Shown in pieces: positions 1 through 64,000 of a DNA stretch of 64,000 nucleotides (positions are counted from its first letter, which is position 1; every line of letters begins with the position of its first letter). Source of the stretch: Pocillopora verrucosa (Eukaryota > Cnidaria > Anthozoa > Scleractinia > Pocilloporidae). Position numbers and translations under genes: made by a program. The stretch is from contig NC_089319.1 of assembly GCF_036669915.1 (NCBI RefSeq), positions 21,856,065 through 21,920,064 on the forward strand. The letters are read 5' to 3'. The notes beneath the pieces were generated by a model. The model was not told the DNA's origin. It saw nothing but the letters and a program-made list of their open reading frames with translations, and ran no database searches.

Positions 1-2855
1 CGGTATCGCAGCTGTGGGCGTCCTCTGCGTCTACTTCCAGTGGCTAGCTCACCATACAGTAAGTCTTTGGGGATGCGGCCGTCTGGCATGCGATGAACGT
101 GGCCCAGCCAGCGGAGTCTACGTTGCCTGAGTAAGGTTGACATGCTTGGCAGGCCCGCACGAGACAAGACCTCTGTGTTTGGGACTTTGTCTTGCCACGA
201 AATTCCCAGGATGCGGCGGAGGCTTCTCATGTGGAAGGTGTTCAGGCGTTTTTCTTGTCTGGCGTACATCGTCCATGTCTCGCTGCCGTATAGCAGTGTA
301 CTGATGACACAAGCGCTGTATACTGCCATCTTGGTCTTCTCTGTGAGCATGGGGTTGGACCACACACGTGTAGTGAGGCGTGCAAGTGTGGCAGCCGCCT
401 TTCCAATTCTCTGGTCGAGCTCGAAGTCTAAGGAGAGATTGTCAGTGACAGTGGAGCCTAGATACGTAAAATGATGGACCACTTCGAGCTCGTAATCGTC
501 GATGGTAATGGATGGTGGTGTTTCTGTTCCTTGTTCCAGGACTTTAGTCTTTTTCAGGCTGATGGTAAGCCCAAAGTCTTTGCAGGCCTGAGAGAAATGG
601 TCCATGAGTGACTGAAGTGCTTGCTGAGTATGGCAGGCTACTGCTGCATCGTCAGCAAATAGCATGTCTCTTATCAGGGCTTCACGCACTTTGGTCTTTG
701 CTCGGAGACGGGCAAGATTGAAAAGCCTGCCATCTGATCTTGTATGCAGGTAGATCCCTTCTTTCGATGCGCCAAATGCATGTTTCAGAAGGAAGGCAAA
801 GAAGATTCCGAAAAGGGTTGGGGCAAGTACGCAGCCCTGTTTGACACCGCTGTTGATGTTGAATGACTCAGAGGTTCTGCCGTTGAACTGCACAGTCCCC
901 TGCATGTTGGCATGGAAGGACTCAATCAGGCTGTGTAGTTTAGGGGGGCAGCCAATTTTAGATAGAATTCTGAAGAGACCCTCTCTGCTTACAAGATCAA
1001 ACGCCTTGGTCAGATCGATGAAGGCAATGTACAAAGGCATCTGCTGCTCTCTGCATTTCTCCTGAAGCTGGCGGAGGGAGAATACCATGTCTATCGTTGA
1101 TCTTTCTGCTCGAAAGCCGCACTGTGACTCTGGATAGATACGTTCAGCCAGTTTCTGAAGTCTTACCAAAATAACCCGAGCAAAGACTTTGCCCACAACG
1201 CTGAGTAAGGAGATGCCCCTGTAGTTGTTGCAGTCACTGCGATCTCCCTTGTTTTTGTAGAGGGTAACGATCTTAGCATCCCTCATGTCTTGTGGTACGG
1301 CCCCTTCTTTCCAGCACGCACATAGGACATTATGTAAAGGCTGTAATAGTGTAGTCTTGCAGTGTTTGATCAGGTCAGGGGGGATCCCGTCACTGCCTGG
1401 AGCTTTCCTTGAGGCCAAGCTGTTGATAGCCTTGCTGAGTTCGTCATTAGTGGGTTCGTTGTCAAGCTCTTCCATTACAGGTAAGCATTTTATGGCATCA
1501 AGGGCTGATGATGTTACTACATTCTGTCTTGAATAGAGATCAGAGTAGTGTTCCACCCATCTCTCCATCTGTTGTCCCTTGTCTGTGATGGCTTCCCCTG
1601 AGGTGGATTTAAGGGGAGCTGTCTTGTTCTGGATTGGACCTATTGATGTTTTGATGCCTTCATACATCCCTCTTATGTTCCCAGTAATTGCTGCAGTCTG
1701 GATGGCTTCGCTGAGTTCGGTCCAGTAGTCGTTGGCACAGCGTCTTGCAGTGTGTTTGACTTTGTTCCTTATAGCTCGGAGAATCTGAAGATTTTTCTCG
1801 CTGGGTAATCGCTTGTATTCCGTTAGAGCGGCACGCTTTGCTTCTATGATGGGGGTCATCACAGCGGATTTAGCTTTGAACCAGTCATGCGATTTCGAGG
1901 TACTTTTTCCAAAGGTGGCCAAGGCAGTGCGATGCATTGTATCCCGTAAGGTGGTCCACTTCTCAGTTGCGGAGTCCCCTGACTGTAATGTTGCTAGATG
2001 ATTCTCAAACCTCTCAGCAAATTGCTCTTTAAGATCAGGCTGGCTCAACTTAATGACATCAATACGAGGGCTCCCTTTCTTCTTGCCACGGTGGAACCTT
2101 TTCGGATGGAGCCTGACCTTGCAACACACCAAGGAGTGGTCTGTGTCACAGTCCGCGCTGTGGTAAGAGCGTGTGTGGAGGACGTTCTTAATAGCGGTTC
2201 GTCTGACAAGGATAAGGTCCAGCTGATGCCACTGCTTTGAGCGCGGGTGTCTCCAAGAGACCTTGTGCTGAGGTTTGGTCTTGAAGAAAGAGTTGGCTAT
2301 GCAGAGTTTGTGATAGGTGCATAGCTCGAGCAGTCTCTGGCCATTGTCGTTCATCTTGCCTATGCCAAACTTTCCAAGGCAAGAAGGCCATGATCTTTGA
2401 TCAGCTCCTACTCTGGCGTTGAAGTCGCCCAGAAGGATAAGTTGTTCTTTGTTTGGGATGTTGCTGATCGTGGCTGTGAGCTGATCATAAAACTCGTCTT
2501 TAATTTCAGGTGTAGCAGAGAGTGTTAGAGCATACACGCTGACGAGAGTTACAGGGCCTGCCGTGGTGTTCAGGCAGAGAGTGAGGAGTCGCTCTGAGCC
2601 GCTGTTGCCTGGCTTTACCATGTTCAGCAGGTTGTTCTTCACTGCAAAGCCCACCCCATGCTGACGCAGTACATTGGGGCTTTTCCCCTGCCAGAAGAAG
2701 GTGTAGTCTTTCTCCTTCAGTCTTCCAGAGTCTGCAAGTCGTGTTTCTTGTAAGGTGGCAATGTCCACATTAAGCCTCCTAAGTTCGTCGTTAATGATGG
2801 CTGTTTTCCTGGAGTCGCTGACGTCCTGAAGGTCTTCTGAGAGGCCCGTCAGCAT
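1..2855 (-). CDS. LINE endonuclease-reverse transcriptase, open to the window edge (partial)
   Basis: I translated this strand base by base and found no stop from 2954 to 1, so at least 951 codons are open. An endonuclease/exonuclease/phosphatase domain comes first: WNVRT near 2877-2857, QETR near 2743, GDFNARVG at 2429-2406 and DTDHSL at 2147-2130. The reverse transcriptase follows: a fingers motif NNYRGISLL near 1230-1203, motif A FIDLTKAFD near 1022-996, motif B QGCVLAP near 840-818, motif C FADD at 659-648 and FTYLGS near 410. The C-terminal part has YGSETW, RRLRWLGHVHRMPDGRIPKD and RRRGRP, the usual tail of this group. It should nick target DNA and copy its own RNA into it. The first ATG (2855) lies after the catalytic Asn of WNVRT, and no in-frame ATG occurs between it and a TAG at 2957-2955, so the true start is uncertain. 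Confidence 0.9.
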   Translation of the reverse strand, partial: MLTGLSEDLQDVSDSRKTAIINDELRRLNVDIATLQETRLADSGRLKEKDYTFFWQGKSPNVLRQHGVGFAVKNNLLNMVKPGNSGSERLLTLCLNTTAGPVTLVSVYALTLSATPEIKDEFYDQLTATISNIPNKEQLILLGDFNARVGADQRSWPSCLGKFGIGKMNDNGQRLLELCTYHKLCIANSFFKTKPQHKVSWRHPRSKQWHQLDLILVRRTAIKNVLHTRSYHSADCDTDHSLVCCKVRLHPKRFHRGKKKGSPRIDVIKLSQPDLKEQFAERFENHLATLQSGDSATEKWTTLRDTMHRTALATFGKSTSKSHDWFKAKSAVMTPIIEAKRAALTEYKRLPSEKNLQILRAIRNKVKHTARRCANDYWTELSEAIQTAAITGNIRGMYEGIKTSIGPIQNKTAPLKSTSGEAITDKGQQMERWVEHYSDLYSRQNVVTSSALDAIKCLPVMEELDNEPTNDELSKAINSLASRKAPGSDGIPPDLIKHCKTTLLQPLHNVLCACWKEGAVPQDMRDAKIVTLYKNKGDRSDCNNYRGISLLSVVGKVFARVILVRLQKLAERIYPESQCGFRAERSTIDMVFSLRQLQEKCREQQMPLYIAFIDLTKAFDLVSREGLFRILSKIGCPPKLHSLIESFHANMQGTVQFNGRTSESFNINSGVKQGCVLAPTLFGIFFAFLLKHAFGASKEGIYLHTRSDGRLFNLARLRAKTKVREALIRDMLFADDAAVACHTQQALQSLMDHFSQACKDFGLTISLKKTKVLEQGTETPPSITIDDYELEVVHHFTYLGSTVTDNLSLDFELDQRIGKAAATLARLTTRVWSNPMLTEKTKMAVYSACVISTLLYGSETWTMYARQEKRLNTFHMRSLRRILGISWQDKVPNTEVLSRAGLPSMSTLLRQRRLRWLGHVHRMPDGRIPKDLLYGELATGSRRRGRPQLRY

Positions 2856-3609
2856 TGTTCTAACGTTCCAGCAGCCTAGTTTCAGGACTGGTTTCTTTTG
2901 ATGATTTTTGTTATTGCCTGGTGCAAAGTTTGCAGTCTGCCTGTTGGATATCTCCTAATCTCCATGCACCCAATGAAGAAAGCAAACCGTGGCGGGACAG
3001 CACCTTATTGGCTGGGGGCTGCCCAGCTTGAGGCGGGCGGTAGCTGTCCAGTGGGATTCGAAGATCCCTCCCACCGACGAGAACGACCCCTGGCGCTTCA
3101 CTCTACGCCAATCGAGCAGTAGCTTATCACCGGTAAACTGCCATTCTCCGTGTTGTGTCTACGCCATGGGCGTAGCTGGAGTGTCCTCTCCAGGTGTAGT
3201 GCGAGGTGTGTTGGTGTGTAGTGTAGGCGGATGCTAGCCTGGGCAGTGTTTTATGGAGAACAAGCTGTTGCCCATGTAACATGTTCCCCCTCTCCACGTC
3301 ACTGATGGGGCCAAAGGAACAACAAGGTCGTTACAATTTGGGACCAGTGCCGTCGCAGGAGCTGCCAGCACGGGTTGAATTCAACTTCGAGCTGCCTTAG
3401 GGACTCCAACTCCGGATTTTTCCTCGAGGTTTACTCCTGAAGCCTTTTCCATGTGTGGATATAGCCGCAAGGCAGCAGAGGTTTGGGATAAGGGTTTTCC
3501 TTCCCCTAGGTAAACTGCCTTTCCAGGCTAGCGAGCTCTACCTGCCCTGTGCTGTAACCCTAGCAGGGGTGGCTGCGGGGCTGTAAACACTTGCCAAAGG
3601 TGTCAAAAA
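1..3609 (-). mobile_element. Non-LTR retrotransposon (LINE), 5' end and main ORF; 3' end beyond the window
   Basis: The minus strand carries an apurinic-like endonuclease followed by a reverse transcriptase in one open frame, the layout of LINEs. The 5' boundary is placed at about 3609-3610, where similarity to copy A's paralogues (for example 18032-19636) stops abruptly: the paralogues read ctcgatggccaagg and this copy reads caaaaaggccaagg. Roughly 650 bases (about 2955-3609) precede the long frame and look like a 5' leader. The element lies in the same orientation as the gene it interrupts. The 3' end, any tail and the target-site duplication are outside the window. I cannot fix the clade; an RTE- or I-like family is plausible. 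Confidence 0.88.
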
Positions 3610-5028
3610 GGCCAAGGATACGCCGGTGAAAAACCATTCAATAACCAGCGGAACTGAGGTAGGAATGACAAATTCCTGAAGCAGCTTCAACAATGATGTG
3701 TTTTGTAAGTAAATGAATTGGTATACGTACAACAATCCGTTAACACACACAATACCAGTTGATTCGGACAACATGCTTGTGATAACGATATCAGCCATTA
3801 GTCTCTCGCGGCGAGGAGTGCGAAAACTTCCCCATGGAGCTGATTTTCTTTTGAAGATTACATGACAAATATGATCAATGAAGACCATGCCACTTCGTTC
3901 TAAAACTTCTACCGCGCCGTGAATTATTCCAAGAACAGCGATGAATTTAAGGTTATCAAGTTCTGCCTGCATTACTCGAAACATGACCGCTGATCCAAAA
4001 TACAACGGCACTAACAGGATGTAGGAGTATCCCGGATGAACAACTTTCTTCAAGCGTTGAGTGCAAAGTCGTAAGATTACCTTGAGGATAACTCCAAAGA
4101 GAGGTGAGAAGAGTGCAATAAGGAGTTTTCCATCTTCAGTTTGTTTGTTGTACATTGGATAAATAAACCTTGCTATAAAGAAGCCAAAAAGAAAAGTTGA
4201 GCAGTAGGGTGTCGTCAATTTTATAAATAAACTCGTTCTCCTCGACAGGTTCCGGAAGTGATTTGTCAGAAGATAACCTTGCCAACATATGCTAATTTGA
4301 AATATAACGTAGAGAGGAATCTTCTGAGTCGCAGAAAGCTTGGAATGAGATATTCCAAACATTTGAAGGACAACATGATACACTATATCAACACAGAACA
4401 GGAAAAAAGCAACAAGAATGAGTTTTCTTTTCACGCCCTTTAACTGATACGGTCGAAAAAGAAAAAGCATTCCTGCAAAGAACCACATGTAAAGAAAGGC
4501 ATCACCTATCACCTCAGACAATGTTCTGATCCACTGTATTTTAACTGGGATTGTCTCCTTCGGTCGAAATTGGCAGTTGCGTATCGTTTCGTACGAGACG
4601 TAAGAGATCATGATGTAAAAAAGGCCAATGATGGCAGGTGTTAAAAGTGAAATCAATGCACCGATGTACATTGATTGACAAACTGTGTGAAGAACAGATG
4701 GTCTGAATCGCTTCCATGCCATTTCGTCATCTTCATTTTGCTGATCGTCTCCATCTTCATCCGGTGAGCTCGCGTCAATGACCCGATATCTAACTCGAGA
4801 GTTCCCTACTGACAAGAGATCATGATCGTCGTCCGATGGCGGTGAATATTCCTGATAAATAAATTTATCAACGGGCTGACAATTCCACTCTCGACCCTCA
4901 CTGCTTAAGCTATCGTTATATCCAAAGATCTCCACTTCAGGCTCATCAGGGTCGTAATGCTCTGTCACGCCGCGTGTGAAGCTGAATAAAACACGGGCAA
5001 AAACTTCAATCAGCAAACTGTTAGTCAT
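3538..5028 (-). pseudogene. Multipass membrane protein family, copy A (subfamily 2), C-terminus replaced by LINE
   Basis: The start is the ATG at 5028-5026 (MTNSLLIEVF), matching copies D and H. The frame is open throughout and shows the family layout: an acidic N-terminal region of about 110 residues, then roughly ten hydrophobic segments and the conserved FRTPRRERLMAD block. At about 3610, after FFTGVSLA, family sequence stops and the last 23 or so codons are read from the 5' leader of the inserted LINE, ending at a stop at 3538. The final hydrophobic segment and the basic WRKRWKRH stretch are lost. Otherwise it has no stop or frameshift, so it was probably intact until the insertion. Whether the chimeric protein is made is unknown. 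Confidence 0.85.
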
Positions 5029-5925
5029 TGTCCGCGAGTGCACACTTGAGATCTTCGATACCGAATGAACATGTTTCGAACAAGCTCCAGTTTTTTATTA
5101 TAATGTTTTGAAAGTGAAGGTGCTCACAAAGAAGAAACAATACTCCCGCCATCTGCATGCAGCGAAAGTTTTGACTTGTCTAATGAAAGTTGAAGAAAAA
5201 GGATGTTGACGATCAACATTATGAATTATATATTTCTATCGTTTGAATTTTAAACAAATCCTCATAAAGAGGTAGTCAGAATGAATACTTCAGCTCGTAG
5301 ACATATAATGAACATGTTATGAATAAGCTCCAGTAATTTTAGTATGACGTTTTGAAAGTGCAAGTGCCAATAAAGCAAAAATCATCTAGCCCTGTCAAGT
5401 AATCTGCAATCTAATCATGCAAATCGATTTCCATCTGTTCACGATGATTGAAGCGGCTCGACAATATTCGCGAGATGAGACTTAATTCTTTTGTGTAGGT
5501 TGTTAGCGCAAACACCGTATCGAATTGAGCTTTTGGTCAATCATTTGAAGAACATCAATGAAGGACCTTGTTGGATTCGACAAACAGACTGAAAGGTTGA
5601 ATAAGTTAAATAGAAGAAAGTTAGGAGAGTTGTTGCTGGAATCTTGGGGGCGGAATGAAAACACCTCCATTGCATTTCAAGGAAACAGCCTCTGAAATTT
5701 CTCGATTTCACTGTTTCAGTGATGTTCAGTGCACATTTATCAAGTAATTAAAAGTAACGACGATCGGCCAACTTAAACTGAAGCTTCCCAGTGTCCATTT
5801 ATTATATCTAGATAAGCTGCCATAAGTTTTTTTCAATGATGGTCGCTCTCTTCGGTAATGTGTCGAGATAAAATATTTATTAGCGTATCGGAACAACTCT
5901 ATGAAAAGTCCCAAACGTCAGTTCT
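5029..5925. other. 5' flank of copy A, no gene seen
   Basis: This stretch is homologous to the upstream regions of copies D (19637-20960) and H (33912-35220). That includes the segment with gaacatgtttcg near 5068 and the aactgaagcttccca segment near 5775. It may hold the minus-strand promoter, but I see no convincing core element. Confidence 0.5.
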
Positions 5926-6090
5926 AGTAGTGATTGAGTGGTTTTCACAAGCGTGTCTCTTGCGATCGAGACTTATCAGTTATCAGAACATGGCTGTCAT
6001 GGCTGTTTAGAGAGAAAGATGGAAGAGACACACTCTTGTGGCATTTGTCAATGCGGTGGCATTGGCACTATGGTTGAGTGCATAAGTTAA
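5926..6090 (+). pseudogene. Relic of a family copy, C-terminal fragment only
   Basis: About 150 bases match the C-terminal coding region of intact copies: the equivalents of VIEWFFTGASLAIET, then the WRKRWKRH region and AIANLVPLAIW, with stops and frameshifts. Its left edge abuts sequence that in other copies lies far upstream of a minus-strand gene, so a deletion has probably fused the two. It sits where plus-strand copies E and F sit next to D and H. Confidence 0.6.
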
Positions 6091-7701
6091 GAAAGTTTTT
6101 CATGTTCCCTTCGTTAATAATACTCAACCTTACAAGATGCCTTTTAGCCATAGCCTTTTAACTCAATCAAATGGTATTCAGCGGTAAACACGTTTGTAGC
6201 TGAAACGTAAAGGAGTAACCCTTCTTGATATAGACACAACCATCAGAGCACAAATTAATGCACCAGGTTCACCAATACATTTGAGTTCAGCGTGGCATCA
6301 TAATATCGTAATGAAACGAAATTACTCTCCCTTAACCGCAACATAATGTATGTAGCTGACTTTATAATCTTTTCCTATTAAAGGAATAATTATAGCTGAC
6401 TTTATATTTGAATCTCTTTTTACAAAATTATCCTTGTTTGAATATTTACATCAAATAATAATTTCCTTACCAAGATGTAACAATGTAATTTCCTCTGGAA
6501 GTTTCAAAGACCCAAAATAAGTTGTCTTTGTTGGTTGGAGAATTTAGACTGAAACTGGCACGGTTGACGTTATGGCAATGCTGATAGAATAGAATGTGCC
6601 GAACTGGCTAATGTCATCATCGTACAAATTGCTTCCGTATGAAGTATATTTAAAAAGGCTTTGAGGTCAAAAGCGGCAAGATCACGGAACTATGTGAGCA
6701 TGAAAGTAAATTTAATCGATATAATTATTTGTCCTGACATGCGTATTATATTTAAGAAGAATCTTGGATGGTCTGATTCAGCTCCCGCTGTGAGATAAAT
6801 TAGCTCGCGAAGGAAACAATAAATGCTCTTTATTAACCAACTTTCAGTTGTTGATGTATCATACAGCTTTGAACGAATCTCAGAATTGTGAGCATTTAAG
6901 TAAATATGATCGATATAATTATTTGTTCTGACATACGTATTATACCTGAAAAGAATCTCGGATGGTCTGATTCAGCCCCCACCGTGAGATGAATAAGCTC
7001 ACGAAGAATACAAAAATGCTCTTTCAGTATCAACTAATTTTTAGTTTCGAATGAAACCTGAAAATTTACGGTTATTGTCTGGATTACGGTCTGATTTTAA
7101 TTTAATTGCAATCTACCGGTAATTATTAAGAAGACGATTGTTCCCAAACGAACCTTGATCTCTTAGTCAGGAAGCTAATGTTGAAGAATACCCTCCAGCT
7201 ACATTTGTGTGAAAGCATCCGTTAAAATCTAGATATTTCGTTTTCTTCCAAAAATAGCTGAGAGTAATGAGTCAAATGAGTTTCAGTGATTTTTTTCTGT
7301 AATGGAAAAAACATTTACTAGTTGTCTGCAAAAACTACACACTGGGATAAACTGCGTAAGCCTTTTCACTTTAATTCGTATATCAATCGCTCTTTGGCAT
7401 AATTTATGTGCATGTCTTTGATATTAAGTCAGTGATTAAGGATATGTCGCCCACGATACCAAATATTAACTCCCGAGAAAAAAGTTAAGGAAATATCGAA
7501 AGTCCAAAGCACCATCGAAAGTTTCCATATTCATGCGCATCTATGTCCAATTTTTAGGGAATGACACAATGCACATTAGAAAGATCATTTAAAATTGGAA
7601 AATTAACAGAAAACATCAATATTGAAATTGATATCGAAAGTCGAAAATTGAAATCTTCCTGCTGTATCTCAACTTTCGTTATAAAAGTAAATCATTCCAA
7701 A
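6091..7701. other. Intergenic block, duplicated at 11.15-12.08 kb, with a local tandem repeat
   Basis: From about 6580 onward this region matches 11160-12083 closely, so it belongs to the 4.38-kb duplication that made copies B and C. Inside it, a segment of about 138 bases at 6692-6830 is repeated at 6887-7024 (offset 195), both containing a tcgatataattatttgt-like core and agctcgcgaag or agctcacgaag. The second block has only one unit near 11270-11410. From 7561 a frame continuous with copy B is open, giving a 47-residue N-terminal extension. No gene is supported in 6091-7560. Confidence 0.5.
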
Positions 7702-9224
7702 ATGAGTAGCAGAACATTGATAAAAGTTTTTGGTCACATCGTGTTCAGTTTCACACGAGACGTAACAGAGCATTACAATCCTGAAGAACCTGAATTTACA
7801 GCGGAATCATTTGGCTACGATCCATCGGAAAGCATTGGTCGAGAATGGTATTGTAGAATGGTATTGTAGATGAGTTTATATTTCAAGAATACAGCGATCG
7901 AAGGGATACAGCTTTTTCCTATCTCCCTTCATCAAGTCTTGATGTGAGATGTATAGACGCGTGCACACCAGAGGAAAATGAAGAGACGTTAGGCGGCCAA
8001 CAAGATGAAGATCGAGCAATGGCTTGGAAGCGGCTCAGACCATCCACTCTTCCCACAGTGTGGAAAGCACTGTGCACCAGTGCTTTGATTTCATTGTTGA
8101 CTGCTGCTATTATCGGTGTCCTCTATATAATGATAACCTACGTCTATTATCAAACCATATACAACTGCCACTTGCATGACACAGAGACAATTCCTGAGAA
8201 AGTGCATGGATCAGAAAATTGTCTGACATCATAAGTTGCGTTTTCCTGTACTTGTGGTTCTTTGGAGGTGTGCTTTTACTTTTTCGACCATATCAGATCA
8301 TGGGGTTGAAGGGGAAACTGTTCTTAGTAGCTTTCCTCCTGTTTTATTTGGATGCACTTTATCGCGTGGCTCTTCAACTCCTTAGAATATCTCTTTCTAA
8401 ACTTTTTTTGTTAAAAAAGATTCCATTGAACGTTTTTTTCTATCCAGTGTATGTTGGCAAATTTATCTCTTAACAATTGCGTTTCGCTCGCTATCAAAAA
8501 GGCTGAATTCATTTTTCAAAATGCTAACGCCGAGCTGTTTCCCTTTTCGCAATCGGCATCTTCGTAGCGTCTTATATTTACCCGATGTACAGCAAGCAAG
8601 ATGGGAAAGGAAAGCTTCTTACAGCAATCTTGTCGCCTCTCATCGGGGTCGTTCAGCGGTTATGTTTCGAGTGTTGCAAGCAGAGCTCGTCAGCCTTAAA
8701 TCCATCGCTATCCCTGGAATAGTCCACGGCGCTGCAGAAGTCATAGAGAGAAGCACCATGGTTATCACTGATCACGTTTGTCATTTCATTTTAAAAAGAA
8801 AATCAGCTCCTTGGGGAAGTTTCCGCACTCCTCGGCGTGAGCGACTAATGGCTGATGTCGCTATTTTAAGCATGCTTTATGAATCAACTGCTATTGTTTC
8901 TGTTAACAGTGTTTTGTACTTGTATCAATTTATTTACCTACAAAATATTCCACTTTTAAAGCTGCTGCAGAAATTTGCAGTCCATACCTCAGTTGCACTG
9001 GTTACTAAATGGTTTTTCACGGGCGCATTATTGGCCATCGAGACTCATCAGAACATCGCAGTTATGGCCGTTTGGAAAAAGGAAAAATGAAAAAATGGAA
9101 AAAAATAGGAAAAATGGAAAAGACACATTTTGGTTGCTATAGCAAATCTCGTTCCATTGGCAATTTGGACGACACCCCACCTCTTGGAAATTGTACATGG
9201 GCGCTTTTATGACTTTCAAAGCCA
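7702..9224 (+). pseudogene. Multipass membrane protein family, copy B (subfamily 1), multiply broken
   Basis: The ATG at 7702 begins MSSRTLIKVFGH, as in the intact copies. The first lesion is near 7845-7869, where gaatggtattgta is tandemly duplicated in place of tcatcc, adding five bases and bringing a stop at 7869. A one-base deletion near 8203 (gtgcatgg for gtacaatgg) and further frameshifts follow. About 90 bases are missing at 8653-8660. Near 9076-9124 a short gaaaaatgg-like unit has expanded. The 3' end runs into sequence that in paralogues lies about 80 bases past the stop codon. It is followed tail-to-tail by a Cys-loop receptor exon fragment at 10585-10956. Non-functional as a protein gene. 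Confidence 0.85.
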
Positions 9225-10584
9225 CTGATACCGTCTTACATTATTCGGTTCATAGCGGAAACGAGCTTTATGAAGAAATAATCCAAGTTCAATCTGCTTG
9301 TACAGAGAAAGAAACTCTGACCACAATGATTATTTCTAAAAGACCTGCAAGGATGACGATTTCATTGGAAAGAATAGCAGAGATTGTGTGTCACTAAAAT
9401 AAACTCCACTCGATTTAGCGCCGGCTTTGAGGCAATTCAGCCTGCAAATTAAATTCATCGAAGCTCTTATGAACTGGGAACATTATCGTAATGAAACAGT
9501 CAATGACAATCTTTTATTTGAGCATTACGCAAACCGCACGCAACACCAGTATCGCGCTCGTATGAGTCTGCTTCGCACCTCTTTGGGTTCAATAATATAC
9601 GCATGCACACTATTTGAAAAATAGTGCAAGGGTTTGATTTGGTATCTTAGAGACATATAAGATAAGACTGCTACGCATTTATAGCTTGAAACTTGCCTTC
9701 GAATTCTTTGAATCTTGTAGGTAGAAATTCTTTAGAAAAACTCATAAAAATACAGAGCATGTGGATACTTTTACAAGCCACCCAACACACAGTTAACTCT
9801 GTAATTTATATACTGGTTTAAATTTGTTTCTTAGTACAATGGTCGCGCAGATACTTGTATTAGAAGTTTGTTGTACAGTATTTTTACGTTGTTGCTTTAC
9901 TGAATTCTCAGTGCTCAGTCTGGTTTCTATCCAATAAATAGATTGTTGCCACAGGAGATTCAAAATTTGGTGAGAACATCACTGACACGCTCGGCTACCC
10001 TTAGTATTGTGCTACTTTTTGTTCTAACCACATTTTGATGCCATATGTGATCTATTACTGAACAAACGTACGACAACATGGAACATGTTTGCTTTATATG
10101 ATAAAGAAGCAAAACTGTTTTGATGGCTCAGCCGCGCCACATTTTGACGTAATCTATAACCTATTATCGAAGATACCCACAGCAACATGGTATGTGTTTG
10201 TTCTAAACAATAGAGAAGCAAAGTTGTTTGACGGTGACGTCACCCATGCGTCTGTCTTCCGATAGATCATAAGTTAGAAGTAATTAAAACGCGCGCGTAA
10301 TATAGCTTTTTACAACTTACTTAGCATATACACAGGAAAAGGATTCTATGTACAACAATTACCTCCGTTACAGGTACTTCCTGGGAAATTATTTAATGTT
10401 TAAGTACAAATAGATGTTTAACTTCGAAAAAAAAAACTAATTATACAATAACAGGAACAAAAACTCGTTTTGGCAGTCATACCCTGATTCATCACGCAAC
10501 ATGTCTAGAGAATTATGTGACAACCTCCATTTATAGGAGGGGTAGATATGATTATTTGAAGTTTTATGATTAAAGGCGAAAATC
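9225..10584. other. 3' flank of copy B, no gene supported
   Basis: Homologous to the flanks of C (13695-15104), G (27366-28864) and I (41587-43109). A candidate AATAAA lies near 9400. A short frame here (9427-9624) is also open downstream of C and I, but its differences are mostly amino-acid changing, so I do not call it coding. Confidence 0.45.
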
Positions 10585-10956
10585 TTAAGTTATTATATCA
10601 ATTCCCTGCAAATAAACATACCAGTAGCCCAAATTGTATAGGGCATATATAAGAGGAAACGGAATTCGACACGCAAAATCAATTTTTTCAGGGAGAGTTC
10701 TTTTTTTCATCCCACATTTAGTTCTGGGTGACTTTGGGTTTCCTTCAAGACACTGTAAGAAGCTGCCATTCTTCTGCGATAGCTCTGGTGTCTCGTCATT
10801 CGGGCCAGTGTCGTTATGAGGGGCTGTGGCCGTCACTGGTAGGACATGAACTCTTCCTTTAGCTGGGGATTTGACGGAATCACCTGATATGTTCAAAGGT
10901 TTTGAGCTCCTGCGATGACGTAGGTCCAGTTTGCTCAAGGATAATCGAGAAGTGTT
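10585..10956 (-). pseudogene. Cys-loop receptor terminal exon (M3-M4 loop and M4), orphan copy R1
   Basis: This 372-base exon-like segment has the same length and reading as exon 9 of the complete receptor at 43110-48226. It starts after a TAG acceptor and NTSRLSLSKLDLRH, and ends with KIDFACRIPFPLIYALYNLG and the fourth transmembrane helix, then TAA. The frame is intact. No M3 exon or other receptor exon precedes it before 11.1 kb, where a different duplicated block begins, so it is an orphan 3' end left by unequal duplication. It lies tail-to-tail with copy B. Confidence 0.8.
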
Positions 10957-12083
10957 CTACAAAATCATTTTAAAAAATTATCTTTTTCTATTTGATTCAC
11001 TGTCACGACCATACGGGGATTGAAACCTCGGATCAATGTCAGTATCTACCCTTCCCCTGATCTAACATTAACTTTAATTTGCTATCAGTTGAGTTGACTG
11101 AGTCAATTACTTAATCAATTTTTTTACATAATATTAAGGACGGGAAATTGTTCGGCTCTCTGATAGAATGGAGTGTGCCGAACTGGCTAATGTCATCATC
11201 GTACAACTTGCTTCCGTATGAGGTATATTTAAAAAGGCTTTGAGATCAAAAGTGGCAAGATCACGGAACTGTGTAAGCATTTAAGTAAATTTGATCGATA
11301 TAATTATTGTTCTGACATACGTATTGTATCTGAGAAGAATCTCGGATGGTCTGATTCAGCCCCCACCGTGAGATGAATAAGCTCGCGAAGAATACAATAA
11401 ATGCTCTTTTAGTATTGACTAATTTTTAGTTTCGAATGAAACCTGAAAATTTACGGTTATTGTCTGGATTACGGTCTGATTTTATTTTAATTGCAATCTA
11501 CCGGTAATCATTAAGAATAGGATTGTTCCCAAACGAACCTTGATCTCTTAGTCAGAAAGCTAATGCTGAAGAATTCCCTCCAGCTACATCTGTGTGAAAA
11601 CTTCCGTTAAAATCTAGATATTTCGTTTTCTTCCAAAAATAGCTGAGAGTAATGAGTCAAATGAGTTTCAGTGATTTTCTTCTGTAATGCAAAAAACATT
11701 TACTAGTTGTCTGCAAAAACTACACACTGGGATGAACTGCGTAAGCCTTTTCACTTTAATTCGTATATCAATCGCTCTTCGGCATAATTTATGTGCATGT
11801 CTGATATTAAGTCAGTGATTAAGGATACGTCGCCCACGACACCAAATATTTACTCCCGAGGAAAAAGTTAAGAAAATATCGAAAGTCCAAAGCACTATCG
11901 AAAGTTTCCATATTCATGCGCATCTATGTCCAATTTTTAGGAATGACACCATGCACATTAGAAAAATCAATTAAAATTGGAAAATTAACGGAAAATATCG
12001 ATGTTCAAGTTGATATCGAAAGTCCAAAGTTGAAATCTTCCTGTTGTATCTCAACGTTCGTTGTAAAAGTAAATCATTCCAAA

Positions 12084-13694
12084 ATGAGTAGCAGTACATT
12101 GATAGAAGTTTTTGGTCACATCGTGTTCAGTTTCACACGAGGTGTCACAGAGCATTACAATCCTGAAGAACCTGAATTTACAGCGGAATTATTTGGCTAT
12201 GATCCATTGGAAAGCACTGGTCGAGAATGGTATTATCATCCTGTAGATGAGTTTATATTTCAAGAATACAGCGATAGAAGGGATACAGCTTTTTCCTATC
12301 TCCCTTCATCAAGTCTTAATGTGAGATGTATAAACGCGTGCACACCAGAGGAAAATGAAGAGACGTTAAGCGGCCAACAAGATGAAGATCGAGCAATGGC
12401 TTGGAAGCGGCTCAGACCATCCACTCTTTCCACAGTGTGGAAAGCACTGTGTACCGGTGCTTTGATTTCATTGTTGACTGCTGCTATTATCGGTGTCCTA
12501 TATATAATGATAACCTACGTCTGCTATCAAACCATATACAACTGTCAATTTCATGACACGGAGACAATTCCTGAGAAAGTACAATGGATCAGAACATTGT
12601 CTGATATCACAAGTTGTGTTTTCCTGTACTTGTGGTTCTTTGGAGGTGTGCTTTTACTTTTCCGACCATATCAGATAATGGGGTTGAAGGGGAAACTGTT
12701 CTTAGTAGCTCTTCTCCTGTTTTCTTTGGATACACTTTATCGCGTGGCGCTTCAACTTCTTGGAATATCTCATTCTAGACTTTCTGTGTTAAAAAAGATT
12801 CCATTGAACGTTTTTTTTCTCTCAAGTGTATGTTGGCAAATTTATCTCTTAACAAATGCGTTTCGCTCGTTATCAAAAAGGCTGAATTTATTTTTCAAAA
12901 TGCTAATGCCAAGTTGTTTCCCTTTCGCAATCGGCATCTTCGTAGCGTCTTATATTTACCCGATGTACAGCAAGCAAGATGGGAAAGGAAAGCTACTTAT
13001 AGCAATCTTCTCGCCTCTCATCGCGGTCGTTCTTAAGGTGATCTCTCGAATATGCGTTCAGCGGTTATGGCGCATAACTCATCCAGGACGTTCGTTCGTC
13101 TTGTTAGCGCCGTTGTATTTTGGAGCAGCGGTTATGTTTCGAGTGTTGCAAGCAGAGCTTGACAGCCTTAAATCCATCGCTATCCTTGGAATAGTCCACG
13201 GTGCTGCAGAAGTCATAGAGAGAAGCACCATGGTTATCATTGATCACGTTTGTCATTTCATTTTAAAAATAAAATCAGCTCCTTGGGGAAGTTTCCGCAC
13301 TCCTCGGCGTGAGCGACTAATGGCTGATGTCGCTATTTTAAGTATGCTTTATGAATCAACTGCTATTATTTCTGTTAACAGTGTTTTGTACTTGTATCAA
13401 TTTATTTACATACAAAATATTCCACTTTTAAAACTGCTGCAGAAATTTGCCATCATACCTCAGTTGCACTGGTTATTGAATGGTTTTTCACGGGCGCATC
13501 ATTGGCCATCCAGACTCGTTATCAGAACATCGCAGTTATGGCCGTTTGGCGAAAAAAAATGGAAAAGACACATTTTGGTTGCTATGGCAAATCTCGTTCC
13601 ATTGGCAATTTGGACGACACCCAACCTCTTGGAAATTGTACATGGGCGCTTTCATGGGTTTCAAAGCCACCCGTGTAAAATGCCCTTCGCTTAG
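12084..13694 (+). CDS. Multipass membrane protein family, copy C (subfamily 1), full length with an internal out-of-frame patch
   Basis: Family-type start MSSSTLIEVFGH at 12084; the frame is also open upstream to an ATG at 11916, adding 56 residues not seen in the intact copies G and I. From 12084 it is 536 residues with the usual hydrophobic segments and FRTPRRERLMADV. One base is missing near 13451 (ttgccatcat for ttgcaattcat) and one A has been gained in a run of eight at 13552-13559. Between them about 35 codons are read in another frame, replacing the conserved VALVIEWFFTGASLAIET and QNIAVMAVWRKR segments with PQLHWLLNGFSRAHHWPSRL-type sequence. Beyond it WKRHILVAMANLVP is back in frame. 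Losing a hydrophobic segment so near the C-terminus makes normal function doubtful, yet the ORF never closes. The 5' flank is unlike that of G and I. Confidence 0.75.
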   Translation: MSSSTLIEVFGHIVFSFTRGVTEHYNPEEPEFTAELFGYDPLESTGREWYYHPVDEFIFQEYSDRRDTAFSYLPSSSLNVRCINACTPEENEETLSGQQDEDRAMAWKRLRPSTLSTVWKALCTGALISLLTAAIIGVLYIMITYVCYQTIYNCQFHDTETIPEKVQWIRTLSDITSCVFLYLWFFGGVLLLFRPYQIMGLKGKLFLVALLLFSLDTLYRVALQLLGISHSRLSVLKKIPLNVFFLSSVCWQIYLLTNAFRSLSKRLNLFFKMLMPSCFPFAIGIFVASYIYPMYSKQDGKGKLLIAIFSPLIAVVLKVISRICVQRLWRITHPGRSFVLLAPLYFGAAVMFRVLQAELDSLKSIAILGIVHGAAEVIERSTMVIIDHVCHFILKIKSAPWGSFRTPRRERLMADVAILSMLYESTAIISVNSVLYLYQFIYIQNIPLLKLLQKFAIIPQLHWLLNGFSRAHHWPSRLVIRTSQLWPFGEKKWKRHILVAMANLVPLAIWTTPNLLEIVHGRFHGFQSHPCKMPFA

Positions 13695-15104
13695 AGACTT
13701 GGAAATCATTTCGCTGGCGTCAATGTAGCCTTTCCACGAGTGACCGTCTTGTAAGCTTCTCTTCGATACCACCTTAAATTATTCGGTTCATAGTGGAAAC
13801 GAACTTCATGACGAAAGAATTCGTGTTCCATCTGCTTATACAGAGAAAGGAAACTCTGACCACAATGATTATTTCTAAAAGACCAGCGAGGATGAAGATT
13901 TCATTGGAAAGAATAGCAGAGATTGTGTGTCACTAAAATAAACTGCATTCGATTGAGCGCTTTGAGGCAATTAAATATGGAGAGCTTCAGCCTACAAATT
14001 GAATTAATCACAGCTCTTATGGGCTGGGAACATTATCGTAATGAAACAGTCAATGACAATCTTTTGTTTGAGCATTGCGCAAACCGCACACAACACCAGT
14101 ATCGCGCTCGTATGGGTCTGCTTAGCACCTCTCTAGGTTCAACGATATACGCATGCACATTATTTGAAAAAAGGTGCAAGGGTTCGATTTCGTATCTTAG
14201 AGGGACATAAGATAAGATTGCTATGCATTTATAGCTTGAAACTTGCCTTCGAATTCTTTGAATCATGTAGATTCAAATTCTTTAGAAAAACTCATAAAAA
14301 TACAGAGCATATGGATACTTTTACAAACTGAAAGTTGCAATACCTTATAGATTTAATTTTAAACACTTCATATAAATTCGTTAGCTAAATTAAATTGACA
14401 ATACTTGTCGGTCACTATACTTGACCAGTTAGTAAGTCACCCAACACACAGTTATAAATTCAATGTTGCCGCAGGAGATTCAAAATTTGGTGAGATCATC
14501 ACTGACACGCTTGGCTGCCCTTGGTATTGTGACACTTTTTGTTCTTATACAGTTTGACGCCATATATGATCTATTCCTGAACAGACGCACGACAACATGG
14601 GACATGTTTGCTTTATATGATAAAGAAGCAATACCGTTTTGATGGCTCAGCTGCGCCATATTTTGACGTAATCTGTGATCTGTTACTGGACAGACCCACA
14701 GCAATATGGTATATGTTTGTTCTAAACAATAGAGAAGCAAAACTGTTTGATGGTGACGTTACCTATGCGTCTGTCCTCCAATAGATCATAAGTAAGAGGC
14801 AATTAAAACGCGCGCGTAATATAACTTTTTACAACTTACTTAACATATACACAGGAAAAGGATTTTATGTACACCAATTAACTCCCTCTCAGGTACTTCC
14901 TGGGAAAGTATTTAATGTTTAAGTACGAGTAGACATATAACTTCGAAAATAAAAACTAAATTAACTATAAAAGGCACAAAAACTCGTTTTGGCAGTAATA
15001 ACCTCATTCATCACGCAACAAATCTAGAGAACTGTTCGACAACCTCCATTTATAGGATAGGGTAGATATGATTATTTGAAGTTTCCCGACTAAAGGCGAA
15101 AATC
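13695..15104. other. 3' flank of copy C, no gene supported
   Basis: Same flank as in the other blocks, with an AATAAA near 13937 in a taaaataaactg context. A frame at 13977-14210 beginning MESFSLQIELITALMG resembles one at 41863-42054 but is broken in block G; I regard it as non-coding. Confidence 0.4.
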
Positions 15105-15471
15105 TTATGTTATTATATCAATGCCCAGCAAATAAACATACCAGTAGTCCAAATTGTACAAGGCATATGAAAGAGGAAACAGAATTCGACACACAAAATC
15201 AATTTTTTCGGGGAGAGTTCTTTTTTTTCATCCCACATTTAGTTCTGGGTGACTTTGGGTTTCCTTCAAGACACTGTAAGAAACTGCCATTCTTCTGCGA
15301 TAGCTCTGGTGTCTCGTCCTTCGAGCCAGTGTGGCCGTCACTGGTAGGACATGAACTCTTCCCTTAGCTGGGGATTTGACGGAATCACCTGATATGTTCA
15401 AAGTTTTGGAGCTCCTACGATGACGTAAGTCCAGTTTGCTCAAGGATAATCGAGAAGTGTTCTATAAAATC
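15105..15471 (-). pseudogene. Cys-loop receptor terminal exon, orphan copy R2, frameshifted
   Basis: Homologous to exon 9 of the complete receptor, with the same TAG acceptor (15473-15472) and TAA stop (15107-15105). A deletion of about 14 bases near 15330 (gccagtgtggccgtca where others carry gccagtgtcgttatgag) shifts the frame, so it could not encode the M4 end even if spliced. Other receptor exons are absent, although about 180 bases resembling the receptor's later intron sit at 16860-17040. Confidence 0.75.
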
Positions 15472-15648
15472 TTTTAAAAAAATTATCTTTTTCCATTTGA
15501 TTCACTGTCACGACCATACGGGGATTGAAACCTCGGATCACCGAGGGAGCAAATCACTGAGTGAACAGCAAGGATCGAAATGCACCAATCAGAGCTGTTG
15601 AAAAAAAAACTAATCATAGCAGAGCATCATGCATGACCAGTCGACCTC

Positions 15649-15692
15649 ATCGCCTGAAGAAGACTAGCAGTATGCAGTCGAAACGTCGCGAT
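15649..15692 (+). ncRNA. Hammerhead-ribozyme-like motif
   Basis: CTGAAGA at 15654-15660 and GAAACGTC at 15680-15687 match the hammerhead core CUGANGA ... GAAA ... UH. Helix I is 5 bp (ATCGC 15649-15653 with GCGAT 15688-15692). Helix II is GACT with AGTC, extended by GCA/TGC around a GTA loop. Two points differ from a textbook hammerhead: an extra A follows CUGANGA, and helix III has no loop, ACGT being self-complementary, which would need pairing between two molecules. Short helix III dimeric hammerheads are known in Penelope-like retroelements. Self-cleavage is inferred. Confidence 0.45.
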
Positions 15693-15699
15693 CTACATC

Positions 15700-18031
15700 A
15701 CACGTGACTACATCGTGAGACAAACGAAAAAACTTAGCTTTTATTACATATACCACGTTTGCATCAATTTACATTCGTAGACTGTTTTATTTTTTAAACC
15801 CTCGGTTGTCTTTTTTTTTTCTGTACTTATGTAGTGTCTGCTTACGTTTATTGTCCATGTTTAATATCAGGACTGAAGAAAATTACCTGCTTCAGCTTTA
15901 AATTCTGCAAGGAAAATCAGTGTAAGATCCTAACGTGTATTCTATTTTGTTTTTATGTTGCTTTGTCTTTTTATGCCTTCCTTCCCTCTCAAACATATTA
16001 ATTAAAGAGATGCATTGCGGCCTGAGCTCGTTTGCTGGGCTCATTATCAAAGAAATACACCAAATGGAGTAAAACGGCTGAGGGCAAAAGCCCAAAGCCG
16101 CCTTTATTTAAATATCAACATTCTATTGTCTGAAAAACATACTTCAAATATCAGCCCAGTAAAGGATAGGGCACAAAAAACGCCAAAACAAAATTATATA
16201 AATTTATGTATAAACTCAACAATAATACGTATCAGAGAGGTAGGGAAAAGGGGAGGAGGTGAGTAAAAACAGACAGCGTCGGATGGAAACAGAAAGTGTC
16301 TTCACTCGATTAAAGTGTGAAAAGAATAATCAGTAATCGATACTCGCCTCGATTTCATACTGGCTCAACTCCCTAAAGGGAGTATGCTAAAAATGTACCA
16401 TCCTAACCCATCTAATACGTCCCGGATGTTGTAACGCCAACTTTCTATTCAGTGTCACACATACGTACATAAAGATATACTAAACAATAATTCGTTCGAC
16501 TGTTTCAGGATTTAGTTACTATTATCGAAAAACGTTTTGTAAGTTTATTTGACATAATAAGAAAACTTTATAAATAAACTGCTTTTGCAACCACCAGACA
16601 ATTTACACTTTACCTACAAGGCTCATGTCCAAGTCTCAGTTATTTCAAAGCTGTAACATTTTGCTTGTTACATTTCGCGTTAAAAATTTTGTTCATTTTG
16701 CGTCAAAAAGTTTTTACATTTCGCGTTAAAAAGTTGTTTCATTTTGCGTCAAAAGTTGTTACATTTCGGGTTAATGTTACATTTCGCGTCAAAAGTTGTT
16801 ACATTTCACGTTAATGTTACATTTTGCGTCAATTGTTACATTTTGCGGCGTAACATACGGGTGTTGCATTTTTGGTAACGCTATGATTTAAAGTTCCTCA
16901 ATGGTAAATAGAAGGAGGTTTTACAACGAGCCTTGGTTGTCAATAAGGGCAGAAATACATTTGTTATTTTCAAAATTCATTTTAGATATGTACGGCCAAT
17001 ATTTATACGGTGTACGTCTAATTTTTGCAGAGAGCGAAAATTGTTTTGCTCTCGGTCATACAACAGATTGGTCTAAGTCTATTTTTAGCGGAATATTGAA
17101 GGTCACTATTACTGATAGCGAATCGTAGTAAAAATTCTTTCCGATCCTAAAACTCTGAAGCGTTGAATTCGTGGTTGAGTGCATTTACACTCAAGTGTGA
17201 AGTTCAGTAGATTGATTTTAAGAGTCTCGTGAGCCGGATTTAACACTGGTTTTTCCAATCTACCAATCATCTTGTTAGTAAATATAGTAAATTATTTCAC
17301 TTAGACACAGTACAGTCCGAATACACTGTCTAGAAAAGTTTAAAAATATAAATTTACCTCAATGTCTGTATGTACACGGTATGTCTATATTAAAGGAGAT
17401 ATGAGGAATTTTTTTATACCGACAAGAAAGGTGATGTTCTTGAAAGCTTCATGGTAAGATCCTTAGAAAACGAGTGTACAAACAGCACCCGTACGCTTTG
17501 AAAATTCCGTGTGTCTTGACTTTTTGTGATGTTTGTTCACATACATTATTAACAGATAATAACATGATTTCTCTTGCAATTTACTCGTGCTTATTAACTC
17601 CGAATTGGACTCGGAATCATGTTAGTACTAAAACATATACCTTAACAGACGTTTTGGTGTGTAGTACCGCTGACAAGTAAAACAAAAGTACAACGAGTAA
17701 AAATGCTCATCGATATTGCACACCAAAACATCTAATAAGTTTATTATTATCCATGCAACTGCGTGTTTTTCTGCCAGGTCTTTTTGTTCATTTCTCATAA
17801 GGCGGGAAAAGCAAAGCGGATAGAGAAGCGTAGCGCGCGCAGCCGACTAGTTTTTATAATGACCAACTGTACAAATAACCGAACAATATCGATGGATATT
17901 TGTACTCTACTTTGTCAAGTTGGATAATAATAACGGGTAAATGCAATATGTTATCAATCTCTAGCACCTACACAAGTCAATTAACACAAGGAAGACTGAA
18001 AGACTACCGGCAATTAGGTTTTAGAAGTTCT
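15700..18031. other. Rearranged intergenic region between copies C and D
   Basis: Similarity to the other receptor flanks stops near 15538 and unique sequence follows to about 16860. From 16860 to 17040 the sequence resembles receptor intron sequence found near 29930-30110 and 44165-44350, and from about 17040 it matches 31070-32300. No gene is seen. The short frames on both strands are unremarkable. Confidence 0.5.
16664..16856. repeat. Degenerate minisatellite, ACATTTCGCGT-type units
   Basis: About nine head-to-tail units of roughly 17-26 bases, each with a core tacatttcgcgt or ttcattttgcgt followed by a variable taaaagttg spacer. It is absent from the otherwise matching region of the next duplicated block. 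Confidence 0.75.
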
Positions 18032-19636
18032 CTATGTGAAGGGCATTTTGCAAGGGTGATCTTTAGACTTGTCAAAGCGCCCACGCACAACTTCCCACAG
18101 ATTTGCTGTCGTCCAAATAGCCAGTGGAACCAGGTTAGTTATCGCAACCAATATGTGTCTTTTCCATCTTTTGCGCCAAACAGCCATAACTGCTATATTC
18201 TGAAAGTGAGTCTCGATGGCCAAGGATACGCCGGTGAAAAACCATTCAATAACCAGCGGAACTGACGTATGAATTGCAAATTCCTGAAGCAGCTTTAACA
18301 ATGAAATGTTTTGTGAGTAAATGAATTGATATAATTACAACAATCCGTTAACAGATACAATAGCAGTTGATTCACATAACATGCCTAAAATGGTAATATC
18401 AGCCATTAGTCTCTCACGGCGAGGAGTGCGAAAAGTTCCCCAAGGAGCTAATTGTCTTTTCAAGATCACGTGACAAATATGATCAATGAAGACCATGGTG
18501 CTTCGTTCTAGGACTTCTACCGCGCCGTGGATTATTCCAAGAACAGCGATGAGTTTGAGGTTATCAAGTTCTGCCTGCATTACTCGAAACATGATCGCTG
18601 ATCCAAAATACAACGGCACTAACAAGACGTACGAGTATCCCGGATGAACAATTTTCTTCAAGCGTTGAGTGCAAAGTCGTAAGATTACCTTAAAGATAAC
18701 TGCACAGAGAGGTGAGAAGAGTGCAATAAGGAGTTTTCCATGTTCATTTTGCTTGTTGTACATTGGATAAATAAGCGATGCTATAAAGATGCCAATAAAA
18801 AAAGTGAAACAGCCTGGTGTTGTCAATTTTATAAATAAACTCGTTCTACTCGACAGGTTCCGGAAGTGATTTGTTAGGGGATTAACTTGGCAACATGCGC
18901 TTATTAGAAAAAGAATGTTAAGAGGAATCCTCTGAGTCACAGAAAGCTTGGAATGAGATTTTCCAAAGACTTGAAGGACAACACGATACACTGTATCCAT
19001 ACAATAGAAGACAAAAGCAACAAGAATAAGTTTTCTTTTCACGCCCTTTAACTGATACGGTCGAAAAAGAAAAAGGATTCCGACAAAGAACCACATGTAT
19101 AGAAAGGCAACACCTATCACGTCAGACAATGTTCTGATCCACTGTATTTTAACTGGGATTGTCTCCCCTTGGTGAAGTTGGCAGTTGCCTATCGTTTCGT
19201 AAGAGACGTAACAGATCATGATATAAAAAAGGCCAATGATGGCAGGTGTTAAAAGTGAAATTAATGCACCGATGTACATTGATTGACAAACTGTGTGAAG
19301 AACGGATGGTCTGAATCGCTTCCAAGCCATTTCGTCATTTTCATCTTGCTGTTCGTCTTCATCTTCCTCTGGTGAGCTCGCGTCAATGACCCGATATCTA
19401 ACTCGAGAATTACCAACTGACAAGAGATTATAATCTTCGTCCGATGGCGGTGAATATTCCTGATAAATAGGTTTATCAACGGGCTGACAATTCCACTCTC
19501 GACACTCACTGCTCAAGCTATCGTCGTATCCAAAGATCTCCACTTCAGGCTCATCAGGGTCGTAATGCTCTGTCACGCCGCGTGTGAAGCTGAATAAAAC
19601 ACGGGCAAAAACTTCAATCAACAAACTGTCATTCAT
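18032..19636 (-). pseudogene. Multipass membrane protein family, copy D (subfamily 2), one premature stop
   Basis: The start is the ATG at 19636 (MNDSLLIEVFARV) and the family stop is TAG at 18034-18032. The only disabling change I find is a TAA at 18337-18335, within NGLL-stop-LYQFIY, where copies A and H read TAC for tyrosine. Codons on both sides remain in frame, so apart from one nonsense codon it is a complete gene of about 535 codons. Translation to the stop would give 433 residues, lacking the last two hydrophobic segments. It is head-to-head with pseudogene E. Its single lesion suggests recent loss. Confidence 0.85.
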
Positions 19637-22095
19637 TATCCGCGTTAGATATTCTTCGAGAGAACACTTGAAATCTTCGATACCGAATGAACATGTTTCG
19701 AATGAGCTCCAGAATTTTTAGTATGATGTTTTGAAAGTGAAAGTGCTAACAAAGCAGAAACAATACTCCGGCCATCTGAATGTTAGCGAAAGTATTGACT
19801 ACTCCACTTGTTCACTGAAAATCTGAGGAAAAATATGTTGATGTTCGATATTATTAATTATATGTATTTCTATCGTTTGAATTTTAAACAAATCCTTATA
19901 AAGAGGTAGTCAGATTGAATACTTCAGCTCGTTGGTATCTAATGAACATGTTTCGAATAAGCTCAAGTTTTTTAAGTATGAAATTTCAGTGAGAGAGCAA
20001 AGTAAAAGCCATTTAGCCCTGTCAGAGGATCTGGTATAAAGGCTTCATTTCCGTTCCGCGGAAACAGGCCAAGTGTCGACCAGAAGAATCCACCACTATA
20101 CTGTGCTGCATGAAAATTCAAGATGAAACATGACAACGATTGGTCAGTAATAAATATTGATGTTTTTCTAGAAATTGTGAGACGTAATTTCAGCAATGAA
20201 CATTTTACTCGGTATTGTATCAAGCGGGACATATTCTTTTTTTTCTCTGAAATTAGGCGCATTGTTCTTTAATATCCATGATTGAGTGTTGCTCTGAAAG
20301 TAAATTACCACACCTCATTGAACATATAGAATATCAATCACTTCTACGCCAATTTTAACTTAAGAACTTTGTTCTTTAGGGCAAACATTTCACCAAAGAC
20401 CTCTTATTTAACAGCCAGTCTCGAAAAATACTGATTTCTTTAGCAAAGAGATAATTTTCGTGTATGACGGAACTTCACTTCCTCATTGCACAATGCTTAC
20501 GTATGCAAATCGTTTTCCATTTGTCCACGATGATTGAAATGGGTCGACAATATTTGCCAAATGAGCTCTTAGTGCTTTTGTGTCGGTTGTTGGCGCAAAC
20601 ACCTTATCGAAAATAAGCTTTCTGTCAATAATTTAAAGAATATTAAAAAAGGAACTTGTTTGATTCAACAAAAAATTGTCAGAGCTGAAAGTTTGATGAA
20701 GAAAATAGCAGACAGTTAGGAGAATTGTTGCCGGAATCTTGAGGGCGGAGTAAAAACGCCTCCATTGCATTTCAGGGTGACAGTTCTGAAGTTTCGAGAT
20801 TTCAGCCCTCAGTGATGTTCAGTGAACATTTACGAAGTAATTCAAAATAACAATGATCGGTCAACTTAAACTGAAGCTTCCCAATGTCCATTTATTATTT
20901 CTAGATAAGCTTCCATAAGTTTTTTTCAATGATTATCGCTTTCTTTGGTAATGTGTCGAGATATAATATTTTATTTTTCCTGATTTCAGTTGCAATGTGC
21001 ATCAATATCCAATACCGATTAAGCCAGAATAGCTTAATATTTTCAAGGCATAGAGCCTATTAAGACCCTAATCATATTTCTTTCAGTTTTTTTCAAAAAG
21101 TAATCACTAGATATATCAAAATATCTCTTTATGTGTTTTCATGATGACAGGACTTCGCTTCCTTAATAATTATGTCTGCGTTTTCTCATAGTTTTCTAAT
21201 TTTCCACGGCAATTAAACTGTTTCATGCCTTTCAGTTAACAAGCATTCAGTTCCTTTGTGTAAGCTTCGCCCTTGGTCTATATATAAATCGAAGCAGAAA
21301 AAATTTGGTCCCTAGCTTTAAGTACGGACCTCTAACTTGGTCAGTAAGAGGTATTTAATTAGCTTCAAATATTAACCGAAAGCCTATTTTTGACACGATG
21401 TTTCTGTTAAGGAAGTTTTTTATCCATGCAAAAGAGTCACGGTAATTTGATATCATTTGGCTTTCGAGCCTATTTGGCAAAAACTTTCTAACCGTTCTCA
21501 ATCGTGGACAAATGGGAATCTGTTTTAAGTGAAGTTCCGTGATGATGAAAGAATTCAAAAGATATTTTACGGGACTGATTCTAAAGGAACGTATCTTGAA
21601 GTCATTGAAGAAGTGTTTGCCTTAAGGACAACCTTCTCAGCTTAAAACTGAGGTAGATCTGATTCCTAGGTATTTTATTTGTTCAATAAGGTGTAGTATT
21701 TCCACTCTTAGAGTTACAATCAGTGATGAATGTTAAAAAACATTGAGCTAACCCTCGGCGAAAACAAAATATTACGTCACGCCTGATATAGCAATGAGTA
21801 CAGAGACTATTACTAAGATAAAGGCTGACTACCTCTCTATAAGGATTTGTTTAAAATTCAAACGATAAAAATATCTAAAATTTATAAAATTGACGTCAAC
21901 ATTTAATTTTTTTTCTTCAATTTTCAGAGAACAAATGGAATAGTTAGTACTTTCGCTAACATGCAGATGGCCGGAGTATTGTTTCTCCTTTGTTGGCATT
22001 TCCGCTTTCAAAAATTATACAAAAAAAACCTGTAGCTTATTCGAAACATGTTCATTCAGTATCGAAGATGTCAAGACTCTCTAACGCGGCGGATA
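19637..22095. repeat. Spacer between head-to-head copies D and E with inverted leader repeats
   Basis: About 270 bases next to D (19637-19910) are repeated in inverted orientation next to E (about 21836-22095). Both carry the gaacatgtttcga, ggccggagtatt/aatactccggcc and ctctataaggatttg elements and lead into the respective start codons. The spacer middle is AT-rich with no gene. The same arrangement recurs at 33912-36267. Confidence 0.65.
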
Positions 22096-22705
22096 ATGAA
22101 AAATAGTTTGCTGATTGAAGTTTTTTCCCGTGATTTATTCAACTTCACACGCGACGTGACAGAGCATTTTTCGACCGTTCCAGTTAAAGGGCGGGAAAAG
22201 AAAACTCTTTCTTGTTGCCTTGACAATGACAACACCCTACCGCTGGCGTCTTTATGACATCGTTTATTTATCCAATGTACAACAAACAAACTGAACATGG
22301 AAAACTCCTTATTGCACTCTTTTCACCTCTCTTTGTAGTTGTCTTTAAGGTAATCTTACGACTTTGTGCTCAACGCATGAAGAAAATTACTCATCCGGGA
22401 TACTCGTACATCGTGCCGTTGTATTTGGGATCAGCGATCATGTTCCAAGTAATGCAGGCAGAACTTGGAAGCCTCAAATTCATTGCTGTTCTTGGAGTAA
22501 TCCAGGGCGCGGTAGAAGTTATAGAAGCGAAACACCATAAACTTCATTGTTCATATTTGTCATATGCTCTTGAAAAGAAAATCAGCTCCTTGGGGAAGTC
22601 TACGCACTCCTTGCCGCGAGAGACTAATGCTGATATTACCATTTTAGGCATGTTATGTGAATCAACTGCTATTGTGTCTGTTAACGGCGTCTTGTATTTG
22701 TATCA

Positions 22706-22715
22706 AATAAATAAA

Positions 22716-22760
<45 letters not shown>

Positions 22761-22963
22761 TATAGCAGGTAATTTAGTGTTAACAACTGGGTTGAAAACG
22801 TAAATTAGCCACCGTAAAGGGTAAAAAAGCTGACGTTTCGAGCGTCAGCCCTTCGTCAGAGCGATTAGATTCTAATCGAAGGGCTAACGCTCGAAACGTC
22901 AGCTTTTTTACCCTTTACGGTGGCTAATTTACGTTTTCAACCCAGTTGTTAACACTAAATTAC
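22706..22963. mobile_element. Palindromic inserted element with 15-bp target-site duplication
   Basis: CTTGTATTTGTATCA at 22691-22705 and CTTGTATTTGTATTA at 22964-22978 flank the insert, and copy F has the uninterrupted site near 37060. Within it, 22768-22964 forms a near-perfect inverted repeat with arms of about 95 bases, from ggtaatttagtgttaac to gttaacactaaattacc. The left arm contains a hammerhead-like motif. The long duplication suggests insertion by reverse transcription rather than a cut-and-paste transposase. Confidence 0.75.
22832..22859 (-). ncRNA. Hammerhead-like motif in the palindromic element
   Basis: On the minus strand CTGACGA, 13 bases, then GAAACGTC. Helix II is GGGC paired with GCTC (one G-U) around TGAC. 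Helix I is only three pairs (GCT with AGC). The same extra A after CUGANGA and the loop-less ACGT helix III occur as in the 15.6-kb motif. In the opposite arm CTGACGA is changed to CTAATCGA, so only this arm keeps the core. Confidence 0.4.
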
Positions 22964-23045
22964 CTTGTATTTGTATTAGTCTACTTTCTTACAAAACGTT
23001 CCACTTTTGAAGCTGCTTCAGGAATTTGCAGTTCATACCACAGTT

Positions 23046-23396
23046 TATACAATGAAAAATTGTCAACTGAATACTAGTGAAAAATTAGTGGCTGGCATGA
23101 CGCGGCGTTTCGTCTCGGCCAAGATACTCATTAGATACCTTCCGTAAATACAAAGCGAACTCGTCGAGCATCGCGCTCAAAGTACCGTTCCCGTTTGACA
23201 ATTTTTCATTGTATATATTGTAACTCGTGAACACGCGGCTGCAAATCCTTCTGCGATAGAGCGCCAGACTGCTAACATCTTGACTTCGCGAATGGGACTT
23301 TGAGCGCGATGCTCGACGAGTTCTCTTTACGAAAGGTATCTTATGAGTCTCTTGGCCGAGACGAAACACCGCGTCATACCAGCAACGAATTTTTCA
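23046..23396. mobile_element. Foldback (long inverted repeat) element with 12-bp target-site duplication
   Basis: CATACCACAGTT at 23034-23045 and 23397-23408 flanks the insert. Inside, about 50 bases from tgacgcggcgtttcgtctcgg recur in inverted orientation ending ccgagacgaaacaccgcgtca, and a 27-base block containing gtcgagcatcgcgctc is perfectly inverted. A caatttttcattg/acaatgaaaaattgtc pair adds a smaller hairpin. No coding capacity. The same insertion with the same flanks is in copy F. Confidence 0.8.
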
Positions 23397-23639
23397 CATA
23401 CCACAGTTGTACTGGTTATTGAATGGTTTTTCACTGGCGCATCCTTGGCCATCGAGATTCGCTTTCAGAATATCGCAGTTATGGCTTTTTGGCGCAAAAG
23501 ATGGAAAAGACACATTTTGTTTGCGATGGCAGATCTGGTTCCAGTGGCTCCCTAGACGACAGCAAATCTCTTGGAAGTTGTGCGTGGGCGCTTTGATGAG
23601 TATAAAGGTCATCCGTGAAAAATGCCCTTCGCAAGCAGA

Positions 23640-25190
23640 ACTTCTAAAAACTAAATCCTGGCAGGCTTTCAGCCTTCCTTGGGTTAATGGGCGTGTATTG
23701 CTCAAGATTGTTGACTTGTTGCATTCACCGAAACGTGACATAAAGGATTGAAAACAAAATTGATCCGCTCAGCTTGTGGAAGGCAAGAAGTCTTTCATTC
23801 TTTTCTGAATCCTAGGTATATTTGCGCCAGGCGACGACGGAAAACATTTAGACAGCGAGGAAACTCTAACAGGCGAGCCTGCGAGTTGCTTGGCACGGTT
23901 AAAAAAAAGAGCTTGCAAGAACGCCATCGTTTTCCGTTTACACGGATGATTCGCTCATGCACGCGCCTTTCTTCTTAATAAAAAAATGGCAGGTCCTAAT
24001 ACTTAATTCCCATATAGATATAGATACCGGAATTGAAGTAAATTTATCATTCTAAACTTTTCAAGAAAGTGTATTTGGAGTGCCCTGTATGTAGATAAAA
24101 TCGTGTTCTACGGATGTGAGACATCAGAGATTAGCTCGATATGAAATTATACGTAGAGTAAGTTGACAGTATTTTCGAAACTTACGCGACAATCTTTAAC
24201 CACTTATTTCAAAACATCCTTTCAGATGTAGATGCTCTCACGATGACATGACTTCATTTGTTTGATAATAGTTCTATAATTTTCCACGGCAATTAAACAG
24301 TTCGATACCTTTTCCTAACGAGCACTCAGTTCTTTTGTGTAACTGTTTAATGGAAAAACCCTCAGGCAAAAAACCCGAATCGAAAATGAGCTTTCGATCA
24401 ATTGCTTCTCTACGAGCTTTTGTTGGTCTAAAAGCTCTCAGTTTTATCCATGAATACGGTTTGCAATGATCCGCAGTACTTGGCAGGGTTTAGAGGCGTG
24501 ATATTTTCTCCTTCTGTTTTCCATACATGCACTGTATAGAAAGACTAGTAAAAGGGGACACACTTTCTCTTCAACGAGTCGTCCTCTTTAAATCTAGCTC
24601 TTGAGAATTCAGAGATGCAGAAATATCAAGATATGAATAGAATTATATGTATAGAATATATGTTTTTTTCACTACTTATTTTTTCCAAGAGTTATTGTCA
24701 TAGTTTTTAAACCTGCCTGTGTTTATAAAAATTCAGACTTGAAATACAGACCGCCATACAATTCAATTACATACAAAAACATTTAGTTACTTATTTTAAG
24801 AGTTGGTTTGTGTCATAAGCTGTGCTTCCAAGCTAAGTGGCCTTAAGGGCTTTTGAAAATTGACTACGTGTTTAACAACGTGAGCAAATTTATTCTCTTC
24901 CAGTTTGTTCTGTTGCCTAAACAAAAACTGCATGTTCCTGCTTTCATTTCATTCAAAGAATCAGAGAAAGTCTGCGCTCGCGCCATCCTCAATCAATACA
25001 TTTTATGTTTCCTGTGTATGCAAGTGTGCACCTTCACGTAATTCTAAGCGCTGTCTCACTCACAGACTATTTGTCGCTATGCAATGCAAGTGTAGCTTTT
25101 TCGTCGTTTGGTTATAATTTGACAGGTTTAGATCGACCGAAACCATTTTCAGCCACTCTGAGGCTTTTAGGATTAAAAAAGCAAAGAGCC
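23640..25190. other. Intergenic between E and G, duplicated at 37.7-39.2 kb
   Basis: Closely matches 37730-39190. Short frames are shared by both copies only because the DNA is recently duplicated. No domain or signal is recognisable. Confidence 0.5.
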
Positions 25191-25813
25191 CATTGTCTCG
25201 AAACTTTTTCCTTTTCACTCGACTGAGCATCAAAGGCAGAAAAAAAGGATATTAACTGTATTGAGTTCGCTGAAAACGCTTTGAGTTTGCTTCGTAAGCA
25301 CTTCAGTATGGATGTACTTTCACTTCCCAAGTATATATCCACCTAAAAGATCGCAGCTGTTGGGAAAGATTGCGTTTTGTATCGAAACTTTAACCTGTGC
25401 AGTTAAAGTCGGTCATTTGACGGGTGAATAATGAGCAGCAATACACTGATAGAGGTGTTTGGTCACGTTGTGTTCAGTTTTACTCGTACCCATTGTTTCG
25501 AAACTTTTTCCTTTTCACTCGACTGAGCATCAAAGGCAGAAAAAATGGATATTAACTGTATTGAGTTCGCTGAAAACGCTGAGTATACAAAAATTTACTC
25601 AGCTAGAGTTTGCCTCGTAAGCACTTTCAATACGGATGTACTTTCACTTTCCAAGTATATATTTACCTAAAAGATAGCAGCTATTGGGAAAGATTGCATT
25701 TTGTATCTAAGTTATAAACTGTGCAGTTAAAGTCGGTCATTTGACGGGTGAATAATGAGCAGCAATACACTGATAGAGGTGTTTGGTCACATTGTGTTCA
25801 GTTTCACTCGTGG
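25191..25813 (+). repeat. Two tandem copies of the 5' leader plus first 19 codons of copy G
   Basis: The unit runs from cattgtctcgaaactttttc through a TATA-like aagtatatat and ttgacgggtgaataATG to the codons for MSSNTLIEVFGHVVFSFTR. Unit 1 is 25191-25490, ending tactcgtacc; unit 2 begins at 25491 and continues into the real gene. The start at 25431 is therefore a decoy that runs 13 codons past the family sequence and stops at about 25526. Copy I has three such units. Confidence 0.85.
25653..25662 (+). promoter_or_regulatory. Candidate TATA element for copy G
   Basis: AAGTATATAT about 95 bases before the start codon, kept in each leader repeat (for example 25329-25338) and at 39874-39883 ahead of copy I. 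Position fits a core promoter with a short leader; no start-site data. Confidence 0.3.
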
Positions 25814-27365
25814 TGTGTCAGAGCATTACAATCCAGAAGAACCTGTATTGACACCGGAGACGTTTGGCTACGATCCTTTAGAAAGCACCGGTCGAGAATG
25901 GTATTATCATCCCGTAGATGAGTTTATATTTCAAGAATACAGCGATAGAAGGGATACAGCTTTTTCTTATCTTCCTTCATCAAGTCTTAATGTGAGATGT
26001 ATAAACGCGTGTGCACCAGAGGAAAATGAAGAGACGTTAGGCAGCCAACAAGATGAAGATCGAGCAATGGCTTGGAAGCGGCTCAGACCCTCCACTCTTT
26101 CCACAGTGTGGAAAGCACTGTGTACCGGTGCTTTGATTTCATTGTTGACTGCTGCTATTCTCGGTGTCCTATATATAATGATAACCTACGTCTGCTATCA
26201 AACCATATACAACTGTCAATTTCATGACACGGAGACAATTCCTGAGAAAGTACAATGGATCAGAACATTGTCTGACATCACAGGTTGTGTTTTCTTGTAC
26301 TTGTGGTTCTTTGGAGGTGTGCTTTTACTTTTTCGACCATATCAGATAATGGGGTTGAAGGGGAAACTGTTCTTAGTAGCTTTCCTCCTGTTTTATTTGG
26401 ATACACTTTATCGCGTGGCGCTTCAACTTCTTAAAATATCTCATTCTAAACTTTCTGTGTTAAAAAAGATTCCATTGAACGTACTTTTCCTCTCCAGTAT
26501 ATGTTGGCAAATTTATCTCTTAACAAATGCGTTTCGCTCGCTATCAAAAAGGCTGAATTTATTTTTCAAAATTCTAATGCCAAGTTTTTTCCCTTTCGCA
26601 ATCGGCATCTTCGTAGCGTCTTATATTTACCCGATGTACAGCAAGCAAGATGGGAAAGGAAAGCTACTTATAGCAATCTTCTCGCCTCTCATCGGGGTCG
26701 TTCTTAAGGCGATCTCTCGAATATGCGTTCAGCGGTTATGGCGTATAACTCATCCAGGACGTTCGTTCGTCTTGTTAGCGCCGTTGTATTTTGGAACAGC
26801 AGTTATGTTTCGAGTGTTGCAAGCAGAGCTTGACAGCCTTAAATCCATAGCTATCCTTGGAATAGTCCACGGCGCTGCAGAAGTCATAGAGAGAAGCACC
26901 ATGGTTATCATTGATCACGTTTGTTATGTAATTTTAGAAAGAAAATCAGCTCCTTGGGGAAGTTTCCGCACTCCTCGGCGTGAGCGACTAATGGCTGATG
27001 TCGCTATTTTAAGCATGCTTTATGAATCAACTGCTATTGTTTCTGTTAACAGTGTTTTGTACTTGTATCAATATATTTACTTACAAAATATTCCACTTTT
27101 AAAGCTGCTGCAGAAATTTGCAATTCATACCTCAGTTGCACTGGTTATTGAATGGTTTTTCACCGGCGCATCATTGGCCATCGAGACTCGTTATCAGAAC
27201 ATCGCAGTTATGGCCGTTTGGCGAAAAAGATGGAAAAGACACATTTTGGTTGCTATAGCAAATCTCGTTCCATTGGCAATTTGGACGACACCCAACCTCT
27301 TGGAAATTGTACATGGGCGCTTTTATGAGTTTCAAAGCCACCCGTGCAAAATGCCCTTCGCTTAG
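25755..27365 (+). CDS. Multipass membrane protein, family copy G (subfamily 1), intact
   Basis: 536 residues in a single exon; the start is firm because TGA ATA ATG puts a stop two codons upstream. Residues 1-120 are hydrophilic and acidic (EENEETL, QQDEDRAM) and end in AWKRLRPS, so they are probably cytosolic. Hydrophobic segments lie near 122-150, 172-194, 203-226, 238-260, 270-292, 303-322, 337-358, 362-380, 412-442, 457-477 and 495-517, giving 10-11 helices. Conserved in all copies are RPYQ (194-197), YPMY (292-295) and FRTPRRERLMADV (404-416). No signal peptide and no cysteine or glycosylation pattern that I recognise. I do not recognise the family, and transporter, channel or receptor are all possible. 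About 20 residues differ from copy I by my count. An orphan receptor 3' end follows tail-to-tail. Confidence 0.9.
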   Translation: MSSNTLIEVFGHIVFSFTRGVSEHYNPEEPVLTPETFGYDPLESTGREWYYHPVDEFIFQEYSDRRDTAFSYLPSSSLNVRCINACAPEENEETLGSQQDEDRAMAWKRLRPSTLSTVWKALCTGALISLLTAAILGVLYIMITYVCYQTIYNCQFHDTETIPEKVQWIRTLSDITGCVFLYLWFFGGVLLLFRPYQIMGLKGKLFLVAFLLFYLDTLYRVALQLLKISHSKLSVLKKIPLNVLFLSSICWQIYLLTNAFRSLSKRLNLFFKILMPSFFPFAIGIFVASYIYPMYSKQDGKGKLLIAIFSPLIGVVLKAISRICVQRLWRITHPGRSFVLLAPLYFGTAVMFRVLQAELDSLKSIAILGIVHGAAEVIERSTMVIIDHVCYVILERKSAPWGSFRTPRRERLMADVAILSMLYESTAIVSVNSVLYLYQYIYLQNIPLLKLLQKFAIHTSVALVIEWFFTGASLAIETRYQNIAVMAVWRKRWKRHILVAIANLVPLAIWTTPNLLEIVHGRFYEFQSHPCKMPFA

Positions 27366-27608
27366 AGACTTGGAAATCATTTCGCTGGCGTCCGTTCAGC
27401 CTTTCCACGGGTGACGGTCTTGTAAGCTTCTCTTCGATACCGCCTTATATTATTCGGTTCGTAGCGGAAACGAAATTTTATGAAGAAAGAATCCATGTTC
27501 CGTCTGCTTGTACAGAGAAAGGAAACTCTGACCACAATGATTATTTCTAAAAGACCTGCGAGGATGAAGATTTCATTGGAAAGAATAGCAGAGATTGTGT
27601 GTCACTAA

Positions 27609-27614
27609 AATAAA
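27609..27614 (+). terminator. Candidate polyadenylation signal of copy G
   Basis: AATAAA in a cactaaaataaacgcc context, about 240 bases past the stop and conserved at the same place after copies B, C and I. The length of the 3' UTR is inferred. Confidence 0.35.
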
Positions 27615-28864
27615 CGCCATTCGATCTAGCGCTTTGAGGCAATTAAATATGGAGAGCTTCAGCCTACAAATTGAATTAATCACAGCTCTTATGGGCTACG
27701 AACATTGCCGTAATGAAACAGTCAGTGACAATATTTTGTTTGAGCTCGTATGGGTCTGCTTAGCACCTCTTTGGGTTTGGGTTCAATGACATACGCATGC
27801 ACATTATTTGAAAAATAGTGCAAAGGCTCGATTTGGTATCTTAGAGACATATAAGATAAGACTGCTACGCATTTATAGCTTGAAACTTGCCTTCGAATTC
27901 TTTGAATCATGTAGGTAGAAATTCTTTAGAAAAACTCATAAAAATACAGAGCATATGGATACCTTAACAAACTGAAAGTTGCAATACCCTATAGCTTTAA
28001 TGGTCACGAGGTGAAAACCAAAATAACTTAGACTTAAACACTCCATGTAAATTGGTTAACTAAAATTACATGGACAATGCTTGTCGGTTACTATACTTAA
28101 CCAATTAGTAAGTCATCCAACATACAGTTAACTCTGTAATTTATATACTGGTTGTTTCTCAGCATAATGGTTGCACAGACATTTGCGTTAGAAGTTTGTT
28201 GTACAGTATTTTTACGTTGTTGGTTTACTGAATTCTTAATGCTCAGTCTGGTTTCTATCCAATAAATAGATTCAATGTTGCCGCAGGAGATTCAAAATTT
28301 GTTTTTATCACATTTTGACGCCATATGTGATCTATTACTGAACAAACGCACGACAACATGGAACATGTTTGCTTTATATGATAAAGAAGCCAAACCGTTT
28401 TGATGACTCAGCTGCGCCACATTTTGACGTAATCTGTGATCTGTTACTGGACAGACCCACATCAATATGGTATATGTTTGTTCTAAACAATAGAGAAGCA
28501 AAACTGTTTGATGGTGACGTTACCCATGCGTCTGTCCTCCGATAGATCATAAGTAAGAGGCAATTAAAACGCGCGCGTAATATAACTTTTTACAACGTAC
28601 TTAGCATATACACAGGAAAAGGATTTTATGTACACCAATTACCACCCTCTCAGGTACTTCCTGGGAAAGTATTTAATATTTAAGTACGAGTAGATATATA
28701 ACTTTGAAGAAAAAACTAATTATACAATAACAGGAACAAAAACTTGTTTAGGCAGTCATACCCTGATTCATCACGCAACAAATCTAGAGAATTATGTGAC
28801 AACCTCCATTTATAGGATGGGATAGATATGATTATTTGAAGTTTTATGATTAAAGGCGAAAATC
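27615..28864. other. Intergenic between copy G and receptor fragment R3
   Basis: Homologous to 41829-43109 with small indels. It carries the same AT-rich segments, including acgcgcgcgtaatataactttt near 28568. No gene seen. Confidence 0.4.
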
Positions 28865-30380
28865 TTATGTTATTATATCAATGCCCTGCAAATAAACATA
28901 CCAGTAGCCCAAATTGTACAGGGCATATGAAAGAGGAAACAGAATTCGACACGCAAAATCAATTTTTTCAGGGAGAGTTCTTTTTTTCATCCCACATTTA
29001 GTTCTGGGTGACTTTGGGTTTCCTTCAAGACACTGTAAGAAACTGCCATTCTTCTGCGATAGCTCTGATGTCTCGTCATTCGGGCCAGTGTCGTTATGAG
29101 GGGCTGTGGCTGTCACTAGTAGGACATGAACTCTTCCCTTAGCTAGGGATTTGACGGAATCACCTGATATGTTCAAAGGTTTGGAGCTCCTGCGATGACG
29201 TAGGTCCAGTTTGCTCAAGGATAATCGAGAAGTGTTCTACAAAATAATTAAAAAAAATTATCTTTTCGATTTGATTCACTGTCACGACCATACGGGGATT
29301 GAAACCTCGGATCAATGTCAGTATCTACCCTTCCCCTGGCCTAACATTAACTTTAACTTGCTATCAGTTGACTGTTGTTGGACTTGGGGAGGGGTAACTG
29401 CGCAGTTTCTCAGATACTGATATTAATCTCAATCTAAAAAAACCACGCACTGTCCCTGCAATATCTTTTTAAGGAGGGAGGCTGTTTAGTCTCTCTAGGT
29501 CAAAAGGAGATAATTTCACAATTGGAAAAAAAGTGGAAACCTCATTACCAGTCCTTTGTTGTGTATTCCTTCCTCCTTGTTTTCTTCATTTTGCTTCTCA
29601 TTTGCGAGTCTATCTGCCAGTACACACTCAACCAGGGACAGAAAGATAAAAAGAAATAACGTCATTAGAAACCAGTCCACTCCTTTCACATAGCTCACCT
29701 GCAATGAAGTTACATGTATCGGGTATCAAATAACGCTCAAAGTTATACGATATAAATATCTCTATATAAATTTATAGAACTTAATCCAATTTTCCTGTTT
29801 TTTTTTTATTTTGTTTGGCGTGAGTTACGCAAACGTGACACTGAGCCAGAAATACACTTTGATTATATATTGTTGAGAAGTATTATCCACAGATAGAAGT
29901 ATTTTGGGGTGTGAGAGGCACGGATGTTGCATTTTTGGTAACGCCATGATTTAAAGTTCCTCACTAGTAAATGGGTTTGCAACGAGCCTTGGTTATCAAC
30001 AAGGGCAAAAATACATTTATTCTTTTCTAAATTAATTTTAGATATGTACGGCCAATATTTATACGGCGTACGTCTAATTTTTGCAGAGAGCGAAATTTGT
30101 TTAACTATTTTTTTTTTTAAAAAGGTGTCCTTCTTGTGATGGTTTTCTTGACTGTTGATAGCCTAAACCATAACGAATTTTCACGAATCCCTGCATACCA
30201 CCGTCTGTTAAATGCATGTCATGTTTTAGTCATGAGAGTTCTCTGACCTTAGGCAGCATGCCGTTGATGTAACCCAATAAGAAAACAACTGTGAGAATGC
30301 AAGTGATGCCGACAGTGAGCCTTTCAACACAATCCAGCTCGGCATAACGAGGAAGGTAAATGAAAGGTACAGCTGGATCA
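28865..30380 (-). pseudogene. Cys-loop receptor 3' half, truncated copy R3
   Basis: Three exons match the complete receptor. Exon 9 (29236-28865) is open, with the M4 helix KIDFACRILFPLSYALYNLG. Exon 8 (29698-29549, 150 bases) encodes M3, beginning VSYVKGVDWFLM, with AG and GT sites kept. Exon 7 (from about 30247) keeps M2, RLTVGITCILTVVFLLGYIN, and its donor, but about 28 bases encoding the M1-M2 linker are deleted near 30325 and similarity ends near 30380, in M1. No extracellular exon follows. It marks the right edge of the first 14.2-kb duplication unit. Confidence 0.8.
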
Positions 30381-32307
30381 TGTTTGTCATTCTTAATTAA
30401 ACAATGTTTACAGATATTCACAACACAGAAAACCTCGAAATCTAATATTTAACAAAAAAATACAAACCATCAGCAAAAAAAATGCACTCTTACAACAATA
30501 TCTACATAATTGTATGTCTAACCCTTGGTAAACAAATAGAATCTGCTTCATTACGGTTAATGAAATGAAACTACGAAGTGACAAGAACAAACCTTGTTCA
30601 AAAATGAATGAAACATGATATCTGTTTACCACCTGAGGTGGATCATATGTAAAAGTCAGTTCTTAGTTGGCTTAATTTTGTCGAGTGTAAAATTCCATAG
30701 TTACAGAACGAGTTTTTGCAAAGTAATTGTTGATCTTTGTGGACGTTCAAACGTTTATATCGCCGATGTAAATCTCTGTTAATATAAAACTATCAATGCT
30801 TCTCTGACACAAACAAAATGATAAGGAATATTATTATATATTACAGTAACTATGAAAACTCTGATTTGTTTGAGAGAATTCAGTCATTATACATAGGCGT
30901 GTGAAGTTGACATGATAACCCAATATCTGCAGCAGATATTGGGTTACTATGTTGAGTTTCTCAAACTTTTGCAAACTCACAGAGAAGTGTCTTCCTTGGC
31001 AGATTGTTTCAAAAAATGTATGATAAAATTATTACTTAATCAATTTTTTTACATAATATTAAAGACAGGAAATTGTTTGGCTCTCGGTCATGATCTCGAG
31101 TCAAATATTCTCCCGTCTGGCTCTTCCACTCAGTCATTAAGTAAATAAAATTGGAAAGTGAGACATAATAGTCAATATTGCAAGCAACCTCGTTTCTTAA
31201 CCCTCACCCCACCCCTCAGGATGAAGAATGGGACGTTTCAGTTACGCACTAGCAGTTGAACTTCAAGTTAAAGGGCAAAAGTTTACCAATATTGCATCTA
31301 ATTAAGCGCATAGCTTAAAACTTTAGAACAGATTGGTTTACGTCTATTTTTAGCGGAATATTGAAGGTCGCTTTTACTGATAGTGAATCGTAATAAAAAT
31401 TATTTTTGATCTTAAAACTCTGAAGCGTTGAATTCGTGCTTGAGTGCCTTTGTACTCAAGCGTGAAGTTCAGTAGATTGATTTGAAGAGTCTCGTGAGAG
31501 TTAACTCTGTTTTTCCAATCTACCAATCATCTTGTTGAGTGCGTGACTGCTGGACAGTAAATTATTTCACTTAGACACAGTCCGGTCCAAATGCTCTGTC
31601 TGGAAAAGTTTAGAACTATAAATGTACTTCAATGACCGTATGTACATGGCATGTCCATGTTAAAGGAGATATGAGGCATTTTTTTATACCGACAAGAAAG
31701 GTGATGTTCTTGAAAGCTTCAAGGTAAGATCCTTATAAAACGAGTGCACATTACAAACAGCGCCCGCACGCTTTGAAAATTTTGTGTGTCTTGACTTTCT
31801 GTGATGTTTGTTCACGTACATTATTAACAAGTAATAACATGATTTCGCTTGCAATTTACTCGTGCTTATTAACTCCGAATTGGACTCGGGATCATGTTAG
31901 TACTAATACATATATCTTAACAGACGCTTTGGTGTGTAGTACCGCTGACACGTAAAACAAAAGTACAACGAGTAAAAATGCTCATCGATATTACACACCA
32001 AAACATCTAATAAGTTATTCATTATCTATGCAACTGCTATTTTTTTCTGCTAAGTCTTTCTGCTCATTTCTCATAAGGCGGGAAAAGCAAAGCGGATAGA
32101 GAAGCGTGGCGCGCCCAGCCGACTGGTTTTTATAATAACCAACTGTACAAATAACGGAACAATATCGTAGGATATTTGTACTCTACTTTGTGCAGTTGGA
32201 TAATAATAACTGGTAAGTGTAATATGTCATCAATCTCTAGCACCACCACAAGTCAGTTGACACAAGAAAGGCTGAAAGACTGCCGGCATTTAGTTTTCGG
32301 TAGTTCT
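30381..32307. other. Intergenic, junction of the two 14.2-kb units
   Basis: From about 31030 this matches 17030-18030. The part between 30.4 and 31.0 kb is unmatched in the window. No gene seen. Confidence 0.45.
30916..30946. repeat. Perfect 31-base palindrome
   Basis: TAACCCAATATCTGC, one A, then GCAGATATTGGGTTA: 15-base perfect arms with a one-base centre, in the duplication junction region. Confidence 0.8.
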
Positions 32308-33911
32308 CTAGGTGAAGGGCATTTTGCAAGGGTGATCTTTAGACTTGTCAAAGCGCCCACGCACAACTTCCCAGAGATTTGCTGTCGTCCAAATAGCCAG
32401 TGGAACCAGGTTAGTTATCGCAACCAATATGTGTCTTTTCCATCTTTTGCGCCAAACAGCCATAACTGCCATATTCTGAAAGTGAGTCTCGATGGCCAAG
32501 GAAACGCCGGTTAAAAACCATTCAATAACCAGCGGAACTGACGTATGAATTGCAAATTCCTGAAGCAGCTTCAACAATGAAATGTTTTGTAAGTAAATGA
32601 ATCGGTATACGTACAACAATCCGTTAACACACACAATAGCATTTGATTCACATAATATGCCTAAAATGACAATATCAACCATCAGTCTCTCACGGCGAGG
32701 AGTGCGAAAACTTCCCCATGGAGCTGATCTTCTTTTCAACATCACATGACAAATATGATCAATGAAGACCATGGTGCTTCGTTCTAAAACTTCTACCGCG
32801 CCGTGGATTATTCCAAGAACAGCGATGAGTTTGATGTTTTCAAGTTCTGCCTGCATTACTCGAAACATGATCGCTGATCCAAAATACAACGGCACTAACA
32901 GGATGTACGAATATCCTGGATGAGCAATTTTCTTCAAGCGTTGAGTGCAAAGTCGTAAGATTACCTTAAAGATAACTCCAAAGAGAGGTGAGAAGAGTGC
33001 AATAAGGAGTTTTCCATGTTCATTTTGCTTGTTGTACATTGGATAAATAAGCGATGCTATAAAGATGCCAATAAAAAAAGTGAAACAGCCTGGTGTAGTC
33101 AATTTTATAAATAAACTCGTTCTACTCGACAGGTTCCGGAAGTGATATGTTAGGGGATAAACTTGGCAACATGCGCTTATTAGAAAAAGAATGTTAAGAG
33201 GAATCCTCTGAGTCACAGAAAGCTTGGAATGAGATTTTCCAAAGACTTGAAGGACAACACGATACACTGTATCCATACAAAAAAGACAAAAGCAACAAGA
33301 ATAAGTTTTCTTTTCACGCCCTTTAACTGATACGGTCGAAAAAGAAAAAGCATTCCGACAAAGAACCACATGTAAAGAAAGGCAACACCTATCACGTCAG
33401 ACAATGTTCTGATCCACTGTATTTTAACTGGGATTGTCTCCCCTTGGTGAAGTTGGCAGTTGCCTATCGTTTCGTAAGAGACGTAACAGATCATGATGTA
33501 AAAAAGGCCAATGATGGCAGGTGTTAAAAGTGAAATTAATGCACCGATGTACATTGATTGACAAACTGTGCGAAGAACGGATGGTCTGAATCGCTTCCAA
33601 GCCATTTCGTCATTTTCATCTTGCTGTTCGTCTTCATATTCCTCTGGTGAGCTCGTGTCAATGACCCGACATCTAACTCGAGAGTTCCCTATTGACAAGA
33701 GATCATAATCGTCGTCCGATGGCGGTGAATATTCCTGATAAATAGGTTTATCAACGGGCTGACAATTCCACTCTCGACCCTCACTGCTTAAGCTATCGTC
33801 ATATCCAAAGATCTCCACTTCAGGCTCATCAGGGTCGTAATGCTCTGTCACGCCGCGTGTGAAGCTGAATAAAACACGGGCAAAAAATTCAATCAACAAA
33901 CTGTTATTCAT
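32308..33911 (-). pseudogene. Multipass membrane protein family, copy H (subfamily 2), one frameshift
   Basis: ATG at 33911 begins MNNSLLIEFFARV; the family stop is at 32308. Compared with D, one base is lost in a run of A at 33279-33284, so the N-terminal frame ends shortly after RKLILVAFVFF and the remaining 320 or so residues are in the next frame without further damage. The nonsense codon of D is absent: here NGLLYVYRFIYLQN reads through. D and H thus carry different single lesions. Confidence 0.85.
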
Positions 33912-36267
33912 TATCCGCACTACAGTCTTCGAGTGAACACTTGGGATCTTCGATACCGAATGAACATGTTTCGAATAAGCTGCAGGTTTTTTACTATGAT
34001 GTTTTTAAAGTGAAAGTGCTAACAAAGCAGAAACAATACTTCGGCCATCTGAATGTTAGCGAAAGTATTCAATACTCCACTTGTTCACTGAAAATCTGAG
34101 GAAAAATATGTTGATGTTCGATATTATTAATTATATGTATTTCTATCGTTTGAATTTTAAATATATCCTTATAAAGAGGTAGTCAGAGTGAATACTTCAG
34201 CTCTTTGGCATCTAATGAACATGTTTCGAATAAGCTCAAGTTTCTGAAGTATGAAATTTTAGTGAGAGTGCTAACAAAGCAAAAGCCATTTAGCCCTGTC
34301 AGAGGATCTGGTATAAAAGCTTCATTTCTGTTCCGCGGAAACAGGCCAAGTGTCGACCAGAAGAATCCAACTCTATACTGTGCTGCGTGAAAATTCAAGA
34401 TGTGACATGACAACGATTAGTCAGTGATAAATATTGATGTTTTTCTAGAGATTGTGAGACGTAATTTCAGCAATGGACATTTCACTCGGTATTGTATCAA
34501 GCAGGACGTATTCTTTTGTTTTCTCTGAAATTGGGCGCAAAATAAGAAATTGTTCTTTAATAGCTATGATTGAGTGTTGCTCTGAAAGTAAATTACTACA
34601 CCTCATTGAACAAATAAAATATTAATCCCATCTACGCCAATTTTAGCTTTAGAACTTTCTTCTTTAAGGCAAACATTTCATCAAAGACCTATTCTTTAAC
34701 AACCAGTCTCAAAAAATACTGATTTCTTTGGCAAAGAGATAATTGTCGTGTATGACCAAACTTTACTTCCTCGTTGCACGGTGCTTACATGCAAATCGTT
34801 TTCCATTTGTCCACGATGATTGAAACGACCCGACAGTATTTGCCAAATGAGCTCTTAATGCTTTTGTGTAGGTTGTTGGCGCAAAGACCGTATCGAAAAT
34901 AAGCTTTCGGTCAATAATTTGAAGAATGTTAATGAAGGAACTTGTTTGATTCAACAAAAAATTGTCAGAGCTGAAAGCTTGATAAAGTAAGTAGGAGAAT
35001 TGTTGGTGGAATCTTGGGGCGGAGTTAAAAACTTCCATTGCATTCCAGGGTAACAAGATTTCACTGCTTTAGTGATGTTCAGTGAACATTTACGAAGTAA
35101 TTCAAAATAAAAACGATCGGCCAACTTTAATTGAAGCTTCCCAATGTCCATTTATTATTTCTGAATAAGCTGCCATAAGGTTTTTTCAATAATGATCGCT
35201 CTCTTTGGTAATATGTCGAGATATAATATTTTATTTATGCATTGTGCATCAATATCCAATACTGATTGAGCCAGCATAGCCAAAATTTTACAATTCATAG
35301 AGCCTATTAAGACCCTAGTCATATTTCTTTCAGCTTTGTTCAAAAAGTAACCACTTGATATATCAAAATATCTCTTTATGTGCTTTCATGATGACAGGAC
35401 TTCGCTTCCTTAATAAATAATGTCTGCGTTTGCTTATAGTTTTCTAATTTTCCACGGCAAATAGACAGTCCATGCCTTTCAGCACTTGGTCTATATATAC
35501 ATCCAGAGAAAAAAAATGTTGCATAGCTTTAAGTACGGATCTCTAACTCGGTCAGTAAGAGGTATTTAATTTGCTTCAAAATATTAACCTAAAGCCTATT
35601 TTCGACACGATGTTTCTGCTAAGGAAGTTTTTTATCCACGCAAAAGAGTCACGGTAATTTGATATCATTTGGCTTTCGAGCCTATTTGGCAAAAACTCTC
35701 TAACCGTTTTCAATCGTGGACAAATGGGAATCTGTTTTAAGTGAAGCTCCGTGAAGATGAAAGGATTCGAACAGACATTTTACGAGACTGATTCTACGGA
35801 CCGTATCTTGAAGTCATTGAAGAAGTTAAGGACAACCTTCCCAGCTTAAAACTGACGTAGAACTGATTCCTGAGTACTTCATTTGTTCAATAAGGTGTAG
35901 TATTTCCACTTTCAGAACCACAATCAGTGATGGATATTAAAAAACGATGAGCTAAACCTCGGGGAAAACAAAATATTACGTTACGCCTGATATAGCAATG
36001 AGTACCTCTCTATAAGGATTTGTTTAAATTTCAAACGATAGAAATATATAAAATTTATATCATTGACGTCAGCATTTCATTTTTTTTTCTTCAATTTTCA
36101 GAGAACAAGTGAAGAAGTCAATACCTTTTCTAACATGCAGATGGCCGGAGTATTGTTTCTCCTTTGTTGGCATTTCCACTTTCAAAACATTATGCAAAAA
36201 AAACCTGTAGCTTATTCGAAACACGTTCATTTGGTATCGAAGATCTCAAGACTCTCTAACGCGGATA
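33912..36267. repeat. Spacer between head-to-head copies H and F with inverted leader repeats
   Basis: Duplicate of 19637-22095. The leader next to H (33912-34190) is found inverted next to F (about 36005-36267). Short frames inside are not shared in a way that suggests coding. Confidence 0.6.
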
Positions 36268-37722
36268 AAGGAAAAAGTTTGCTGATTGGAGTTTTTTCCC
36301 GTGATTTATTCAGCTTCACAAGCGGCGTGACAGAGCATTTTTCGACCGTTCCAGTTAAAGGGCGTGAATAGAAAACTCATTCTAGTTGCTTTTGTCTTTT
36401 CCTGTGTGGATACAGTGTATCGTGTTGTCCTTCAAGTCTTTGGAATATCTAATTCCAAGTTTTTTGTGATTCAGAAGATTCCTCTCTATGTTATATTTCT
36501 AGTTAGCATATATTGCAGAGTTTATCTTTTAACAAATCACTTCCGGAACCTGTCGAGTAGAGCGAGTTTTTATTTATAACACCCTACCGCATCCTTTCTT
36601 TAATGCCATCTTTATGACATCGTTTATTTATCCAATGTAGAACAAACAAACTGAAAATAGAAAACTCCTTATTGCACTCTTTTCACCTCTCTTTGGAGTT
36701 ATCTTTAAGGTAGTCTTACGACTTTGCACTCAACGCTTGAAGAAAATTACTCATCCGGGATACTCGTACATCTTGTTAGTGCCGTTGTATTTTGGATCAG
36801 CGATCGTGTTCCAAGTAATGCAGGCAGAACTTGATAGCCTCGAATTCATTGCTGTTCTTGGAGTAATCCAGGGCGCGGTAGAAGTTCAAGTGTAGAACGA
36901 AACACCACGGTCTTCATTGGTTCATATTTGTCATGTGATCTTGAAAGAAAATCAGCTCCTCGGGGAAGTCTACGCACTCCTTGCCGTGAGAGACTAATGC
37001 TGATATTACCATTTTAGGCATGTTCAATGGGAATCAACTGCTATGATGTCTGTTAACGGCGTATTTATATCAGTCTACTTATTTACAAAACATTCCACTT
37101 TTAAAGCTGCTTCAGGAATTTGCAGTTCATACCACAGTTTATACAATGAAAAATTGTCAAATACTTGTGCAAAATTAGTACCTGGCATGACGCGGCGTTT
37201 TGTCTCGGCCAAGAGACTCATCAGATACCTTCCGTAAATACAAAGCGAACCCGTCGAGCATCGCGCTCAAAGTACCGTTCCCGTTTGACAATTTTTCATT
37301 GTATATATTGTAACTCGTGAACACGCGGCTGCAAATCCTTCTGCGATTGAGGGCCAGACTGCTAACATCTTGACTTCGCGAATGGGACTTTGAGCGTGAT
37401 GCTCGACGAGTTCTCTTTACGAAAGGTATCTTATGAGTCTCTTGGCCGAGACGAAACACCGCGTCATTCCAGCCAAGACTTTTCACATACCACAGTTCTG
37501 CTGGTTATTGAATGGTGTTTCCCCGGCGCATCCTTAGCCATCGAGGCTCGCTTTCAGAATATCGCAGTTATGGCCTTTTGGCGCAAAAGATGGAAAAGAC
37601 ACATTTTGTTTGCGATGGCAGATCTGGTTCCAATGGCTCCCTAGACGACAGCAAATCTCTTGGAAGTTGTAGATGGGCGCTTTGATTAGTATAAAGGTCA
37701 TCCGTGAAAAATGCCCTTCGCA
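36268..37722 (+). pseudogene. Multipass membrane protein family, copy F (subfamily 2), degraded
   Basis: Sister of E. The start codon is lost (aag in place of atg at 36268). The large deletion from FTSGVTEH to the RPYQLKG region is shared with E, but the segment encoding RKLILVAFVFSCVDTVYRVV through NHFRNLSSRAS, lost from E, remains. It shares the foldback insertion and the terminal stop in the LVPMAP region but lacks E's palindromic insertion. Confidence 0.85.
37140..37485. mobile_element. Foldback element, orthologous to 23046-23396
   Basis: Same inverted-repeat structure and the same 12-base flanks CATACCACAGTT (37128-37139, 37486-37497), so the insertion predates the duplication that produced E and F. 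Confidence 0.8.
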
Positions 37723-39189
37723 AGCAGAACTTCTAAAAACTTAATCCTGACAGGCTTTCAGCCTTCCTTGGGTTAATGGCGTGTATTGCTCAAGATTGTT
37801 GACTTGTTGCATTCACCGAAACGTGACAGAAAGGATTGAAAACAAAATTGATCCGCTCAGCTTGTGGAAGGCAAGAAGTCTTTCATTCTTTTCTGAATCC
37901 TAGGTATATTTGCGCCAGGCGACGACGGAAAGCATTTAGACAGCGAGGAAACTCTAACAGGCGAGCCTGCGAGTTGCTTGGCACGGTTAAAAAAAAGAGC
38001 TTGCAAGAATGCCATCGTTTTCCGTTTACACGGATGATTCGCTCATGCATGCGCCTTTCTTCTTAATAAAAAAATGGTAGGTCCTAATACTTAATTCCGA
38101 TATAGATATAGATATAGATACCGGAATTGTAGTAAATTTATCATTCTAAACTTTTCAAGAAAGTGTATTTGGAGTGCCCTGTATGTAGATAAAATCGTGT
38201 TCTACGGATGTGAGACATCAGAGATTAGCTCGATATGAAATTATACGTAGAGTAAGTTGACAGTATTTTCGAAACTTACGCGACAATCTTTAACCACTTA
38301 TTTCAAAACATCCTTTCAGATGTAGATGCTCTCACGATGACAGGACTTCATTTGTTTGATAATAGTTGTATAATTTTCAATGGCAATTAAACAGTTCGAT
38401 ACCTTTTCCCAACGAGCACGCAGTTCTTTTGTGTAACTGTTTAATGGAAAAACCCTCAGGCAAAAAACCCGAATCGAAAATGAGCTTTCGATCAATTGCT
38501 TCTCTACGAGCTTTTATCCATGAATACGGTTTGCAATGATCCGCAGTACTTGGCAGGGTTTAGAGGCGTGATAGTTTCTCCTTCCGTTTTCCATACATGC
38601 ACTGTATAGAAAGACTAGTAAAAGGGGACACACTTTCTCTTCAACGAGTCGTCCTCTTTAAATCTAGCTCTTGAGAATTCAGAGACGCAGAAATATCAAG
38701 ATATGAATAGATATATGTTTTTTTCACTACTTATTCTTTCCAAGAGTTATTGTCATAGTTGTTAAACCTGCCTGTGTACAGACTGCCATACAATTCAATT
38801 ACATACAAAAACATTTAGTTACTTGTTTTATGAGTTGGTTCGTGTCATAAGCTGTGCTTCCAAGCGAAGTGGCCGTAAGGGCTTTTGAAAATTGACTACG
38901 TGTTTAACAACGTGGGCAAATTTATTCTCTTCCAGTTTGTTCTGTTGCCTAAACAAAAACTGCATGTTCCTGCTTTCATTTCATTCAAAGAATCAGAGAA
39001 AGTCTGCGCTCGCGCCATCCTCAATCAATACATTTTATGTTTCCTGTGTATGCAAGTGTGCACCTTCACGTAATTCTAGGCGCTGTCTCACTCACAGACT
39101 ATTTGTCGCTATGCAATGCAAGTGTAGCTTTTTCGTCGTTTGGTTATAATTTGACAGGTTTAGAACGACCTAAACCACTTTCAGCCACT
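37723..39189. other. Intergenic between F and I
   Basis: Duplicate of 23640-25190, with a short gatata repeat expanded near 38098-38120 and small deletions. No gene seen. Confidence 0.45.
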
Positions 39190-40034
39190 CTGTCTCGAAA
39201 CTTTTTCCTTTTCACTCGACTGAGCATCAAAGGCAGAAAAAATGGATATTAACTGCAATGAGTTCGCTGAAAACGCTGAGAGTTTGAGATTGCGTTTTGT
39301 ATCTAAATTTTAACCTGTGCAGTTAAAGTCGGTCATTTGACGGGTGAATAATGAGCAGCAATACACTGATAGAGGTGTTTGGTCACGTTGTGTTCAGTTT
39401 TACTCGTACCCCTTGTTTTGAAACTTATTCCTTTTCACTCGACTGAGCATCAAAGGCATAAAAAATGGATATTAACTGTATTAAATTCGCTGAAAACGCT
39501 GAGAGTTTGCTTCGTAAGCACTTTCAGTATGGATGTACTTTCACTTCCTAAGTATATATCCACCTAAAAGATCGCAGATATTGGGAAAGATTGCGTTTTG
39601 TATCTAAATTTTAACCTGTGCAGTTAAAGTCGGTCATTTGACGGGTGAATAATGAGCAGCAATACACTGATAGAGGTGTTTGGTCACGTTGTGTTCAGTT
39701 TTACTCGTACCCCTTGTTTTGAAATTTTTCCCTTTTCACTCGACTGAGCATTAAACGCGGAAAAAATGGACATTAAGTGCACTGAGTTCGCTGAAAACGC
39801 TGGGTATACAAAAATTTACTCAGCTTGAGTTTGCCTCGTAAGCACTTTCAATACGGATGTACTTTCACTTTCCAAGTATATATTTACCTAAAAGATAGCA
39901 GCTATTGGGAAAGATTGCATTTTGTATCTAAGTTATAGACTGTGCAGTTAAAGTCGGTCATTTGACGGGTGAATAATGAGCAGCAATACACTGATAGAGG
40001 TGTTTGGTCACATTGTGTTCAGTTTCACTCGTGG
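39190..40034 (+). repeat. Three tandem copies of the 5' leader plus first 19 codons of copy I
   Basis: Units begin near 39190, 39411 and 39712 and end in gttttactcgtacc, except the last, which continues into the gene. The first is shortened by about 80 bases. Decoy starts lie at 39351 and 39652, each reading MSSNTLIEVFGHVVFSFTR before leaving the family sequence. Confidence 0.85.
39874..39883 (+). promoter_or_regulatory. Candidate TATA element for copy I
   Basis: AAGTATATAT about 95 bases before the start at 39976, identical in place to the element ahead of copy G. Confidence 0.3.
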
Positions 40035-41586
40035 TGTGTCAGAGCATTACAATCCAGAAGAACCTGTATTGACACCGGAGATGTTTGGCTACGATCCTTT
40101 AGAAAGCACCGGTCGAGAATGGTATTATCATCCCGTAGATGAGTTTATATTTCAAGAATACAGCGATAGAAGGAATACAGCTTTTTCTTATCTTCCTTCA
40201 TCAAGTCTTAATGTGAGATGTATAAACGCGTGTGCACCAGAGGAAAATGAAGAGACGTTAGGCGGCCAACAAGATGAAGATCGAGCAATGGCTTGGAAGC
40301 GGCTCAGACCATCCGCTCTTTCCACAGTGTGGAAAGCACTGTGTACCGGTGCTTTGATTTCATTGTTGACTGCTGCTATTATCGGTGTCCTATATATAAT
40401 GATAACCTACGTCTGCTATCAAACCATATACAACTGTCAATTTCATGACAAGGAGACAATTCCTGAGAAAGTACAATGGATCAGAACATTGTCTGACATC
40501 ACAAGTTGTGTTTTCCTGTACTTGTGGTTCTTTGGAGGTGTGCTTTTACTTTTTCGACCATATCAGATCATGGGGTTGAAGGGGAAACTGTTCTTAGCAG
40601 CTTTTCTCCTGTTTTCTTTGGATACACTTTATCGCGTGGCGCTTCAACTTCTTGGAATATCTCATTCTAAACTTTCTGTGTTAAAAAAGATTCCATTGAA
40701 CGTACTTTTCCTCTCCAGTATATGTTGGCAAATTTATGTCTTAACAAATGCGTTTCGCTCGCTATCAAAAAGGCTGAATTTATTTTTCAAAATGCTGACG
40801 CCAAGTTGTTTCCCTTTCGCAATCGGCATCTTCGTAGCGTCTTATATTTACCCAATGTACAGCAGGCAAGATGGGAAAGGAAAGCTACTTATAGCAATCT
40901 TCTCGCCTCTCATCGGGGTCGTTCTTAAGGTGATCTCTCGAATATGCGTTCAGCGGTTATGGCGCATAACTCATCCAGGACGTTCGTTCGTCTTGTTAGC
41001 GCCGTTGTATTTTGGAACAGCAGTTATGTTTCGAGTGTTGCAAGCAGAGCTTGACAGCCTTAAATCCATAGCTATCCTTGGAATAGTCCACGGCGCTGCA
41101 GAAGTCATAGAGAGAAGCACCATGGTTATCATTGATCACGTTTGTCATGTAATTTTAGAAAGACAATCAGCTCCTTGGGGAAGTTTCCGCACTCCTCGGC
41201 GTGAGCGACTAATGGCTGATGTCGCTATTTTAAGCATGCTTTATGAATCAACTGCTATTGTTTCTGTTAACAGTGTTTTGTACTTGTATCAATATATTTA
41301 CTTACAAAATATTCCACTTTTAAAGCTGCTGCATAAATTTGCAATTCATACCTCAGTTGCACTGGTTATTGAATGGTTTTTCACCGGCGCATCATTGGCC
41401 ATCGAGACTCATTATCAGAACATCGCAGTTATGGCCGTTTGGCGAAAAAGATGGAAAAGACACATTTTGGTTGCTATAGCAAATCTCGTTCCATTGGCAA
41501 TTTGGACGACACCCAACCTCTTGGAAATTGTACATGGGCGCTTTTATGAGTTTCAAAGCCACCCGTGCAAAATGCCCTTCGCTTAG
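39976..41586 (+). CDS. Multipass membrane protein, family copy I (subfamily 1), intact
   Basis: 536 residues, single exon, with TGA ATA ATG fixing the start. Layout and hydrophobic segments are as in copy G. Differences from G are scattered, for example PEMFGYD for PETFGYD, ILERQSAP for ILERKSAP and LLHKF for LLQKF, with no gap over the whole length, so both proteins are probably maintained or the duplication is recent. An AATAAA lies about 240 bases after the stop. The complete receptor gene at 43110-48226 converges on it from the other strand about 1.5 kb away. Function unknown; membrane location is inferred from hydrophobicity only. Confidence 0.9.
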   Translation: MSSNTLIEVFGHIVFSFTRGVSEHYNPEEPVLTPEMFGYDPLESTGREWYYHPVDEFIFQEYSDRRNTAFSYLPSSSLNVRCINACAPEENEETLGGQQDEDRAMAWKRLRPSALSTVWKALCTGALISLLTAAIIGVLYIMITYVCYQTIYNCQFHDKETIPEKVQWIRTLSDITSCVFLYLWFFGGVLLLFRPYQIMGLKGKLFLAAFLLFSLDTLYRVALQLLGISHSKLSVLKKIPLNVLFLSSICWQIYVLTNAFRSLSKRLNLFFKMLTPSCFPFAIGIFVASYIYPMYSRQDGKGKLLIAIFSPLIGVVLKVISRICVQRLWRITHPGRSFVLLAPLYFGTAVMFRVLQAELDSLKSIAILGIVHGAAEVIERSTMVIIDHVCHVILERQSAPWGSFRTPRRERLMADVAILSMLYESTAIVSVNSVLYLYQYIYLQNIPLLKLLHKFAIHTSVALVIEWFFTGASLAIETHYQNIAVMAVWRKRWKRHILVAIANLVPLAIWTTPNLLEIVHGRFYEFQSHPCKMPFA

Positions 41587-41822
41587 AGACTTGGAAATCA
41601 TTACGCTGGCGTCCGTTCAGCCTTTCCACGGGTGACGGTCTTGTAAGCTTCTCTTCGATACCGCCTTACATTATTCGGTTCGTAGCGGAAACGAACTTTA
41701 TGAAGAAAGAATCCATGTTCCGTCTGCTTGTACAGAGAAAGGAAACTCTGACCACGATGATTATTTCTAAAAGACCTGCGAGGATTTCATTGGAAAGAAT
41801 AGCAGAGATTGTGTGTCACTAA

Positions 41823-41828
41823 AATAAA
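41823..41828 (+). terminator. Candidate polyadenylation signal of copy I
   Basis: AATAAA in the same context and distance as after copies B, C and G. Confidence 0.35.
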
Positions 41829-43109
41829 CGCCATTCGATCTAGCGCTTTGAGGCAATTAAATATGGAGAGCTTCAGCCTACAAATTGAATTAATCACAGC
41901 TCTTATGGGCTACGAACATTGCCGTAATGAAACAGTCAATGACAATCTTTTGTTTGAGCATGACGCAAACCGAACAGAACACCAGTATCGCGCTCGTATG
42001 GGTCTGCTTAGCACTTCTTTGGGTTCAATGATATACGCATGCACATTATTTTAAAAAGAGTGCAAAGGTTCGATTTCGTATCTTAGAGACATATAACATA
42101 AGACTGCTACGCATTTATAGCTTGAAACTTGTCTTCGAATTCTTTGAATCATGTCGGTAGAAATTCTTTAGAATAACTCCTAAAAATACAGAGCATGTGG
42201 ATACTTTTACAAACTGAAAGTTGCAATACCCTATAGCTTTAATGGTCACGAGGTGAAAACCAAAATAACTTAGACTTAAACACTTCATATAAATTCGTTA
42301 ACTTAAATTACATGGACAATGCTTGTAGGTTACTATAAATTTACAGTTAACTCTGTAATTTATATACTGGTTTAGATTTGTTTCTCAGTGCAATGGTTGC
42401 GCAGACATTTGCGTTAGAAGTTTGTTGTACAGTATTTTTACGTTGTTGGTTTACTGAATTCTAAATGCTCAGTCTGGTTTCTATCCAATAAATAGATTCA
42501 ATGTTGCCGCAGGAGATTCAAAATTTGGTGAGAACATCACTGACGCGCTCGGCTACCCTTAGTATTGTGCTACTTTTTGTTCTTACCACATTTTGACGCC
42601 ATATGTGATCTATTACTGAACAAACGCACGACAACATGGAACATGTTTGCTTTATATGATAAAGAAAAAAAACTGTTTTGATGGCTCAGCTGCGCCACAT
42701 TTTGAAGTAATCTGAGATCTGTTACTGGAGAGACCCACAGCAATATGTTATATTGTTTGATGGTGACGTCACCTATGCGTCTGTCCTCCGATAGATCATA
42801 AGTTAGAAGCAATTAATACGCGCGCGTAATATAACTTTTTACAACTTACTTAGCATATACACAGGAAAAGGATTCTATGTACACCAATTACCTCCGTTAC
42901 AGGTACTTCCTGGGAAAGTATTTAATATTTAAATACGAGAAGATATATAACTTTGAAAAAAAACTAATTATACCACAACAGGAACAAAAACTTGTTTAGG
43001 CAGTCATACCCTGATTCATCACGCAACAAATCTAGAGAATTGTGTGATAACCTCCATTTATAGGATGGGGTAGATATTATTATTTGTTTTATGATTAAAG
43101 GCGAAAATC
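41829..43109. other. Intergenic between copy I and receptor R4
   Basis: Contains a 63-codon frame (41863-42054, MESFSLQIELITALMG) whose counterpart in block G is destroyed by a deletion; not called coding. The rest is AT-rich. Confidence 0.4.
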
Positions 43110-46100
43110 TTATGTTATTATATCAATGCCCTGCAAATAAACATACCAGTAGCCCAAATTGTACAGGGCATATGAAAGAGGAAACAGAAGTCGACACGCA
43201 AAATCTATTTTTTCTGGGAGAGTTCTTTTTTTCATCCCACATTTAGTTCTGGGTGACTTTGGGTTTCCTTCAAGACACTCTAAGAAACTGCCATTCTTCT
43301 GCGATAGCTCTGATGTCTCGTCATTCGGGCCAGTGTCGTTATGAGGGGCTGTGGCTGTCACTGGTAGGACATGAACTCTTCCCTTAGCTGGGGATTTGAC
43401 GGAATCACCTGATATGTTCAAAGTTTTGGAGCTCCTGCGATGACGTAGGTCCAGTTTGCTCAAGGATAGTCGAGAAGTGTTCTACAAAATAATTAAAAAA
43501 AATTATCTTTCCGATTTGATTCACTGTCACGACCATACGGGGATTGAAACCTCGGATCAATGTCAGTATCTACCCTTCCCCTGGCCTAACATTAACTTTA
43601 ACTTGCTATCAGTTGACAGCTGTTGGACTTGGGGGAGGGGTAAGTGCGCAGTTTCTCAGATACTGATATTAATCTCAATCTAAATATCCCACGCACTGTC
43701 AGTGCAATATCTTTTTAAGGAGGGAGGCTGTTTAGTCTCTCTAGGTCAAAAGGAGATAATTTCACATCTGGAAAAAAAAGTGGAAACCTCATTACCAGTC
43801 CTTCGTTGTGTATTCCTTCCTCCCTGTTTTCTTTATTTTGCTTTTCATTTGCGAGTCTCTCTACCAGTACACACTCAACCAGGGACAGAAAGATAAAAAG
43901 GAATGACGTCATTAAATACCAGTCCACTCCTTTCACATAGCTCACCTGCAATGAAGTTACATGTATCGGGTATCAAATAATTCTCTGAAAGTTATGCAAT
44001 GTAAATATCTCTATATAACTTTATAGAATTGTATCCAATTTTCTTGTTTTTTTTTTATTTTGTTTGGCGTGAGTTACGCAAACGTGACACTGAACCAGAG
44101 ATACACTTTTATTACATATTGTGAAGTGTTATCCACAGATATAAGTATTTTGGGGTGGGAGAGGCACGGGTGTTGCATTTTTGGTAACGCTACGATATAG
44201 AGTTCCTCACTAGTAAATAGCAGAAGGGTTTGCAACGAGCCTTGGTTGTCAACAAGGGCAAAAATACATTTATTCTTTTCTAAATTAATTTTAAATACAT
44301 ACGGCCAATATTTATACGGCCTACGTCTAATTTTTGCAGAGAGTGAAATTTTTATAACTATTTTTGGAAAAGAAAACGTGTCTTTCTTATGATGGTTTTC
44401 TTGACTGTTGACAGCCTAAACCATAACGAATTTTCGCGAATCCCTGCATACCACCGTCTGTTAAATGCATGTCATGTTTTAGTCATGAGAGTTCTCTAAC
44501 CTTAGGCAGCATGCCGTTAATGTAACCCAATAAGAAAACAATTGTGAGAATGCAAGTGATGCCGACAGTGAGCCTGTCACCTCCATTATCAGGACTCATC
44601 CAGAACACGATCCAGCTCAGCATAACGAGGAAGATGCATGGAAGGTACAGCTGGATCATGTAATATCCCAGACGCCTTTGCAGCAAGAAGTATGCTCCTA
44701 CGATGGTATAGTTACCTGTGTATGATAGCCAAGAAAATTTGTCATCATTGCATATGTAGTTGCATTACACTAGGTGAGGACGACCACGTTAGTTTTGTAG
44801 AAGACTCAACTTCAATTTAACAACTCTTTGTCGCCTAGACTTTTTCCTGTTCTCATTCATATGATATAGCTCTGCAGTGATGATCTAAATGAAATCTGTT
44901 GCAACAAAACTGAAAATGGATACGAAAGAAAACTTTCGACAGGCCATCTACTATCACAAGAGAATTACCTGTAAATATACCGTATGTCTCCTTAAATAAC
45001 CACACAAAGACTTATAACCTTGAAAGCTACTTGTCAAAATTAGTTTAGTAACTTAATTACAGTTCGTCTTTCAGGGCGCGGAAGCTTTCTAAATCTTGCT
45101 AAATCTTGTCATAAATAATTTACCTCCGATGTATACTCCAACTCGGCGTGAGGGTTTTGCAGATATGATTGAAAACTGCGCCATCGTAGTTTGTTCGACA
45201 GTGATAAGGTCTCGCTTCCACATGTAATCAACATCGCGCGTAGAAAACCCGTCTGAGACAAATACAGCACAATGTGTATTAAGGAGGATTGAACATTCTT
45301 CGTCTGCCTAAACAATGATCAATCAAATGTACCATGACCAGTGCCTAGTTACGGACTACTTGGAAAACTATGAGAAAACCCTTAATTGAAACGCTGCATC
45401 TTACTCTATATAAAACACTTCAGCGGCTAAGTTGCGATGAGGCTACAACTGTAGTGTACATCGATTGTCATACCTACAGATCGCAATGTTTTTATCAGTG
45501 TACTAATTTAATTCCCGCTGCCCTTTTTATCAGACCTTATTTCCTCCTGACGCGCTTCGCACTTTATTTTCTGACTTTACGTTGTTGAACACCACCTTGA
45601 TTGTGGTTCATACGCTCACACTTTTTCAACTAATTTGATCGTTTATTTGCCTTCTCCTTGATTTACTTATCCGCCTCTGCACCCTGCTCTACTATATAAA
45701 AGTCGCTTGACATGCACTCAGAAACTTTCAGTTTCAGGCATCCAAGATTTTAAAGAAATGAGTGCATGTAACAGTATTTAAGCTAAGAATGATTTTTTTT
45801 CCTTTTTTTTCCTTTAATGGATTCAAGAAGAGAGTAAATGGTGAAAATTATTGCCAATATGCATGTAACATCTCCCACTATGTACTTACAGCTCCCAAAT
45901 GTGAGCGAACAGTTCTGTGTGTCGATTGGAAAGTTGTGAAGATCCATATTACAGGCGGACACTAAGTGAGTACTAAAGATAAACAATATAAAACTATAAT
46001 AGAACACTTGAGATTCAGTCAAGATCAAGTGTTTATTAGACAATTTTGGGATAAAATTAGTCCCAAAAACTTTCATGGGGACCATAAGGGAAACTACTTC

Positions 46101-48226
46101 GGGTTTCACTTCTGGCTGCTGCACATTTCATCGTAAATAAGTTATGAGAATTTGGTGCTGGATCAAGTTGAAAAATTTTACCCGATAAGCTGGAGTAAAC
46201 TTATTACCCGTTTGTTGGATAATGTGTGTATTTCATAGGGAGAAGTTAAATGTTAATCACTACTGGGAGTCAGAAGGATAAACTTGCCATAAAGCTGATA
46301 CCACAGATGCAGCACATGAATCGCCAACGCTCACACTCTATACTGAGGACTAATCTGCCTCGTTTTATACCCAAGACCCCGAGTATCAAACCCTGTCGGG
46401 CGACACATACCCTTTAGGGAAAATTAAAGAAGTAATATCTCTCAGGATCTCTTGGTTCTGAGTCTGACACTTAACCGTTGCCTTTCCCAAGTGACTTTCA
46501 GTCTTCATCAGATATTAATGAAGAATTCATATTTAAGTCGAATTAGCGGGTGGTAGCCGTAGAAGTTTTATCTGCAAGCAAATGATATTCTTGTGAACAG
46601 CAAACTTACTTTCTTGAGTAGAATACGCGCCCAGAGGGTTCCACATTCATAGAGGAATGTAAGCTTTTGTCTTCTTTATCCAGATCTGTTGCGCGAGAAT
46701 TATATGAAAAAGTATCAGGCCTCCATATTAAGTTGATGTCATCTCTAGCCAGATGCACAGTTTTGTTCACGACGTTTGCTAATCGAGGGTCGTACCATTC
46801 CTGACGAAAGTACATGTACGCATCTAGTTCCTGTACGGGATAAGAGAAATCTTTACGACTTATCCTACCACAAGTCTCCTATAGCACAGTGGTAGAGCAT
46901 TTGAAGTACTTAACGGAGCTATTGCCTGCGCACGGAGTTCTCTTTTTTTTTTTTCGAGTATACCTGTGACATTCACTAAATTACACTGAATAACCTTGTA
47001 TTTGTCTCAAGAATCCAGGAAACGAAACTGAAAATTATTCCTTGATTTGATTCTTAAATTCATGCCATCGACTGAGATTAAATCGCTGGATTTATTTTTC
47101 CACCCTACCGTCTGTTAATCATGAGCTGCTTTGTAACTTGCAGTTTAAGATAAAAATTAATGAACTTGCCTTCCCTAATTTTAATTGCAGAAAATGTTTG
47201 ACTGCAAACATTAGTAATAGTTGAAAATATCCTACCATGTTGACCTCTTCTATTTTCCCAAACGATTCCACATAAAGATCCACCAATATCAACGTGTAAT
47301 TAACTAAAAAAGCGCCACAAACGAAATGGTTAATTTCGGGTATATGAATTGTTAATTTTGTCAAATATTTTCCCTACGATTTCAACTGGCTGTTTTTTTT
47401 TTATTTTTGCTCTCAGTTCCTTTGTTATGATTGGTCTTAGTGATAGCGTTGGAAGAAGCTTAACGACACTCAATGTGGGTGCGAATGGGTCCGGCAGGAT
47501 TTGGTATCGATGTGTACTGGGTATGGATCGTTTTCAAGGCGTTTCACACGCAAGGGAAATGAAAGTTACAAAATTAAGCATTGATTTGCCATCAATAATC
47601 GATTATCTGACCAACTGATGGTCATTTTTAAACTACAGGTCATACCTCCATCGTTGGGATGTGATCCTCTGTCGTAACCGGAGTTGGTCAAATGTTCTTT
47701 AAGCACTTGGAGTGATGAACCCGCACTGAAATGACGAGAGCAAGTAAGCGAGTGGTCACAGATAATTACAATATCAAATATTATATCAAGCTGGAAATTA
47801 AACAAAGAATGTCCTTGTGTGCACTACCTGCGTGCCGTCTCGACCATGATTCTTGTCAAGGACCTCATGAGTAACTTTAATTTATGAACTACACAAGATT
47901 CCTTCTACTTTGAAACCATCATAGGAGACAAGCAAATTAACCAGATACCAACACAACATAAATATTGGCCAGTCTTGATTTGGATTGATCATATTCATTA
48001 GTTATCATTTACGTAGGAATTCAGTTATTAGATGTAACGTTTTGGTGCAAGAATCAGTATTTAGTTTTTCAACACTAAGGTTGACTTTTGTCAATTATCA
48101 TTTAAATTGATTATTCTATAGATGTTAAGACTAGCAGTTTAGACTTGAGGAAAAATTTTAAATAAGACGTTACCTGGTTACAGTAAGAAGGAATGTTTGA
48201 TACACAATCAAAAGGAGCAACGCCAT
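43110..48226 (-). CDS. Cys-loop ligand-gated ion channel subunit R4 (GABA-A/glycine-receptor-like), nine exons
   Basis: Exons by GT-AG sites and phase: 48226-48174, 47725-47646, 47303-47236, 46830-46610, 45972-45890, 45252-45124, 44715-44501, 43945-43796, 43481-43110; they join in frame to 456 residues. Residues 1-18 are a signal peptide (MALLLLIVYQTF). The extracellular domain has YFRQEWYDPRL, the Cys loop C148-X13-C162 with FPIDTQNC, and SYGFSTRDVDYMWK. M1 is near 229-250, M2 near 259-277 (TVGITCILTIVFLLGY), M3 near 290-312 and M4 near 429-448. There is no second cysteine pair of the glycine/glutamate-channel type. The residue before the M2 arginine is Asp258, where typical anion channels have Ala. 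It should form a pentameric plasma-membrane channel; ligand and charge selectivity are not certain. Confidence 0.92.
46873..46912 (+). repeat. tRNA-like 5' half (A-box) in an intron of R4
   Basis: ctcctatagcacagtggtag resembles the acceptor and D-arm start of a tRNA, with an A-box match tagcacagtgg at 46882-46892. The following arms do not fold into a tRNA, so it is probably a SINE or tRNA relic. Confidence 0.35.
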
Positions 48227-51200
48227 CCCAGCAAGGGTCCGCCAACAACCTTTTTGTTTATATAAGAGTAAGGAACGATAAAGTCAGAGAGTATTCTCAA
48301 TCTAGGTCTCCTTATATCTTGCCCGCCATATGTATGCAAATGGTTCCAGCGGTTTGAGAAGAGTACAGCCTCTTGCTACAAAAAAATGAGAGGAAAGGGA
48401 AATCTTTTCAAAGATATTGATTATTCGAGTAATTCAAAGCTGGGTGTGGAAAGTTGTCCATGAGACTGTCTTGGTATTGCGTTCCTATTCTCGATAATTG
48501 GTTGTGGAAAGTACGTATACGCATCACCCCGTCCCAGCCAATCAGATGACTTGGTCACTCACGCTTTCCCGCACCTTTGGTCGTTCACTTGTAGAGTTAC
48601 TTTCGTCAGCTCTCATCGTTTTTTTTTTTTTTTGTCCTAATCAACTTTGTACTGAGTACTTTGATTTGTTTCCATGGAAACACCCTAAATGAAAGCCTCT
48701 ATCATTGCCAACACTGTAGGTAGAATTTAATCTTTCTCATTTCCAATGGTTCTTCCCTGAGTCGATGCAGCCTTGATTCACAGGTCAAATTGATAATTTA
48801 TCTTGATTATTGTTCCTCGTCAGCCGACATGTTTTGTGATGGAATATACAATAGATGTTATTTTTCAGCTTGCTTTCAAAGTTATTAACCCAGCTTAATA
48901 ATTAACATCAAGCACGTCTCGTCGTTTCTTCCTAGCTTTTGTTTCAAATGGTTATGATTTTTGCAGCTTTTTTGTCAATTGAAAATATTCTCTTCGTCCA
49001 CAAGACTATCCCGGTATGTCACACAAGCGCATTTTTACTCTTTACAGAGGTATTTTCCTTAAAATATCTTACTGAGTAGTTTTGTCATTCTAAAAACGCG
49101 AAGTTGAATTGAAAGAATTTTCTAGAAAAATATGTACAGTGAAAGAATTGATGAATTGATGAAATGCAAATTCGACTCTTCAAAAACTTTGGTTAAAGTT
49201 CAGATCATTGAAAATAAACGAAGATTCAATGTCACTACCGAACACCTCTATACCAGTTCTGTGGGAAAAAAAGTTTGTAAAGCAAACAGCGTAGAAGAGT
49301 CTGTTTACATATTCCAGAGGTTTGAAAGTAAATGCGATATTCCGTATTATAATAAAAATTATTCTGAGATGGCTGTAGGCTCGTCTTGTTTATGTCGCTC
49401 TCAACCAAACCTTTACTTTTCTACGGACAAACTGACTCAAAACCTGTTTATCACACACACCCATAAAAGTACTTACCGTGTTAAAACAGTGACGAAATAC
49501 AGTTTAGAGACACCTTCGTTCCAATAACTCTTAGTTTTGGTAAGGTAATATGGAATAATAATATTCCACAAAGAGGTGAAAAAAAAAGTATCAACTACGC
49601 GGGAAACCGATTGATCTTTACAGAGATAGTTCTCTAAAAGGTCTTTGTAATACTCAATGCAATGAATTGATTTACCACTCCAGTGCTGCTAGAAGTTTGA
49701 AGTATCGTGGATTTATGTATGAAACGATCTTCCAGATTAGAGCTTTCCCGTAGGACGCCTGAGCAGGTGTTCGCTCCTGATAGCGCGGCATAACTAAGTC
49801 GTTTGTGATAAACTTTGAGCTTGCGATTGAACAATAGACTTCAAATTTGTTTTATTTCTCGCTAATGTAAAATTATACACAAGGCTTTGCGACAAAGGTA
49901 ATGACATACCTAAATTTCACGAAACAGAGCGACATAATTTTTGATAGCTATTTGGTAACATTAAAAACAATTTGTTGGTGGTAACTTAGAAAATATTTGT
50001 CTTTGCAAGAGCAGATATCCGTGTTTTAAAAGCTTCTTAAGTAACACCAGGGGGCTCTGTAGGTAATTTCTATATTGTTTTCAAAATTCTTGATGGTGAT
50101 TGGCCACAGGGAAACATCTGAACGGTTGCTGTCAGGTGGGAAGCCATTGTATTGAACCCTAGGTTACTTGGTTCATTATCACCTGTGCTCCATTGGCAAA
50201 CTAGGTATCACTCCCATTGTAGTTAAATATTATTGTTGTGTGCGCCTGTTACTCTTTATTATCATCAGCTGAGAGCTTTAGATAATCCCTTTTATTTTAC
50301 GAACATGCTGTGGCAGCATGCTTTCCGTTAACGCACACGCAGCACGTGCATTAAATAACTTGGAAGGATCTTCAAGTCACGCGAGGTTCTAAATAAATAT
50401 GAACTTCTACGACGCAAGTCAATGAATAAAGCAGACTACTTATTCATATACTATCAATTACCCTATCCCTTGGCGGAATACTTATAAAAAAAGGTTTCTC
50501 ACTCTTGCCATTGCTTTAATAACGGGAGAGTTTGAAATCCCATCTGGGTCAAAAGCGGGTTTGCGTCATTGTAGTTCCGCTGAACAAAGCAGAAAACACG
50601 TATATGAACTCATCATGATGATTCCTGGAGGTCTTAGAGCGGAGACAGCACACTTCCTAAAAGTGTTAATCCTGGGAGAAGTTTCGAGTTGAAAAACTTT
50701 TCAATATCTCGGTATAGACAAAACTGCAAGAACACCCGACTTTCCTTGGGAAATGTATGAACGAAAATACGAACCACTTTCACTCAAGCTTGATGTTTGA
50801 ACTAAAAGGATATACTTTATTTTTTCAGTCAACTTAAAATGGCAACATGGAAGAATAACTCATTTTATCGAGTTGCCAGGCTAAATACTGCAACACACAA
50901 GACTTACAAATATTTTAAAAAAATAGCAGTAATTTGACAGGCCCAAGAAAAAATTATCGTGGGAGAAATAATTACATTAGTCTAACGTAAAATTACACAA
51001 CATTTATAAACAAAGGTCTCCAACAACTTTTGAGAGAACAATGAAACAAAGAAAGCAACCTTGGGCTAGTTAAGTTAGAAAGAGAGATCTAGAAACATTC
51101 AGCCTTTTTGAACAAATACTTGACTATACTTGACACAAGGATTATCATTGAGGCAGAGTCTTTACTCCGCCTTAGCTCAAAGCATCAAGATTATAATAGG

Positions 51201-51779
51201 CGAATAGTGAATTGAATTCAATATAGACAGAGATAAAAGGTTTACACGCACAATAAATTATGCTTACTCTTGTGAATAACCTAAATGGCATACTCTTTAT
51301 TTCTTTCGTAAGGCACGCATATACTTCAGAGGTTCAGAAAATCCTAACATTATTATTGTGTTTATATTAACAGCTTGCTTTCACTCTTTCACTCAAACCA
51401 ATGATCAGTATGCGTAGATATGATCCATTTACAATTTTAATACATTGTGTAGAGGACACGTAATGAGAATTTAGAGAAATGTTAACTACGGGGGAAATTG
51501 TTCAGATATTGTCTTAAGAAAGGCTACAAAAAAGAGTATGTTCTCTAGTAAAGATAATTAGCTTTCAGATCTTGGCCATGGAAGGGTTAAAAGTCTTCTG
51601 CCGACATCGAAAGTGATTTACATTCAATCGACAGAAAGAGTGTTATTTCGAAAAAAAAAAAAAAAAAAGGTAGGTTTCGGTGCGGGAGAAAAATTACGAT
51701 TTTGTCAAATATTGTAATTATCATACTAATGTAGTATGCGAATATAAACTGAGTCGAAAACGCCCGCAAAAAATCAGAA
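48227..51779. other. Intergenic between R4 and R5
   Basis: AT-rich, with a poly-T run near 48619-48634. A 131-codon frame at 49132-49527 has no recognisable feature. R4's promoter should lie at the left of this stretch, but I see no clear element. Confidence 0.4.
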
Positions 51780-51812
51780 CTCCTTCGACAGGATTTGAAC
51801 CTGTGACTTAAA
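51780..51812 (-). repeat. tRNA-like 3' half (B-box) just past R5
   Basis: On the minus strand GGTTCAAATCC (51801-51791) is a good B-box, flanked by CACAG/CTGTC, a short T-arm. No D arm or full cloverleaf precedes it. Confidence 0.4.
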
Positions 51813-51822
51813 CTCCGGTATT

Positions 51823-54800
51823 TTATATTCTGTAGGGTAAAACATTAGTGCCGTGAAAGTAAGTCACCCAATATGCAACGTTATACAGCAAAAACGTTAA
51901 AGGAAATAAGACGCGGCTTGCTTTGTCCACCTTAGCCGAGAGTTCCATTGGGCGAGAGTTTCTTTTGTTGAAGAAGCAGCGAACAACTGTGTCGTAATGC
52001 GCCTGTGTGTTTTCCTTATCCATTTCGACCCAAGCTTCGTCGGGCAAAGGCGGGCGCATCTCCCCAAGACTCAAGTGCCTGTATTCATCTCTTATCATAT
52101 GAAAAAGTTCATTATGTTCATTTGATTCCCAGTGATTCAGGCGATTTCCTCCCTCGTTGTTTGTCTGTGTGCCAGTATCTGCTTTTCGTGGCCTCAGAAT
52201 TTGCACACCAGACACGTAACGGCAGTTTAACCCTCCTTTGTCCTTCACCGAATTCTATTCGGGAGAAAATGCAATTAGAACTATACCAGGTGGGAAATTG
52301 GAAAAAAAATCTAATCATAGCACAATATGAACGGCGTAGCATACTAGTATACGGGGTAATATGAGGCATAACAAATCAGATTTCAGTACTATATACTACG
52401 TTGGAGTACCTCACAAACTCAGCAAAAATTAAGAACTCATTAACAAAGCTTAATCCCCCTCCTCGATTATTTTTTACCTTCCTTGGTTCCTTGTCCCCAG
52501 AATTCCTCGTCCTTCTGTTTTTTTGCTCGTCTTCTATTTTCCTGGCATTTGCCCTCCACAACCTGTCCACGACGATGCATTCCAACAGACTCAGAAAAAT
52601 GATCGTGAAACACACCATCAGGTACCAGTCCATTCCTTTGACATAGCTGACCTGTGACAAAAATATTACAGGAACGTTGTCGTAGCAGAAGTCGCTAATC
52701 CACACAGCCAGTATGAACTGCATACATCTATAAGTTTCTATGAATGGCTAGGTGTAATTGCAGCTAAATTTCAACTGTTTTCTCTCACGTGGTACATTGT
52801 GTTGAGATTAGTATTTTTCAATTAAAATAAGATTAATTATATGTATTTATTTTGATACATCGTTTCAGGCATTGGCAGTAAGAAAATCGGCGGAACATAA
52901 TTAACATCTTGTTTTGGAAATGATCTGATACTTATTAATAACAAACGAAGTGCTTAAACAGCAACAATTATTCTCAGTAATGACAGTTGCCGTCTAACCG
53001 CACACTGTACGGGACAGATTCACACCCTATGATTCCGATTTAAGCAGGCCCGAATAAAAGTCTGTATCCATTATTCATTTAAATTCCACGATATGCATGC
53101 TTAGAAATTCCCCTTCTCCCTAACATTCTCATCTTTGTAAATCCATCATCAGATGGATATACAAATACGTCAGTACTAGGTGACAGGCGTGTCATTCCTT
53201 GCAACGTTTGGCTTGATAGTATATGATAATGCAAGGGGATGTCAAATTGCATTCACCACCACCGAAATACCATAACCCAACCTCTTTCCAGAAGAATGTC
53301 CTTTTGATCGCCCCAAACTCCTAGTGGTAAATAAAGACTGCTCCCTTACCTTGGGAAGCATTCCGTTGGTATAGCCGAGCAAAAACACGATGGTCAGGAT
53401 AGTGGTGATACCCACAGTCAGTCTACTAGCGCTGTCATCAGGCCTCATCCAGAACACGATCCAACTGAGCATGACCAGAAATATACAAGGGATGTACACC
53501 TGAATAATGTAATAACCCATGCGTCTCTTGAATGGAAATGTCACTGTTAACACTGTGAAGTTCCCTTAGGAAAAATGAAAGACGAGGAGTCAGGACTGTT
53601 TTGAGAAAGGGCAGCCAGTCACTTCTCGACACATCGTTTGATCGGACCCTGCCTGTGTCTAACTATTCAAAGAGACAGATTGCCTCAAAAGCGAGCCCCC
53701 CTTTCCCCCTCCCCCATCTTCCTTCCTACCTCCCCCTTTCCACCCCTAGTAAGGAGTGGTTTTGACTCAGATGAAAGAAATCACAGAAGCAACAAACACT
53801 TAGGATTAACCTCGAATGCCTCCTTGCGCCAGAAAAAATTACCAATTGAATTTGAAGAAATTTAAAGGATATGTGTCTAAATTCGTGTACTAGATTCAGT
53901 GTCTTTACCACAAAGGCAACATGTCCTCAGGATATCAATTGAAGGGACTTCATTAACCATTCCTTGAAATTCTGAAAGTTCCTTGGACCACCTAATCATT
54001 GTCAGTGAGAGTTCGCCTCGTGTTCGAGCCGACGTAAGTTACAGTCAAGCAGGTTCAGTTGGATATGCATGCTAATCATATTTATCTCGCACTCTTACCG
54101 GTGGAAAACTCGTTGACTTCAGTGGACAACGTCGGGTCACCGACGGAAAATTGTGCCATTTCTTTGTTAGCAATTGAAATCGTGGGGTTCCTCCATTTTA
54201 AGAGAATATCATCGTCTGTATGGCCATCTAATGACAGGTAAAAATTAAAAAACAAAAACAAAAACAAAGTAAAGAACAAAAAAACACGAGAGGATCGACT
54301 TCTATTCGTGGACATTTCGGAAAGTCAACTGAATAATATAGTAGGAAACTTTCCCTCGGCATTTCTTCATGTATAATTTGGTTTTATTAACCCTTTACAC
54401 CCTAACATCAGTATCAACATTCTCCATACTCTTCTATATACGTTTCCTTTAGTACTGACAAGGAGAATTTGTTGAACAATCAAAGCTCCTTTGGGTGGCG
54501 ATCATTTCCTTTATTCTCATGATCTTAAGGATTGATTCAGCCATATTACTGTAAAGAGAAATTAGATGCTGGTCACTCTTAGAGTTTAAAGGGTTAACTG
54601 GCTTGATAAATAAATAAAATTGGTCATCATAAGAGATTATAAGGCTGACGTGCGAGCGTTAGCCTTTCGTCAGGGCGAAGGATCTTCCCACTAAACACAG
54701 AATGAATGCTACCAAAAAACAAACAATAACAAACAAAATCAAGAAAAATAAATACTCACAGCTTCCAAATGATAATTTACACTGCTGTGTGTCCATAGGA

Positions 54801-57206
54801 AAATCATGCAAATCCATTTCACATGAAGCGATAATGTGTGTACTAAAAGGAAAAAAAAAAGATCTCTGATATGAGGACTAAATGTATGTTGCTTTTCATC
54901 GTGTTGACGTATAAAAGCATGTAACAAATTATTTCTTATTTTACGGATAAATTTGATCTTAAATATCATCTGAGCGATAGAACCCCTAAGATATTTGATG
55001 AATGATCCTTTCTGAGTGTGTAACCGCTTCGAAACTCAGTTCTCGCTCATTATCATTTACAGTGCACTTACCTTCTGCTGTACATAATGAAGCCTCTCCG
55101 ATCGATTCTGATGACGCTATGAACCTCAGTGTCGGGCAGCATCAGGTCCGAGGTTTTTGCGTTGTAGCAGTAGGAGTCTGGTAACCATAGGCGAGAAATA
55201 TAGTCTCGTTGCAGCACCTGATTGTCAGAGGTTATGAACTTAGCGATACGATCCTCGAACCACATCTGACGGAAATACATAAAACCTGGAAATTCCTAAA
55301 AAACAGAGAATTGAAGGGAAAATGTTTAGGGATCAGTAATTATTCATCATGGGGAGGGGGGGGGGGGGAGGGAGGGAAGGGAGGGATCGTTAGAATAGTA
55401 CAGAACCTTACGAGGGAATTGGGTAAATTTTACAGTGACACAACCAAATTCTGTCGAACTCCCCCCCTTCCCCCCCCTCCCCCCACAGGTGATAACTGAT
55501 AATAGTCGTGGAGAGGTGGAGCGTCGAGCAGGTTCAATATTAATGTTGCCATCACCAATGACGAAAGAGTGTTTTAACGAACGGCGTGATGAAGAAGGAT
55601 AATAAATGTTGTGCTCGGTATTTCACTTTTAATTTAAACTAGGCGCCATTCCCCTCAAGAGGGCTCGACTAAACCTGAGGCTCATGGAACGTGAAAACAA
55701 AACAAGCAAAAAGCACATTTAATATAAAGTCAAACCTTAGCATTGTTTAGTGGTTTGAGGAAAAAAAATCAACTCCAATTTTAAGGATAATTGTTGAATA
55801 ATGATCTTACCATGTTTACTTCTTTTATGTTTCCAAACGACTCCACATAAATATCTAAGAAAACCTCAGTAGGTTTACCTACAAATAATAAATTGCTTGT
55901 AAAACAATATGTTTTGATTTATTGTTTCATTTTACATATTGGGAAATCTGTCAAATGATTACAAGAAATAAACAAAAGCGGATGGTTCTGAATCAGAGGG
56001 AACAGCGCTCGAAGCGTCGTACACTCTTCTTATTTAACACCATCTTTTCATTCTCTGATGAAGTTCACGATGTGGAAATATCCAGGCTCACCTTATTCAT
56101 TTCCAAGACATTTCTTGGAAATGACATTTATACAACAGCCCATCACCTGAACTCTTAATCAATTGACCGCATTCATTTCCTTTTTAGGTCAAAATAGTAA
56201 AACCAGCTTATCGGGGAGGGGTTCCCCTTTCCCTCTTCTCCCTTCCCCACCCCCCCACACTCTCCCTTCCCCATTTCCCCCCCTCATTCCTTTCCCCCCA
56301 CCCTCCTTAACCATTCCTCCTTCCCCAATCACTCCATCTCCCCTCCCCCCTCCCACCCTCACTTCCCCTTCAAAGATAGAGTAACAGAAAAGGTTGAGCT
56401 TCATCCTCTTATGTAGTAACCCGGCAAAATACAATTAATCTTAAAACGTAGCATACACTAGTTTGTGATACAACATTGTGTGAAAAGGGATTTGTCCGTG
56501 TTTTTCCATTTTCAAATGTGAATTTTACTGTAGCTTATCAAGTTCATTATCAAGTAAAATGTGTTCTCATAATCGAGTGACTTTGTCACTGAGTAATCAC
56601 CTGATGTAGCATTTGGCCTGACTGTCTTGTCGTACTTTGTAGTTAGATATTCCACCAAACTTATGGGAATATTTCCTGTTCCATTCAACGCTGGCTCAGA
56701 TTTATTTTCCTCACTACAATCCATTAAAGGCAAAAACGTAATGATAATCATGCAATAAGATTGGTAAAAGTGACGTATGGTCTTGTGAAGTTCAGCCCCT
56801 CTTTGTGAAACCAGTAATCGCACGCGCTACTACTTTGAAACCTCATTTTTTTTTTCAGCGTACTTTGATTTAGTGTCGTAAAACCAAATTCATCACAACA
56901 GCCAATCATAGAAGGGAAAATATCACGAGGAGCCAATCTACAAACTGGGACTGTCGGTCACTATTTGAGATTCTTTTGTCTGGTGTGTTTCCTCTCTTGA
57001 CATTGTATCTAGAGTAGTCACTTGGCAAAGTTAACGAGACGGAGTAAAACAAAAAACGAGACGGAGTAAAACAAAATTCGGACTGTCTATTTCCGACACT
57101 CACAATACTCATATATTATTCATATTAGACAGATGTCTTACCGTCCAGCAACATTAACAGCAATTACGGAGAAAATAACGACATTTCTAATCCAACACGG
57201 GGCCAT
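51823..57206 (-). CDS. Cys-loop ligand-gated ion channel subunit R5, paralogue of R4, nine exons
   Basis: Exons: 57206-57142, 56713-56601, 55878-55811, 55295-55072, 54842-54760, 54227-54099, 53564-53350, 52651-52478, 52254-51823; they join in frame to 500 residues. Exons 3, 5, 6 and 7 have exactly the lengths of R4's (68, 83, 129, 215) and all phases agree. Signal peptide MAPCWIRNVVIFSVIAVNVA; YFRQMWFEDRI; Cys loop C164-X13-C178 with FPMDTQQC; M1 near 245-266; M2 RLTVGITTILTIVFLLGYTN from 275; M3 starting VSYVKGMDWYLM; M4 VLFPLTFLLYNVAYWVTYF. The M3-M4 loop is longer than in R4 and rich in charge. The residues before the M2 arginine are Ala-Ser. It should be a channel subunit in the plasma membrane and could co-assemble with R4. 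Introns carry several MITE-like insertions. Confidence 0.92.
53690..53755. repeat. C-rich pyrimidine tract in R5 intron 6
   Basis: About 65 bases almost purely C and T on the plus strand (cgagccccccttt, ccccctcccccatc). Confidence 0.8.
54387..54597. mobile_element. TTAA-flanked MITE (piggyBac-like) in R5 intron 5
   Basis: 211 bases bounded by TTAA on both sides, with terminal inverted repeats beginning CCCTTTACACCCTAA on the left and ending TTAGAGTTTAAAGGG on the right. TTAA duplication and CCC-starting ends are the signature of piggyBac-type elements. No coding capacity. Confidence 0.75.
54647..54673 (-). repeat. Degenerate hammerhead-like repeat in R5 intron 5
   Basis: Same repeat as at 22832 and 63207, with CTGACGA and the GGC-TAAC-GCTC helix region, but GAAACGTC is changed to GCACGTC, so the core is broken. 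Confidence 0.5.
55330..55510. mobile_element. Short G/C-tract inverted-repeat element in R5 intron 3
   Basis: Left end atcagtaattattcatca followed by a long G tract; right end a long C tract followed by acaggtgataactgat. The two are inverted versions of each other. The edges and any target duplication are not resolved. A related design is at 63.7-64.0 kb. Confidence 0.5.
56205..56375. repeat. C/T-rich low-complexity tract in R5 intron 2
   Basis: About 170 bases of almost pure pyrimidine on the plus strand, mostly runs of C4-C7 separated by T or A. An 81-codon frame across it is compositional. Confidence 0.85.
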
Positions 57207-60200
57207 GATTCTCTTTTGTATCGTTTAGTTTTCAAGGATAACTACGCAGTTCTTCCTCTCCAGCACTAATATTCTCTATTTCTGTTAAAAAAGAGAAAGG
57301 TCATACTGCTTTCAGTTCTAAATAAAGTTTAAAAAAGCTACGAGTATAAATATTGAAATTCATGAGCTAACGCCAGACAATGAATAGTTGTTTCTGCAAT
57401 CGAGGCTTAATCATTTACATCACTGCATTACATGCAAATCAGTGATATAACCCCAGATTTGCATATATGGAAAAGTAAAACTTAAAACCTAATTCAAAGT
57501 TTAATTTTGATCTGTCCGTCGATGAATGAGAACTATAAATGTTCCGTCTAATGCAGTATAGCGAGCTTTCAATCAAGACTGATGCTGCCAAGCATTGAGA
57601 CAGGTGTAAGGTAACAATTAATCGTTTAGCTCTCCAAGAGATTGACTCGTAACTTGTTCTTAGTGCATTTTCCAACAAACTGATGAGGAGAAGGGAAAAA
57701 GTCATCAACTATGCAGCAATTTCTTGAGATATCACCAAATTTCTCTTAACTAGTTTATTACGAAATGTAATGCACCTGGAGAGGAGAATTACGAAATAAA
57801 ACTTGGATTTTAATGGCCTACAGGTATAACTCCCATTATTGTGAAATACTTACTGCAATTATCAGATATGCAGTAAGTATATATCAGCACGAAAATAGAA
57901 CCTTGAATGTTACGTATTGCTCAAATTTAAAATGTCATTTTTCATCGCTGTTGTGTTTTATGACTCAGACCTTGTGCTCTGTTCTCGATTTTAATTTCAA
58001 TTCATGTCACGCTGTTTGGTCAATTTGTATTAAAAAATGTACTGTTTGTAGCAACGAGTAGTTTCTCGAATTCTCTTCTAGAATATGGAACACAATGCTT
58101 TTGTTTCTAATAAAATGTAAAACCAAACACCGTTAGTTTTGCTTTTTATCGTGGTAAAATATTTTCCTCTTGAGGAAAGACAAGCCCTAGCGGAATATTT
58201 TTTTCGCTTCTGTCGCAGCGTCGCAGCCCACAAGCTCGTTTTCAAAGGAACAAAAAAGGACAAAAGGACAAATGCTCTAAATCAGCTAAAGCTCGGCATT
58301 TTCAAGATCTAGTTGCTTCTTTCTTTCAAAATACAAGCGACGGCCTATTTGCTGGGTTATTTGTTAGTTAACTTATCGAAAAAAGTTTAAACTTGCCTGA
58401 TAATGCGAGGAAACCATTTCGGTACTGAAATCGAACAACCTTCTTGAATGTACACCGAACTCTAGAAAGCAATTAGTCATTTCTGAAAACTTTGGCAAAT
58501 ACCACACAAAAGACGTTACCTTGTCTTTATGAGGTAAGAAAAACTGTTAATGTAAGAAGCAATAGATGTTATCACAATTTCCATGAAATCCCATTAATTA
58601 TTAATTGCCTCACAACATTCATCAAAAACCTCATTTCGCGCTTGCTCAACTTGTTTCCATATGAAAATGGGAATCATGTCGTGAAATTCTTTCCTCGACG
58701 TGTGTTAATTCTGCCCAGTACGCAGTTTGACATTTTGTTAACCCCAATTCGTTTGTCTATCTGCACATATATATTGGCTTGCCACATTAACCTTTACTCT
58801 GGCATAACGTGATAAGCGCAGCATTTAAACTGTTTGCGAATACATCGTTTGATTGCCTACCACACGAAACCAGAAAAGTGTTGATGCTACTAAAAAAATC
58901 CATCCGTAACAAAATGAAATTGCACGTGTCTCGATTATTTTCATGAAAAAAGCATGATCAGTTTGGACTGGCCCAGGACAAGGCTCATATTTTTTCTTCT
59001 CTTTTAGTTTGATTAAGGGCCGTTTTTTTTGCCGATTCAATAACCTAAACATGTTATAGTGAAAGTTGATTTATGACCTCTTTCATGGAAAACGGAGGGA
59101 AATTGTATAACTGATAATTACCATACGATAAAAAGTTCAACGTAACGAAGTGAATAGAGTTTGGAGATTTTCTGTCCGTGATACACGATCCGTTTTATCT
59201 AGCAATCATCGTTATAATTACAAAAACCATGTTGCGTTTCTCTTAAGCACTCAGCATATGCCCTCCCTATTTCCTCGGCTCAGAGAGAAATTGAATCCAA
59301 TTCGGAATGAGTTGTTGATGACGTAAACAAAAAAACAAAAAAATTGGCTGACCGACTTCCTTCGAAGGAGAAAACTTTTCAGTTGCCAAAATGGGTTGTA
59401 ATTAAAAAAAGTAATGAAATTACATGTATCTTAAGGTGAAATTATAATCCTGATTATAAAAAAGCGTTTTTTTTTGCCTGAAGCCATAGCACGAAAATAA
59501 ATTTATCAAAGATAACATTGTTTGAAACCTTTGTTAACTGAAGTTTAGTTTAAGGCCCATCTCATGTTGAAGCACATTAAAGTAAATTCTCCCGTTAATG
59601 TTTCAACATATTAAATAAAAAGTTGTTGCGAAGGAGCAGGGTCTGTTATATCATAACACGTAATCATTTCTCATGGCATAACTTGGGTGGATGAAAACTT
59701 TTTGACGGAAAACTTTTCTAAGACGATGGCACCTTAGTCGCGTTAAAGCAGGAGCTTAACTCTTCTAGGAAAAGGGTTTTACAGAACATGGGAGATTGAT
59801 AAAAGTACAGCACAGCTTTATTATTGAACTGACAGGCAGATTTGGATTGAAGAGTATACTTCGAGCAGTATTCAAAAGCTTTGTTGTATTTCCTTGGTAC
59901 GTCGCCCCTCGAAACTTAATGTAATAAGGGCGTGAGTTGCTGTTTAATAAATATTCGAGTATGGAAAATATAAAGATTTTTTTTCTTCCTTTTTTTCGAG
60001 AGTCTGTTTTTCCTTAGTTAATATACAGTGCGTTTTCACTTGCCTATTGATTTTCCACAGGTTCAGTTAACAGTACTCCTTCCACTAGAGGCTTAATATC
60101 AATTTCAACTGAAATGACATCGACACTGCTAAGTTCGATTTACTTTCGATTCTGACTGGAGACAATTCTATCAGATGGAACTTCAATCGCTTAAAAGAAT

Positions 60201-61907
60201 CATGATGGCTTAACCTACCTGGCAAGTCTATAAAATTAAACGCGATATTCTGAAGTCAGCAACCAGTTCTTTGGAAAATACGCGATGTTACCTGAATGTG
60301 AACTCATGGATACAAATTACGGAATTTCAGGTGGTCTCAGGATGGGTTTGTGATGCAAATTATGACCTCGTTAACACATGTTTTATACTTTAATACAATT
60401 AAATAAAATGCTAGCAAAACACTCAAATGGAAACTTAAGCCACGAAAAGCACATATGTGAATAAAGAGAAAAGTTACATAGCCTTCATTAACACCAAAAA
60501 AATTATATATGAAGTCCATTGCACGAAAATTAAGATGTAGTTAAGTACTCGAAATTCTTACTCCTAAGTTAAAATTAATATCACGCCTACTTATTTCATA
60601 TCGACTTGAATCTAAGTGGATTCACCTGTAACATTACAATGACAGTTCGAATTATTTTTCACGCCTCTGACAGTTTGTGTTTCATCGACGTCTCTCTAGT
60701 GAAAAACGATGTATCAACTGCTATGAGTGTAATTTGTGCAGAGGAACTGTCAACCTTTAAAGTGTTTTTTGTAATCTTACCATTTCAAATCGTGGTTTTA
60801 AAATTTTCAAGTTACTGCTTGGCAATTATTTATTCATGGTTGTCATCCTTTGCGCTGATAAATTATTTAAAATAACACCGTTATGTTTGTAAACGATTTC
60901 AGTCAGACATCCTATTTATACATAACTTCTGACCAACATGTCCGTGGCGACAAAGGCATTGATAAAAACGTCGATACTGCTCCTTGTGTACGGGGTTATC
61001 CAATTGTTTTGCTTCTTTTTTTTTTTCTCAAATGACGCCGAATATCTAGACAGTTTCATAAACATATGTGGAGGGCATTCTAAAAGCAAAGTGTTTTTTA
61101 AATGCAAACGAACAACTTTCTTAACACCAGAAATTGAATAGAAGGTAAGGCGTAACTTAAAAAGTGTAAAAATTCTAAGGCGTCACTCTTGATTGATTGC
61201 CTTTGAGAAATTACTATTAATGCAGATTCCATGTAAAAATGTCTAATTCTTTACCAAGTTTAATTGATTTGAGAGCCTTTTTGATATGTCTTTTAGCCCA
61301 AATAGCCCTCAGGTCACGGCTTTAGACAGAAAATGTCGTTTTTCAGCATAATTTTTCCTAGGCCTTGAAGGATCCCGGTAAGAAACATCTGACAACATAA
61401 ACTATTCTATCTCTTAGGCTCATACATTTCATGTGCAGTTGTAATCTCGATCATCGCCATCGATTTTTCTTAATGATGAAGCTACGCAATGTTGGGTAAC
61501 TATAACGTAAACCCGTGCAGCTTACAGCTTTGTGTTCAGTACTGTCAAAAATACAACAGAAACTTTAGGCAGTAAGTACGGCAACGTTGAGGAAAAGGTC
61601 TATTGAAAAATGAATTAACTCTTTTGTTTAGAATTTCTCGAATGGCAAGATGTACTTGCCTTCTCTTGGCATCACACCTAAACTACAGCATAACACGGGA
61701 GCGCATTGTGGAGTTCCTGATAGAACCTTAAATAATTCGCCGTCTGAGTCTCTGTCCTAAACTTGGAAAACTTGGTGATTTCACGTTGTTGTTTTGTAGA
61801 GGAAGGCTAAGAAATGTACAAAGTTTTAAAACGCACGTGCTTAGCCATTGTTCTGCCCCTTAAATCTTTTGTTTCGCCGCGCCCTCCCTCGTATTTGCTT
61901 AGGTTTA
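57207..61907. other. Gene-poor AT-rich region upstream of R5
   Basis: No exon, RNA gene or mobile element could be supported. Short frames (for example 58492-58812 and 60606-60875) lack domains, codon signal or conserved partners in the window. Confidence 0.4.
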
Positions 61908-62021
61908 CAGTCAAGTCGCCTGACAGTCATCTCGCCCGAAGTCATGTCGCCCGAAACCTAAGTCATGTTGCCCGAAATTTTAGTAATGTCGCCCGAAAAA
62001 AAAGTCAAGTCGCCTGAAGAA
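61908..62021. repeat. Minisatellite, AGTCATGTCGCCCGAA-type units
   Basis: Six units of 16-21 bases with core agtcatgtcgcccga and short variable A/T spacers. Confidence 0.8.
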
Positions 62022-62154
62022 ACAAATACTAAAAAGATCTGAATTTCAGACTGTTAATAGGCAATAACGTTGAGAAATGTTTATCACTACAGCGCTCTTT
62101 GTTTCCGACAATACCCTGAAGATTCTTAAAGTTTAAATTCTTTCCAACAACAAA

Positions 62155-63128
62155 ATAAAGCGTTGTTCGTTTGGTATGTAATCGTTTCTTACTCACAGAC
62201 GTTTCGTAAGCTTGAGAAACTTTTTCTTGGTTTCTAACAATACCATGAAGACTTGACTACACAGAAATCGGTCATGTGTTCGGAATTGAAATATGTTTGA
62301 GTAACGATTCTAAAAGCGTGCTTCGTTTCTAACAACAAAGGAAAGCGTTCTCCGTTTAAAACAAAAAAATGAAGCGTTGTTCGTTTGGTACGTACACGGA
62401 CATTTCGTGAGCTTGAGAAACTTTTTCTTGGTTTCTAACCAAGCCATGGAGACTTTGACTACACAGAAATCGATCATATGGTCAGAAAGGCCATATGATC
62501 GACCGTAACCGTCGCACTGTAGGGCTTGTTGACGTGGTCTAACTTCATGATCACACTCAATGCAAGGATGAATGCTCATTTTGATCAGTTCGTATTCGTA
62601 TTGTAGCTAGCTTTGCCCTCTTCATATATACTTTGATCGGATCAAAATACACATGCGACCACCAGAGGAAACAGAACACAACTACATAATTTTTGCCTAT
62701 TCTGATCCTAAGGGAAATGATGCTATCAGACTGCTACTGTGAAAAAAGTCACAAGCATAAACAATAGACTGTTATCTTAAAAATATCACACTTACCTTAC
62801 GCAAGGAAACAAGTTAATTTTATTTGTATGTTACTCGCTTTACCTTTTACCGCCTTGTTGAACGCGACAATCGACATTCGTTTACCAGGTGTTTTCATCT
62901 GTTATTGTTAAGAAAGTCACAAATAGACACATCAGGACTTTACTTGTATGTTACGCTGCATCCATGCATTTGTTGTTATAGAAACGAACAACGCTTTTAA
63001 AGTCGTTACTCAAACATATTTCAATTCTGACCATACAATCGATTTCTGTGTAGTCAAAGTCTTCATGGCATCTTAAGAAACAAGAAATAGTTTCCCAATC
63101 TTACGAAATGTCCGTGAGTAAGAAACGA
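62155..63128. repeat. Inverted-repeat pair with an extra direct copy
   Basis: About 170 bases at 62155-62330, containing gcgttgttcgtttgg, aagcttgagaaac and gactacacagaaatcg, recur inverted at about 62985-63128. A second direct partial copy lies at 62375-62500 and contains a perfect 12-base hairpin (TCGATCATATGG 62470-62481, CCATATGATCGA 62491-62502). The inverted arms and 650-base centre suggest a non-autonomous element. Confidence 0.6.
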
Positions 63129-63206
63129 GTACGTAGTAGGGGGAGGGAGGAGGTATGACAAGACGATTTGATTGTAAATTGGCAGCCGTAAAGAGTTTCT
63201 AAATCT

Positions 63207-63234
63207 GACGTTTCGAGCGTGAGCCCTTCGTCAG
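63207..63234 (-). ncRNA. Hammerhead-like motif, third family member with intact core
   Basis: Minus strand CTGACGA, 13 bases (A, GGGC-TCAC-GCTC), then GAAACGTC. Helix I does not pair here (CCCC against AGAT), so it is probably a degraded copy. Confidence 0.35.
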
Positions 63235-63689
63235 GGGGAATAAAGGTTTTGTTGGTCTTATGTGGTTTACACACTGAAAGACGGAGCTACGCTATTGGAG
63301 GAAACAAAAGAAAATTACGCCTGTTCTTTTAGCTACACAGCCATTCTGGTTGCCAAACAAACAGTATTCTTAGGATTTCAAGTAGCAACAATGATTCCGT
63401 GTACCTGACATTCACACACTAAAATCATCACAGTAAAACATGTAACCGTTCGACGTTCCTTTAATGGGATTCCACATCCTAACACAATGTGTCTCTAAAG
63501 AATTACTTAATTACTTAGCATTGCAGTTAAATAAAGTTATTTCTATAATTCAAAATAATTGCTTTTCTTATCATTCTTCGTCATCAAATTACCTAGATTT
63601 CTTTTTCAGATCTCATACTAATATTTACTTGAATATACTCAGTACAGTAGACGGGTTTCATACTATTCTGGTTAGAGGCCGCTCATTAT

Positions 63690-63974
63690 TTGTCGCCGGG
63701 GAGGGGGGTGGGGGCTCGTAGGATTTCGGTTTTGTCACGGTAATATTTACCTGATTTCTCCTTCCCCCCCCCCCCCCCCGACAAGGCTCTTTAATATTCT
63801 TAAGAGCCACCCCCACCTGCCTCATTGGCTGTCAATTTTCTATAGATCTTCCTTTATGCTCTGTTAGCGACGACTGGTCCCCCCCTCCCCCCCGACAAGG
63901 CTCCGTAATATTCTTAAGAGCCACCCCGCACCTGCCTCATTGGCTGTCAATTTTTCCCCCCCTTCCCCCCAGGC
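63690..63974. repeat. Tandem duplication within G/C-tract inverted repeat
   Basis: About 60 bases beginning gacaaggctc and ending ggctgtcaattt occur at 63779-63838 and 63893-63954, each preceded by a C tract. Outside, tttgtcgccggggaggg (near 63690) is inverted relative to ccccccaggcgataaa (near 63974). Confidence 0.7.
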
Positions 63975-64000
63975 GATAAATGGTGGTCCCTTCACACGTA

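Follow-up and report, generated by a model that had tools for sequence, protein, structure and literature searches.

The question raised by this locus, a 64,000-nucleotide stretch of the Pocillopora verrucosa genome (hereafter the window), is what kind of protein its array of related, intronless genes encodes and how these genes came to be. The earlier note had counted about ten related copies in 38 kb, two of them intact at 536 residues, and this count held: a tblastn search with the 25755-27365 product and two other copies as queries recovered nine copies plus one C-terminal fragment between 3601 and 41583. The window copies encode a multipass membrane protein of ~536 residues, and the genes at 25755-27365 and 39976-41586 are intact with 536 aa each. 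Since the frames are long and up to 96% identical to each other, a chance origin of these frames is ruled out. The following features were identified in the window:

3601..5028, minus strand: copy B1, codons 1-476 open, final ~60 codons replaced by unrelated sequence; the frame extends to 3538
5912..6148, plus strand: C-terminal fragment, residues 458-536, 47.5% identity
7702..9225, plus strand: copy A1, with frame changes and an internal deletion; L005/L006-type 5' flank
12084..13694, plus strand: copy A2, open frame (12084-13691) with ~residues 461-500 out of register
17059..44579, no strand: tandem duplication of a ~14.2-kb unit, aligned pieces 89-97% identical; the limits are the reach of the aligned pieces
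18032..19636, minus strand: copy B2, full length with a single in-frame stop (TAA)
22096..23633, plus strand: copy C1, decayed, large N-terminal deletion, lacking FRTPRRERL
25431..25487, plus strand: tandem partial copy upstream of A3, duplicated promoter region and first 19 codons
25755..27365, plus strand: copy A3, intact 536-aa gene
32308..33911, minus strand: copy B3, two open frames split by one frame change near 33279-33342
36276..37722, plus strand: copy C2, decayed, large N-terminal deletion, lacking YPMY and FRTPR
39351..39407, plus strand: partial copy, promoter and 19 codons
39652..39708, plus strand: partial copy, promoter and 19 codons
39976..41586, plus strand: copy A4, the second intact 536-aa gene, at 96% identity to A3

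The copies did not arise as separate duplicates. Stretches of 17059-30326 are repeated at 31324-44579 with an offset of 14.1-14.3 kb and 89-97% identity, and the ~14.2-kb unit carries B, C and A together, with one B copy (minus strand), one C copy (plus), one A copy (plus) and the 3' part of a Cys-loop receptor gene (minus). Between A and B copies, dS drops along the gene from saturation to ~0.4, and copy A2 is a chimera, joining a 5' end of the L005/L006 type to a body resembling A3. Duplication of the ~14.2-kb unit, together with gene conversion and the swapping of promoters, enlarged the window array. Upstream of A1 and A2 alike, an open frame extends over 48 codons; as nine residues differ between the two copies over this length, a coding upstream extension is unproven.

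The genome of the same coral (353 Mb) was searched three times in six frames, yielding at least 85, at least 81 and at least 73 matches. At least 35 of the at least 85 matching pieces span 500 residues or more without a stop, and the further searches added five open members of greater divergence; among the matches listed, the 35 long open members and the five distant ones sit on eight contigs. Contig C8 alone holds 71 of the at least 85 matches, at 21.00-21.16 and 21.65-21.90 Mb. The array is thus not confined to the 3538..41586 interval described earlier and continues beyond the window on C8. Thirty-six members were read and aligned, leaving out a few split copies on C8. The apparent long open frame of one member was rejected as a fusion protein, as the frame enters a stretch reading N. 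The window is one corner of a large intronless membrane protein gene family distributed over many chromosomes.

All 36 members read are single uninterrupted open frames, including those at identities down to 23-24%, so that the single-exon structure is an old, family-wide trait and not the mark of a recent retrocopy. This widens the single-exon observation of the earlier note from the window to 36 members; the note suggested an old retrocopy or a lineage-specific invention, and a recent retrocopy is ruled out by the uninterrupted distant members on eight contigs. The three six-frame searches revealed no clear intron-bearing parent or exon-by-exon relative among the matches listed (at least 85, 81 and 73), although a very diverged parent or one with short exons could escape such searches. 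Recent retrocopies would also be expected to lack shared flanks, whereas the window copies have kilobases of flanking DNA in common.

Not every copy keeps YPMY and FRTPRRERLMAD, as had been stated: YPMY is present in eight of nine window copies (missing from C2), FRTPR in seven (missing from C1 and C2) and the exact 12-residue string in six, with copy B3 having LMVD within FRTPRRERLMAD. Across the family, YPMY occurs in 8/36 members and R-x-x-R-[LF]-x-A-D, a conserved basic inner loop in the predicted topology, in 36/36. The family signature is therefore R-x-x-R-[LF]-x-A-D and not YPMY. In addition, ionisable residues are conserved inside predicted helices, H372 in 36/36 members and D216, K318, R353, E379, R380 and E424 in 35/36 each (numbering of the 25755-27365 product). 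The paralogues are under purifying selection, with a median dN/dS of 0.20 over the 408 unsaturated pairs among the 630 pairs of the 36 members. In a comparison of five members from five contigs, TM6-11 were 62% alike versus 38% for TM1-5 (p 0.02 by helix, two-sided). When pooled, inner loops were 60% alike versus 37% for outer loops (one-sided p 0.06 by loop); the latter contrast shrinks on dS scaling, with dN/dS of 0.26 for inner and 0.31 for outer loops in 65 pairs of intermediate divergence.

For the topology, we favour 11 membrane helices with the N-terminus inside and an extracellular C-terminus, as predicted from hydropathy and charge. The hydropathy profile of the 36-member alignment has 13 peaks, two of which, at the extreme N-terminus and a weak one at 471-489, were dropped, the latter partly because the basic 490-497 loop would otherwise fall outside; with 471-489 included, there are 12 helices. 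Of the 10-11 hydrophobic segments proposed before, 11 thus fit best, as a prediction from family-averaged hydropathy, and an earlier run on the window copies alone had preferred 9 or 8 helices. The K+R values are 4.1, 3.8, 2.7, 7.4 and 4.4 for the predicted inner loops after TM1, and 3.7, 1.6, 1.1, 0.0, 0.7 and 2.8 for the predicted outer side including the C-tail. The half-to-half similarity that an internal repeat would give was equalled in 25/300 local shuffles and is not significant. The structure prediction proposed in the earlier note produced a low-confidence model (AlphaFold2 with eight window rows, pLDDT 37.2, pTM 0.23) and no usable structure.

The description of the family as unrecognised stood up to the proposed profile search: among the Pfam matches with bits shown, none reaches its curated cut-off, and NCBIfam, PHROGs and PDB returned only noise for family members. 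The PDB matches to RcdA and MON1A were rejected, their E values being no better than 0.03; three profiles match nothing. The family resembles the Major Facilitator Superfamily (MFS_1, PF07690) in being multipass and of similar length and in weak profile matches of 16.1, 17.8 and 18.7 bits (cut-off 33.4) in the near-identical L022, L024 and L026, 3/34 members; two window rows match MFS_1 at E 0.93 or worse, and it is absent from P0001 and the distant members P0002, P0003, L033, L047 and L048. MFS proteins, however, have 12 helices in two related halves, compared to ~11 predicted here (12 with the weak 471-489 peak). Insect-type gustatory and odorant receptors and rhodopsin-like GPCRs, multipass receptors that commonly occur in tandem and often have a single exon, share the genomic style of tandem arrays with birth and death, but have seven helices compared to ~11 predicted, and no GPCR or insect chemoreceptor model was among the Pfam matches of the tested members. 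Homologues beyond this genome were not found in viral, phage (queries P0001 and P0002), plasmid (query P0001) and other prokaryotic contig collections (genome contigs queried with window-copy alignments), the cnidarian distribution being outside the reach of these collections. No published name for the family was found in the titles and abstract openings listed, which is no proof of its being unpublished.

With regard to function, we favour a transporter- or channel-like reading, with a chemoreceptor as a close rival. An old, large single-exon family of ~11-helix membrane proteins acting as transporter or channel, with paralogues differing in accepted solutes, has in our view somewhat less than an even chance. 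The ionisable residues from D216 to E424 would form a polar path within the membrane helices, and such a path would point to a protein that transports or conducts a small solute or ion; differences between paralogues in accepted solutes may lie mainly in TM1-TM5, the variable first half, and in the outer loops. Tandem and segmental duplication, gene conversion and the exchange of promoters may have enlarged the family as a whole, many copies being lost on the way. Conserved charges in helices are found in receptors too, which counts against a transporter or channel, as do the lack of a homologue of known function and of a usable structure (pLDDT 37.2). Single-exon tandem arrays with birth and death are a usual form of chemosensory and recognition receptor families, and the arrays with many broken copies, the greatest likeness across contigs in the C-terminal half and inner loops and the invariant basic inner loop all fit a metabotropic or ligand-gated receptor whose ligand half varies while its signalling half is conserved. 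We nevertheless consider such a receptor family rather unlikely, with ~11 instead of seven helices predicted and the respective Pfam models absent, and the conservation of the 3' half can be mimicked by gene conversion, as in the drop of dS between A and B copies.

Less probable still is a protein of intracellular membranes, be it an enzyme, a scramblase or a structural component, without a role at the cell surface: the His and acidic residues conserved within helices would suit membrane enzymes as well, but all enzyme family profiles stayed below cut-off, and housekeeping membrane enzymes do not usually diversify in large tandem arrays. A further reading, which is compatible with a functional family, holds that the window copies are non-functional duplicates nearing loss and that only copies elsewhere matter. 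It gains from the eight of ten window copies and fragments that are broken, garbled or partial, and from A3 and A4, between which 7 synonymous and 21 non-synonymous changes are counted (dN/dS 0.87), with no visible constraint since their split. The older A-B comparisons involving these copies, however, are constrained (dN/dS 0.16-0.28), and close pairs of open members genome-wide have a dN/dS of 0.3-0.5 in 38/48 cases (overlapping, non-independent pairs); we regard this reading as doubtful, though not far-fetched.

In corals, tandem duplication is reported to be an important mechanism amplifying gene families, the vast majority of which concern transmembrane receptors, cell adhesion and signal transduction, and tandem duplication of membrane receptor families to shape coral genomes (PMC10236652). 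The tandem amplification seen here is alike, but the relevant passages of that report name no such intronless ~11-helix family. More speculatively, and on the unlikely side, these genes might represent a family new at the level of the fold, consisting of ~11-helix membrane receptors or transporters and single-exon from the outset. A probably cnidarian lineage would then have amplified it to no fewer than ~39 open genes, an environment-facing repertoire that could be likened to clusters of olfactory receptors. Domain-based inventories of coral expansions would overlook a family of about 40 open, constrained membrane protein genes that has no domain model; naming it would provide a profile usable across cnidarians and a candidate repertoire with possible roles in sensing, nutrient exchange or symbiosis.

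Finally, the flanks of the genes were compared. Copy A3 has a TATA-like box ~99 bp 5' of the ATG and an AATAAA ~245 bp 3' of the coding end. In raw counts, just 5/36 members (A3, A4, L031, L033 and L047) carry a TATA-like hexamer no more than 160 bp from the ATG, so that the box is not a family feature and a common family promoter was rejected; a poly-A-like signal lies within 400 bp in 23/36.

The nine family copies and one C-terminal fragment found by tblastn in the 64-kb window, from 3601 to 41583, belong to one protein family, and they were named by relatedness:

Start 7702, + strand: A1, broken several times
Start 12084, + strand: A2, open frame, with approximately residues 461-500 out of register
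Start 25755, + strand: A3, intact, 536 residues
Start 39976, + strand: A4, intact, 536 residues
Start 5028, - strand: B1, last ~60 codons missing
Start 19636, - strand: B2, single in-frame stop
Start 33911, - strand: B3, single frame change
22096, + strand: C1, decayed, much of the N-terminal half gone
36276, + strand: C2, decayed, much of the N-terminal half gone

The two intact copies of 536 residues announced in the earlier note are thus A3 and A4. Its statement that every copy keeps the same motifs was too strong: YPMY largely holds (8 of 9 window copies), seven of the 9 copies keep FRTPR, and six carry FRTPRRERLMAD unchanged.

The product of A3 (P0001, whose residue numbering is used here) was searched against the source genome (353.4 Mb, 52 contigs; the window is contig C8 21856065-21920064), yielding at least 85 matches, a lower bound that counts pieces rather than genes. 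Of these 85, 35, A2 included, span at least 500 of the 536 residues without a stop, 28 on contig C8, four on C14 and one each on C3, C4 and C12. P0002, a member from contig C5 with 33% identity, gave 81 matches, which added open members on C5 (two), C6 and C9 and a broken one on C13. P0004 from contig C9 resembles P0001 at 24% (E 5e-25), and its 73 genome matches contained no additional open full-length member. Altogether, the near-full-length members with open frames number 40 (39 if A2 is left out), spread over eight contigs. A tree of 36 members follows genomic location apart from a few exceptions (9 changes; minimum 8, shuffles 17.7), with P0004 on a long branch of unsure placement and ten inner branches open. 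The most diverged member read, L047:180-1688 on contig C9 (503 residues, 24% to P0001), lacks the C-x-x-PF end and is possibly close to the ancestral form of the family; searching the genome turned up no close paralogue of it.

All 36 open members read consist of one uninterrupted frame each, so that the single-exon structure noted earlier for the array is borne out as the family state in the source genome. A recent retrocopy is thereby ruled out; the family as a whole may have an ancient retro-origin. A few copies on contig C8 lie in two open pieces ~0.9 kb apart (21024316-21025149 with 21026095-21026931; 21041517-21042446 with 21043270-21043683), which may be insertions, partial duplicates or spliced genes.

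That the family is unrecognised, as first proposed, agrees with the weak matches or noise obtained from Pfam, NCBIfam, PHROGs and PDB. P0001 had zero Pfam matches, and eight window rows, 34 genome members and P0002, P0003, L033, L047 and L048 matched unrelated Pfam models weakly. The strongest of these was MFS_1 (E 0.00091) in the near-identical trio L022, L024 and L026, for which membership was rejected because the scores, 16.1-18.7 bits, fall well below the cut-off (33.4). NCBIfam and PHROGs, scanned with few members, returned noise only, and PDB gave a best E of 0.03 or worse for two query sequences and zero matches for three profiles. The homologue collections from outside the genome were viral and prokaryotic.

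Hydropathy averaged over 36 members showed 13 peaks. Eleven were kept as predicted helices, two helix ends being lengthened by hand and the peaks at the extreme N-terminus and the weak 471-489 being dropped:

128-146, 175-193, 205-223, 239-257, 273-291, 303-321, 339-357, 360-385, 416-434, 451-475, 498-516: predicted helices TM1-TM11

By the positive-inside rule, basic residues lie on the inner side of the membrane. Following TM1, the K+R counts (3.7, 1.6, 1.1, 0, 0.7 and 2.8 for successive outer segments; 4.1, 3.8, 2.7, 7.4 and 4.4 for the inner loops between them) agree with a predicted N-in, C-out topology, a pattern that is not an independent test since dropping 471-489 leans on the same rule. 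When only the window copies were run automatically, with helix 8 left out, models of 9 or 8 helices and N-in came out best, and the orientation was ambiguous at 10. C531 (kept in 35 of 36) and C154 (kept in all eight members of a genome alignment), both predicted outside, could pair.

R-x-x-R-[LF]-x-A-D is present in 36/36 members, RTPR-x-x-R-[LF]-[MIVA]-A-D in 35/36, FRTPRRERL[MA]AD in 25/36 and YPMY in 8/36. Inside predicted helices, D216, K318, R353, E379, R380 and E424 are each kept in 35/36 members and H372 in 36/36. Among five members from five contigs, likeness was 62% in TM6-11 vs 38% in TM1-5 (two-sided p 0.02 by helix). The inner loops were also more alike than the outer ones in these members (60% vs 37% pooled; one-sided p 0.06 by loop), but we gave this contrast no weight because it is small once scaled by dS (0.26 vs 0.31 in 65 pairs of intermediate divergence). 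We tentatively favour a transporter- or channel-like membrane protein, in which the buried charges would form a polar path and paralogues would differ in their first half; transport is here inferred from the conserved charges. A receptor is almost equally likely.

The median dN/dS was 0.20 over the 408 unsaturated of 630 pairs of 36 members, 222 being left out as saturated, and A vs B copies gave 0.16-0.28; the family is under constraint. The 48 pairs with dS <0.35, which overlap and are not independent, ranged from 0.15 to 0.87, with 38 at 0.3-0.5. Values were 0.26 for A3 or A4 vs A2 and 0.39-0.65 among the B copies (0.22 in one 99-codon piece), leaving aside a comparison that set two B3 pieces against one another. 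A3 vs A4 gave 0.87 on 28 differences; these two show no constraint since their split, and their intactness may reflect mere youth.

The duplicated unit of the array comprises one B (-), one C (+) and one A (+) copy together with the 3' portion of a Cys-loop (neurotransmitter-gated) receptor gene (-), at offsets of 14.1-14.3 kb:

17059-21235 vs 31324-35482: duplicated piece, 91%
21266-21801 vs 35478-36005: duplicated piece, 89%
22967-25160 vs 37061-39192: duplicated piece, 94%
25189-27745 vs 39409-41959: duplicated piece, 97%
28505-30326 vs 42754-44579: duplicated piece, 94%
43110-46878, - strand: Cys-loop receptor gene, several separate exon-like pieces, Neur_chan_LBD and Neur_chan_memb
51823-55295, - strand: Cys-loop receptor gene, several separate exon-like pieces, Neur_chan_LBD and Neur_chan_memb
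28868-30381, 15108-15461, 10588-10956: partial 3' Cys-loop receptor copies adjoining A copies

Pfam neurotransmitter-gated channel domains matched 6 of 10 receptor fragments scanned, five above cut-off, and a TM4-exon copy adjoins each of A1 and A2. These multi-exon receptor pieces are in keeping with an animal source. An assembly duplication may lie behind the repeated units; plain allelic copies are less likely, given that the aligned pieces differ by 3-11%.

Over its 5' flank and initial ~200 bp, A2 is of the type of two other family loci, L005/L006 (between -300 and +200, 87-95% to L006); the remainder is A3-like (94-99% in the coding part), and the switch falls between +200 and +300. The upstream flank of A1/A2 is unrelated to that of A3/A4; the 5' flanks at 7102-7701 (A1) and 11484-12083 (A2) resemble the L005/L006 flank and differ from A3/A4. 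A1 and A2 are chimeras, the outcome of a natural promoter swap whose breakpoint lies inside the gene's initial ~200-300 bp. In the comparison of A3 with B1, dS is saturated at the 5' end but only 0.35-0.8 over the final three windows, similarly for B2 and B3, which we read as gene conversion; part of the conservation of the FRTPRRERLMAD region within the array need therefore not be constraint. Upstream of A3/A4, the promoter and first 19 codons stand in tandem two to three times (25189-25811, 39287-40032), copies that could supply alternative starts. A further tandem repeat at 16665-16847 has ~22/40-bp units (TTGTTACATTTCGCG...) in ~4-9 copies, depending on the period chosen.
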